Assembly: GCA_007026445.1 (NCBI GenBank)
Contig: VDMD01000001.1
Span: 1 to 64,000 of the forward strand
Source: Schizophyllum amplum
Taxonomy: Eukaryota; Basidiomycota; Agaricomycetes; Agaricales; Schizophyllaceae
Length of the DNA stretch: 64,000 bases
Reading direction: 5' to 3'
Under the pieces are notes generated by a model, which saw only the letters and a list, made by a program, of their open reading frames with translations, had not been told where the DNA came from and did no database searches. Shown in pieces: positions 1 through 64,000 of the stretch. Both the position numbers and the translations under genes were made by a program. Position 1 is the first letter of the stretch; each line of letters opens with the position of its first letter.

Positions 1-345
1 TCGACAGAACGACCTCCTCCTCCGTCTCGCTATCACACGAGATGTTGGATGGAGGGAGGCAGGGAGTGGAGGGTCTCCACTGCGCCCGCACTCACGCCTC
101 CGCGTACTTCAAGGCGAAGGGGTGAGGGGGCGAGGGAAGCGCTCTCTAGGAGACGCGAAGGGGGTCATCGTCAGCGCGGTTGGCAGACCACGAGGTGGAG
201 TGAAACTCGCCTTCGCTCCGGTGCGCTCACGGCAGCTCCCGCGTACGCACCCCGCCTACGACTTGTAAACGCGGCCGCCTCCCTCCGCCCCCTTCTCGCC
301 TTGGACGAGAAAATGAGCATGGCTGACGAGAAGGGGAGGAGCTCA

Positions 346-3300
346 CACTCACCGTGCTGTGGGGAGGAATCGCGCTCTCCCCTTTACGCCTTCTGCGTAC
401 AGTCGAGGCGAAGGCGCGGCGAAGGAGCATGGGGCGAGGCAGACGTACCTCGACGAGAGACGACGCGCCCACCTCGATCCATCTCGCCTTCGGCGAGCGC
501 TCAGGAGCGGGGCGAGAGACTTCGTTCCTCCCTCCACTCCTGCGTTGGGTCGCTTTTAGGCCAAGGCGCACCTACCACGACGAGTAGGGCGGCTGGGTGG
601 AGGCCCCTCCTCTCGTCGTCGTGTTGAGGCAGGGGATGTGGTCGTCGAGTGTGCAGCAATGTGCGCAAGGCAACGAGAGAGTGGGAGGGGGAGTGAAGGA
701 GGAGGATGTCGGTGGCCGACGATGGAAGGCGGGTGGGGAGCTAGAGTACGTCGAGCACCATAATGTAGTAAAAGTACGCACCAATATATGTGTTCTGCGA
801 AAACCTTGACGAGCGAGCCTGTACGAAGAGAATACAAAGGTGAGGGGAGAGACGATGAGCTTGAGTGACAACGCGAAATGAAAAAGAGGACACACCTGCT
901 ATTACTGTGAAGCTGACGAACGTCGGCGCGTAGTGAATCGGTGAAGGGAAGAATTCACGCGCAGCCAAAGTTGACGAACGCTGTGCTACACGTCGATTTC
1001 GCGCGCGTTAGCGACTTTGTGCGAGAGTAAGGCTCGCACTACGCCCTCAACCTATCTACTACAATTTACGGGTACGCTAAACCTATCTAAGAGCGATGCA
1101 CTGCCCGACCCTCGAATAAGTATCAGCTTGAGTAAAAAGAAGTCGTCGTGGTGAAACGGCCGTCAGATAACTTGGTATGCGATTATGGAGAGTGCTTAGC
1201 TGAGGTCACCACGCACCTCAAACCCAGATGCGATGCGTCCACGAGGCGGTATACAGTCAACACTAGAGAAACGAGAACACCCTCACCGAGGAGCGCTTCT
1301 GCAGGGTGCAAAGATCGTCGTCAATGACCTCCATGACGAGCACAGTGATCCGGAAGCACAGCTCTCACGACCACGGCTACGACAACTCCACTGATCATAA
1401 AGTCAACGCAAGTGGGAAGAGCGCACGCGTACTCACTTGCTAACTCGCACTGGCAGCTCAAGACCGTGAGATCCCAAAGTCGACAATTGCCGGCACGGTC
1501 CCGCGACTCTCGACGTATCGGGACTACTCTCACGACCACGGCTACAACTCCAATGATCAGCAAGTCCACACAAGTGACGAAATCAAAGCCCACTCACATA
1601 CTGACTCGTCCAGACGAGTGCGTAGACGGGCCGCGTGCCTTCATATACAAACTGACGACTGGTCCCGTTAGTGAACCGACGATCTGGCCGGACTACTCTC
1701 ACGACCACGGCTACAAGACTCATTCCGTGAGCCTAGCAACGTGTCAATAAGCCGAAAAGACAGACCTCGTTTCACGCGAACAAGGCGCGAGTTAACCGGT
1801 AAGTCAACAATCGCGCCGAACGACCGACCCATTGTTCCATTGTTTTCCCAAAATGGAGCACAACAGACCTCGCGACGACGAACGGACATCCGCGCCGGCC
1901 TGCCGCAACTCTCAAAACGGCAGACTACAGTCTGTGAGCTACTCAGCAACCACGTTCAGCGGCAGACTGGGGCACTGACGACAACCATGTCGGGGGGAAA
2001 AGGCAGCGTGGACGCTGCGCGCCCACACACGCATCAGTCAGTCCGCCATATGCATCGAGCCAGCAGTCAAACGCTTACCATGATAAGCCCGAGGTGGCAG
2101 CGCGGCCTCACGGCACCGCGAGTTGTAGGTCCAGCGCAATTGTTGAACTTCGGCGCCGAAGGGCACGCGGCGGTCACGTGATCATATGTTGAACTTCCCC
2201 GACGGCGTGCGCGGGGTGCCGTGGGCTGCAGCGTCGGTTCGGAGGGCTGGGATGGCGTCTGTCGGGGTATTCAGTCGCAATCACAGCTCGACAAAGACCT
2301 TGGTCACCGAAAAACGAGGGTTCTGGCTACAACCCCGGCGGTGCAAGCCAAAGCGAGTGAGGCCATCGATGTCGTGGGACATGGTGCCCAGGCCGGGTGG
2401 GATGGCACCTGCGAGTGTCGATGAGCATAGTATTACGTAATCCCGTTCAGGGACTCTACTCACCACAGGTCATGGATCTGCGTAGAGCGGTCGCGGCGGC
2501 GCTTGCTGCAGACGGCGAGGGCGGTCAGTCTCGAGGTCGTGGAGCATGGCGAGATCTGATGACCGTCTGCGTTGTGTAAACGTACCCACCGCGTGAGCCA
2601 ATGTTGAACTTCTGGAGAAGTCAAGTGAGGACGTGTACGCCACATGCGCTAGGCACGGTGAGCTTCAGACTAGGGACGATGAGTAGCAGCTCACCGAGAC
2701 GCACACCCACGTCCGCAGCATCGCGCCGCAAAGCGGCATCGGCGGGGTCGACCCAGCCGACCAGTGACCAGTCGTCGAGTCGCAAAGGCTCGCCGCGCGG
2801 GGTGGCACGTTATACTGCAGGTGTTGGTGGGTGACAGATTACGTAATCCAATGTGGCTTTGTACTCACCGACAAGCGTGGTAGCATGGTCGGCTTTGGGG
2901 GCCACCGCCAATCGCGACGAGCGCGCTCCCGACGGCGGGTCAGCGCTGCGCACGGTGTAAGTTGCTTACGTAATCCAACGAATATGCGCCTCACCTGAGG
3001 TGACCCCGAGTCGTGGCGCGGCTGCGCCGTCGCCCGCCGTCTGCGACGGCGAGGCTGGACTCTGCCGAGGTTGAGAACATCGTGGAGCTGCCTTCCACAA
3101 ACATACTCACCGTCACTACACTCTCGCCCCGGGAAGACTCGCCGCCCCGCCGCGAAGCGGCGGGCGCAGTGCCCAACTCTCGACGACGTGGGGGACTCGA
3201 TGTCGCTCTTGACAGCGGCGGCCGGGTGAGTCCTCGTCGACGACGAGGACAACGACGAAGAGGGCCGTGGTGGGCATGGACCGCGCGCTCTCTCTCTTTC

Positions 3301-4393
3301 GAGGCCGCATGGCGCAGCATCGAGCACTGCGCGGGTGGTTAGCTGATTACGTAAGCCAATATGTATCGCTCTCACCGGGAGTCATCCGCTCGCTGACGCA
3401 GCCAGCGATACCGGGGCGCCTGCAGAGCGTCGTCACTGGCGATGGTGACGAGCAGCAAGCGCATCGCGCTGTCCATGCGGCGGCAGCCGCATGCGGTGTC
3501 GTATTCACGACTCCCTCATTGCGCCACGCGTGCCCACCGTGAAGGCGGGACACGGGAACCCGCCATCAGGGCGGGACACCGATGACGAGAACACGTGCGG
3601 CGTCGCACGGGCTGTCCGCGGCGGCGCGCCGCGTGCGCCGATGAGCTGGGAGCGCAACATGAAACGTGCAGGACGTCCTGGCCATGTCGCGCAGGACGTC
3701 CTGGATAAGCGATATCAGTAATGGCACAAGTTGATTCTAGTGACTGACCTCGGTCACTGATAGTGAACTCGCAGTTCAATGAAGTCGCGGGTCACCGCCT
3801 AACGGGTCACTGAATGAAGTCGCGGGTCACTGAATGAAGTCGCGGGTCACTGAAGGACCGCGCGGGTCACTGACGGATCGCGCGGGTCACTGCGCGAACG
3901 CGCGGGTTACCAGCGGTGTACACAGAGGTCACTATGGGCAAGCAAGGTCAGTATCGGTGTGAGGGGAGCTTGTAGAACCGTACCTCGTAGTAGATTGGAA
4001 TAGATCGTGAAAGCGCCCTTTTGCAAAGGGTCAGTGTTGCTAAAAGGCCGGTAAGAGAGCGAAGAGAATGCGTTGTGAAGCCTGTTGGGACTGAATTAGT
4101 GACATGGGAGGTATATGGAAGTGAAAATGCGCACCGGATAGTGAATGCCGTGAAGGCGACAGGCGGGAGGATCAACGTCGAATCTAGGTAGATCGGTAGC
4201 GGTCAGAGCTATGCAAGCGGTCATCTGGATAGATACTGACCGGCAATGGGAGTAAATGGCGAAGCAAGGCAGCGGAGAGGCTGAGGAATTGAAAGTACCT
4301 TCGAAAGGATCAGTAAGTACATCAGAAAAGCGAAGTCCAGAAGACCAACTCACCTGCATCGTCAGTGTGAGCGTCACTGAGTAAGAGCGCCAT
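346..4393 (-). pseudogene. Decayed minus-strand multi-exon gene, U1 copy
   Basis: Reads leftward from an ATG at 4,393 (MALLLSDAHTDDA) below a CCAAT/TATA promoter. Exon 1 is followed by a GTGAGT donor. U1 alone keeps a clean first acceptor (CCTCAG) leading into an open exon that ends at a GTGCGC donor. The next exon hits an in-frame TAG where U2 reads through, and a deletion removes a later exon near 2,590. GTGAG-type donors on the minus strand continue at roughly 100-250 bp spacing down to the unit head (for example near 2,470, 2,870, 2,990 and 350). No protein family was recognised. The exon chain is inferred from splice consensus; the far 3' end is not defined. Confidence 0.4.
3784..3920. 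repeat. 20-bp VNTR (gggtcactgaagga core), U1
   Basis: Seven diverged repeats, each beginning gggtcac or gggttac, at about 20-bp period. The homologous sites carry about 3 (U2), 4 (U3) and 6 (U4) copies. Read on the minus strand, each repeat offers a TTCAG|TGACC-type acceptor, so the array may be a run of competing 3' splice sites of the minus-strand gene. Confidence 0.7.
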
Positions 4394-4590
4394 TGTGTAG
4401 TGAAGAGGTCGTGGTAACAGTGGAAGAAGTGATGTAGGGCGAGGTAGACGCGGGTGCAGTGAAAGGAAAGGAAAGGAAGTTCAGTGAAGTGAAAGGATTG
4501 ATTGAATGAAGGTAAGGCAGGAAAAGGAACAAAGTAGAGGAAAGTAAGGAAGGCGGAGGAGGATGCTAATCCCCGACTCCTACCCCCTCC

Positions 4591-4695
4591 CTATATACTT
4601 CCAACGCACGGCACTTGCTACCCGTCGCACTCCACAAAGTCCAAGAAAAGCGCGAAAAAGCTTGGAAAAATTCGAATCGGCGGGCCCGCCATTGG
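4591..4695 (-). promoter_or_regulatory. Minus-strand promoter, U1: TATA (4,591-4,599) and CCAAT (4,691-4,695)
   Basis: On the minus strand a CCAAT box (plus-strand attgg) lies about 95 bp upstream of a TATATAG box. The next ~150 bp are pyrimidine-rich on the minus strand, with repeated CTTTCC, and lead to the ATG at 4,393. A CACGTG lies just beyond the CCAAT box. Order, spacing and orientation are kept in all four units. Confidence 0.6.
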
Positions 4696-5421
4696 CTGAC
4701 CGGGTGCGCAGCAGGCTTGGCAGTCACGTGGGGCTCCACAGCTCCACTCGGCAAGCAGGAATCTGGGGGAGAAGACGTTCGAGAAGGATCGGAAGGTCGG
4801 GAGGGCGGCAGGAGGACAGGGGGAAGTGAGGAAGGGGCAGGAAAGTATATTCGGGGGTCATAGGGGTGTGCAGATGTCGCAGTAGGTTTTCAGAATCTGG
4901 GAGAGTGTTGCTTGGACGTGCGGCGAGGCGTGGCGTGGACGGGCGATGGAGGTGAGTATGCGGCGGGAGGGCGGCGGGGAGCGAGAGCGCGAGAAACAAA
5001 AAGGGATTTCTGCGCAGAGCGCAGATATACGTGTCTCTAGTGTGATTCTTGGCTGGGGAAATATTTTCATGAGGCTTTCAGAGTCCTGTGTCGCGGTGGA
5101 CAGACGGGACGATGCGAGGGGAGGGGAAACGAACCGTGGGAACGGGAACGCGCGAGCCGATCAAGGGCGTCCGCGGAGCCGGTGCCGTTTCTTCCCACGT
5201 CTCTCCGACCACCACCATCATGCCCTGTTTGTCGGCGGCGTCGCTGTGCACGTCGCCAGCGCTCGCAGCTGCTCTCGGCCTCGAAATTCTTTTCTTTGCA
5301 TTTTTCGCGTTCCGGCCGACACTACCCATGGCACCGAGCTGCTTTCGATGGTTCACCGCCTTCGACCTCGCCGCGCACGCGCTCACCTGAAGTCCGCGCC
5401 CTACCAACACGTCGAGTTGCC

Positions 5422-5523
5422 TTCGACCTCGTCGCCGCTTCGACTTCGCCACAAGTCGCCCTCGGACTCCAGTCGCCCCTGGCCTCGACTCCAGTCGCCC
5501 TCGGCCTTGCCTCAAGTCGCCGC
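5422..5523. repeat. Degenerate 22-bp minisatellite, U1
   Basis: Imperfect 22-bp repeats with core cctcgcctcaagtcgccc. They lie in a plus-strand open stretch (4,946-5,974) whose translation is low-complexity and differs in length and frame among units, so I do not call it a gene. Confidence 0.6.
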
Positions 5524-6479
5524 GTTGTACTTTGCGCTAGTCCACCATGTTCAACATCGACTGCAGCCTCCGACCTCGCATCAGCATACGGCTTCGACAC
5601 CGTCACGTCGCTTCGACATGTGTAGCGGCCTGTCCAGCAACATCCTCGGGCCGTCCATTAGCCTTACTCACCCTCCATACTCGCAGACTGTCCCTTTGCT
5701 TGCAATGTGGACAAGCTTCTTGCTTCCGTCTCTCGACTCCCAACCCCCGAGTCCGACTTCCGGCTTCCGACTCCTGCAGGTCCTCGACTTTGAATTTGAC
5801 TCCAGGTTCTCCCAACATGCCGCGTCGACATGCAACCCTCAGCACCCGACACCCGACACCCGACTCTGCCCTCCCATTGCTGCATTCTGCATGATGTTGG
5901 CACCTCCCCCGCTACGCAAAGAACCCAGTACTCGCTTGCCTTCCTGCTCAAATAGCCGGAGTGCAGCGGGGTGAGTTAGCGGGTTGCGGGTATGCTCGAG
6001 TGTTGGGTGAAGCGGGGTTCTCGGTATATACACACATCCCGTGTATTAGCTCGTGCGAAGGCTAATTGAATTACGTTCTGACGAGCTTCTGTTGTGTGTG
6101 CGGTGGAGTTCCCTTCTCGTCTCTGCTTGCAGTCGGACAGGTACGAGTCTGATCATGAGCTCGCACGCCACTCATGCACCTGCGAGCTTATTCCAAATCT
6201 GCTGACTTGCAATGATGCAGCCATTGTATTGCTCTGAGCCTTGGAGGAGTAGAGTGGAGAATAACACGTTGCTATTCAGAACTCGAGCCCAAAAGCCAGC
6301 CAGGAAGACAGCCATCCACAGCAAGGGCCACCGCTGGTATTGGTATATAGAGTAGAAATATGGCTCGCAGCCATTGCCATCAGGAATCTTCGAGCTGTAT
6401 TCGAGTCTGACTAGAGTAGCAATGGAAGATAAATGAGCCAGCCAGCCAGAGCAGAGAAGAGAGACTACCACCCACAGCA

Positions 6480-6556
6480 ATGGCCACCCCTTGTTCGGTA
6501 TATAGAGTAGAAATACGATGGCCACCCCTTGTATCGGTATATAGAGTAGAAATACG
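6480..6556. repeat. 39-bp VNTR, U1 (2 copies)
   Basis: Two adjacent copies (one of 38 and one of 39 bp) plus an isolated copy near 6,320. Each copy carries ggtatatagagtag. On the minus strand the 39-bp period keeps a frame coding a 13-residue hydrophobic repeat (VFLLYIPNKGVTI type) inside an open frame ending near 6,771. That frame begins only with GTG, so translation is unproven. Confidence 0.8.
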
Positions 6557-6652
6557 ACTAACTCACGAAGGCCCCGGGGGCTCTGACCGCCGCGATCAGG
6601 CCGACACCACAACACGAGGCAGGCCCTGAGCAGACCGAGTCTGAGGTCTAGA

Positions 6653-6779
6653 TCACGTGACAGAAAGCAGGGAAGGTCCAACGTCGAAGGGAACACAAAA
6701 CTGGCAGCAGCAGAGCGAGCAGCGAGCGGCGAGTGTCGAACGCGCTCAAGTCCAACTTTGGGTGACGTCACTACGTCAT
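6653..6779. promoter_or_regulatory. CACGTG and CRE palindromes upstream of SPT7 copy 1
   Basis: TCACGTGA (6,653-6,660), a Cbf1/USF-type site, and TGACGTCA (6,763-6,770), a CREB/ATF-type site, followed by a second half-site TACGTCA. They lie 570-690 bp upstream of the truncated SPT7 start and are conserved in every unit, including the one feeding the complete SPT7. The sites are seen; their function is inferred. Confidence 0.55.
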
Positions 6780-7339
6780 GCGTTCGTCAGGTGACTCGGT
6801 CCCCGTGCCGCCGCACAAGAGGCGAGCCGTCTACGTCGCCCTGACAGTGACAGTGGGAGGCCATCTGCGGGGCTTTGCCATACAGTGAATGGTTTGCCCT
6901 TCAGAGATCCAGGGTTGCCTTGCTCGACAAGTTGTCCATTGTTCGTCGTCTGATTGTTAGCGGACCTTCGGGCCGATGCATCCACGCGCGCATCAACGCG
7001 AACAAATAACGCCTCTTGTCCCAATCCATCACTCGAGTACCGAAGTACTCATGTTCACCTTGCCTTCCAAAGTCCTTCGGCACCCATACTAAGACCTTCG
7101 TAACAGGCAGACGAAACGCAGTCACAAGAGCAACGTTTTCGCGCTACCAAGGTCCGGCAAGGACGACACAAACAACGCTCGACTCGCCACCCTGGGCTCT
7201 GACCAAGCTCCTTCACACCCGCGCCCGCGAGTCCAGAAGTCTTCCCGAACCCTCGCCATCGCTCATATCTCCAACTACTACTCTCGGGCTTGAAGACAGG
7301 GTCAACGACTAGCATATTTGGAGCCAGCTGCCGCTCGCG

Positions 7340-8781
7340 ATGAATGTGCGTAGCTTGTGGCAAACGAGAATATGCAACTCACGAGACTAACAGAACTTAC
7401 TGCGGACGCTACGAGAAAACCAGAAACAGAATGGGTACCACAATCCAGACCTCAAGCGATTGCTCGCCGAAGTCAAGGCGGAACGCGTGCGTGGTCGCGC
7501 TCTCTCTCGCACCTCACCTTACACCCCCACAGAAGGCCCACGACACCAGCAAGCTTACAGAACCTTTCTACGAGTCCCTTGAAGGGATGCTACATGAACT
7601 TCGAACGGTGACAATTGTACGTGCAAGGCAGCTCCATTGTTCTCGTTCTCATCCTATTGTTCTCAGGATAATCATGACGCGGAAGCGTTCCTCAAACCCG
7701 TCTCTAGGGCAGACGCTCCAGACTACCATGAAGGTGCGCGCTCTTTACCTTGTCGTCGCTCCGCTCATCCTCGCCCAGTCATCCAGGAGCCCATGGATCT
7801 CCAGACCATGCTCAAGAAGGTCCGCCAGCGGTCGTACAAGTCGAAGCGCGAGTTCAAGGACGACCTCGACCGCATTTGGGACAACTGCTTCCAGTACAAC
7901 GCTGCCGAGGTGCGTGATCGACCCACGCACAGCTTCCCCCTTCTCACCGATACTCTCAGAACCACCCACTGCGCAAATGCGCCACACGCCTCAAGGCCAA
8001 GGCCGAGTGCCTGCTGCACAACCTCACCGATCGCAAAGAGCGCTCCGACCCTGTCATACCCCCCGAACTCATCCCCCCCTCCAAGGCGAACGGCGTCAAC
8101 GGCCACAGCCGCACCCCGTCCTCTCACGCCATCAAGATCCCCATCGCCCGCCGCAACACCCCGGGCGCTGGGCCCGCGAAACGAGGAGGCAACCCCGACG
8201 ACTTTCCCAACGAACTCGCCGTCCCGCGCACGACTGACGGAATGGCCGAGTTCAAACGCCTCGACGACCAGTTCGCGGCGCTCGACTCGGCGATCGAGGG
8301 CAAGCCGGGCTCATCCTCAGCGATGGCGGAGCGACTGCGCGAGCTCGCGCGCGGTGCGATGCCGCTCTTCGCCCCCGGCACCAAGCGCAAGCTGGACGAG
8401 GACGCGGAGACGCCGCCCGCCAAGCGTCACAGCACCCAAGAGCAGCGCGAGCTCCACGACCTGTGGTGGCAAGTGAACCAGAAGTCGGACGTGCTCCTGG
8501 GCAACGGTCTCCCGCCCATCACGCACGCGTCCTCCGCCCCACCACGCACCCTCAACGCGCCACCGCGCGGACCCAACGCGCCACCGCGCGGGTCCAATGC
8601 GCCACCACGCACCCTCAACGCCCCACCGCGCGGGCCCAATGCGCCACCGCGCAGGCCCAAGAAGCGGCGTCCCCCTCCCCATGCACCGCCGAATCCCAAG
8701 TCTCTTTTATCGATGATGAACAGCAACATCGAAACCGTGCGTAGGATGCGTACCGTGAACGCCAAGCTGTGCGTACCGTGA
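7340..8781 (+). pseudogene. SPT7: Truncated SPT7 copy 1: N-terminal region plus bromodomain, no histone fold
   Basis: Exons 7340-7345, 7394-7486, 7533-7616, 7667-7733, 7779-7909 and 7960-8781 match exons 1-6 of the complete gene at 36,006. All five introns keep GT donors and AG acceptors. Joined, they give an open 400-residue protein (MNNLLRTLRENQ start) with the whole bromodomain, including the YN that contacts acetyl-lysine. The bromodomain exon differs from the complete gene at three of 131 bases, one change being Arg for Lys. The frame stops inside a fivefold 23-bp expansion (8,749-8,863). Similarity to SPT7 continues to about 9,000 but out of frame. The copy lacks the histone fold through which Spt7 pairs with Ada1. 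It could be a pseudogene or a translated bromodomain-only paralog. Confidence 0.85.
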
Positions 8782-8863
8782 ACGCCAAGCTGTGCGTATC
8801 GTGAACGCCAAGCTGTGCGTATCGTGAACGCCAAGCTGTGCGTATCGTGAACGCCAAGCTTGG
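8749..8863. repeat. 23-bp expansion (5 copies) that truncates SPT7 copy 1
   Basis: Five tandem copies of cgtaycgtgaacgccaagct plus tg(tg/gg). Complete SPT7 and copy 3 have one copy; copy 2 has three. Four extra copies add 92 bp, which is not a multiple of three, and the second copy supplies the TGA that ends the frame. Confidence 0.9.
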
Positions 8864-9000
8864 CGCGCTGGATGGGGAGGGGGAGGCTCTTCCGCCGCTT
8901 CCGGCGTTGAAGAGGCGCGCATGGCAGCGGAAGAGGTGCGCATAGCAGCGGCAGAGCGGCCCTGGCGGGTACCGACGCGCGGAGGTGGCCGGCGTGTGGG

Positions 9001-9573
9001 CGCGCATAATGGCAACGAGGAGGCGCGCATGATGGCGACGAGGAGGCGCGCATGATGGCGACGAGGAGGCGCGCATGATGGCGACGAGGCGGGAGGGGGG
9101 GAGGGGAGGGGCGTTTGCGAGGGGGGAGAGAGGGGGAGAGGAGGAGGCGCGACGAGGGGGAGGGAGAAGGGGATGTTGGCGAGGGGGAGGGGCGTGTGCG
9201 AGGGGGGAGGGGCGTGTGCGAGGGGGGAGGGCGGGAGTAGAGGAGGCGCGGAAACGGGGAGGGGCGCAGGGGATGGGGGCAGGATGCCCCTTCGTTGGGG
9301 AGGAGGAATGCCCCTTCGTTGGGGAGGAGGAATGCCCCTTCGTTGGGGAGGAGGCCGGACGGGGGAGGCAGAGACGGGGGGAAGGGAGAAGGGGAAGAGG
9401 GGAGGATCGCGGCGTTGGGGAGGTTGGCGAGGGAGGGGCACGAGGCGGAAGGAAGAGAGGGCGGGAGGTCACAGAGAGGGAGGGAGGTCACAGAGAGGGC
9501 GGGAGGTTGGCGAGGAGGGGGGAGGAGGGATGTGCGGCGGGGAGGGCGAGGAATGCACGGCGAGGCGAAGGAG
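9001..9573. repeat. Purine-rich G-tract after SPT7 copy 1
   Basis: About 570 bp of almost pure G/A with runs of 4-6 G on the plus strand. It contains nested tandem repeats: three of a ~23-bp gcgcgcatgatggcgacgag type (9,013-9,080) and three 24-bp repeats with atgccccttcgttgggg (9,285-9,356). Long proline-rich frames on the minus strand here are composition artefacts. The tract has no counterpart at the matching point of the complete SPT7. Confidence 0.8.
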
Positions 9574-9590
9574 TACTAACGCACCTACAG
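9574..9590 (+). promoter_or_regulatory. Splice-like branch point and acceptor at the U1/U2 junction
   Basis: TACTAAC (9,574-9,580) followed ten bases later by the end of CTACAG. This is the canonical fungal branch point and 3' splice site. It sits immediately after the purine tract and is repeated at the U2/U3 and U3/U4 junctions. Confidence 0.5.
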
Positions 9591-10098
9591 CACATGTACC
9601 GTTGATGGGCTGGGAACGTACCGTCGACGCGTCCACCAGCGTCGTCGTCGACGCAAGCCTGCGCCGGCGTCAACGCGCCCACTAGCGTCGTCGTCGACGC
9701 AATGCCTGCACCGGCGTCAACGCGGTCGGGGGGCGACGAGGTAGGTGGAGCTTACCTTTAGTCATAGCGCTCACACCGTTTATAGCGCCCACGTCGTCCA
9801 TAGCGCCCACGTCGTCCTCGGAGGGTCTCCACTGCGCCCGCACTCACGCCTCCGCGTACTTCAAGGCGAAGGGGTGAGGGGGCGAGGGAAGCGCCTCTCT
9901 AGGAGACGCGAAGGGGTCACCGTCAGCGCGGTTGGCAGACCACGAGGTGAGTGAAACCCGCCTTCGTTCGGTGCGCTCACGGCAGCTCCGCGTACGAACG
10001 CACCCCGCCTACGACTTGTAAACGCGCCGCCTCCCTCCGCCCCCTTCTCGCCTTGGACGAGAAAATGAGCATGGCTGACGAGAAGGGAAGGAGCTCAC

Positions 10099-13000
10099 AC
10101 TCACCGTGCTGTGGGGAGGAATTGTGTTCCCCCCTCTACGCCTTCTGCGTACAGTCGAGGCAAAGGCGCGGCGAAGGAGCATGGGGCGAGGCAGACGTAT
10201 CTCGAATAGGAGGAACGCCCCCACCTCGACCCACCTCGCTTTCGGCGAGCGTTCACGAGCGGGGCCGAGAGACCTCGTCCCTCCCTCCCTTCCACCTGCG
10301 TCGCTATTAGGCCAAGCGATACCGGGAAGCCATACCACGACGACATGGGCGGCTGGGTGGAGGCCCCTCCTCTCGTCGTCGTGATGCAATGAGTTGGGGA
10401 GGGGTGTGAAGTGATGTGCGGAAGGCAACGAGGGAGTGGGAGGGGGAGGGGGAGAGGGAGGAGTGAAGTAGGAGGACGCCGGTGGCCCACGATGGTAAAG
10501 GAAGGGGGGCGAGGTGGGAAGCTAGAGTACGTCGGGCACCGTTATGTAGTAACAGTACGCACCAATATAATATTGTTTTCCGAAATTCTTGACGAGTGGG
10601 CCTGTACGAAGAGAATACAAAGGCGAGGGGAGAGACGATGAGCTTGAGTGACAACGCGAAAGGAAAAAGAGGACACACCTGCTATTACTGTGAAGCTGAC
10701 GAACGTCGACGCGTAGTGAATCGGTGAAGTTAAGAACTCACGCGCAGCCAAAGTTGACGAACGCTGTGCTACACGTCGATTTCGGGCGCGTTAGCGACTT
10801 TGTGCGAGAGTAAGGCTCGCACTACGCCCTCAATCTACCTACTACAATGTACGGGTACACTACACCTATGTAAAAGCCATGTACTGCTCAGCCCTCGAAT
10901 AATTAAACAACTTGAGCACAAAGAAGTCGTCGAGGTGAAACGGCCGTCAGAGTGCTTAGCTGAGGTCACCACACACCTCAAACCCAGATGCGATGCGTTC
11001 TCGGGGAAGTAGGCAGTCAATACCGCAGGGATAAGAAACTCACTCTCACCTACGAGCGTTTTGGCAGAGCGCGGCGCTCCCGCCATGCAAAGGTCGTCGT
11101 CAATGACCTCCATGACGAGCACAGTGATCCGGCAGCACAGCTCTCACGACCACGGCTACGACAACTCCACTGATCATAAAGTCAACGCAAGTGGGAAGAG
11201 CGCACGCGTACTCACTTGCTAACTCGCAGCTCAAGACTGTGAGATCCCAAAGTCGACAATTACGGCTACGACAACTCCAATGATCAGCAAGTCCACACAA
11301 GTGACGAAATCAAAGCCCACTCACGTACTGACTCGTCTGGACGAGTGCGTGGACGGGCTCTGTTTCTCCAACCAAAGGCGGTGTCACACGAAATTGCCAC
11401 GTAGTGAACCGACGATCTCGCCGGACTACTCTCACGACCACGGCTACGCAACTCATTCTGTGAGCAGAGGAACACGCCAGTGAGCCGGACAGACTGACCT
11501 CATTTCACGCGAACAAGGCACAAGCTGACCGGTAGATCAACGGTCACGCCGGACGAGCGACCCATTGTTCCATTGTTTTCCCAAAAGGGAACAACAACAG
11601 ACCTCGCGACGACGAACGGACATCCGCGCCGGCCTGCCGCAGCTCCCAAAACAGCAGACTACAGTCTGTGAGCTTAGTCAGCACACACCACGTTCAGCGG
11701 CAGATCGGGGCACTCACGGGAACCATGTCGGCGGACAAGGCAGCGTGGGCGCTGCGCGCCCACACACGCATCAGTCAGTCCGTCGTATGCATCGAGCCAG
11801 CAGTCAAACGCTTACCATGATAAGCCCGAGGTGGCAGCGCGGCCTCACGGCACCGCGAGTTGTAGGTCCAGCGCAATTGTTGAACTTCGGCGCCGGAGGG
11901 CACGCGGCGGTCACGTGATCGTATGTTGAACTTCCCCGACGGCGTGCGCGGGGTGCCGTGGGCTTGCAGCATCGGCTCGGAGGGCTGGGATGGCGTATGT
12001 GGGGGTATTCAGTCGTGATCACAGCTCGACAAAGACCTTGGTCACCGAAAAACGAGGGTTCTGGCTACAACCCCGCCGGTGCAAGCCAAAGCGAGTGAGG
12101 TGAGGCCATCGATGTCGTGGGACATGGTGCCCAGGCCGAGTGGGATGGCACCTGCGAGTGTCGATGAGCATAGTATTACGTAATCCCGTTCAGGGACTCT
12201 ACTCACCACAGGTCATGGCGGCGGCGGCGCTTGCTGCCGCAGATGGCGAGGGCGGTCAGACTCGAGGTCGCGGAGCATGGCGAGATCTGATACACGACGA
12301 GCATTGAGAAAGACTGTCTGCGTCGTGTAAACGTACCCACTGTCGATACACGTGTAGTGTACGCTCCTGGGCGAGCCTTGCGGGGTACCGCACACGCTGG
12401 CGGCGGCGGGGCACGCCGCAGTGACGTGACTCTATGTTGAACTCCCGGAGAAGTCGAGTGAGGACGTGTACGCCACATGCGCTAGGCACCGTGAGCTTCA
12501 GACTAAGTATGGACAATAAGTAGCAGCTCACCGAGACGCACACCCACGTCCGCAGCATCGCGCCGCAAAGCGGCATCGGCGGGGTCGACTCAGCCGACCA
12601 GTGACCAGTCGTCGAGTCGCAAAGGCTCGCCGCGCGGGGTGGCACGTTATACTGCAGGTGTTGGTGGGTGACAGATTACGTAATCCAATATGCCTATGTA
12701 CTCACCGAAAAGCGTGGTAGCATGGCGGGCTTTGCTGCCACCGCTAACCGCGACGAGCGCGCTCCCGACGGCGGGTCAAGCGCTGCGCACGGTGTAAGTG
12801 GCTTACGTAATCCGACTAATATGTATCTCACCTGAGGTAACCTCGAGTCATGGCGGCTGCGCTGTCGCTCGCCATCTGCGACGGCGAGGCAGAACTCTGC
12901 CGAAGTCGGGAAGGACATCGTGGGCTTGAGCATGAAGCCGTGTTCTACGACGTACTCACCGTCACTACACGTGGAACGTGCTCTTGCCCCGGGAAGACTC

Positions 13001-13985
13001 GCCCGCGCCGCCGCGAAGCGGCGGCGCAGTGCCCAACTCTCGACGACCTGGGGGAGATGTCGCTCTTGACAGCGGCGGCCGGGTGAGTCCTCGTCGACGA
13101 CGAGGACAACGACGAAGAGGGCCGTGGTGGGCATGGACCGCGCGCTCTCTCTCTCTCTCTCGGCTGCGCGGCGCAGCGATGAGCACTGCACGGGCTGTCA
13201 GTTGATTACGTAAGCCACCATATATTGTGCTCACCGGGAGTCGTCCGCTCGCTGTCGCGGACATCGAGACCAGGGCGTTCGTCGTTGACGAGGGCGATGG
13301 CGAGCAGCAAGCGCGGTACATGCGGCGGCAGCCGCATGTCGTATCGTATTCGCCACTCCCTCATCGCGCCACGCGTGCCCGCCGTCAAGGCGGGACACGC
13401 GAGCGCGTCCGACGGCGCGACACGTGCGGCATCGCGCGGGCTGTCCGCGGCGGCGCGCCGCGTGCGTCGATGAGCTGGGAGCGCAACATGGAACGTGCAG
13501 CACATCTTGGATAGGCGATATCAGTGATGGCAGAAGTTGGTTCTAGTGACTGACCTCGGTCACTGATAGTGAACTCGCAGTCCAGTGAAGTCGCGGGTCA
13601 CTGAAGGAATGCGCGGGTCACTGGGTGAGCTCGCGGATCGCTAGCGGTGTACTCGGAGGTCACTATGGGCAAGCAAGGTCAGTATCAGTATGAGGGGAGC
13701 TTGTAGAAACGTACCTCGTAGTAGATTGTCGTGAAAGCGCCCTTTTGCAAAGGGTCACCGTCGCTGAAAGGCCCATAGAAAGCGAAGAGCGTGCGTTGTG
13801 AAGCCTGTTGGGACTAAATTACTGACATGGGAGGTATATGGAAGTGAAAATGCGCACCGGATAGTGAATGCCGCGAAGGCAACAGGCGGTGAAAGAAAGG
13901 ATCAGTAAGTACAGCAGAAAAGCGAAGTCCAGAAGACCAACTCACCTGCATTGTCAGTGCGAGCGTCACTGAATAAGAGCGCCAT
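10099..13985 (-). pseudogene. Decayed minus-strand multi-exon gene, U2 copy
   Basis: ATG at 13,985 (MALLFSDARTDNA), exon 1 13,946-13,985, then a GTGAGT donor. Most of exon 2 is deleted. Exon 3, after the acceptor CAACAG, is open and reads ASQRTLFAFYGPFSDG and onward to IYYE at a GTACGT donor, the most protein-like version of this exon in the array. Further donors with TTACGTAA-bearing introns follow down to the unit head. The protein family is not recognised. Confidence 0.4.
13580..13640. repeat. 20-bp VNTR, U2 (about 3 copies)
   Basis: Shortest version of the gggtcactgaagga repeat; U1 has about seven copies at the same place. Confidence 0.6.
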
Positions 13986-14184
13986 TGTGTAGTGAAGAGG
14001 TCTGGATAATGGTGGATGAAGTGATGTAGAGGCGAGGTAGACGCGGGTGCAGTGAAAGGAAAGGAAAGGAAGATCGGTGAAGTGAAAGGATTGATTGAAT
14101 GAAGGTAAGGCAGGAAAAGGAGCGAGGTAGAGCAAAATAAGGAAGGCGGAGGAGGATGCTAATCCCCGACTCCTACCCCCTCCC

Positions 14185-14272
14185 TATATACTCGCTACCC
14201 GTCGCACTCCACAAAGTCCAAGAAAAGCGCGAAAAAGCTTGGAGAAATTCGAATCGGCGGGCCCGCCATTGG
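14185..14272 (-). promoter_or_regulatory. Minus-strand promoter, U2: TATA (14,185) and CCAAT (14,268-14,272)
   Basis: Same CCAAT-TATA arrangement as in the other units, about 200 bp upstream of the ATG at 13,985. The spacing is ~13 bp shorter than in U1 because the string between the TATA box and ctacccgtcgc is partly deleted. Confidence 0.6.
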
Positions 14273-15002
14273 CTGACCGGCTGCGCAGCAGGCTTGGCGG
14301 TCACGTGGGTCTCCACAGCTCCACTCGGCAAGCAGGAATTTGGGGAGAAGACGTTCGAGAAGGGTCGGAAGGTCGGGAGGGCGGCAGGAGGACAGGGGGA
14401 GTGAGTAAGAGGGTTTATGGTATATTCGGGGGTCATAGGGATGTGCATATGTCGCAGTAGGTTTTCAAAATCTGGGCAAGTGCTCCTTGGACGTGCGACG
14501 AGGCGTGGACGGGCGATGGAGGTGAGTATGCGGCGGGAGGGCGGCGGGGAAAGGCAGGGAGGCGAGAGCGCGAGAAAAAGGGTTTTCTCCGCAGAGCATT
14601 AAAAAACGTGTTTCTCGTGTAGTTTGAGGTGCGGGAAACATGTTTATGAGGCTTCCAGAGACTTGTGTCGCGGTGGACAGGCGGGAGGAGGCGAGGGGAG
14701 GGGAAACGAACCGTGGGAACGGGATCGGGAATGCGCGAGCGCAAGTCCGCGGAGCCGTTGCCGTGTCTTCCCACGTCTCTCCGACCACCACCATCATGCC
14801 CTGTTTGTCGGCGGCGTCGCTGTGCACGTCGCCAGCGCTCGCCGCTGCTCTCGGCCCCGAAATTATTTTCTTTGCATTTTTCGCGTTCCGGCCGACACTA
14901 CCCATGGCACCGAGCTGCTTTCGACTGTTCACCATCCCGTCGCACGCCTTCGACCTCGCCGCGCACGCGCTCACCTGAAGTCCGCGCCCTACCAACACGT
15001 TG

Positions 15003-15060
15003 AGTCGCCTTCGACCTCGCCTCGAGTCGCCTTCGACCTCGCCTCGAGTCGCCCTCGCGT
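15003..15060. repeat. 22-bp minisatellite, U2
   Basis: Two to three clean 22-bp repeats (cctcgcctcgagtcgccttc type). Confidence 0.6.
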
Positions 15061-15998
15061 CGCCACTCTCGTCGTCGCCTTGGCCTTCAGTCAAATCACG
15101 GGCTTCGACCTCGACTGCAACCCCCTTGCCTTCAGTCAACTCCCTGGCCCCGACCGCTGATCTCCTTCCGACAGGCTCGCATCAAGTCACCGGCGTCGGA
15201 CCTCGCATCAAGTCACCGGTGTCCGACCTAGCTACAAGTTGGCGCCTCACCTCAAGCTGGCAGCCTCGACCCTCCGTCGAAGTGTTTGCCTTTGGTCGAG
15301 CACACCGCCTCGGATCGCCTCCGTGATGCCCTCACTGATCACCTTCCGACATGCTCGCCCGGAGCTTCCGCCTTTGACACCCTTGCAACAAGCTTCCACC
15401 TTTCATCAAGCTGTCATCCTCAGGCCGTCTATCACCCTCAACACAGACAAGGTACTCGCTCCGGATTCGCGACTCTCAACCCCCGGGTCCAACTGTTGAT
15501 TCCGTGTGCTCGCTGTTGGATTCCGACCTCCAACATCCCGGTATCTTACCCTCGACATCCGACTCCCGACTCCTGATCTCCTATTGCCGCATTCTGAATG
15601 ATTTCGACACCTCTCCTCCCATCACCTGCGACACGTAGGATCTGGCGAGTTGGCGGGTTCCGGGGCTGGTGTTGGGTGCAGCGGGGTTCTTGTTGTACAC
15701 ACGCAGTTGATGTATTAGCTGATGATTGATTTTCTGCTTTCTCCCATTGACTTGAGCTGTGCGTGCGTCGAGCGCGGCAGTCAGATCCCGATGCCTCGCA
15801 ACGGTTTAAGTCTCTGACTTGCAGCCAACCTCAGGTTGGAAGCTTTGAGCTTTGGAAAATTCCTCGTCCCATTCAGCAACCTCAGCTAGCTACAAGTAGA
15901 AGGGAGCTCACTACATAGTACAAGCAGTAGAGAGCTGTATGTACTGCTTGCCTGAAATCAAGAGAATCAGTTAGCCAAGGAGACTACCACCCACAGCA

Positions 15999-16115
15999 AT
16001 GGCCACCCCTGGTATCGGTATATAGAGTAGAAATGCAATGGTCACCCCCTTGTTCGGTATATAGAGTAGAAATACGATGGCCACCCCTTGTATCGGTATA
16101 TAGAGTAGAAATACG
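15999..16115. repeat. 39-bp VNTR, U2 (3 copies)
   Basis: Copies at 15,999-16,037, 16,038-16,076 and 16,077-16,115, each 39 bp and each containing tatatagag. The frame on the minus strand stays open through all three. Confidence 0.85.
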
Positions 16116-16211
16116 ACTAACTCACGAAGGCCCCGGGGGCTCTGACCGCCGCGATCAAGCCGGCACCACAGCACGAGGCAGGCCCTGAGCAGACCGAGTC
16201 TGAGGTCTAGA

Positions 16212-16338
16212 TCACGTGACAGCAAGCAGGGAAGGTCCAACGTCGAAGGGAACACAAAACTGGCAGCAGCAGAGCGAGCAGCCAGCGGCGAGTGTCGAAC
16301 GCGCTCAAGTTCAACTTGCCGTGACGTCACTACGTCAT
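16212..16338. promoter_or_regulatory. CACGTG and CRE palindromes upstream of SPT7 copy 2
   Basis: TCACGTGA (16,212-16,219) and TGACGTCA (16,322-16,329), at the same relative positions as in U1, U3 and U4. Downstream of the CRE, sequence similarity to the other units drops sharply until the SPT7 start. Confidence 0.55.
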
Positions 16339-16922
16339 GCGTTCGTCAGGTGACGTGCGCTCGTGCCGCCGGCCCAAAGGCGAGAGGCGAGCCGTCTACG
16401 TCGCCCTGACAGTGGGAGGCCGCACATGCTAATTGTGACCTGCCAATGCTTCATTACCGGACCCAACCTTCATGCGCTTCTGCCAGACAGTAAGCGCTAG
16501 GGCCTTGCGCTCCGCTCTTGTCCATTTTCGTCCACAATGGAGTCCCTGCCGGAATATCGGGCCACCAGGTCCGCAAGTGCAACAACACAAACAAACAACG
16601 CCTCTTGTCTTGAACCGTCGATGATCACCTTGCTTGCCAGATCTCTCGACGCCCATATTGACTCTTAAGGCTAACATAACTGGCACGCATAAGGGACGCA
16701 GCCAAAAGAGCAACGCTTTTGCATAACGAAAGTCTAGGAAGGACGACTCGACCAAGGCACGATTCGCCACCCTAGGCTCAGATTACGCTCCTTTACGCGT
16801 GCGCACGCGGACCCAGCACCCTTCTCAAACATCGTCACCGCTATATCTCTAACTGCTGCTCTACGGTTTGCAAGACAAGGCGGAAGACCGGCGTATTCGG
16901 AGCTCCCTAGCTGGCGCTCGCG

Positions 16923-18302
16923 ATGAATGTGCGTGGTCTCTGGGGAACACGTATATTCAACTCACGTAATTGACAGAACCTACTGCGGACACTACGAGAG
17001 AACCAGAAACAGAATGGCTACCACAATCCAGACCTCAAGCGATTGCTCGCCGAAGTCAAGGCGGAACGCGTGCGTGCTCGCGCTCCCTCTCGCACCTCAC
17101 CTTACACCCCCACAGAAGGCGCACGACACGAGCAAGCTTACAGAACCCTTTTACGAATCCCTCGAAGGGATGCTACACGAACTTCGAACGGTGACAATTG
17201 TACGTGCAAGGCAGCTCCATTGTTCTCGTTCTCATCCTATTGTTCTCAGGATAACCATGACGCCGAAGCGTTCCTCAAACCCGTCTCTAGGGCAGACGCT
17301 CCAGACTACCATGAAGGTGCGCGCTTCCTACCTTGTCCTCGCTCCGCTCACCCTCGCCCAGTCATCCAGGAGCCCATGGATCTCCAGACCATGCTCAGAA
17401 AGGTCCGCCAGCGATCGTACAAGTCGAAGCGCGAGTTCAAGGACGACCTCGACCGCATTTGGGACAACTGCTTCCAGTACAACGCTGCCGAGGTCCGTCA
17501 TCCACCCACGCACACCTTCCCCCTTCTCACCCGATACTCTCAGAACCACCCGCTGCGCAAGTGCGCCACACGCCTCAAGGCCAAGGCCGAGTGCCTGCTG
17601 CAGAACCTCACCGATCGCAAAGAGCGCTCAGATCCCGTCATACCCCCCGAACTCATCCCCCCCTCCAAGGCGAACGGCGTCAACGGCCACAGCCGCACCC
17701 CGTCCTCTCACGCCATCAAGATCCCCATCGCGCGCCGCAACACCCCGGGCGCTGGACCCGCGAAACGAGGAGGCAACCCCGACGACTTTCCCAACGAACT
17801 CGCCGTCCCGCGCACGACTGACGGAATGGCCGAGTTCAAACGCCTCGACGACCAGTTCGCGGCGCTCGACTCGGCGATCGAGGGCAAGCCGGGCTCCTCC
17901 TCAGCGATGGCGGAGCGACTGCGCGAGCTCGCGCGCGGTGCGATGCCGCTCTTTGCCCCTGGCACGAAGCGCAAGCTGGACGACGACGCGGACACGCCGC
18001 CCGCCAAGCGTCACAGCACCCAAGAGCAGCGCGAGCTCCACGACCTGTGGTGGCAAGCGAACCAGAAGTCGGACGTGCTCCTGGGTAACGGTCTCCCGCC
18101 CATCACGCACGCGTCCTCCGCCCCACCACGCAGGCCCAACGCGCCACCACGCGGGCCCAATGCGCCACCACGCAGGCCCAAGAAGCGGCGTCCCCCTCCT
18201 CACGCACCGCCGAATCCCAAATCCCTCCTCTCCATGATGAACAGCAACATTGAAACCGTGCGCAGGATGCGTACAGTGAACGCCAAGCTGTGCGTACAGT
18301 GA
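16923..18302 (+). pseudogene. SPT7: Truncated SPT7 copy 2: N-terminal region plus bromodomain
   Basis: Exons 16923-16928, 16977-17069, 17116-17199, 17250-17316, 17362-17492 and 17544-18302; joined, 379 residues. The bromodomain exon is base-for-base identical to the complete SPT7 by eye. Donors are intact, although the fifth is GTCCGT rather than GTGCGT. Intron 1 resembles that of the complete gene (U4), not U1/U3. The frame ends in a threefold 23-bp expansion (18,270-18,338). SPT7 similarity continues out of frame to about 18,504. Three proline-rich NAPPR-type repeats remain, against five or six elsewhere. Whether it is expressed is unknown; no inactivating change lies before the terminal stop. 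Confidence 0.85.
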
Positions 18303-18338
18303 GCGCCAAGCTGTGCGTATCGTGAACGCCAAGCTTAG
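18270..18338. repeat. 23-bp expansion (3 copies) that truncates SPT7 copy 2
   Basis: Two extra copies add 46 bp and shift the frame. The TGA at the end of the frame lies in the second copy. Confidence 0.9.
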
Positions 18339-18504
18339 CGCGCTGGATGGGGAGGGGGAGGCTCTGCCGCGGCTTCCGCCCGGGGTGGGGGAGGCTCTAC
18401 CGCCGCTTCCGCCTGGCGTTGAAGAGGCGCGCATGGCAGCGGCAGAGGCGCGCATGGCAGCGGCAGAGCGGCCCTGGCGGGTACCGACCCGTGGAGGTGG
18501 CCGG

Positions 18505-18998
18505 CGAGGAGGGAGGCGGCCGGCGAGGAGGGAGGCGGCATGACGTCGGGGGAGGGGAGGCGGCATGACGGCGACGAGGAGGCGCACATGATGGCGACGA
18601 GGGGGGAGGCGCGACGAGGGGGAGGGACGTGTGCGAGGGGGGAGGGGGGAGGGCAGGAGGGGCGGAAACGGGGAGGGGGGAGGGGGAGGGGAGGAGGCGC
18701 GACGAGGGGGGAGGCAGGACGGGGGAGGAGGAAGGACGAGGCGGAAGGAAGAGAGGACGGGGGAGGCGCGACGAGGGGAGGCAGAGACGGGGGGAAGGGA
18801 GAAGGGGAAGGAGGGATGCGCGGCGAGGAGGGGGAGGGATGCACGGCGAGGAGGGGGAGGGATGCACGGCGAGGAGGGCGAGGGATGCACGGCGAGGAGG
18901 GCGAGGGATGCACGGCGAGGAGGGCGAGGGATGCACGGCGAGGAGGGCGAGGGATGCACGGCCGAGGAGGGGAAGGGATGCACGGCGAGGCGAAGGAG
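18505..18998. repeat. Purine-rich G-tract after SPT7 copy 2
   Basis: Almost pure G/A on the plus strand. Its right half is a run of about seven 23-bp repeats (atgcacggcgaggagggcga core, about 18,837-18,985). Because 23 is not a multiple of three, the apparent coding frames rotate and are not genes. Confidence 0.8.
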
Positions 18999-19015
18999 TA
19001 CTAACGCACCTACAG
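18999..19015 (+). promoter_or_regulatory. Splice-like branch point and acceptor at the U2/U3 junction
   Basis: TACTAAC (18,999-19,005) and CTACAG (ending 19,015), identical in sequence and spacing to the U1/U2 junction. Confidence 0.5.
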
Positions 19016-19450
19016 CACATGTACCGTTGATGGGCTGGGAACGTACCGTCGACGCGCCCACTAGCGTCGTCGTCGACTCGTCCACCAGCGTCGTCGTCGA
19101 CGCGATGCCTGCACCGGCGTCAACGCGCAAGCCTGCACCGGCTTCAACGCGGTCGGGGGGCGACGAGGTAGGTGGAGCTTACCTTTGGTCATAGCGCTCA
19201 TGCTATCCGCAGCAGCGTGACGCGCCCGCCACCTCTTCCGGACGCGCGAAGGAGGGCGTCGTGAGCGCGGTCGAAAGACTGAGACTCACCTTCGTTCGCG
19301 TTTACAGCTACCGACACGCACCTCGACACGCCTCATCCCTCAAAGTCCGGCCCCTTCTCGCTATGTGCCGCCTCCCCCTTCTCGCTACGCGCCGCCTCCC
19401 TCCGCCCCCCGAGAAAATTAGCCTGGCTGACGAGAAGGGGAGGAGTTCAC

Positions 19451-22400
19451 ACTCACCGTGCCGTGGCGAGGAATCACGTTGTTCCCCCTGCGTTGCTCGA
19501 GGCGAAGGGAACGACCGCCGAGGAGGGGCGAGGCAGACGTATCTCGAATAGGAGGAACGCCCCCACCCGACCCACCTCGCTTTCGGCGAGCGTTCACGAG
19601 CGGGGCCGAGAGACCTCGTCCCTCCCTCCCTTCCACCTGCGTCGCTATTAGGCCAAGGCGCACCTACCACGACGAGTAGGGCGGCGGAGTGGAGAGCGCA
19701 CCCTCCCGTTGTCGTGTTGAGGCAGGGGGTGTGCAGCAATGTGCGGAAGGCAACGAGGGAGTGGGAGGGGGAGAGGGAGGGGGAGGAGTGAAGGAGGAGG
19801 ATGTCGGTGGCCGACGATGGAAGGCGGATGGGGAGCTAGAGTACGTCGAGCACCATAATGTAGTAACAGTAACGCACCAATATAATGTTGTTCTGCAAAA
19901 ATCTTGACGAGCGAGCCTGTACGAAGAGAATACAAAGGTGAGGGGAGAGACGATGAGCTTGAGTGACAACGCGAGAGAACTAGTACTACTCACCTGCTAT
20001 GTATTACGATTGAAGGAGGCGAGATAGCGAGGGGTAGGAACTCACGCGCAGCCATGATTCACGACCGCAGTACTACACGTCGATAAAGTTCGCGTGCGTT
20101 TCTGTGTTTGTGTGCGAGTAAAGCTCGCACCACGCCCTCAAATATATCTACTACATCTTGCGGGTATGTTACATATCTAAGAGCGATATGCTAACCAATC
20201 CGCGGAGAAGTATGAACTTGAGTACAAAGAAATTGTCGAGGTGAAATGTTGGTATGCGATTATGGAGAGTGCCTGACGTTCAGGCGAGGGCTGATGCGGA
20301 CGGTGCACACTTTGACACCAAACGCGATCCCTTCCCGCGGGCATTCTGCGAACGAGAAACTCACTCACCGTCAGTCATCGACGAGCGCTTTTACAAAACG
20401 CAACGATCCCGCTATCTTGATGAGGGCCGTCGTCAATAATCACCGTGACGAGCATGATCCGGCAGCACAGCTCTCACGACCACGGCTACGACAACTCCAT
20501 TGATCAGCAAGTTGATGCAAGTGGATAGGACGTACGTGTACTCACTTGCTTACTCGCAGCTCAAGACCGTGAGCTCCCAAAGTCGACAATTGCCGGCACG
20601 GTCCCGCGACTCTCGACGTATCGGGAACACTCTCACGACCAGGGCTACGACAACTCAACTGATCAGCAAATCTACACAAGTGACACGAAATTAAGCCCAC
20701 TCACATACTGATCCGTCCAGACGACTGCGTTGACGGGCCGCCGACTGGTCCACGTTAGTGAACCGACGATCTGGCCTCATTGCACGCGAACCAGGCGCAA
20801 GCTGACCGGTAAGTCAACGAGCGACCCATTGTTCCATTGTTTTTTCCAAAATGGAACAACAACAGACCTCGCGACGACAAACGGACATACGTGCCGGCCT
20901 GCTGCAACTCTCAAAACGGCAGACTACAGTCTGTGAGCTTAGTCAGCACACACCGCGTTCAGCGGCAGATCGGGGCAGTGACGGGCAACCATGTCGGGGG
21001 GAAAGGCAGCGTGGGCGCTGCGCCCCCACGCACGCGCGCAGTCGATCCACCATATGCGTCGAGCCAGCAGTCCAACGCTTACCATAATAAGCCCGAGGTG
21101 GCAGCGCGGCCGCATGGCACCGCGAGTTGTAGGTCCAGCGCAATTGTTGAACTTTGGCGGCGAAGGGCACGCCGCGGTGGTCACATGATCCCATGTTGAA
21201 CTTCCCCGACGGCGTGCGCGCCGTGCCGTGGGCTGCAGCGTCGGTTCGGAGGGCTGGGATGGCGTCTGTCGGGGTATTCAGTCGTGATCACAGCTCTAGA
21301 AAGACCTTGCTCACCGAAAAACGAGGGTTCTGGCTACAACAAAGCGAGTGAGGCCATCGATGTCGTGGGACATGGTGCCCAGGCCGGGTAGGATGGCACC
21401 TGCGAGTGTCGATGAGCATCGCATTACGTAATCCCGTTCAGGACTCTACTCACCACAGGTCATGGCGGCGGCGGCGCTTGCTGCCGCAGACGGCGAGGGC
21501 GGTCAGTCTCGAGGTCGCGGAGCATGGCGAGATCTGATACACGACGAGCATTGAGAAATACCGTCTGCGTCGTGTAAACGTACCCACTGTCGATACACGT
21601 GTAGTGTACACTCCTGGGCGAGCCTTGCGGGGTACCGCGCACGCTGGCGGCGGCGGCGGGGCAAGCCGCAGTCACGTGACTCGATGTTGAACTCCCGGAG
21701 AAGTCGAGTGAGGACGTGTACGCCACATGCGCTAGACTAGGGACGATGAGTAGCAGCTCACCAAGACGCACGCCCACGTCCGCAGCATCGCGCCGCAAAG
21801 CGGCATCGGCGGGGTCGACCCAGCCGACCAGTCGAGTCGCAAGGCCCCGCCGCGCGAGGTGGCACGCGTTGGTGGGTGACAGATTACGTAATCCAATATG
21901 CCTTTGTACTCACCGAAAAGCGTGGTAGCATGGCGGGCTTTGCTGCCACCGCTAACCGCGACGAGCGCGCTCCCGACGGCGGGTCAGCGCTGCGCACGGT
22001 GTAAGTTGCTTACGTAATCCAACGAATATGCGCCTCACCTGAGGTGACCCCGGGTCGTGGCGCGGCTGCGTCGTCGCCCGCCGTCTGCGACGGCGAGGCT
22101 GGACTCTGCCGAGGTTGAGAACATCGTGGAGCTGCCTTCCACAAACATACTCACCGTCACCTCGCCCCGGGAAGACTCGCCGCCCCGCCGCGAAGCGGCG
22201 GGCGCAGTGCCCAACTCTCGACGACGTAGGGGAGATGTCGCTCTTGACAGCGGCGGCCGGGTGAGTCCTCGTCGACGACGAGGACAACGACGAAGAGGGC
22301 CGTGGTGGGCATGGACCGCGCGCTCTCTCTCTCTCTCGGCTGCGCGGCGCAGCGATGAGCACTGCACGGGCTGTCAGTTGATTACGTAAGCCACCATATA

Positions 22401-23349
22401 TTGTGCTCACCGGGAGTCGTCCGCTCGCTGTCGCAGCCAGCGATACCGGGGCGTCTGCAGGGCGTCGTCGCTGGCGATGGCGAGGGTGCGCGGGAATCGG
22501 CGACGACGATGGCGAGAGCGAGCAGCAAGCGCGGCCCATGCGGCGGCAGCCGCATGTCGTGTCGTATTCGCGACTGCTTCATCGCGCTGTGCGCGCCCGC
22601 CGTCAAGGCGGGACACGGGACCCCGCCATCAGGGCGGGACACGCGAGCGCTTCCGATGGCGAGAACACGTGCGGCATCGCGCGGGCTGTCCGCGGCGGCG
22701 GGCCGCGTGCGTCGATGAGCTGGGAGCGCAACATGAAACGTGCAGGACGTCCTGGATAAGCGATATCAGTAATAGCACAAGTTGGTATTAGTGACTGACC
22801 TCGGTCACTGATCTAGTGAATTCGCAGTCCAGTGAAGTCGCGGGTTACCGCCTAACGGGTCACTGAATGAAGTCGCGGGTCACTGAAGGACCGCTCGGGT
22901 TACCAGCGGTGTGCGCAGAGGTCACTATGGGCAAGCAAGGTCAGTATCAGTGTGAGGGGAGCTTGTAGCACCGTACCTCGTAAAGACTGGAATAGATCGT
23001 GCACGAAGCAAGGGTCACCGTCGCTGAAAGGCCCATAGAAAGCGAAGAGCGTGCGTTGTGAAGCCTGTTGGGACTGAATTACTGACATGGGAGGTATATG
23101 GAAGTGAATGCCGCGAAGGCGACAGGCGGGAGGATCAACGTCGAATCTAGATAGATCGGTAGCGGTCAGAGCTATGCAAGCGGTCATCTGGATAGATACT
23201 GACCGGCAATGTGAGTAAATGGCGGATCGAGAGAGCGGGCAGGGTAGCAGTCGAAGGGGAATCAAAGGTAACTTGAAAGGATCAGTAAGTACAGCAGAAA
23301 AGCAAAGTCAAGAAGTGAAACTCACCTGCATCGTCAGTGCGAGCGTCAT
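19451..23349 (-). pseudogene. Decayed minus-strand multi-exon gene, U3 copy
   Basis: The first exon has lost 16 bp just inside the start. The ATG at 23,349 is followed by a different frame (MTLALTMQ) before the same donor, so this copy is frameshifted at its beginning. Later exons are partly kept. One open exon upstream of the GTAAGC donor near 21,080 reads KFNMGSCDHRGVP, and its partner module reads REFNIESRHCGVP in U4, which suggests duplicated exons. Confidence 0.4.
22848..22915. repeat. 20-bp VNTR, U3 (about 4 copies)
   Basis: Four gggtcac/gggttac repeats at ~20-bp period. Confidence 0.6.
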
Positions 23350-23547
23350 AATGTAGTGAAGAGATCGTGGTAACAGAGAATGAAATGATGTAGGGCGAGG
23401 TAGACGCGGGTGCAGTGAAAGGAAAGGAAAGGAAGATCAGTGAAGTGAAAGGATTGATTGAATGAAGGTAAGGCAGGAAAAGGAACGAAGTAGAGGAAAG
23501 TAAGGAAGGCGGAGGAGGATGCTAATCCCCGACTCCTACCCCTTCCC

Positions 23548-23651
23548 TATATACTCGCAACGCACGGCACTTGCTACCCGTCGCACTCCACAAAGTCCAA
23601 GAAAAGCGCGAAAAAGCTTGGAAAAATTCGAATCGGCGGGCCCGCCATTGG
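23548..23651 (-). promoter_or_regulatory. Minus-strand promoter, U3: TATA (23,548) and CCAAT (23,647-23,651)
   Basis: Intact promoter motifs although the gene's first exon is frameshifted. Spacing is the same as in U1 and U4. Confidence 0.6.
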
Positions 23652-24420
23652 CTGACCAGGTGCGCAGCAGGCTTGGCAGTCACGTGGGGCTCCACAGCTC
23701 CACTCGGCAAGCAGGAATTTGGGGGAGAAGACGTTCAAGAAGGGTCGGAAGGTCGGGAGGGCGGCAGGAGGACAGGGGGAGTGAGGAAGGGGGAGGAAAG
23801 TATATTCGGGGGTGAGAGGGGTGTACAGATGTCGCAGTAGGTTTTCAGAGTCTGGGAGAGTGTTCCTTGGACGTGCGACGAGGCGTGGACGGGCGATGGA
23901 GGTGAGTATGCGGTGGGAGGGCGGCGGGGAAAGGCAGGGAGGCGAGAGCGCGAGAAAAAGGGTTTTCTGCGCAGAGCATGGAGATACGTGTTTCTCGTGT
24001 GATTCTTGGCTCGGGAAACATGTTTATGAGGCTTTCAGAGTCCTGTGTCGCGGTGGACAGACGGGACGATGCGAGGGGAGGGGAAACGAACCGTGGGAAC
24101 GGGAACGCGCGAGCCGATCAAGGGCGTCCGCGGAGCCGGTGCCGTTTCTTCCCACGTCCTTCCGACCACCACCATCACCTCCCAAGCCCTGTTGTCGGCG
24201 GCGTGCACTGGAGTCGCTGGCGACGTTCCCCGTCGCTCGCCGCTGCTCCTGGCCTCGAAATTCTCTTCTTTGCATTTTTGGCGTTCCGGCCGACACTACC
24301 CAATGCACCGAGCTGCTTCGACGGTTCAGCCTTTCCTTCGCCCATCCCGTCGCACCGCCTTCGACCTCGCCCCAAGCTGCCGCGCACGACCTCACCGGAA
24401 GTTTACGCCTTAACATGACG

Positions 24421-24510
24421 TCGAGTCGCCTTCGACCTCGCCTCGAGTCGCCTTCGCCACAAGTCGCCTCGGCCTCGCCACAAGTCGCCCTCGGCCTCGC
24501 CTCGCGTCGT
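24421..24510. repeat. 22-bp minisatellite, U3
   Basis: About four 22-bp repeats of the cctcgcctcgagtcgcc type. Confidence 0.6.
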
Positions 24511-25553
24511 CGCCTTGGCCTTCAGTCAAATCACGGGCTTCGACCTCGACTGCAACCCCCTTGCCTTCAGTCAACTCCCTGGCCCCGACCGCTGATCTCC
24601 TTCCGACAGGCTCGCATAAAGTCACCGGTGTCCGACCTCGCATCAAGTCACCGGTGTCCGACCTCGCTACAAGTTGGTGCCTCACCTCAAGCTGGCAGCC
24701 TCGACCTTCCGTCGAAGTGTTTGCCTTTGGTCGAGTACCCCTCCTTTATGTAATCGTCTCTATGGCCCTCACTGATCACCTTCCGACATGCTCGCCCGGA
24801 GCTTCCGCCTTCGACACCCTTGCAACAAGCTTCCACCTTTTGCCCTCGCAACAAGCTGTCGTCCTCAACCTCGTCTGGCACCCTTCATACTCACAGGTCA
24901 TCTATTACCCTCAACTTGTACAAGCTCCTCGCTTCCGAGACAACTCTGAAGACCCAAGTCCTGCTTCCAGTCCCCTGCTCGCTGAATGTTTGATATCCTG
25001 CCCTTGACCCCCGACACCGATTTTTGATTCTGACCCTCGCCTCGACATCCGACTCCGGATCCCGACCGCGATCTGATTGCCGCATTCTGCATGATGTCGG
25101 CAGCTCCCGCCACGCGATGGCTCGCCTTCCCGCTTCCGGAGTGCAGCGGGGTGAGTTAGTGGGATGCGGGGCTGGTGTTGGGTGGCGATGTGGGGTTCTC
25201 GGTTTATACACGTGTCCCGTGTATTAGCTCGCGGTAATGCTAATTGATTTCTAAGTGAATGTCACATCGACTTGAGCTGTGCGTGCATTGACTGCTTTTG
25301 GCTTCGAGCACCGGTGCCTCTGCCTGCTTGCACAACAGGTACTGTACGAGTTTGGTCTTGTCGCACTCATTGAGGGACTTGTGGGCTTATTTCGAGCCTG
25401 CTAACTTGGAATGATGTAGCGATTGGGAAGCTTTGAGTCCTCGATCCCTCGTCGCATTCAGCAACCTCAGCTAGCTACAAGCAGGCTACAAGTAGAACCT
25501 TGCTATCCAGAACTCGAGTCCAACGCCAGCCAGGGAGACAGCCACCCACAGCA

Positions 25554-25669
25554 ATGGCCACCCCTTGTTCGGTATATAGAGTAGAAACACGATGACCACC
25601 CCTTGTATCGGTATATAGAGTAGAAATACGATGGTCACCCCCTTGTTCGGTATATAGAGTAGAGATACG
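25554..25669. repeat. 39-bp VNTR, U3 (3 copies)
   Basis: Copies at 25,554-25,591 (38 bp), 25,592-25,630 and 25,631-25,669. The 38-bp variant is the outermost copy, as in U1 and U4. Confidence 0.85.
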
Positions 25670-25765
25670 ACTAACTCACGAAGGCCCCGGGGGCTCTGAC
25701 CGCCGCGATCAAGCCGGCACCACAGCACGAGGCAGGCCCTGAGCAGACCGAGTCCAAGGTTTCGA

Positions 25766-25890
25766 TCACGTGACAGAAGGCAGGGAAAGTCCAACGTCGA
25801 AGGGAACACAAAACTGGCAGCAGCAGAGCGAGCAGCGAGCAGCGAGCGGCGAGTGTCGAACGCGCTCAAGTCCAACTTTGGGTGACGTCA
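25766..25890. promoter_or_regulatory. CACGTG and CRE palindromes upstream of SPT7 copy 3
   Basis: TCACGTGA (25,766-25,773) and TGACGTCA (25,883-25,890), same layout as in the other units. Confidence 0.55.
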
Positions 25891-27375
25891 CTACGTCATG
25901 CGTTCGTCAGGTGACGTGCCGAAAGGCGAGAGGCGAGCCGTCTACGTCGCCCTGACAGTGACAGTGGGAGGCCATCTGCGGGGCTTTGCCATACAGTGAA
26001 TGGTTTGCCCTTCAGAGCTCCAGGGTTGCCTTGCTCGACAAGTTGTCCATTGTTCGTCGTCTGATTGTTAGCGGACTTTCGGGCCGATGCATGTGTCCAC
26101 GTGCATCAACGCGAACAAATAACGCCTCTTGTCCCAATCCATCACTCGAGTACCGAAGTACTCATGTTCACCTTGCCTTACAAAGTCCTTCGGCACCCAT
26201 ACTAAGACCTTCGTAACAGGCAGACGAAACGCAGTCACAAGAGCAACGTTTTCGCGCTACCAAGGTCCGGCAAGGACGACACAAACAACGCTCGACTCGC
26301 CACCCTGGGCTCTGACCAAGCTCCTTCACACGCGCGCCCGCGAGTCCAGCAGTCTTCCCGAACCCTCGCCACCGCTCATATCTCCAACTACTACTCTCGG
26401 GCTTGAAGACAGGGTCAACGATCAGCATATTTGGAGCCAGCTGCCGCTCGCGATGAATGTGCGTAGCTTGTGGCAAACGAGAATATGCAACTCACGAGAC
26501 TAACAGAACTTACTGCGGACGCTACGAGAAAACCAGAAACAGAATGGCTACCACAATCCAGACCTCAAGCGATTGCTCGCCGAAGTCAAGGCGGAACGCG
26601 TGCGTGGTCGCGCTCCCTCTCGCACCTTATCTCACACCCCCACAGAAGGCGCACGACACCAGCAAACTCACAGAGCCCTTTTACGAATCCCTCGAAGGGA
26701 TGCTACACGAACTTCGAACAGTCACAATCGTCCGTCCCACCGATCGCTTGCACCCGCCATTGTTCTCATTGTTCTCAGGATAACCATGACGCCGAAGCGT
26801 TCCTCAAACCCGTCTCTAGGGCAGACGCTCCAGATTACCATGAAGGTACGCGCTTTCTACCTTGTCCTCGCTCCGCTCATCCTCGCCCAGTCATCCAGGA
26901 ACCCATGGATCTCCAGACCATGCTCAGAAAGGTCCGCCAGCGATCGTACAAGTCGAAGCGCGAGTTCAAGGACGACCTCGATCGCATTTGGGACAACTGC
27001 TTCCAGTACAACGCTGCCGAGGTGCGTGATCCACCCACGCACACCTTCCCCCTTCTCACCCGATACTCTCAGAACCACCCGCTGCGCAAATGCGCCACAC
27101 GCCTCAAGGCCAAGGCCGAGTGCCTGCTGCAGAACCTCACCGATCGCAAAGAGCGCTCAGATCCCGTTATACCCCCCGAACTCATCCCCCCCTCCAAGGC
27201 GAACGGCGTCAACGGCCACAGCCGCACCCCGTCCTCTCACGCCATCAAGATCCCCATCGCCCGCCGCAACACCCCGGGCGCTGGACCCGCGAAACGAGGA
27301 GGCAACCCCGACGACTTCCCCAACGAACTCGCCGTCCCACGCACGACTGACGGAATGGCCGAGTTCAAACGCCTC

Positions 27376-27438
27376 GACGACCAGTTCGCGGCGCTCGACG
27401 ACCAGTTCGCGGCGCTCGACGACCAGTTCGCGGCCCTC
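27376..27438 (+). repeat. In-frame 21-bp repeat (3 x DDQFAAL) in SPT7 copy 3
   Basis: Three copies of gacgaccagttcgcggcgct plus c. Copies 1 and 2 carry one, the complete SPT7 two. The period is a multiple of three, so the frame is kept. Confidence 0.9.
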
Positions 27439-27945
27439 GACTCGGCGATCGAGGGCAAGCCGGGCTCATCCTCAGCGATGGCGGAGCGACTGCGCGAGCT
27501 CGCGCGCGGTGCGCTGCCGCTCTTCGCCCCCGGCACGAAGCGCAAGCTGGACGAGGACGCGGAGACGCCGCCCGGGAAGCGTCACAGCACCCAAGAGCAG
27601 CGCGAGCTCCACGACCTGTGGTGGCAAGCGAACCAGAAGTCGGACGTGCTCCTGGGTAACGGTCTCCCGCCCATCACGCACGCGTCCTCCGCCCCACCAC
27701 GCACCCTCAACGCCCCACCACGCAGGCCCAACGCCCCACCACGCACCCTCAACGCGCCACCACGCACCCTCAACGCGCCACCGCGCGGGCCCAATGCGCC
27801 ACCGCGCAGGCCCAAGAAGCGGCGTCCCCCTCCTCACGCACCGCCGAATCCCAAGTCTCTTTTATCGATGATGAACAGCAACATCGAGACCGTGCGGAGG
27901 ATGCGTACAGTGAACGCCAAGCTTGGCGCGCTGGATGGGGAGGGG

Positions 27946-28379
27946 AATGCCCCTTCGTTGGGGAGAAGGACGGACGGGGGAGGCCGGACGGGGGAGGAGG
28001 ACGGACGGGGGAGGCCGGACGGGGGAGGAGGACGGACGGGGGAGGCCGGACGGGGGAGGAGGACGGACGGGGGAGGAGGAAGGACGGGGGGAAGGGAGAA
28101 GGGGAAGAGGGGAGGATCGCGGCGTTGGGGAGGTTGGCGGCGTTGGGGAGGTTGGCGAGGGGGAGGTTGGCGAGGGGGGGGGGTCACGAGGCGGAAGGAA
28201 GAGAGGGCGGGAGGTCACAGAGAGGGCGGGAGGTCACAGAGAGCAGGCCCCCTCGATGGCGAGGAGGGGGGGGAGGCAGATAAGGGGCGAGGGGGAAGGG
28301 AGGGGGAGGAGGGATGTGCGGCGGGGCGAGGGATGCACGGCGAGGAGGGGGAGGGTTGTGCGGCGGAGGCGAAGGGGAG
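27946..28379. repeat. Purine-rich G-tract fused to SPT7 copy 3
   Basis: The tract begins directly after gatggggaggg. It contains repeats of gacgggggaggccggacggg type (27,970-28,090) and one block matching the atgccccttcgttgggg repeat of U1. Compared with U1, the SPT7 end and the first part of the tract are missing, consistent with a deletion between short gatggggagg-like matches. Confidence 0.75.
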
Positions 28380-28396
28380 TACTAACGCACCTACAG
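28380..28396 (+). promoter_or_regulatory. Splice-like branch point and acceptor at the U3/U4 junction
   Basis: TACTAAC (28,380-28,386) and CTACAG (ending 28,396), with the same internal spacing as at the two earlier junctions, although the flanks have diverged. Confidence 0.5.
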
Positions 28397-28804
28397 GACA
28401 CGAATCGTCGGAGTGCGGGGAACGTATCATTGACGCGTGAACCAGCGTCGTCGTCGACGCACAAGCCTGTGCCGTCGACGCAATGCCTGCACCGGCGTCA
28501 ACGCGGTTGGGGGGCGACGAGGTAGGTGGAGCTTACCTTTGGTCATAGCGCTCATGCTATCCGCAGCAGCGTGACGCGCCCGCCACCTCTTCCGGACGCG
28601 CGAAGGAGGGCGTCGTGAGCGCGGTCGAAAGACTGAGACTCACCTTCGTTCGCGTTTACAGCTACCGACACGCACCTCGACACGCCTCATCCCTCAAAGT
28701 CCGGCCCCTTCTCGCTATGTGCCGCCTCCCCCTTCTCGCTACGCGCCGCCTCCCTCCGCCCCCCGAGAAAATCAGCCTGGCTGACGAGAAGGGGAGGAGT
28801 TCAC

Positions 28805-31800
28805 ACTCACCGTGCCGTGGCGAGGAATCACGTTGTTCCCCCTGCGTTGCTCGAGGCGAAGGGAACGACCGCCGAGGAGGGGCGAGGCAGACGTATCTCG
28901 AATAGGAGGAACGCCCCCACCCGACCCACCTCGCTTTCGGCGAGCGTTCACGAGCGGGGCCGAGAGACCTCGTCCCTCCCTCCCTTCCACCTGCGTCGCT
29001 ATTAGGCCAAGGCGATACCGGGAAGCCATACCACGACGACATGGGCGGCTGGGTGAGGCCCCTCCTCTCGTCGTCGTGATACAATGAGTTGGGGAGGGGT
29101 GTGAAGTGATGTGCGGAAGGCAACGAGGGAGTGGGAGGGGGAGAGGGAGGGGGAGTGGGAGGGGGAGGATGTCGGTGGCCGACGATGGAAGGCGGGTGGG
29201 GAGCTAGCTGAGTACGTCGAGCACCATAATGTAGTAAAAGTACGCACCAATATAATATTGTTTCCCGAAATTCTTGACGAGTGGGCCTGTACGAAGAGAA
29301 TACAAAGGCGAGGGGAGAGACGATGAGCTTGAGTGACAACGCGAGAGAACAAAGAGGACACACCTGCTATTACTGTGAAGCTGACGAGCGTCGACGCGTA
29401 GTGAATCGGTGAAGGTAAGAACTCACGCGCAGCCAAAGTTGACGAACGCTGTGCTACACGTCGATGTCGCGCGCGTTAGCGACTTTGTGCGAGAGTAAGG
29501 CTCGCACTACGCCCTCAATCTACCTACTACAATGTACGGGTACACTACACCTATGTAAAAGCCATGTACTGCTCAGCCCTCGAATAATTAAACAACTTGA
29601 GCACAAAGAAGTCGTCGAGGTGAAACGGCCGTCATAGTGCTTAGCTGAGGTCACCACGCACCTCAAACCCAGATGCGATGTGTTCTCGGGGAAGTATGCA
29701 GTCAATACCACAGGGATGAGAAACTCACTCTCACCAACGAGCGCTTTTGCAGAGCGCGGCGTTCCGACGAGTGTGGTCAAGGCCGTCGCCAGTGACCACT
29801 AAAATGAGCCTGGTCAAGCAAAACAGCCCTCACGACCACGGCTACGACAATTCCACTGATCATAAAGTCAACGCAAGTGGGAAGAGCGCACGCGTACTCA
29901 CTTGCTAACTCGCAGTTCAAGACCGTGAGATCCCAAAGTCGACAATTGCCGGCACGGTCCCGCGACCCTTGACGTATCGGGACTACTCTCACGACCACGG
30001 CTACGACAACTCCAATGATCAGCAAGTCCAGACAAGTGACGAAATCAAAGCCCACTCACATATTGACTCGTCCAGACGAGTGCGTAGACGGGCCGCGTGC
30101 CTTCATATACAAACTGACGACTGGTCCCGTTAGTGAACCGACGATCTGGCCGGACTACTCTCACGACCACGGCTACAAGACTCATTCCGTGAGCCTAGCA
30201 ACGTGTCAATAAGCCGAAAAGACTGACCTCATTGCACGCGAACCAGGCGCAAGCTGACCGGTAAGTCAACGAGCAACCCATTGTTCCATTGTTGTTCCAA
30301 AAGGGAACAACAACAGACCTCGCGACGACGAACGGACATCCGCGCCGGCCTGCCGCAACTCCCAAAACAGCAGACTACAGTCTGTGAGCTACTCAGCAAC
30401 CACGTTCAGCGGCAGACTGGGGCACTGACGGCAACCATGTCGGGGGGAAAAGGCAGCGTGGACGCTGCGCCCCACGCACGCGCGCAGTCGATCCACCATA
30501 TGCGTCGAGCCAGCAGTCAAACGCTTACCATAATAAGGCCGAGGTGGCAGCGCGGCCTCATGGCACCGCGAGTTGTAGGTTCAGCGCAATTGTTGAACTT
30601 CGGCGGCGAACTTGAAGGGCACGCCGCGGTGGTCACATGATCCCATGTTGAACTTCCCCGACGGCGTGCGCGCGGTGCCGTGGGCTGCAGCGTCGGTTCG
30701 GAATGGCGTCTGTCGGGGTATTCAGTCGTGATCACAGCTCGACAAAGACCTTGCGCACCGAAAAACGAGGGTTCTGGCTACAACCCCGGCGGTGCAAGCC
30801 AAAGCGAGTGAGGCCATCGATGTCGTGGGACATGGTGCCCAGACCGGGTGGGATGGCACCTGCGAGTGTCGATGAGCATCGTATTACGTAATCCCGTTCA
30901 GGGACTCTACTCACCACAGGTCATGGATCTGCGTAGAGCGGTCGCGGCGGCGCTTGCCGCAGACGGCGAGGGCGGTCAGTCTCGAGGTCCTGGAGCATGA
31001 CGAGATCTAATACACGATGAGCATTGAGAAAGACCGTCTGCGTCGTGTAAACGTACCCACTGTCGATACACGTGTAGTGTACACTCCTGGGCGAGCCTTG
31101 CGGGGTACCGCACACGCTGGCGGCGGCGGGGCACGCCGCAGTGACGTGACTCTATGTTGAACTCCCGGAGAAGTCGAGTGAGGACGTGTACGCCACATGC
31201 GCTAGGCACCGTGAGCTTCAGATAGGGACAATAAGTAGCAGTTCACCGAGACGCACACCCACGTCCGCAGCATCGCGCCGCAAAGCGGCATCGGCGGGGT
31301 CGACCCAGCCGACCAGTCGTCAAGTCGCAAGGCCCCGCCGCGCGAGGTGGCACGCGTTGGTGGGCGACAGCTTACGTAATCCAATATGCCTTTGTACTCA
31401 CCGAAAAGCGTGGTGCATGGCGGACTGTGCCGCCACCGTTAACCGCGACGAGCGCGCTCCCGACGGCGGGTCAGCGCTGCGCACGGTGTAAGTTGCTTAC
31501 GTAATCCAACGAATATGCGCCTCACCTGAGGTGACCCCGGGTCGTGGCGCGGCTGCGCCGTCGCCCGCCGTCTGCGACGGCGAGGCTGGACTCTGCCGAT
31601 GTCGGGAAGGACATCGTGGGCTTGAGCATGAAGCCGCGTTCTACGACGTACTCACTGTTACTACACGTGGAACGTGCTCTTGCCCCGGGAAGACTCGCCG
31701 CCCCGCCGCGAAGCGGCGGGCGCAGTGCCCAACTCTCGACGACGTAGGGGAGATGTCGCTCATGACAGCGGCGGCCGGGTGAGTCCTCGTCGACGACGAG

Positions 31801-32859
31801 GACAACGACGAAGAGGGCCGTGGTGGGCATAGACCGCGCGCTCTCTCTCTTTCGAGGCCGCATGGCGCAGCATCGAGCACTGCGCGGGTGGTTAGCTGAT
31901 TACGTAAGCCACCATATATTGTGCTCACCGGGAGTCGTCCGCTCGCTGTCGCAGACATCGAGACCAGGGCGTTCGTCGTTGACGAGGGCGATGGCGAGCA
32001 GCAAGCGCGGTACATGCGGCGGCAGCCGCATGTCGTATCGTATTCGCCACTCCCTCATCGCGCCACGCGTGCCCGCCGTCAAGGCGGGACACGCGAGCGC
32101 GTCCGACGGCGCGACACGTGCGGCGTCGCACGGGCTGTCCGCGGCGGCGCGCCGCGTGCGTCGACGAGCGCAGAGCGCGACGTGAAACGTGCAGCACATC
32201 TTGGATAGGCGGTATCAGTGATGGCAGAAGTTGGTTCTAGTGACTGACCTCGGTCACTGATCATGAACTCGCAGTCCAATGAAGTCGCGGGTTACCGCCT
32301 AACGGGTCACTGAATGATTGCGCGGGTCACTGAAGGATCGCGCGGGTTACTGAAGGATCGCGCGGGTCACTGCGCGAACGCGCGGGTCACCAGCGGTGTA
32401 CGCAGAGGTCACTATGGGCAAGCAAGGTCAGTATCGGTGTGAGGGGAGCTTGTAGAAACATACCTCGTAGTAGATTGGAATAGATCGTGAAAGCGCCCTT
32501 TTGCAAAGGGTCAGTGTTGCTAAAAGGCCAGTAAGAGAGCAGCGTTGTGAAGCCTGTTGGGACTGAATTAGGGAGACTGGAGGTATATGGAAGTGAAGAT
32601 GCGCACCCTTCGTGAAAATGCGCACCGGATAGTGAATGGTGCGAGGATCAATGTCGAATCTAGATAGATCGGTAGCGGTCAGAGCTATGCAAGCGGTCGA
32701 CTGGATAGATACTGACCGGCAATGGGAGTAAATGGCGGATCGAGAGAGCGGGCAGGGTAGCATTGAAAGAAAGGATCAGTAAGTACAGCAGAAAAGCAAA
32801 GTCAAGAAGTGAAACTCACCTGCATCGTCAGTGCGAGCGTCACTGAATAAGAGCGCCAT
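28805..32859 (-). pseudogene. Decayed minus-strand multi-exon gene, U4 copy
   Basis: Exon 1 is 32,820-32,859 (MALLFSDARTDDA). Well-formed introns read on the minus strand are 31,880-31,928, 31,477-31,525, 31,202-31,246, 31,007-31,056 and 30,860-30,914. All are 45-55 nt with GTGAG/GTACG/GTGAA starts and AG ends. The exon 31,526-31,879 is open for 118 codons. Exon 31,057-31,201 reads HVLTRLLREFNIESRHCGVP and on. The intron whose donor is at 31,401 has lost the CTGCAG acceptor still present in U1/U2, and the segment after exon 1 has no clear acceptor. I therefore treat it as decayed. Function is unknown. Confidence 0.45.
32283..32400. repeat. 20-bp VNTR, U4 (about 6 copies)
   Basis: Six gggtcac/gggttac repeats at ~20-bp period. 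Confidence 0.7.
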
Positions 32860-33059
32860 AATGTAGTGAAGAGATCGTGGTAACAGTGGATGAAATGATG
32901 TAGAGGCGAGGTAGACGCGGGTGCAGTGAAAGGAAAGGAAAGGAAGATCAGTGAAGTGAAAGGATTGATTGAATGAAGGTAAGGGAGGAAAAGGAACGAA
33001 GTAGAGGAAACTAAGGAAGGCGGAGGGAGGATGCTAATCCCCGACTCCTACCCCCTCCC

Positions 33060-33163
33060 TATATACTCGCAACGCACGGCACTTGCTACCCGTCGCACTC
33101 CACAAAGTCCAAGAAAAGCGCGAAAAAGCTTGGAGAAATTCGAATCGGCGGGCCCGCCATTGG
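33060..33163 (-). promoter_or_regulatory. Minus-strand promoter, U4: TATA (33,060) and CCAAT (33,159-33,163)
   Basis: Same arrangement as in the other units, ~200 bp upstream of the ATG at 32,859. A pyrimidine-rich stretch on the minus strand (around 32,930-32,945) precedes the start, and a CACGTG lies at about 33,193. Confidence 0.6.
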
Positions 33164-33918
33164 CTGACCAGGTGCGCAGCAGGCTTGGCAGTCACGTGGG
33201 GCTCCACAGCTCCACTCGGCAAGCAGGAATTTAGGGGAGAAGACGTTCGAGAAGGGTCGGAAGGTCGGGAGGGCGGCAGGAGGACAGGGGGAGTGAGTAA
33301 GAGGGTTTATGGTATAGACGGGGGTGAGAGGGGTGTACAGATGTCGCAGTAGGTTTTCAGAATCCTGGAGAGTGTTCCTTGGATGTGCGACGAGGCGTGG
33401 ACGGGCGATGGAGGTGAGTATGCGGCGGGAGGGCGGCGGGGAAAGGCAGGGAGGCGAGAGCGCGAGAAAAAGAGTTTTCTCCGCAGAGCATAAAAATACG
33501 TGTTTCTCGTGTATTTAGAGGCGCGGAAAACATGTTTATAAGGCTTTCAGAGTCCTGTGTCGCGGTGGACAGGCGGGAGGAGGCGAGGAGAGGGGGAAAC
33601 GAACCGTGGGAACGGGAACGCGCGAGCCGATCAAGGGCGTCCGCGGAGCCGTTGCCGTTTCTTCCCACGTCTCTCCGACCACCACCACCACCATCACCTC
33701 CCAAGCCCTGTTGTCGGCGGCTTGCGCTGGAGTCGCTGGCGACGTTCCCCGTCGCTCGCCGCTGCTCTCGGCCTCGAAATTCTTTTCTTTGCATTTTTCG
33801 CGTTCCTGCCGACACTACCCATGGCACCGAGCTGCTTTTGACGGTTCACCATCCCGTCGCACGCCTTCGACCTCGCCGCGCACGCTCTCACCTGAAGTCC
33901 GCGCCCTACCGACACGTT

Positions 33919-34012
33919 GAGTCGCCTTCGACCTCGCCTCGAGTCGCCCTCGGCCTCATTTCAAGTCGCCCTCGGCCTCGCCTCAAGTCGCCCTCGGCCT
34001 CGCCTCGCGTCG
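33919..34012. repeat. 22-bp minisatellite, U4
   Basis: About four 22-bp repeats with core cctcgcctcaagtcgccc. The flanking segment 33,200-34,900 has only low-complexity frames of unequal length among units; I see no supportable gene in it. Confidence 0.65.
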
Positions 34013-35024
34013 TCGCCTTGGCCTTCAGTCAAATCACGGGCTTCGACCTCGACTGCAACCCCCTTGCCTTCAGTCAACTCCCTGGCCCCGACCGCTGATC
34101 TCCTTCCGACAGGCTCGCATCAAGTCACCGGTGTCCGACCTCGCTACAAGTTGCCGCCTCACCTCAAGCTGCCAGCCTCGACCTTCCGTCGAAGTGTTTG
34201 CCTTTGGTCGAGCACACCGCCTCGGATCGCCTCCGTGGTGCCCTCACTGATCACCTTCCGACAGGCTCGCCCGGAGCTTCCGCCTTCGACGGCCTTGCAA
34301 CAAGCTTCCACCTTTTGCCCTCGCAACAAGCTGTCGTCCTCAACCTCGTCTGGCACCCTTCATACTCGCAGGTCATCTATTACCCTCAACTTGTACAAGC
34401 TCCTCGCTTCCGAGACAACTCTGAACACCCAAGGAACGCTCGATATCCTGCCCTTGACCCCCGACACCGATTTTTGATTCTGACCCTCGCCGCGACATGC
34501 GACTCCCGACCGCGATCTGATTGCCGCATTCTGCATGATGTCGGCAGCTCCCGCCACGCGAAGAACCCGGTACTCGCTCGCCTTCCCGCTTCCGGAGTGC
34601 AGCGGGGTGAGTTAGTGGGATGCGGGGCTGGTGTCGGGTGGCGATGTGGGGTTCTCGGTTTATACACGTGTCCCGTGTATTAGCTCGCGGTAATGCTAAT
34701 TGATTTCTAAGTGAATGTCACATCGACTTGAGCTGTGCGTGCATCGACTGCTTTTGGCTTCGAGCACCGGTGCCTCTGCCTGCTTGCACAACAGGTACTG
34801 TACGAGTTTGGTCTTGTTGCACTCATTGAGGGACTTGTGAGCTTATTGAGAATAAAACCTTGCTATCCAGAACTCGAGTCCAAGGCCAGCCAGGGAGAAA
34901 GCTACCCACAGCAAGGGCCAGTATATAGAGTAGAAATGCAAGGCACCCCTCGAGTAGAAATACGACTAACTCACGAATGAAAATAAATGAGCCAGCCAGA
35001 GAAGAGAGACAGCCAACCACAGCA

Positions 35025-35218
35025 AGGGCCACCCCTTGTTCGGTATATAGAGTAGAAACACGATGACCACCCCTTGTATCGGTATATAGAGTAGAAATAC
35101 GATGGTCACCCCCTTGTTCGGTATATAGAGTAGAAATACGATGGTCACCCCCTTGTTCGGTATATAGAGTAGAAATACGATGGTCACCCCCTTGTTCGGT
35201 ATATAGAGTAGAAATACG
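35025..35218. repeat. 39-bp VNTR, U4 (5 copies)
   Basis: Copies at 35,025-35,062 (38 bp), 35,063-35,101, 35,102-35,140, 35,141-35,179 and 35,180-35,218. The last three are nearly identical, indicating recent expansion. Each carries a TATATA. The minus-strand frame 34,966-35,424 stays open through all of them. Confidence 0.9.
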
Positions 35219-35314
35219 ACTAACTCACGAAGGCCCCGGGGGCTCTGACCGCCGCGATCAAGCCGGCACCACAGCACGAGGCAGGCCCTGAGCAGACCGA
35301 GTCCAAGGTCTAGA

Positions 35315-35448
35315 TCACGTGACAGCAAGCAGGGAAGGTCCAACGTCGAAGGGAACACAAAACTGGCAGCAGCAGAGCGAGCAACGAGCAGCGAGCGGCG
35401 AGTGTCGAACGCGCTCAAGTCCAACCTTGGGTGACGTCACTACGTCAT
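35315..35448. promoter_or_regulatory. CACGTG and CRE palindromes upstream of complete SPT7
   Basis: TCACGTGA (35,315-35,322) and TGACGTCA (35,432-35,439) followed by TACGTCA. They lie 570-690 bp before the SPT7 ATG and are the same blocks found before the truncated copies, so all four probably share regulation (inference). Confidence 0.55.
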
Positions 35449-36005
35449 GCGTTGGTCAGGTGACGTGCGCTCGTGCCGCCGGCCTAAAGGCGAGAGGCGA
35501 GCCGTCTACGTCGCCCTGACAGTGACAGTGGGAGGCCATCTGCGGGGCTTTGCCATACAGTGAATGGTTTGCCCTTCAGAGATCCAGGGTTGCCTTGCTC
35601 GACTGTTCGTCGTCTGATTGTTAGCGGACTTTCGGGCCGATGCATGTGTCCACGTGCATCAACGCGAACAAATAACGCCTCTTGTCCCAATCCATCACTC
35701 GAGTACCGAAGTACTCATGTTCACCTTGCCTTACAAAGTCCTTCGGCACCCATACTAAGACCTTTGTAACAGGCAGACGAAACGCAGTCACAAGAGCAAC
35801 GTTTTCGCGCTACCAAGGTCCGGCAAGGACGACACAAACAACGCTCGACTCGCCACCCTGGGCTCTGACCAAGCTCCTTCACACGCGCGCCCGCGAGTCC
35901 AGCAGTCTTCCCGAACCCTCGACATCGCCCATATCTCCAACTACTACTCTCGGGCTTGAAGACAGGGTCAACGACTAGCATATTTGGAGCCAGCTGCCGC
36001 TCGCG

Positions 36006-38947
36006 ATGAATGTGCGTGGTCTTTAGGGAACACTTATATTCAACTCACGGGATTGACAGAACCTACTGCGGACGCTACGAGAAAACCAGAAACAGAATGG
36101 TTACCACAACCCAGACCTCAAGCGATTGCTGGCCGAAGTCAAGGCGGAACGCGTGCGTGGTCGCGCTCTCTCTCGCACCTCACCTTACACCCCCACAGAA
36201 GGCCCACGACACGAGCAAGCTTACAGAACCCTTCTACGAATCCCTTGAAGGGATGCTACACGAACTTCGAACGGTCACAATCGTACGTGCAAGGCAGCGC
36301 CATTGTTCTTGTTCTCATGCTATTGTTCTCAGGATAACCATGACGCGGAAGCGTTCCTCAAACCCGTCTCTAGGGCAGACGCTCCAGACTACCATGAAGG
36401 TGCGCGCTTCCTACCTTGTCCTCGCTCCGCTCATCCTCGCCCAGTCATCCAGGAGCCCATGGATCTCCAGACCATGCTCAGAAAGGTCCGCCAGCGATCG
36501 TACAAGTCGAAGCGCGAGTTCAAGGACGACCTCGACCGCATTTGGGACAACTGCTTCCAGTACAACGCTGCCGAGGTGCGTGATCGACCCACGCACACCT
36601 TCCCCCTTCTCACCCGATACTCTCAGAACCACCCGCTGCGCAAATGCGCCACACGCCTCAAGGCCAAGGCCGAGTGCCTGCTGCAGAACCTCACCGATCG
36701 CAAAGAGCGCTCAGATCCCGTTATACCCCCCGAACTCATCCCCCCCTCCAAGGCGAACGGCGTCAACGGCCACAGCCGCACCCCGTCCTCTCACGCCATC
36801 AAGATCCCCATCGCCCGCCGCAACACCCCGGGAGCTGGGCCCGCGAAACGGGGAGGCAACCCCGACGAGTTTCCCAACGAACTCGCCGTCCCGCGCACGA
36901 CTGACGGAATGGCCGAGTTCAAACGCCTCGACGACCAGTTCGCGGCGCTCGACGACCAGTTCGCGGCCCTCGACTCGGCGATCGAGGGCAAGCCGGGCTC
37001 CTCCTCAGCGATGGCGGAGCGACTGCGCGAGCTCGCGCGCGGTGCGATGCCGCTCTTTGCCCCTGGCACGAAGCGCAAGCTGGACGACGACGCGGAGACC
37101 CCGCCCGCCAAGCGTCACAGCGCCCAAGAGCAGCGCGAGCTCCACGATCTGTGGTGGCAAGCGAATCAGAAGTCGGACGTGCTCCTGGGCAACGGGCTGC
37201 CGCCTATCACCCACGCGTCCTCCGCCCCACCACGCACCCTCAACGCGCCACCGCGCGGGCCCAATGCGCCACCACGCACCCTCAACGCGCCACCACGCAC
37301 CCTCAACGCGCCACCGCGCAGGCCCAAGAAGCGGCGTCCCCCTCCCCATGCACCACCAAATCCCAAGTCGCTTTTGTCGATGATGAACAGCAACATCGAG
37401 ACCGTGCGGAGGATGCGCACTGTGAACGCCAAGCTTGGCGCGCTGGATGGGGAGGGTGAAGCTCTACCGCCGCTTCCGCCCGGAGTGGAAGAGGCGCGCA
37501 TCGCAGCGGCAGAGCGGCCGTGGCGGGTGCCGACCCGTGGAGGTGGCCGGCGCGTGGGTGGGCTGGAGCTAGGGCAGGAGAACGCGGACGCGTGCATGAA
37601 CTGGATGTCGCGCAAGGCGCTCGAGCACGCCGGATTCCAGGGCGCATCCCGGGCTACGCTCGATATACTCTCCGGAGTGGGCGCGCAGTATCTTCTGAAC
37701 GTCGGCCGGACTCTGCGCTTCATGTCGGACAAGTTTGGCAAGAAGATGACGCCTGAGGTACGTGCGGGTTTGGGTTGCGCGGTAGTGCGACGCTGACAAC
37801 GGTCCCAGGAAATCATCCTCCATACACTATTTGAGAGCGGGGTGTCGGAGATCCAGGATCTGGAGAGGTACATCAGTGAAGATGTGGAGAGATTTGGGGC
37901 GCGGATGGGCGACTTGGAGAGCAAGCTCGTGAAGGTGTACCGCGATCGGGTGCGTGCAGTGCTCTACTATTGGTGCTTCGGACTGACGATGACATCTAGG
38001 TTACCGCACCGGAAGAAGAAGTTTTGTGTGATGAAGGCCTGTTCGATGAAGACGAAGAGGAGGACGAGTTGGACCCATTGGCACGCGGAGACCTCGCAAA
38101 CATCCTTGGCGACGAGGACGACTACCTTGGCCTCATCTCCTCTGGCGTCACCGCCGACCTCGGCGTGTCGAGGCTCACCGTACCACGTCGGCTCATGCGT
38201 GGCAAGAAGGCGCGTCCTGTTGTGCCTACGGAAGCACGTCTACCAGAGGAAGACAACCCGCATGCACCGCCGCCGCCCTTTGTCCCGCTTGACTCCAACT
38301 CGGTCGATGATCAGATTGGTTTGCTGAGGCCGTATTACCAAGAACGTATGCGCTCAGTGCAAGCTCCCGCACCCGCCGCACCCGCTATACCGTCCTTACC
38401 TGGTCCGAGACCGCTTGCACCTCCGCCTTTGACGGTACCGGCGCCGTTACTTCCGCCACCCCTGCCAGGTCCAGTCATGCCCAATGCGCTGCCGACATCT
38501 GTATCTCTACTGCCTCCTCCCGTTGCCCGACCCGCGCTGCCGCCACCGTCGCCCACGCATCCCGTCGTCCTGCCCGACGACGAACCCTCGTCCGCGCAGT
38601 CCAAGATCGGCGCGCTTGGGCAGATCACGCGCAATGCGCCGCCCAAGAAGGCCGAGGTGGCTGCTGCGCGACGCGCGGAGAAGGAGCGCGCGAAGGGTGG
38701 TGGGCCAGGGAAGGGGACTGCGGCAGCCGCCTCGCCTGCTGCTGATACGGGGGGGAAGAAGAGGAAGGGGGAGGGAGAGGACGGGCAACCGGCGAAGAAG
38801 CGGAAGAACATGGGGATTGGGAGTGGTAATTGGAAGAGGAAGAAGAGTGGGGAGCCGAGGCAGCCACAGCAGGGGCAGCAAGGGGGGAAGCAGGGCCAAG
38901 GGCAGCAGATGGCATATCCCGCGCCCGTTGTAGCTGCTAGTGCGTGA
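36006..38947 (+). CDS. SPT7: Spt7, SAGA complex subunit (complete gene, 8 exons, 866 aa)
   Basis: Exons 36006-36011, 36060-36152, 36199-36282, 36333-36399, 36445-36575, 36627-37757, 37809-37949 and 38000-38947; all junctions are GT-AG and in phase. Spt7 scaffolds the SAGA coactivator in the nucleus. The bromodomain (about residues 40-150) includes VIQEPMDLQTML and QYNAAENHPL, with the acetyl-lysine Asn at 124. A charged, proline-rich linker follows, with two DDQFAAL and five NAPPR-type repeats. The histone fold (about 443-535, GQENADACMNWM onward) is the part that pairs with Ada1 in known Spt7. Next come an acidic segment and a proline-rich, then Lys/Gly/Gln-rich, tail. It is shorter than yeast Spt7 (1,332 aa), chiefly because the region before the bromodomain is brief. 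The start was chosen because exon 2 reads straight into family-like sequence (NPDLKRLLAEVKAER) and the preceding TAG bars extension. Confidence 0.95.
36930..36971 (+). repeat. In-frame 21-bp repeat (2 x DDQFAAL) in SPT7
   Basis: Two copies of the 21-bp unit that is single in SPT7 copies 1-2 and triple in copy 3. Confidence 0.9.
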
Positions 38948-39355
38948 GCTCTTTCTACTTGGCTGGGTTTGCCTTCCGTTGTCTTGCATACCTTGGTTGT
39001 TCGCTGTCTTCAGTCGCTTTTGTTCGCCAAACTACCTTATCTCATTACCCGTTGACGTCGTTGCATCTGTACATTATATCCTATTCATCGCTCCGGATAC
39101 CTGGAAGATTCTTTGGCTCTCGCTGTACGGGTTTGCAGAAAGAATGCAACGCCATTGGTGCATCCAAGGCGTGACGAAGTCCGCACGCGGTCACGTGTGC
39201 CTGCCGGCGAGCGTGACTCACAGTGACACATCTCCTTTGTTCGTTATCGCCACGCTCGTGTTCAACTACTTTGCTTCATACCCATTTTGGGCTACGGGCC
39301 ACTGTATATCTTCCAGAAAGGACACACCTTAAGGCCAGGGGGACTTTCGGGCAAC

Positions 39356-40789
39356 ATGCACTTCAAATCCACGATCAATCCAGACACCAAGTCCTCGAAG
39401 GACGTCCCGGTGACGCTGTTCGCATGCAATGGCAAGCGACTGTTCATGCCGAGACCGACGAACTTCAAGGTGCGTTGTATGCTATGGGGCCAAAGTGATG
39501 ACTTACTGGTCACCGTGTAGACGATGGACGCTGCTGTTCGCAAGAAGTTCCATCTAGGAAGCAGCTCTATGCTCGAGTTCAGCACATGCACCCTGGACAT
39601 TTGCCGCGGCGCACCGGTCGCACTGGACGAGGACGTGTACGAGACTATGTCTAGCTTTCTGGATGAGATTGTCGTCGCCGTGGTGGACGAGTCCAAGCCA
39701 CCGCTCTCGCAGTCAAGTTCCAGTGCGTCGTGATCGTTCTTTCTTGTGTTTCTCTGCTGATCTATATGAGCAGAACCAGCGGCCGCCTCGTCCACAGGGA
39801 CCCCATCATCTACCGTGACTGCTTCAGCCACTGTGAAGAAGGCCAGCACGCCCAAGGCCAGATCTGCGTCCGGGAAGACGGCTTCAGTGTCTCGAGAGCG
39901 GTCCGTGTTCGAAGACGATGACGAGGACGAGACGCCCGCAGCTGACGAGGACGCCATTCGCGCATCTGTCGAACCGGAGGCCATAGATCCCGAACCCGCC
40001 TTCCCAGTCCCAGAGCCACGCATCAAGGACGCCGACGACCGCCAAGGCTCCTCCCGCGGGTCAAGCCAGCAATGGGTCGAGGTGCCACCTTCATCCTCAT
40101 CGTCGGCTGGTGCGTCGCCCGCTTATCGCTCTCAGACCCTTGCCGACGACTATGCAGCTGTCGTTGAAGAGCAATTGACGACGACGACGACAACGACACA
40201 CGTGAAACAGGAGAGCGCGACCACTGTCGCTGCGGCGAATCTGTTCGACGATGAGGTGGATGACGAGCCTACCCCGCCCCCGCGGTCTCAGCCCTCGCCG
40301 TCCAAGTTCCGCCCCGCTGTGGTGGCGCAGGCACCGGTGGCGAAGACGAGCGCGCAGAAACCGACGTCGACGGCGCGGAAGGCGCCTGCGAAAGCAGCGC
40401 CAGCCAAGGCGAAGGCGCAGGAGGAGCGCTTCACGGTGCATATCTCGGGCCCGTCACCAGATCAGGAGGCGGAGTTCAAGACGCGTGGAGGGCATTTGGT
40501 GCGCAAGGTCCTGGCTGGCGCATGTCAGAACTTTGGTTTGGATGTGGAAGAGTACGTGGTGGTTCTCACCTTCATCTTGAGTTGCTTTCCATTCTTCGGT
40601 GCTGGATCTGATTTTGTGCTTCGCAGGGCGCGTCTGTATCTTCTCCTGCAGTGGGAGGATGAAGACGGGATTACGGTGGAGGACGAGACGGAGTGTAATC
40701 CCGAGGATACGATGCAGAAGTGCGGCATAGAGGCGGGGTCGCGGCTCGTCATCAGGGTGGACGATGAAGAGTACGATGAGGACGAGTAG
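39356..40789 (+). CDS. Hypothetical protein with C-terminal ubiquitin-like fold (418 aa)
   Basis: Exons 39356-39469, 39521-39722, 39774-40551 and 40627-40789, all GT-AG and in phase. The last intron is 75 nt with no stop, so retention would add 25 residues in frame. Residues 1-105 are a compact, basic-acidic domain (MHFKSTINPDTKSSK start). Residues ~106-320 are Ser/Ala/Lys-rich and probably disordered. The C-terminal ~95 residues (RFTVHISGPSPDQEAEFKTR through GSRLVIRVDDEE) have the strand-helix-strand rhythm of a beta-grasp, SUMO-like domain, ending in acidic residues instead of a Gly-Gly. I recognise the architecture as typical of uncharacterised Agaricomycete proteins, not a named family. 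It starts 409 bp after the SPT7 stop; an extra 5' exon is possible. Confidence 0.75.
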
Positions 40790-41133
40790 GACACGGGCAT
40801 ATATATGAGGACAGGTCCGGTCATCGCTTGCTTGTCCTGTCTTGTATAGGCCGACCTTCTTTGTATACCTGTTTCGTACGGCTCATATCCTTTCTTGTAT
40901 CGCTGCGGGACACCCCGTTCAGCTAGTTGCTTGTCGCATGAGCGTTCATATCTATTGTACAGACTACGGATACGGCGACGTGAGGGATGTGGACGTGATG
41001 AGCATGGAATAGCGTGAGTGGTTGACAAGATAGTAAATGCGTGATAAGTGGGTAGCGCTATAGGGTGCGAAAGCGTCCGATGGATAAATAGTGATCGTCA
41101 TTGTCAATTGTGAGTGAGGTGGGTACTGCGGTT
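40790..41133. other. Convergent intergenic region
   Basis: 344 bp between two genes transcribed toward each other. It should hold both 3' UTRs. No further gene or repeat is seen. Confidence 0.6.
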
Positions 41134-42531
41134 CTACTCGCCGATGATGCCGCGTACGGAGTCCATGCGTGCGCTGATCCGCTTTTCTGCGCGCCGCTCC
41201 TCTCCACTGGCATCTTTGAAGTGTTTCTGCGTTGGCGTGGTCCTGTCCTTGACGGGCGCAGACCGCGCCTCCATGTACGGCTGGAAGGACGGGGCAACCT
41301 GGATTGATGTCCCGCGCGAGACGCCGTTCGCGGAGCTGGACGGCGCCCGAGATGTCGTGCCAGAGGACAGGGCGTTATCGAAGGCATTTGTGAGCGTGCC
41401 GCGGCCGTCATGTCTCTCGTATGAATTTGTATCCGGACTCCATCTCGGCGACCCGACCGCAGAGTCGGGTGTCTCGGGCACTACAGACATACGCGCGACG
41501 TCTACGTTGAGCGGCCGACCGCTGGCGAAGCGCGGACCCGGGCGTGCGACGGTCGCGCTGGGTGGCGAGGAGGGAACGTCGATGGAGTCCTCGCGCTCGA
41601 TGTGGGATACCATGGTATCCGTGCGTCTTTGGTCCATGCGTGAGGGGTCGTCACCGCGGCGCGACGTTATGTCGTCGCGGGCGCGGGCGCGACCCTGCAG
41701 CAGCTGGGAGACGCGCTTGGTGTTGCCACGCTCGAGCGGTGAGGGCTCGGGTGGGAAGTACGCGGCGGTGCGATGCTGTTGAGGTATCATCGGCACGGGC
41801 GGCGGTGGGGAGGATGCTTGACGGTGGTGGTGCCGGATGGAGCTCGAGTGCAGTGAGGGCTGCGAGTAAATGGACGGCGAGGAGGAGGGCGTGGGGATGT
41901 CAGGGGTATCCTCGGGATTACGGATGTCCTCGGGGTCCTCGGGATCGGAATCGCGATCGAGCTTCAAAGGGCGCGACGCGGCACGCTGGGGCACCGGGAT
42001 GTGCAGTGGCGGGAGGTTAGGGATGGGCGACTCGCGCTTCGGCGTCGGACTCTGTGAGACTAGGGTCACAGAGGACGGGTACGATGCGATCTGAGACGGA
42101 TAGGACGGCACCTGCGCGGCGTGCATGAGCGGCACGGCGGTGTAGTCGTGCTCGGAGACGTTGATGTCCTGTCGCGCCGCACGGCCGTCCCATGGTTCCT
42201 CGTAGTCGTGCTCGCCAAGGGGCACTTGCGCATACGTCTGTGGCGTCGTGGGCCGGGTGGAAGGGTGTGTGGACACCGGGCGCAGGAGACCGCCGGGACT
42301 GGTCTCGTAGGACCGACGCACGTAGTGCGCGCCGCCCTCCTGCGCTTTGGTGAACTCGTGAGCACGCGCACGTAGGCGGCGCTTTTCACGCGTGACGATG
42401 AGGCCGACGCCGGTGGCTACGATGAGCACGACGACGATGACAATCACCGCGATGGTGGCCGCCTGGGCGGTCTTGTCGTCGGCGGCGCGCTTGACTACGT
42501 CGCCTGCGCGCTTGAGTAACGTGGGCGCCAT
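41134..42531 (-). CDS. Single-pass membrane protein with long disordered tail (465 aa)
   Basis: One uninterrupted frame. The ATG at 42,531 is preferred over an upstream in-frame start at 42,639 because it gives a short N-terminus directly before the membrane segment. Residues 25-46 (ATIAVIVIVVVLIVATGVG core) form one transmembrane helix, followed by a basic stop-transfer cluster (REKRRLRAR), so the remaining ~410 residues are predicted cytoplasmic. That tail is Ser/Pro/Arg-rich with several PxxP motifs and a short His-rich stretch. No catalytic domain is visible. The pattern resembles fungal cell-surface sensor or anchor proteins, but no function can be assigned. No signal peptide and no introns. 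Confidence 0.85.
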   Translation of the reverse strand: MAPTLLKRAGDVVKRAADDKTAQAATIAVIVIVVVLIVATGVGLIVTREKRRLRARAHEFTKAQEGGAHYVRRSYETSPGGLLRPVSTHPSTRPTTPQTYAQVPLGEHDYEEPWDGRAARQDINVSEHDYTAVPLMHAAQVPSYPSQIASYPSSVTLVSQSPTPKRESPIPNLPPLHIPVPQRAASRPLKLDRDSDPEDPEDIRNPEDTPDIPTPSSSPSIYSQPSLHSSSIRHHHRQASSPPPPVPMIPQQHRTAAYFPPEPSPLERGNTKRVSQLLQGRARARDDITSRRGDDPSRMDQRRTDTMVSHIEREDSIDVPSSPPSATVARPGPRFASGRPLNVDVARMSVVPETPDSAVGSPRWSPDTNSYERHDGRGTLTNAFDNALSSGTTSRAPSSSANGVSRGTSIQVAPSFQPYMEARSAPVKDRTTPTQKHFKDASGEERRAEKRISARMDSVRGIIGE

Positions 42532-43703
42532 GGTGGTAATGGTGGTGGTGGGAGCGAGCAGGCGCGGTGAAGGATGCCGGGGCGCAGGCGAGCTCCACCG
42601 TGCTGCGGGCTCCAAGAAATCATCAAATGTGCGATGCACATCACACAGCCATGGCTTCGCTTTGTGAAACTGCAGGGTTCTCCGTCCGGGGGGTCACCGA
42701 CGCGCTTGCAAGCTACATGGCCCGCGCAGAGATGGATCAGGGTTGGATCAGGGGCAGGTCACAGCTAGGGAAGGTCGTCAACGACATCCTCGACGAGGAA
42801 GAAAGACAAGGATCTCGTCCGACAATAAACGAGGAAGACCCCTGTTCGACCCAAGCAGAACTGTGAGAAGAAGACCAAGTGTTCGCACACGTAGAGCACG
42901 GCGTCCTCAGGATTGTGTTGCTGTGCATAGTGTACTGCTCAACGACATGAAACGAGGCAAGGTGGCCGTGCGTGGCGCGGTGGCGCCGGCAAGTCGGTCC
43001 GACCACGTGCATGTTCGACTTCTGACTTCGGCAATCATTGTTGCTTTTTGTTTGCTCCTACAGCTTCTCTGAACACCGCACAGAGCTCTGGCTAATAAAT
43101 CAACGAAACGACTCCAGCAGCTTGTCCCGTGTAAATTCCCCCTTGACACGCGCCTGAGGCATCACTGGGGAGTAAGTTTACGGCTGGACGACTTGCTAAT
43201 TCGATATGCCCGTCCCAAGGCATGGGAGGATTACCCAAGGCTGGAAAGGCATTGTAAGGTCTGCGAGACAACCCAAGGTCGAGGAGACATGCCAAGGCTG
43301 GGAAGGGAACCCGGGGAGACATTTCAAGGCTCGGAGACACCCTCAGGTTGACGCTTGGGAAGTCACGTTTAGTAATTTATGGCAAGTCGCTCAAGGGTGA
43401 CAGGTCCCTCGCATAGCATGTCCTCTGCGACCTTTCAAGGTTGTGGTCATCATGTTAGCGTACCATAGAGCCTGACATGCACATCGTCGCGGCGACGTCG
43501 ATCTTCGCACTGAATGACTCTAGTAGATGCCAAAGTTCCCTTTGCTTCCAAGCTGGAGTTCTTGCCTAATCCACCCGTGCACGTGACTCCCAATCGGGAC
43601 TAGCTTCTGTGGCGCGCCGCGCGCCGCCATAAACCCATAATTCGTGTTTCGCATATATTTATGCCGTCAATAAACCTGAACATCTCAGGTCGAACAATCA
43701 ACG
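42532..43703. other. Intergenic region with degenerate repeats
   Basis: Promoter side of the membrane-protein gene. Around 43,216-43,352 there are about five imperfect repeats around caaggctgggaa alternating with gagaca. The short frame at 42,567-42,866 has no supporting splice or composition evidence. Confidence 0.5.
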
Positions 43704-44093
43704 ATGTCCCGTGACCGTTCTTGTCCTCAACCACCACCGTCAACACCGCCGACGAAGGGCGCGGGGGAGGGGGGCGACGTGCAGCGCTGCTGCACGCGTC
43801 ATTATCAGGTGCGTGGCATTCGTGATAAACGTAGGCACTGTCTGATACGCGCTCAGCTCGACGCCTCGTCGGGAACGGCATCGACGACAACGACGACGAC
43901 CAGCTCGCGCCGCGGTCGCGCAGCCGGCAAACGCCGACCGAAGAACCCCCGCGGGGCCTCGCGCCCTCCCCTGCATCCCCCGTCTTCGACGCCGTTGCTG
44001 ACGGCGTCGTGGACAACTCTAAAACAACTCTACAGCTTTGGCCGTTGGCCCCTTCATTTTACCTTTACATATGATGTATGTATCAGCAGATAA
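43704..44093 (+). CDS. Possible small two-exon gene (113 aa)
   Basis: ATG at 43,704; exon 43704-43808, an excellent 48-nt intron (CAG|GTGCGT to CGCTCAG), exon 43857-44093. The product is Pro/Thr/Arg-rich (MSRDRSCPQPPPSTPP start) with no known domain. The intron is a multiple of three without a stop, so an unspliced form would also be open. An overlapping minus-strand frame (43,600-44,016) and another plus frame ending LWPLAPSFYLYI look about as protein-like, so strand and frame are uncertain. Confidence 0.3.
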   Translation: MSRDRSCPQPPPSTPPTKGAGEGGDVQRCCTRHYQVRGIRDKRRHCLIRAQLDASSGTASTTTTTTSSRRGRAAGKRRPKNPRGASRPPLHPPSSTPLLTASWTTLKQLYSFGRWPLHFTFTYDVCISR

Positions 44094-45020
44094 TTGTAGT
44101 ACCATGTAGTCAGTAAGTAGTCACCAGACAATGAAAATCTTTGATAAAGACCACAAAAAACTTGCAGCAGGCTACTTATCGGGCGACGGGGTGCACTTGA
44201 ACAGTCGAACTTTGCCCACCGCTAAATCGGCGAGCACACAAAGCCAAACACTGAAGAAATAAAGGCCCTCGGACAGCCAGTTGAATTTAACGGCCTGAAC
44301 GGCACCCGCCGGCAGGCTTCCGGAAGCGCTTTGACATCTAACCCCGTTAGGGGTCACGTGCAAGGGTGGATTCGGTGGCTCCTCCAAGCTGGCGATCCGG
44401 CTCTTGCGGGACCGAATAAGCCTTTAACGCGGTACATGCGTACGAGAGAATAGTGTATGTCCGAACCGATAGACGAGATGTGGCATGAGATTAGTAGTCT
44501 AGCCCACGTTGCGACCCCAGCGTCGACCTGCGAGTTGCGAGCCAGAAACGACAAGAATGAACATGCAACGTCGACCAGAGCCAATCTCCCCTTCATATGG
44601 TGCCAGAAGTTCATTCTAAGAAGAGCGACAAAGACAAAGACAAGCATCGTGTAGGGGCGCCCGTGTTGGTGATCGCGCGCCACGGAGATTGCGGCGGATG
44701 TCATTGAGCAATCTGAGACAGGTCAAGTATGAAAGCGTGCATGCGGTTCACAATGAAGAGTCCTAGGCCTGCACAACTGACATCGCGCGAGCGGACCAGA
44801 GCACACTGACTAGTTCGTCGCGGTTGATGGTAACTTGCAAGGAAGAGAAGGACTTTGATCGGACTCTGAATCTCTTGCTTTTGACCTTCATGTTTCACTC
44901 GCGAAGTCTTACATCCTTGAAGTACGTCTCCCGCTGGTCTCCGCTACCTTACCTCACACATCCTCACCTCATCCCAGAAACTGACACGTATCACGACACG
45001 AAGCCCGGTTTTTGGATGAA
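44094..45020. other. Intergenic region upstream of the Bem2-like gene
   Basis: About 930 bp with no frame or splice pattern I can support; presumed promoter of the gene at 45,021. Confidence 0.5.
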
Positions 45021-48000
45021 ATGAGCGGCAAGCGACGCGCAGCGCCGCTCCCGCAGCTGCCCCAGGACGCCGTCCCGGCGCTCTCGCCCTCGTCCTCGGC
45101 GTCCGTCAGCTTCCCCCGCTCGACGTCTCCCTCTGGCATCACCCAGTTCTTCAGCAAACCGACGAAATGGTTCACGCGCAGCGCGTCTTCACCCAAGCTC
45201 CAGGGACCCCCGACGACCGAGCCCCGCGCGTCGACGAGCTCGACGACGCGCAAGCCCAAGATCTCGCGTCCAACGGACCCGCGGCCTATTCTAGATAGCT
45301 ATAAACCTGCTGGATCGAGGTGCGTCGCGCGTTAGAATGCGCGTATTTCTTTGACTGACGAACCGCAGGTCTGTATTGGATCTGTCTGCGCGCCCTCAGG
45401 CGTCCATGGACATGTCTAGAGGCCCACAAGCGGGCTCGGGCGACCTGCGCACCCTCTCGCACCGCGGCTGGTCGCGCTCCGCGGACGACCTTTCGAAGCT
45501 GACAGCCGCGTCTCCCGCCCCGCAAGCCCAGTTCCAAGATCGCGTAGCTCAGTATCGATCCCGCTCAGGCAGCGCTTCCGCCGCGGTGGCCCCCCGTCCA
45601 GTTCCCTCCCCATCGCGTTCCCTGCTGGCGCCGTCTCAGCATGCGCCGGTCGCCATCTCCGTGTCCGCGCCCGAGCTGGACGACGCGCCAGTCTTTCACG
45701 ATCCTTTTGCCAGCGACCGCACATACTCGTTTGCCCCCAAGCTTTCTTCGCGCCTCGCCCGCGCGCCGCCCAGTCCCGTCCGCAAAGGTTCTGCGTCCTC
45801 CGAGTGCGAGCCGTCTCGCTCGACGGTGTTCCTGTCTCCGGAGCCCGAGTCCGCACCCAAACGCTCATCCCAGATCGTCTACCACTCAGGCTTCCTCAAC
45901 CGCCTGGGCGACTTCTCCCCTGCCGCTGGGGAGGGTGCGACACCACATTTAGGACGCGGGTGGAAGTCCTACAAGGCTGAGCTACGTGGCGCGCGCCTGC
46001 TGTTCTTCAAGCCTCCCAGTGATCGGGCAGGTGAGATTAAGGCGCTGTTCCCGCAGGGCATCGTGGCGCCCGGGGAAGGAGAAGACGAGGACGAGGAAGC
46101 TGGGGAAGAGGGCCAAGGCGGGGAAATACATGCTGCAGGGGATACTAGCGCCGGAGGAACTGGTGGTGACGCCATGTTAGAGGAAGCCAGACCGCAAGCT
46201 CGCCGACGCCGACGCGCGTACTGGGGACGTGGTCCGCATCCTGATTTGGCGCGCAGCAGTGATGGGTCCGTACAGGGCGGGACTATGGAGGCGTTGTTGC
46301 ACGAGGCGGTCTTTGCGAGCACCACTGGCGAGGACGACCAATCTGAGTCCGCGGAGGCCGCGGAGGACACGACGTCGTACGATCCCCGACGGCGCGCGTT
46401 TGCAACTGCGGTTCTGCTGGCATTGCCTCCTCTTGTTGGGCACGGTAGAGTGGAGACGGAGCTTCTTCGTGTCTGCGAGCAGTATGTCGACGGATCCGAG
46501 GACGATGCTAGGGAGGAGGCGAACGAACGCGTATCTTGGCTCGCAAAGGAATACTTGCGCCTGCATGGCGTACTGCAGGATCGGTCTGCTTGGGACAAGC
46601 TAGCGCCCGGTCTTTGGGATGGAGAGGAAGATGAGACGGATGCGGATGGAGGTCGGGAGCCTAGCATGGACGTGCTCTCGCCGCATGTTGGCACCTTCTC
46701 TCCGCGACCTATGACAAGCGCCCCGTCGATGTACGACGCGGTGGAGGTCCCTCGTGCTCGCACGCCATCCGACGTCTCGGCTCCCAGACGCGCAGGTGGC
46801 ATCCCGCCGCCGATCCAGACGCACCCGGCAGCCCTCAACGTGCCGGGCAGTTCACATCCACCCTCCAGCCCCGTCCGATCACGCACTCCAAGTAGCCCTT
46901 CGGCGATGCGCAGCCCAACGAGCCCCATCCGCGCGCGCAGCCCAAGCAGCCCAACCACAGCGCCTTGGCCCACGTCGCCGCAGAAAGAACGGCAGGCAGC
47001 GGAGCCCTTTGGGGTTTGGGGTGCTCTCGCGACGGAGGGTCTGTCCCGCGGCGTGCTTCTTGCCCTCGATCCCACTTTGCTGGCGCGCAGCTTGACGACG
47101 TTCCATAGCAGTGCGCTTGCAGGGATGCCTACTGAGCTGTCGGCGGGTGTCATGCTTGGCGAGGGGAGTGAAGAGGAAGCGGCAGGATCGCAGGCTGGTG
47201 CGAGCCCGACACGCTCAGTGAAAGCTACATGGACGTCCGAGACAAAGCTCATGTTCGGGAGCGACGACGCGCCGCATTGGCTGACGAAGCTGGTGCTGCT
47301 CCAGGTGCTGAGTGCGGACGCCGGGTCGGGGCCGAACGGAGGACATGCAGACGTGCAATACAGTCAACAGTCTCATGGCGCGACGCTTGCAGTACCGGTA
47401 TCGCCATCAAGCCCGCGTCGCTCGCTGGACAATCGTCCTTCCATGCAACGTACCCTCAGCTCGTCGCCGCCAATAACATCACACATGCCATCGCGACCCA
47501 ATACAGGCGGCGCGCCTCCGTCACCACGTTCGCCAGCGCCTTCTTCACGCACGCATACTCGCTCGGAGGTTATCTCTGTCTGGGCCCGCGTCGGCGAGCT
47601 CTGCCGACAGGCGGGCGATGAGGTTAGCTGGCGTGCGATCATGGCCGGCCTATGCGCGCGACCCGTTGCGCGGCTGGAGAAGGCGTGGAAACGCGCGGAC
47701 CCGCAGGCGCTCTCGGCTGTGGAGAGCTGGGTCTACGGCGTGGGCGGTGGGATGCATACTGCCGAACATGGGTCGACGACGGCGGGAGGGGCAGGGCTTG
47801 GGGCGCCGCCGGTGACGGTGTGGGGTGGGGATGCGCGGGTGAGGGCGAGGGAGCAGCTCGATAAGGCGCGTACGAAGGCGGGTGATGGGGAGGGTCCGAC
47901 TTATCCGGTCGCTCCGCTCCATGCGGTTCGGAAGGAGTTCGAGTTGCTGCATCAGCGATATGCGGTCTGCCCTCGAGAGGCTCGGAGTGCGGACGACGAG

Positions 48001-51000
48001 GAAGAGCGTAGGATGGTGGCATTTTGGACGCAAGCGGCAGCAGAGGGCGGTGGTGCGGGTGGTATTGCGGCGAAGTTTCAGCGGTACGTGCTTGATGCTG
48101 GCAATTGTAGATGTGGTGCTGATCCCCATCTTTAGGATCGAGCAGTTCATGTCCCTCTCATTGGCGGCAGAGTCTAGGAGAAAGGGTCTATTCGAGCCGT
48201 ATTTCTGGCAACGATCAACTGGGCAGCAACCTCCACACAATGCGCTGTTGCCACTGCTTTTCCCAGAGCCGCTTCCTACGGTCACCCTCGTTGATCGCGC
48301 CCAAGCTATACGCGGCCGGGTGGATAGCGACGCCTCCGAGTTTCTCTTTCTCAGCGGATTTGATGGTCGTCTGCGTCCCGAAGACCGCCGGGGCAAGGCC
48401 AACTTCTTGGACGAGATGGTCGGCGGTGTCAACGGTCTCAACGCACTCAGTCAGGGTGGAACGGTCATCCCCGTACATGGCGGAGATCTGCTGCTGGTCG
48501 TGCAGAAGCCCAACAGTGGCGAGTCCCGCCCGAACTCTCGCGCTTCTTCCCGTCCACCGGGCTCCCGGGCCTCGTCTCGCCCGCCCAGCAGCGTCACCGA
48601 CCATGGCTCACTGGCGGACAAGTCTTCGTTCACGCGTGCGCCATCCATCCGCGTGAAGCCGGGCACGTCCGCTGGTCTGGATCGCAAGACTAGCGTCGCG
48701 CGCCGCAACTCGTTGCCCTCGCTCTCCACACGTCGCGACCTCGTCACGACCGATAAGTCGTCCGAGCCGCCACTGCGTGTGCTCGTGCGCGCTGGGACGC
48801 TCAACCATCTCGTGGACATCCTCATGCATGGACTGCATCACGTCTCGGTTTCGGTGACGGACGACAACGGCGAGATGACCTTGAAGGAGGGCATGACGCG
48901 AGAGCTGCATGTCGATCGGGCGGAGTTTGCGCGTGTATGGTGGAATGTGTTCCGGACTTTCTTGACACCCATCGTCTTTTTTGAGGTAAGCTTAGTAGTC
49001 GGTATTCAGCTGCATAGGCTGACTTGGTTGGTAGCTGCTTCGCAAGGAGTACACGAAGTTCCAACCACGGGGAACGCCACCTGCGAAAGAAGAGGTTCTG
49101 TTGGCCATCGAGTTGCGGAGCGAAGTGATCGACACGTTGAGGGAGTGGCTTTGCTGCGGCAACGGCTCGCAAGATGTGCTCGACGACAACACTTTGTATC
49201 ACGCATTCTCCGACTTCTTCCGCTGCGACACCGATCATCTGGTCATCGACTTCACGACCGTGGACGAGGAGGCCGCTCGCGCATACGGCAAGCTCCAGCG
49301 GTTACGTGAAAGCCTTTTCGCCACGTTCGAGTCCCAGACTATGCGACCTTCGCATGCACACGCGCACCCGCAAACTCGACCACCATTGCAAAGCTCCGCT
49401 TCGCGTCAACGTCATGTTAGCGGGCGAGGGCCTCTGGATATCGACGCGGTGGAACCAGAGGAGTTGGTCGACGAGCTGGATGCGATGGCTACCGCAGCCT
49501 TCAGCAATGTTACGGAAGAGGTGAGAGTCGCTTGCTGCTCACTTCGATTCTTTCTGACCCGTGGCGAAGGATCTCTATGTGACCGCCGACCTTCTTGAAG
49601 TGCAAAGCGCAGATCGGACGGGATGGTTCCTGCCCAAGGACAGCAACGCGACGGAGGACACTGTCGAGATCCAGACCATGCACGCGGTCATCCATGAAGT
49701 CGAAGCATCGTCGATGATATCGGAGCTCACCCAAGACACGCTATACCGCCTGCTTCCTCCGGGTATACGCACCTGCATTCGCGCACACCTCATTCTACGC
49801 AAATGGGTCATCTCGAAAGTTGTCACCCCCCGCCTCGGTCTCAAGAGCCGTCAATCACGGATCGAGCTGTTGCTTCGCGCTCTCGAAGTATGCAGGCTGC
49901 GGAACATGGAGGGTCGACGTGATGCTACCAGTGTCTGTCAAGCATATTGCGTACGGTCCTTCGCGGAGGCGACGATAACGTCGGCGCTCATCAGTGTTGA
50001 GAGTCGGGCGCACTGGCGCGCGTGGAACAATGTCGCTATGAACCGCAGCACGACATGCGACTCCCTCGTTGCTCTCTTGGCTGTCCCCGCCATGCACACG
50101 GTCACGTCGGACGACATGCTCACGGTCGACATCGGCTGGCTTTTTGAGCGCATGCTCGAGATCATCGTATCGCCAGACGTTATCGAGCCAACCAATCCCG
50201 ATGGTCAAGGCCTAATCAACTTTGACAAGCGCCGGTATGTCATGATATCTTCTTCAGAGCAGCACGCTGACGTCTCTTCTCAGACATCTTTGCAGTATCA
50301 TGTCCAACGCGCCCAATCTTTTCCGGAACAGGAATGCGCATCGCGATGACTTCACGAGACGCAGCTTTGATCGGCTGAATTCAATCGAGATGGAAGTGGC
50401 GCCGCTGCTGTTCGACCTTCGCGGCCTCAAGGAAGAGGCTGCACGCGAGGCTACCCAAGTCCCTGCCAGCGTCTCCAGCAGACGCGTTGTTCGCCCGTTC
50501 CACAAGCTCATCGCCGCGCAGCTGGAGAAGAATCGACGAGACAAGAGTTTGCGCACTCGCATGCAGCGCGAAAAGCAGTACGAGCAGATGCGTAGCGAGA
50601 AGCGGGACGATATGCTTACGAAGGCGATGAAACCTCGCAAGCCTTCGACGCCGGCCCAGAAGCACGCGCGCAACAAGAAGTCAATGTCTTCGCTGTTCAA
50701 CTTTATGCGTCCGATATCCAGCGCCTTCGGCGCAGACCTCATGCACTCGCCGGGTGTCAAGCGTACTGCGAGTGAGCTTGACTTCGCGCCATCGGCGAAG
50801 CCGGCAATGGCGGTCAACCTGGCCGATGCGCGGGTGATGCAGTTCATCAACACCGAGCGATCGTTCACATTCCAGTTGGACACGGAAGACGGCGGGCACT
50901 ACCTTCTCCAGGCCATCACTCGCAGAGAGATGATGAAGTGGATCGAGACGATCAACAAGGTGGCCAAGATAACGGCGAAGCGGCGGCTCACGTATATCGG

Positions 51001-52157
51001 GAACTCGCCCAAGCCACAGGTCGCCGATCACCTCCATTCCGACCCCCTCCCTGCTTCCAAGGGTCCCCGCGCTGGTAAGTGCAGGAGGTCATTGTCGATT
51101 ACACATCACGCTGAATGTCGTTGGTAGTCTTCGGGGTAGATTTGGACGATCTCCTTCACCGGGAGGCTGGAGGCGAAGACGTCGCGCCTGGCGCAGTGCC
51201 TTCCATCATCGGACAATGCCTAGCCGAGGTCGAGGCGCGTGGTCTGACAGAAGTCGGGATATGTATGTCGTGCAGTGACGGTTGGCGAACTTGGCTGACA
51301 CTCTGCAAGATCGTATCGCTGGTGCTGTATCCGAGATTAATGCTCTCAAGGATGCATACAATCGCGGTAAGGGCATCGCGTATCTCATTATGTCCTGTGC
51401 TGAGCTGTCTTCGCAGGCGAATCGCCTATCAGGGAGTCCACCGACATACACGCCGTCTGCGACGTCATTAAGTCCTGGCTTCGTGTGCTACCGGAACCAC
51501 TCTTTCCGCACTCTGCGTATCACGCAATCATTGAGGCAGCGCGTCAGTGGCCTCTTCTTCTCTGTCGAGTGCCAGACTGAAATATAATCAAAGAGATGGA
51601 GAATCTGGATGACCGTATCTCAGCCATACGCGACGTCATTCATCACCTATCCTCGTCCCACTTCGACCTATTGAAGCGAATCGTCGAGCACCTAGACAAG
51701 TAAGTCATAAAAGCGAGGTCTTCGGTCATCTGCTAATGGTCCTCGCAGAGTTGCTGAGTTTGAGGAGCACAATCAGATGACCGCGGAAGCCTTGGCGATT
51801 GTTTTCAGTCCCAATGTTCTTCGTGCACCGCAAAACGATTTCGGTCTTATTCTCGCCAATATGGGCCACAGCAATAAGCTGGTCAAAACGCTCATCACCC
51901 ATGTCAGTCTTTCGTTTCTCCCGGATCGATGTTGTGTCTGACTGCTGTATCAGATGCATGCCATCTTCGCCGAAGCGGATGAAGCTGATGTTGATGGCGA
52001 TCCGGACGAGGAAGACCTAGAGTCCGCCATCATCGAGGAGGAAGATGAGGACTACGACGAGGAGGGGGAGAAGCGCCTTAGCGTGCAGAACTATGTGACG
52101 ATTGACGACGAACCGCCCTCTCTAGGCGTCCCGATACCCAGCGGCAACCTCGACTGA
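45021..52157 (+). CDS. BEM2: Bem2-like Rho GTPase-activating protein (12 exons, 2,195 aa)
   Basis: Exons 45021-45319, 45369-48083, 48136-48985, 49035-49520, 49570-50234, 50284-51074, 51128-51262, 51310-51366, 51417-51542, 51594-51699, 51749-51902 and 51954-52157; every junction is GT-AG and phase-consistent. Domain order: PH (from about 270, VYHSGFLNRLGD), RasGEF-N-like (about 1,210-1,290), RasGEF-like (about 1,450-1,670), second PH (about 1,845-1,915) and RhoGAP (about 1,935-2,128). The catalytic arginine finger is Arg1982 in GIYRIAG, assembled across the exon 7/8 junction. Order and length match yeast Bem2 (2,167 aa), which switches off Rho-type GTPases during polarity and bud growth at the cell cortex. 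The first ~270 residues are Ser/Pro-rich and the tail is acidic. The RasGEF module is probably non-catalytic, as in the family. Confidence 0.93.
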
Positions 52158-53096
52158 CACGCGATGCCTGAGCGGTGATAACTCACGGAATCATGATCGG
52201 CCTGTCTTTTTGACGCTCACCTCTTCGCGATCCTTTGCACACACTGTACGTATACCACTAGCAATCAGCTCCGTTTCCCTGTCCTTTCTTGGGTTGTATA
52301 AGGACTATCATAAGGTGTATGCCACTGTATTACAACGCGGGCACGAAAGGTGTCGCCTTAATACCTTCATATCTTATTTGTATTCACTTCATAAGGCCTA
52401 GGAGCTGTCGACACATGCGGGACGCGACGAACAATGATGGTACTCGCAGGACGAGAGTCGCAGAAGGGCGAGTTCAGACGCGGCCTCTCCAATTGTATGC
52501 AAGTCAGGCGGCCCTCTAATCCTCAGCTTCATGCTTGCAGTCCATACGTTCAACGCAGGGACCGTCTGGGACCGCTATGCCACCCCAGCAGAGGTCGATG
52601 CTGATGACGGCTTTTCCCGCCTCCCCGACCGCCCGACAATCTGATTCTCCCTGCTTTCCGGTCGCCAAAGGCAGGGCTCAGGCCGGTTGGTCGAGCACGT
52701 GCAGATGCGTTCGTTTCGGCAGCTGCCGTTTGATTTCTCGGCGTTTGTCTGCTTGTCACAAGCTTATCGTCGCTCAAGCTCAAGCCTCAACTGAAACTTT
52801 GTCCCAAAGCTCTCCCGTTGACCTTCCCTTTCCCCGAATCGGAATCGCTCTCAGGCATACGGGCGAGCTCCCGTTGAATGCCCATCTCTTCTGCGAGATC
52901 CGGATAATGACGTGCCTCACGGCCGTGCGTTATACTGCGTCCCAATCAACGGTGTACCCCATCCCGCAATGCACTTGATCTATCAGCATGCGCGCCGCGC
53001 AATTCCCAGCTCATCACTATTGCCGATCGCCTGGCCTATATAGCGCGCTGTCGCGCGCCCGCGCCGCGCTCGCAGGCCGTCTCCCCAAGTCCCCCT
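52158..53096. other. Intergenic region
   Basis: About 940 bp between two genes on the same strand. No additional gene is supported. Confidence 0.5.
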
Positions 53097-54493
53097 ATGC
53101 GTGCAGACATCTCCTTGGACAGGGCATCGGTGAATGATCTTTTGGCTTGCGCAGTGAGCTCATGGACTGAGAATGTATGACATGATAGTTCATTGGCCTT
53201 GTCCTCGAGACCGTAGGGTTCGGTACGTGGCCACATCTTCAGAATGACCTCCACTGACATAAGTTAGGGCTTTTCCAGGGGTTATTTCTCGTCACAGTTT
53301 GGACGCTCTTGAAGAGGGCATCTACCGGGAGACTCAACTGGGCGCTTCTAAGCACGTTGGTGCTGATATGGGCCCTGACATTTGCGGTGAGCGGACGTTC
53401 TCATGCTACGACGCGGCTGATTGATAGGGTTACAGCACTGGATCGTCAACGTGGTGCGCGGTGGGAAAGCGTTCGTTGAGCTACAAGGCGTCCCATACGG
53501 CGCGAGTGCATATTATGCGGACCTCAGTCAAAGCCTGTACGCCGCCAAGACGGCGATCTATGTGATGCTAACCTTCGTTGGTGATACTTTTGCAGTGCGC
53601 ATTTTTTTCGTTTCACCAATGAGATACTTAAGATCCGTGTAGGCGTATCGTTGCTGGATAGTCTGGTCCAAGAGGCACTGCGTGATTATCCTGCCGATGC
53701 TCTTATGCGTGGCGACCTTATGTCCGTTGGCCCACTTGCTTTCATCCCTCACTGTATTTGCTGACCATTTTCTGCAGGCACGGGCTTTATCGCAACCGCG
53801 GAGTTCTCTCGCATGAAGGCGGGCGATGCGATCTTCGCCCAGTCGCTCGTTCCTTGGGTCACCAGCTTCATCGTCCTTTCTCTTGCCACGAACATAGTCT
53901 GCACTTGTACGTCTACCGCTACGCTTCCGTCACACGTCGTGCTAAAGTAATACCTGTGCTCCAGTCCTTATCGCCTTTCGGGTCATCAAATCCCAGCGGC
54001 GCGTCGCATCGTACAGAGTGGGCGGCGGACTGCTGGCCGAACGCATCACTGCGATGCTTGTCATCCTGGTCGAGTCCGCCGGTACATATTCGGCGGCGCT
54101 CATCTGTCTCGTGACCGTGTACCTCCTCGATAGCAATGGGCAGTACACCATCCTCGACCTGACAACACCTATCATCGTAAGTCTCCTTCCGCGAGTTTTT
54201 TTTGTACCTGTGCGCTGACATCTACATGACAGGGTATAACCTTCAGCATGATCATAGTGCGCGTCGCGCTCGTCGAACACGCATCCAAGGCGGAATCCTC
54301 CAGAGCGAGTGGCACGGTCTCGTGGGCGAACGGTCGCGATGTCGAGGCACCGAGTTCACCGCGACTTTCAAGGCCAAGACGACTTTCCGTGAACGTTGTG
54401 CGGCTTGTTGAGATGAGCACCGATAGGCCGAAAAGCAACGTCAAACGACTTCCCGATTCCTTGAAGGACAATTCTTCCCGGTCCGACCTGTGA
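53097..54493 (+). CDS. Seven-transmembrane protein, Agaricomycete family of unknown function (341 aa)
   Basis: Exons 53097-53129, 53189-53222, 53268-53386, 53436-53594, 53643-53721, 53778-53906, 53965-54176 and 54233-54493, all GT-AG and in phase. The N-terminus reads MRADISLDRASFIGLVLET. Hydrophobic segments occur at about residues 12-35, 45-65, 95-115, 118-140, 160-185, 205-235 and 240-262, giving seven helices. AYYADLSQSLYAAKTAIY and LLDSNGQYTILDLTTPIIG are recurrent marks of a large basidiomycete-specific membrane-protein family. The final ~80 residues are a Ser/Arg-rich cytoplasmic tail. In the third exon an earlier acceptor (TTAG) is needed to keep frame. It could act as a receptor-like protein, but no ligand or partner is known. 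Confidence 0.85.
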
Positions 54494-54893
54494 CATGGCA
54501 CAGGATGGATTTCGTGTACATGTATGTTGACTCCCACCACGGCTGTAGCTCCCTCTGCGTCATGTACAGCGGTTTGTATAATTTCGTCGTGTTGACATCG
54601 CCGATTAGCACGGGATATTATCTATTGCTCTGTACCGGAGCGAGCTACATACATTCGTGTACCTTATGGTATTTATTTTGTAGCGCATAGCTCACCATCA
54701 CGCAGCTCTTTGACCACCAGGCCAACTTCTAAAAAGATGAACTTCGAACGCGTGACATGCACGTGACAACGGTTCAACGATCGGCGTGAGAACAGCGTGT
54801 TGGCCTTTGATCGCACCTTGCTTCTTACGCACACTCGACGCACCTCCTGCGCGCACTGGTCGCTTTGAGTGGCTTGACCTGCGCTTCATCCTC
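54494..54893. other. Intergenic region upstream of SGF29
   Basis: 400 bp with no frame or splice pattern that I can support; presumed SGF29 promoter and upstream 3' UTR. Confidence 0.5.
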
Positions 54894-56169
54894 ATGCGTC
54901 ACCAAGCCACCTCCGAAGGTAAAATCACTACCAATGCGTCCCCTTTTGTCGATGACTCACCTGTGGCGAAGAGCTGCAGTGCTGGCGCGCCACCAGTGCG
55001 TCGCTCGATGCGTTGAACAATGTACACGAGGCAGCGTCAGAGAAAGGCGCGCTTGGGCGTGCTAACAGATGGATATCTATCTGGCCGGAGAGCGTGTCGG
55101 ACGCGGACGAGGACTACGATACTGCCAAACGCACTGCGCAGGGCCTCGCTTCGGCGTTGCGGGATATCCGTGTCTCGTGCGAACGCGAAAGCAGGTGGGT
55201 ACTTTCTCATATCTCTGCTCATTCACTCCTTTGCTTCCCCTTCTGACGAGCCCCGCAAAGATCTCTCGACGACGCCATCGACCGTATAAGCGCCCTGCTC
55301 GCCCTCCGGAAGGCATCCGAGGCCCGCGCGCTGCCGCCTCCGCCCCCACGCACCCGGGAGGAGCCGACGCGCCGGCGGGACGATTTGCAGCGCAAGCATG
55401 AGCTGACATCGTCCGAGCCGGTGCGCAAGCGTCAGCGTCTGGAGTCCTCGCCCTCAGCGTCGGTGTCGTCGCCGGACTCGGGCGCGGCGCCGGCGACCCC
55501 GCGAGTGACGATTACGCTGCCGCCACGCACGCGAGGCGTTCCCGCGCAGCGGCTGCCGCTCAAGCCCGGGAGACAGGTGGTGTACCGGCTAGCGGAGGGC
55601 GGGACGGAGGACACATCATGGATTCTGGCGATCGTGGTGAAGGCCATTAGTAAGGATAGGACGAGGTGCGTGGCCGTCGAGTGCTTTTGTGGCGCGTGCG
55701 TGGCGTGGTGGAGCTAATGAGCTTTAGGTATCTGGTACGGGATGCGGATGCAGGGGAGGACGGGAAGTACACGTATGCCGCTTCGCAGCTGATGCGATAT
55801 CCTTTTCTGAGTTGCTTTGCAGCGAGTATCGCGCCACGCTGAGCAACCTCATCGCTCTTCCGGACCCTGCGGCACCGCCTTCCACATCAGCGAGTTTGGG
55901 AGCATACCCTGAACTGCCCGCGGGGTCAGATGCGCTGGCGATGTATCCGGATACTACGTGCTTCTACCGAGCCCAAGTCCTCGAGCCGCCGAGGGTAACC
56001 CAGCGCGACAAGGTACGCGGAAGACACAGCGTGTGGCATTTGCGGCTGAGAATCTCTTTTGATGCAGTCTCTCGCCGGAAACTCGATCTACAAGCTCAAG
56101 TTCGAGGACGACGAGAGCCCGCAGCATTTGGTCTCCGCATACTGGGTGGTACCATGGCCGGGCGCGTAG
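54894..56169 (+). CDS. SGF29: Sgf29, SAGA-associated factor with tandem Tudor domain (6 exons, 329 aa)
   Basis: Exons 54894-54918, 54972-55194, 55261-55665, 55728-55772, 55823-56012 and 56068-56169; junctions are GT-AG and phase-consistent. The start (MRHQATSEELQCW) requires splicing of a 25-nt first exon. Residues 1-110 are predicted helical/coiled coil; 110-180 are a charged linker. The C-terminal tandem Tudor begins near 184 (KPGRQVVYRLAEGGTEDTSW), with the second repeat containing AMYPDTTCFYRAQV and ending KFEDDESPQHLV. The Tyr and Phe of the YPxTTxFY motif line the H3K4me3 pocket in characterised Sgf29. Sgf29 tethers the SAGA acetyltransferase module to H3K4me3 nucleosomes. It lies ~16 kb from SPT7, another subunit of the same complex. 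Confidence 0.93.
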
Positions 56170-56830
56170 AGCTCCGATGTCTCCGTACAGACCCTCCTCG
56201 CCAATTTCTGCCTTCCGGACATCGTTCGCTCTCTCTCTGTCATCGACACCCACAGGACCAAAACTCATTCATCTCCGCCTCGCTGCCACACGTCGGATAC
56301 ACTTAATCGGTCATTACTTCCTAGATTGCTGCAATATATGTCAGTCCGTGTTCATTGGAACTTTGGCGTAAGTAAACGGATATCAAGGCCAAGTCTTCCG
56401 AGCCGACTCGGCCTTCGTCTGCGGCATAGCTCAAATTGACGACGCCGGCCTGGCACGCACGAAGGGCAAGTTCTCCTCTCCAGATAGTTTTGCCCCTGCT
56501 TAATGTCTGGATTGACTGAGAGTATGAGGCAGGCAGAGAACAAGTCGTGGCACTGATTACAGGCGGCTAAGCTCCAGCAATCGAAGCGACTCGGACTTGT
56601 GTCGGCCTCGGAGGCCTTCATGATGACGCAACATTGCCTGCACGCGTGCGCCATGTGCGCACCGTGTGTGCCACCGGCGGCCCGCTTAGACGCCGCACGG
56701 CCGCAAACCCAACCGCAATCCTCAAGAAGAACAATGGCATCCGACAGAAGCGATAGCTTTCTCTTTCTCCCACCACTTCCTCTCCCTTTCACCACTGCTT
56801 CAACCATACGCTGATCACCTGCACTGCAAG
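56170..56830. other. Intergenic region
   Basis: About 660 bp between SGF29 and the next gene. No supported gene; the right end, pyrimidine-rich on the plus strand (tttctctttctccc), looks like a transcription start region. Confidence 0.5.
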
Positions 56831-57722
56831 ATGGCCAATCAAGCACACAAGCGCCGCCGCAATAGAGCTCTTCGCGTCCACAGCCGCAAGACGCGCCGTC
56901 CAGACGATCCGCCGTCCACCAGCAGCATGCAGCGCGAGCTCGAGGAGCGCTGGCTCGAAGTTTCTCGACGGGCGCAGGCTGCCATGTCGGGCACTCTCTC
57001 CCCGGACGAGGCGCCTGTCAACGTATCCAGCATCTACAGCTTCCTCCCCGAGCATCTGAGCGTGCCCGCGGGCACCCCATGGGCTGGGCCAGGCTCCCTG
57101 ACTGAGCCAGGCGTACACCCCTTCGGCTCGCTCATGTCGGAGGACATGGTCAACCTGATACTCGAGCAGGAGTACGGGACGGTGGAGAAGGGCATGGAGG
57201 CTGTCAAGACCATGTATGCGAACATGGATGTGATCGGGGTGCGTGATTTGGATTCCCGCGTCCTTCGCGCCGCTGATCTGACCATATGCTTGCGCCTGAC
57301 AGAACGAACCGCCCCCAGGCGATGACACCGTCCAGCGCGTAGACATTCCTTGCATCCCCTTTTACATGCGCTTTTGGATGGGGCTCATGGACCGGTCGCG
57401 GACCATCTGCTTCCACATCATGGACGCTACGACCGACGAACCAGGGCGCGCGTCCCCGGACCTCAAGATGTTCAACCGCGAGGCGGGTGTGGGGGAGCGC
57501 TATCGCCTGTATCCCACGGAACACTACATGAACCCGGGCGTGCAATATCCGGTGGAGAACTACCGGGTGCACGACGGGGATGTGCTGGAGTTCGTCGTGG
57601 GCGGAGAGCGGGTCAAGACTGTCCGGCTCCCGTCGCGCGCTTGCGATGGGGCGCCTGTGCTGGGCTACCCTGGCCCGCCGGCTCAGGAAGCGCGTCCTCT
57701 TGAGGTGCTTTTCACGAAGTGA
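56831..57722 (+). CDS. Conserved-looking hypothetical protein (275 aa)
   Basis: Two exons, 56831-57238 and 57303-57722, with a GTGCGT donor and ACAG acceptor in phase. It starts with a strongly basic stretch (HKRRRNRALRVHSRKTRR) that could be a nuclear signal. A helical middle region follows, then a C-terminal half rich in Tyr, Arg and aromatic residues (YRLYPTEHYMNPGVQYPVEN) that looks folded and beta-rich. I do not recognise the family. The clean splice junction, codon pattern and pyrimidine-rich leader support a real gene. Confidence 0.7.
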
Positions 57723-58130
57723 GCGCTGCTTCTCATAATATGAGCGCACGTACGCCGTCGTTCACTTCTACCCTTGCTATCCTTATTCACGGTCGTTGTT
57801 ATTCTTACATGCGGTCGTGTGTCCCTTATCATTTCTGCGTTTGGTCTTTTCTTTTGCTCTCCAGAGTCCCGGAATCTTTACTAGTATACCCCAATGCGAC
57901 ATGCTAACAATGTGTATGTGGGAAACGCCTGAGCCTGAAAGCTTGAAGCCTGAGGTCGAGTACGGTTGGACGCTGGGTGGGAGTTGGAATCACGGAATTT
58001 TGGCTGGAGTGACGGAAGCGCACGTGCAATGTGACATGACGCATCCCCACTGCGCAGATTAGGCGCCCGAAGTTCAACCACCTGGTTTTCTTCTCCCTAG
58101 CCACCACCACCGCCTCACGCAGTCGCAGTC
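57723..58130. other. Intergenic region
   Basis: About 400 bp holding the presumed 3' UTR of the previous gene and the leader of the next candidate. No other feature seen. Confidence 0.5.
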
Positions 58131-59335
58131 ATGGCTCCCAAGCTCAAGAGGAAGGAAAGTTTGAGTTTTTCAGCCGCATGCGCAGTAGACTGACTTGCTA
58201 CTGTCGCAGGAGTACGCGGCGGCACCTACCGACGACGGGGAAGACGTGAAGCCGAGCATCATGATCAAGGAAGAGTCGGACGTGGGTGACATACTAATGG
58301 AGGAAGATGTTGGGTAGTAGTCTGCCCGGTGTGAAGCAGGAGGATGATGAGCGTAAGCAATGCTCCTAACTTATTTGTGGCTCAGTTGTCTTCAGTTGAC
58401 GCGTTTCCGCAGCGCGAGTCAGCGCTGAATGGCAGCGATTGTTCAACAGCCTTGAGCTTCCCTGACTGCCGACGGATGATATGAAGCTCGAGCCGACAGA
58501 CGATGTGCAGCCCGCACCGGAAAACAAGAGCGAGGAACGCGACGTCAGCCTCCATCAACGTAAGCGTCTCATCTACGGCTGAGCAGCTACACTGACGGCT
58601 GTGCAGAACGCTGACCTCAGGATGTACTTCGCAGACGACAAGAGAGTGCATTTCGACGAGGCGTTGGACGAGGCTGGTCAGCCTAGCGCCGAGGTACACG
58701 AGGAGGAGGCGTTGGCTGTGGAGGCGGCGGGGGCTGCCGGTCAAGGTGAGATACTCACGAGGATTTGGAAGGTCACAGGGAGGAGAACGACGGTATACTG
58801 CACTTTGCCCCAGATGACGAGACCGACGTGGGCGGCCGACGAGATAGACACAGGCGCGGCCGACGTGATGGACATGGACGCGACCGACGAGAACGATGGC
58901 ATAGGCTCGGCCGACGACAGCGACATGGGCGTGCCTGCAGTGCTTGTGGCGTCCAAGAGCCACCATCCGCGCCGCGGTCGCGATGCCAGCACGACGGGAC
59001 GGACACGGACTCGATCTAGGACGAGTACGCAGACGCGATCTGCGTCCAGTACGTCGACGCGACCTGCGACCAGCACGCAGACGCGATCTGCGACCAGCGC
59101 GCAGACGCGATCTACCACGACCAGTGCCACGGAGTCGCATCCCCTCACGGCGGCACAGGAGATCAGGCTGCTGCGGTTTACCGTCATAGACATTCTGTCC
59201 GATTTGACGTTGGGGTTAAGAAGCCTTGCGGCAGTCATGTCACAAGTAAGCGAGACGGCGGCGACGCTGTGCGCGTACATGATATACTTCATGGGTCACT
59301 CGCGTCTTCTTGGACTTTTCTCTATCGCAGTGTAG
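58131..59335 (+). pseudogene. Acidic, repeat-containing multi-exon gene or relic
   Basis: Starts like a gene (ATG at 58,131, MAPKLKRKE) and shows several plausible introns: 58159-58209, one with donor near 58,354, one with donor near 58,561, and one from about 58,746. The second exon is only open in a frame (EYAAAPTDDGEDVKPSI) that does not match the phase left by exon 1, and it then meets TAG. Exon blocks are acidic, with KxE-type motifs. The last open stretch contains a Thr/Arg repeat (STQTRSATSAQTRS, 59,020-59,115) and a hydrophobic C-terminus. Either my splice choice is wrong or the gene is broken. Confidence 0.3.
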
Positions 59336-62300
59336 GTTGGACTTGATTCGCCTCAGATTACAGTCTACAAGGGTGATTTTATGTGTGCGGCAAGGCATTG
59401 GTCTAACGGCGCCAGAGTCATCGGTAGACGAGGTCGTGACTCAGGACGAGGTCGAATAGAAGCGACAAGAAGCGAGCTGGAGTTGCGCATCCCTCCTTTG
59501 AAGGTTGCATACTGCTTTGTGGAAAGGGTATTCCAAGAACCAGTCAGACGCGATTCGGAAGACAAGGGCCGCCTTTGTTTGTGCGTACTTGGCACTTGCC
59601 TATTCGGTCAGTCCTTTGTGGCTTCGTCTCTACGTCGTCGAAATCCTCCGCATGCCTTCATCTTCCTCGTCGATCCCTAGCGTCGATTCCTCCCTCGTCG
59701 ATGATACATCTTCTCAGCAGCTTGCAAGGCTCTCTCCCGCCTAATTTGCTCGCCCGGTCGCAGGCGTCAAGAAACATCGTTATCTCAGACGTTCCATTGG
59801 ACTTGGCCGCATCACGAGCCTGACAAGTCCGACGGGGGAAAGTCATATATTTCGTGGCTGCGCTAGGCCCACGGAAGGGTGGAGGGGGATGAAGATGTGT
59901 AGATGCACACACACTTGCACCAGGTCGGCGGTCGAAGGGTGCGCGGAAAGATTGGAGACTTCATGCACAGGTACGTCAAGCGAGACTTCATTCGATGCTC
60001 CTGACCTCACCTCGTTCCTAGGCCGCGTCAAACCAGTCAGGAAGCTACCGGATGAGGGGTACATGTGCGGTTACGAAGCTCGATGAGGGACGCGATCCTG
60101 GACGACCGCAGGACAGCCTTCACCAACATGGACCCTCCGCGCTCGCCATGCGCATTTCTGTCGCGCTCGAAGCAAAGACTATATCAAGTTTCGCTTTTGC
60201 ACTTTCCCCAATGGCTTCAAACCGACGTGCTCTTTGTCATGGCCGCCCTTGGCTCGCGCCTCTGCCTTGCGCCTTTCCCGACAGTTGGTCAAGGAGATCC
60301 TTTACAACATCATCGCCCAAGGATCTACAAGGAGCACCCCATGAAGTCGAAGCTGTCGCCTGTTCGTCGTACATACCGGTAAGCGCTCAACTCGACGCGT
60401 GTGCATTGTTGTCCATCCGACGTCTCCATTGTCAGTCGTGCGCTCTGTCATGCGCTTTCGCCGGCAGGGGAAGTTGCCATCGTGGTGGACGATCTGGAGG
60501 GGATGAAGTAGTGACTCGGCCAAATATTCCAGTTCGGTTTTTAGGCTCGCGAGAGGTGCGTCTCGTCGCTCTTTCTTTCCAGCGATATCTGACCACTTTA
60601 TAGACACCTGGGTATCATACCTCATAACGTCAACACCCGGCTTACCCGTCATCCTCTTCGCTACGCCGCCATTCCAACTTCAAGACCATCACGCCTCTAC
60701 AAGCTCGCACTGAGAACAAGATCGTCTCCAGCATCGCGCGCCACCTCCCACCCCTTCATTACACTTGCAGAATGTGCAGCAGGTCTAACTCGAAGGTCAC
60801 AGGAGCCCGTGTTCTGCCCAGATACCTCTAGCATCGACGGCGTCATCAAGAACGCGTCCACCGTTGTCAAGGTCACGTGGTCATCTGCGCGTGGAAGCGA
60901 CAACCGCTTGTTCGAGCTTACCGTCAGCTTGCTGTCTCGATTCTGTCATCCATCGATTTAGCGACGGCTCAGTTCTACTCGACGGTCATTCGTCAAGTGC
61001 AAGGAACGTCAAGCGCAAGGAACGGCATCAGGCAGACGTTTGCGTCTAGGTGGCGGTGCACTTCTGACATCCGCGTAGTCATTTGAGCGTCCGCGTATCT
61101 GGATCTGGTGCATGCATCCGCGTACCCGTACTTACAGGAATCCGCGCAGCTCTAGGCGCGCGCTGACAGCTCTCCGCAAGTCGTAACACGACTCTCGCCT
61201 TCAGTTAAAATGCCGTGATTGGACGTTCACAATACTTCTCCATCGGAGCTTTTGCCAGCACATCTGGGAACGTCGCACAGCTCGGCCGCGAGCAAGCCTT
61301 CAGCTCACTTTCGTTCGGCCGAGGCGATGGCGCTTCGATTTCTGTTCAGCAGCCTCGTCGCGTCAGCTGCACAGGTTTTGGCGATGCGAGCGATGACATT
61401 GCTTACTTTCAAGACTCTTTGTATATCACTCAGGCAGCGTCTATAGCACAATGATCAGACGAACTATTTGAAAAGGACCTCGTAGGACGCACCCTGAGCG
61501 CACCCGTCGTGTCGTCCAATCGCTGTTCGAGATTCCGAAGAATGCGAGAAGAAGATATGTCGCGCGTCGTCGATCTCAGTGCTGCAAGCAGTGGTTCTGG
61601 TGAATCCCCAGTACTTTTTTTTCGAGTTCGCTTCCCTAGGCTTCCCTTCGCTTCCCCGCGGAAGGGACAATGGGACGTGATTCGTGAACAATGGCACGTC
61701 CTAATGGAGACAAGGACCAAGCGAGGACAAACACAATCCGCTTTGTTCTGACCTTCATGTCCCTATATTCCATACCGCTTTGCCGGGTCATGTCGCTTTA
61801 CTAGCCTCGCGCATGCGCTTATCTCTGTGCTGGACTGTTAGGTCCTCCAATCATGTGACTTAGTAGCGGCTTTCTCGCGTGTTGTGTAGAGTCCGATCGC
61901 CATAGTCTGCTGCCTCTTAGAATCGGCCACAGCTCATCTTCTTCCGTTGCTGGCTGATACATCCATCTCCTACAGATCTCTGGGAAGAAGATGTTGAACT
62001 GTGTACAATGCACAGGTATGTACTACCTCTGCTGTGCTCTTCGCTCACGCTCATCAAAGGCCGCTCGCTTCGCTCGCCCGTACTTCCGTCGCAAAGAAGC
62101 ATGCTGTTAAGCTTACCACACGAGAAGAAACAAGACGCAGTGGCCTCGCTACGGCGGGGGCCAAGAAGCTGTTCTTGCGAACCGTCGATTTTCGTGCGCT
62201 CAGATGGCTGCATCCGTATTAGTACGCTCTCGCTATATGGTGCTCTTCCAGAAAATCCTGACTCTTCATCACTCAGATTCTTACTGCGAGAAGCTGTCTG

Positions 62301-62875
62301 TAGATATATTCGAGTGAACGCTGTGCATTTTTCTTGACCATCCACCTGTTTTCAAGCTGAGCCGCAGGACTCGGGACGGGTAACGCTTCCAGAGCTCTGT
62401 AATCGGCCTCCAATCAAACCATGGTCTGACAACAGTAAATTTGACTTTACAGCCGCATACCAACATCGCGGGAGAACGACGAACGCGGGAGACCGACGAA
62501 CTGCTGGAGGGCGGACGCGTCCCTAATAATGTCGATTGCTTGTGGAAGGAGTTCCATCCGTCTGCGCGGACGGGCGGTGCGAGCAGCTGAATAAATCATC
62601 AAGCTTCTGTTTACCACAGATGGGCTCATGGATAGTCATGTGAGTGGCTTCTTTATCAAAGGCGGCAGTGTTATCAGGCTTCTTCATGCAGTGCTATTCC
62701 ATCTGCGCCGCGGTGGAATCGCCGACGACACGCGCAGGCACCATTGGCTCCGACGGTCACCGCTGTTGTTCTCCGGCGTTCATCGCAGGTCGTTCCCGCA
62801 TATCCTCGTCTTGACCAACGTTTGTCCAACTCGACCTCAACTCTTGCATCTGCCACCTCGATCCTCGCGATAGCG
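59336..62875. other. 3.5 kb without a supportable gene
   Basis: Frames here are short, with no run of phase-consistent splice sites. Isolated gene-like fragments occur, for example a good intron candidate at 60,381-60,437 (GTAAGC to GTCAG), but the flanking exons do not stay open. It may be an eroded gene or a spacer upstream of the NLR. The last ~250 bp, with an attgg (inverted CCAAT) near 62,742, probably holds the promoter of the gene at 62,876. Confidence 0.4.
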
Positions 62876-64000
62876 ATGGCGCAATCATATCGTCCGCCTT
62901 CATCGTCCGATCAGCGTCGTGGGTGGCTCGATCGAATCTTGCATCCTCGCCATTATCAGACGAGCAGTCGTTTCCCGCCGTTTAGCTCTGTACAGTCCAC
63001 CGTCTTTCTCCCCCCATCGAGGTCCGGCGCTTCGGAGGCCCAGACGGCGCGAGATGGACCTCCGACGGCAGAAGAAAAACCTGCTGTAGCGACAGATCTC
63101 TCGCTGCTGCCGTGTCGCACCGAGTTCAATTCTGTTCGACCGCTGCCTCGGCTGGTTCTGACTTCGACCTCTGTTGCGTTGGGTGCGCTTCACACTCGCA
63201 CAGCGCACTCGATCACATCGAGAGAGACCATTGCGTCGGTCGCGCCGTCAAGTCCCCCGATTGTACCGTCGGTGGATTCTCCGTCCAGGAGGCCGGTGAC
63301 CCCGCCGTCTCAGCCGCCCATGCCATCGATCGATGTATCGCCTCAACGGTGCCACGGCGTCTCGGTGGGGGCTTTCGTCTCGCCTCTGCACTCGTCCGAC
63401 TCCATTCCCCCGATGATCTCCTCCTTGCCCGGCACGACAGACCTTCCACCGGCTCCCGTGGAAGGTGTCCAGACACCAGGTGTCTCGCTGCTGCCGCGGA
63501 ACGATGGTGCGTCCAGGGCACCAGTGTCGTCGCCGCAGTCAACGCCAGAGATACATGCATTGGCGGGATCGACTTCGGAGGTTGCGCCTTCAGTCACGGC
63601 ATCACCAGAGTACGAACAGTCAGCTCAGGCATCGTCCGCAAGCACAACATCCGAGTTTTCCGCGCGCGCGCCACCGGCGGATCCGCCATATGTGCCGTCA
63701 GCGAGCCCGCCATCTGTGCTCCCGAACACCAGTTCTCCGGCATCAGAAGCGTCAGCTCCGTCAACAGGAGCGACATCCGTCTTTGTACAGGCGGACGACT
63801 CTGTGACTGCTACGGACCCTCTTGTGGCACTGTGGCAGCAGGCGATTGCGAGGTACAAGGACGACACTGGAGTCGACCTCTCTTCTCAGAGCGGCACACG
63901 CTTTGAGTCTCAGGGCTCGATCGTACATTACCTCGACGAACAGGAGAAAAAATTCACGAAATTCCGCGATCGCGGCTGCGCGGCGCGTGTCTGTAGCGCA
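62876..64000 (+). CDS. N-terminal part of a fungal NLR-like protein with Goodbye-like domain (cut by window end)
   Basis: From ATG 62,876 (MAQSYRPPSSSDQRRG) one frame is open for 375 codons to the window edge. Residues ~40-310 are Pro/Ser/Thr/Ala-rich and probably disordered. From about residue 318 the text DPLVALWQQAIARYKDDTGV, then a spacer and EQEKKFTKFRDRG, matches the opening of the Goodbye domain (LW..A...Y...TGVDL, then Q...F..FR), the N-terminal domain of many basidiomycete STAND/NLR proteins with NACHT or NB-ARC cores. Such proteins are implicated in non-self recognition. The long disordered leader before Goodbye is unusual. The last ~10 residues in the window may already be intronic. 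The downstream core is not visible, so the NLR call rests on the short motif. Confidence 0.65.
   Translation, partial: MAQSYRPPSSSDQRRGWLDRILHPRHYQTSSRFPPFSSVQSTVFLPPSRSGASEAQTARDGPPTAEEKPAVATDLSLLPCRTEFNSVRPLPRLVLTSTSVALGALHTRTAHSITSRETIASVAPSSPPIVPSVDSPSRRPVTPPSQPPMPSIDVSPQRCHGVSVGAFVSPLHSSDSIPPMISSLPGTTDLPPAPVEGVQTPGVSLLPRNDGASRAPVSSPQSTPEIHALAGSTSEVAPSVTASPEYEQSAQASSASTTSEFSARAPPADPPYVPSASPPSVLPNTSSPASEASAPSTGATSVFVQADDSVTATDPLVALWQQAIARYKDDTGVDLSSQSGTRFESQGSIVHYLDEQEKKFTKFRDRGCAARVCSA

Follow-up and report, generated by a model that had tools for sequence, protein, structure and literature searches.

A recurrent, apparently non-coding repeat body between direct copies of gene 5' parts in Schizophyllum amplum

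In ends-in (Campbell-type) integration, n integrated bodies are accompanied by n+1 homologous segments. Other insertions restore the gene that they enter, as prophages do at tRNA genes and mobile elements do in mitochondrial genes. Alternative first parts are spliced to a common 3' half in the protocadherin and UGT1A clusters, which provide the model for one of the explanations considered below. In yeast, circle formation followed by tandem integration is described for the XylA eccDNA (PMC4352087), and Helitrons that capture gene fragments are reported from fungi (PMC4289320). The structure described here, from Schizophyllum amplum, resembles ends-in integration and the XylA eccDNA in that homologous direct repeats flank a foreign body, form tandem multimers and make the arrangement reversible by recombination. 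It differs in that the body is natural, apparently non-coding, diverged and found at several unrelated genes, and in that the integrating molecule is deduced from sequence. As with gene-restoring elements, the insertion lies within a gene and a part borne by the element rebuilds that gene, but here the genome is nuclear, the rebuilt part is the 5' part with its promoter region, and a six-frame Pfam search of one body (unit 4) found no integrase or endonuclease domain. Tandem segmental duplications likewise give direct copies that end in a complete gene; in contrast to these, the same body accompanies five different genes here and the outermost gene copy has no body before it. Among the open-licence PMC papers listed by the searches, none described this structure.

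The SPT7 array and its repeat body

The window, a stretch of 64,000 nucleotides, is the start of a 4.7-Mb contig (C1). Its positions 68-37456 consist of four direct repeats, in agreement with the first-pass annotation, which had reported a block of about 9.5 kb in four copies. The SPT7 start codons lie exactly where that annotation had placed them, at 7340, 16923, 26453 and 36006, with a start-to-start spacing of 9.53-9.58 kb, and all four-copy repeat families listed in the window have a spacing of 9.2-9.9 kb. Every SPT7 copy retains a six-exon 5' gene model. The 3' half is present only after the copy at 36006, so that, as had been claimed, the last copy alone is complete. This copy (u4) runs on the plus strand from 36006 to 38947, the end of the last open frame, with exons at 36006-36011, 36060-36152, 36199-36273, 36333-36399, 36445-36575 and from 36627 onward. 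It matches the bromodomain family PF00439 in Pfam, and Bromo_TP with a score under the Pfam cut-off. The truncated copies, also on the plus strand, occupy 7340-8781 (u1, from the ATG to the stop of its frame), 16923-18302 (u2) and 26453-27944 (u3, the frame of which continues through a purine-rich tract to 28440).

Four units is the correct number for the window, but the array itself is larger. C8:75494-80053 equals window 1-4561 at 99.6% identity over 4567 columns, including 13 gap columns, and on the evidence of this overlap contig C8 is the left neighbour of C1. It contributes one further full unit and the outermost SPT7 5' half (ATG at C8:63579), which gives a total of six 5' halves and five spacers, the bodies, of ~7 kb. 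Between units, most blocks of body and gene sequence are just 73-94% identical. On the right side of SPT7, no second copy of window 45400-49300 was found in the assembly: the search listed a single match, at the query's own place. The search with 37600-49300 is weaker evidence, because genome searches with queries of at least 10 kb can miss long matches: the query's own place was unlisted, and one such search also omitted neighbouring units on C13 that another search found. All 22 matches listed for 37600-49300 fall in 43552-44392, a dispersed repeat with matches of up to 97% identity, some of them weak, on 15 contigs. Inverted copies of one stretch flank the SPT7 region at window 59572-64000 and C8:56881-61774 (87% and 71-72% identity). 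This stretch was found only at these two places and as weak pieces on C223, and its outer end at 59572-64000 lies past the window edge. Among the 120 proteins listed in a search with the 5' product of the last SPT7 copy, S. commune has one SPT7 cluster, of full length (871 aa, 9 member sequences).

In gene orientation, each unit is made up of a gene 5' part, a purine-rich tract, the body, TATA-like repeats, a 31-mer and a promoter-like stretch that leads to the next 5' part. In the window the four bodies lie on the plus strand at approximately 68-6899 (unit 1, extending left into C8), 9700-16479 (unit 2), 19200-26011 (unit 3) and 28560-35564 (unit 4, with homology to other loci over ~29031-35471). 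The invariant 31-mer is found at 6557-6587, with the TATA-like repeats immediately upstream, and at 16116-16146, 25670-25700 and 35219-35249, always on the plus strand. The purine-rich tracts follow u1 at 8790-9620 (G-rich), u2 at 18310-19050 and u3 at 27881-28450, again on the plus strand. They are 72-81% purine in the SPT7 array and are present at other loci too. The promoter-like stretch past the 31-mer contains CACGTG and, in some units, TGACGTCA.

The body is a repeat of ~6.5-7 kb that looks non-coding, since Pfam, Rfam and ORF-conservation scans were all negative. A six-frame Pfam scan of 28741-36000, covering the unit 4 body, and an Rfam scan of the whole window gave no match, and none of the 45 ORFs of at least 80 aa stays open and in frame in every one of the four other full units. 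On present evidence, the divergent minus-strand gene region proposed within the block is thus no gene. A known RNA family in the invariant block was also rejected as a candidate; the one match up to E 10 had an E value of 6.7, far under the family cut-off. Relative to u4, the bodies carry 56-75 indels of frameshift size per ~6.5 kb.

The same body at other genes

A genome search with unit 4 matched its body elsewhere, mostly at 66-73% identity, and did not match its SPT7 part. The matches are on C13, C224 (two places), C113 and C288, with partial pieces on C246 and C171. The adjoining genes are a VIT/VWA gene (C13), an ANTH/AP180-like gene (C224 and C113), a HECT/HUL5-like gene (C224) and, on C288, a CH-domain actinin-like gene with a divergent POB3-like gene. 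The names AP180, HUL5, POB3 and actinin come from reading the translations; Pfam backs ANTH, HECT, VIT, VWA_3 and CH, and POB3 is a putative name. An amplification specific to SPT7 is ruled out by the recurrence of the body with other genes. The earlier reading of a tandem duplication seeded on SPT7 is therefore retained for the tandem duplication with a complete terminal gene, but the recurrent part is the body, shared with these other genes.

The 31-mer occurs exactly 15 times in 49.65 Mb (four on C1, one on C8, three on C13, one on C113, five on C224 and one on C288), never with 1-3 mismatches, and its backwards control does not occur at all. It is identical in all 15 bodies, and counting bodies by matches to their central part, without the 31-mer, gave the same 15 places, query included. 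The partial body pieces at C246:249579-250207 and C171:20683-21310 are 71% identical and lack the 31-mer; they may be relics that sit on two haplotypes.

At all six occupied loci the gene 5' parts outnumber the bodies by one (n+1 to n), as in ends-in integration, and a single orientation is kept. The outermost 5' part comes first, followed by the purine tract, the body and finally the complete gene. The numbers of 5' parts and bodies are 6 and 5 for SPT7, 4 and 3 for VWA, 4 and 3 for AP180 on C224, 2 and 1 for AP180 on C113, 3 and 2 for HUL5 on C224, and 2 and 1 for actinin/POB3 on C288. These counts exclude a 0.5-kb SPT7 exon 6 fragment on C10, tandem pieces beside AP180, a weak VWA match at C13:221731-222027 (297 bases, 70%) and HUL5 matches of up to 316 bases on C224 and C113. 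Upstream of the outermost gene copy, no match to the 31-mer or the body was found at any of the six loci. Homology between the outermost and inner copies begins ~427 bp before the ATG in SPT7, 123 bp in VWA, 120 bp in AP180 and 66 bp in HUL5. In four of the five genes, then, the duplicated part has its upstream limit close to the gene start. On C288 it begins within POB3, an estimated ~1.5 kb upstream of the actinin-like start. There the actinin-like gene after the body continues, and the POB3 copy with the 3' part is on the opposite side. The duplicated gene part is ~1.6-2.1 kb long.

HUL5 is present in uninterrupted form on C113, at 483.9-485.5 kb, with no 31-mer nearby. The outermost C224 copy matches C113 both in its upstream flank (84.7% over 1070 columns) and in its 5' half (87.7% over 1767 columns). 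The alignment of the complete C224 copy with C113 sets in at the ATG and extends into the 3' half (94.5% over 3574 columns); the ~66 bp directly before the ATG show gapped similarity. Parts of the C113 upstream flank also match, at 68-73%, a stretch past the other end of HUL5, which is probably a paralogous gene. For AP180, C224 and C113 are 96.9% identical in their outermost copies over 3504 columns, of which ~2.2 kb is upstream flank, and have the upstream limit in common. The native flank is thus seen for HUL5 by comparing C224 with C113, and for AP180 on both contigs, which are both occupied. Body number differs between C224 and C113 (AP180, 3 versus 1; HUL5, 2 versus 0). AP180 and HUL5 are similarly spaced on the two contigs (~211 kb on C224, 186 kb on C113), and C113 and C224 are therefore most simply two haplotypes, although duplicated blocks are also possible.

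Origin of the arrays

We give about an even chance to the reading that the arrays arose by single-crossover integration of a molecule carrying the body and a gene 5' half, followed by unequal crossing over. The founding molecule, a circle or a template-switch product, would have carried the body with a gene 5' part and would have entered an uninterrupted allele by homologous recombination in the ends-in manner. The body would in this way have settled in several unrelated genes, each time flanked by direct copies of the 5' part of the gene in question, with one gene copy keeping its 3' half at each occupied locus. Unequal crossing over between the 5' parts would add or remove units and could restore an uninterrupted gene. 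The complete gene would now be driven by the end of the body, and the native promoter would have been left with the outermost truncated copy. Intact truncated 5' halves may reflect ongoing exchange with, or recent origin from, functional alleles.

The presence of one body at several genes, the relation of n bodies to n+1 5' parts, the native flank, the uninterrupted HUL5 and the difference in copy number all point to integration. Several observations argue against it. The gene-side end of the body is not a fixed terminus, the AP180 and HUL5 junctions finishing in different bases. The duplicated part on C288 starts inside POB3. Furthermore, C113 and C224 could be duplicated blocks and not haplotypes, and the uninterrupted HUL5 on C113 could be a pop-out product and not the ancestral state. 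Homologous integration alone leaves the pairing of one body with five genes unexplained.

More tentatively, the body may belong to a nuclear selfish element that inhabits essential genes by bringing along the 5' half of the gene it enters. Such an element would insert by homology into an uninterrupted allele, rebuild the complete gene under a promoter in its own end, leave the native promoter on the stump, and multiply and spread among alleles by recombination. If this is true, ends-in integration as known from plasmids would have a counterpart in nature, at five unrelated gene loci in a single fungus, which would explain how a non-coding repeat can reside in essential genes without death of the host. 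It would also predict swapped promoters in the occupied genes, and insertion, expansion and loss of arrays would be countable between haplotypes. It appears to be a novel means by which a repeat element can persist in genes without destroying them.

Known classes of mobile DNA were considered as candidates and rejected. Helitrons are alike in capturing gene fragments. No Rep-helicase was found in the unit 4 body, and this genome has 18 matches to Helitron_like_N elsewhere, many of which lie in long open frames. However, the gene part is at an apparently native locus, and neither of the two placeable junctions (AP180 and HUL5) has the 3' CTRR end and A/T insertion of Helitrons. An LTR retrotransposon does not fit, as the unit 4 body has no gag/pol Pfam domain and the flanking direct repeats are parts of the host gene. 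A cut-and-paste DNA transposon does not fit either: 28741-35600 contains 15 inverted pairs, but no pair links the two body ends, and the duplication of ~1.6-2.1 kb is not short. Introns are kept in all copies aligned (six of SPT7, and those of VWA, AP180 and HUL5), which indicates copying at the DNA level and rules out copying through RNA as a processed retrocopy.

Coding state of the truncated copies and remaining explanations

The truncated copies could be working genes, their N-terminal half-proteins (in SPT7, the bromodomain part) being kept by selection, which we regard as unlikely. All five truncated SPT7 copies have the ATG, five GT-AG introns and an intact frame. Pairwise dN/dS among the SPT7 copies is 0.03-0.10 at dS 0.08-0.19, and private codon changes are synonymous in 24 cases and non-synonymous in 6 for the five truncated copies, versus 9 and 2 for the complete copy. 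SPT7 exon lengths differ only by multiples of three in the gene-only alignment, in contrast to the many frameshift-size indels of the body. In the whole-unit alignment u1 and u2 each show one exon 6 gap that is not a multiple of three, which is absent from the gene-only alignment. Counting only exon segments that could be framed, dN/dS is 0.15 for one VWA pair (350 codons), and one AP180 pair (372 codons) has no non-synonymous and 12 synonymous changes. Among the four HUL5 copies dN/dS is 0.12-0.23 (0.12-0.20 in pairs with a truncated copy), as a rough value, since 25 of ~400 codons are in the wrong frame in all four rows. Public gene models also exist for some truncated copies.

Several features do not fit maintained half-proteins. 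The C-terminal tails vary between the truncated SPT7 units; in three of the five, the frame would continue through the purine tract as a long Arg/Gly-rich tail. The truncated actinin-like copy on C288 has a net deletion of 60 bases with loss of CH-domain residues. The VWA copies v1 and v2 carry 10 extra bases close to where they are truncated, and v1 has a 41-base insertion as well; all these indels lie outside the 350 codons counted. The HUL5 unit ratios resemble the 0.23 of the apparent alleles, as expected of recently functional alleles. The complete copy as sole donor of gene conversion was rejected as the reason for the intact frames. The truncated SPT7 copies differ from u4 by dS 0.08-0.18 with dN/dS 0.04-0.09, and conversion into a decaying copy would be expected to leave a higher ratio. 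The introns of C8b and u1 show no difference in 248 positions, an exchange tract.

The units diverge about as much as apparent alleles do: dS is 0.14-0.16 between HUL5 units, and between C224 and C113 it is 0.12 for HUL5 and 0.15 for AP180. The sister species S. commune is described as the most polymorphic species known (PMC9187340). Because the units differ like apparent alleles in a highly polymorphic fungus, we prefer recent exchange with functional alleles to maintained half-proteins; such exchange accounts for the intact frames no less well than function. If this is right, a truncated gene model that looks intact in a highly polymorphic fungus is not necessarily a functional gene. The first-pass annotation had considered the copies diverged enough to be real and old. 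That they are real is upheld, but age is unreadable from this divergence, since the SPT7 unit dS is similar to that of apparent allelic copies in the same assembly.

It is rather improbable that the body is a transposon-like element that makes target duplications of ~1.6-2.1 kb, for example by staggered breaks at both ends of a transcribed 5' region. The target does recur as direct repeats on either side of the body, with their upstream limit close to the gene start in four of the five genes. However, no transposase or other domain was found in the six frames of unit 4, and the ends of the body have no matching inverted arms. The left limit of the body falls in the variable purine tract, and its right limit is not fixed in the two junction alignments; this speaks against an end of the transposase type. 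We know of no transposon with target duplications of this length.

An ordinary tandem duplication, in which the body already lay upstream of the genes and was duplicated along with their 5' halves, is still less probable. The direct layout with a single terminal complete gene is expected of any break within a gene, but the outermost copy lacks an upstream 31-mer or body at all six loci, and there is no 31-mer near the C113 HUL5. It is very improbable that the array offers alternative first parts, each unit's promoter and 5' half being spliced to the single common 3' half. The 5' halves show similar coding constraint, and a donor-like GTGCGT lies near the truncation point of u1 and u2. By eye, however, this stretch is absent from u3, C8a and C8b, and splicing would have to span ~9.5-48 kb, compared with SPT7 introns of 45-59 bases. 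An assembly artefact is least credible of all, because six loci share one layout, units are mostly 73-94% identical, junctions against the second contig are sharp and C8 and C1 overlap at 99.6%, even though the array crosses a contig break and the overlap gaps and one-base frame breaks in HUL5 suggest residual errors.

Those frame breaks, one-base length differences in two HUL5 copies (L023 and L029) that are presumed working genes, are either sequencing errors or real. In SPT7 exon 6, the number of in-frame repeats of the DDQFAAL and APPRTLN type varies between units (window 7340-37434). The exon 6 fragment on C10 (L028, C10:10585-11110) lies within low-complexity DNA and is included in an annotated 808-aa protein model.
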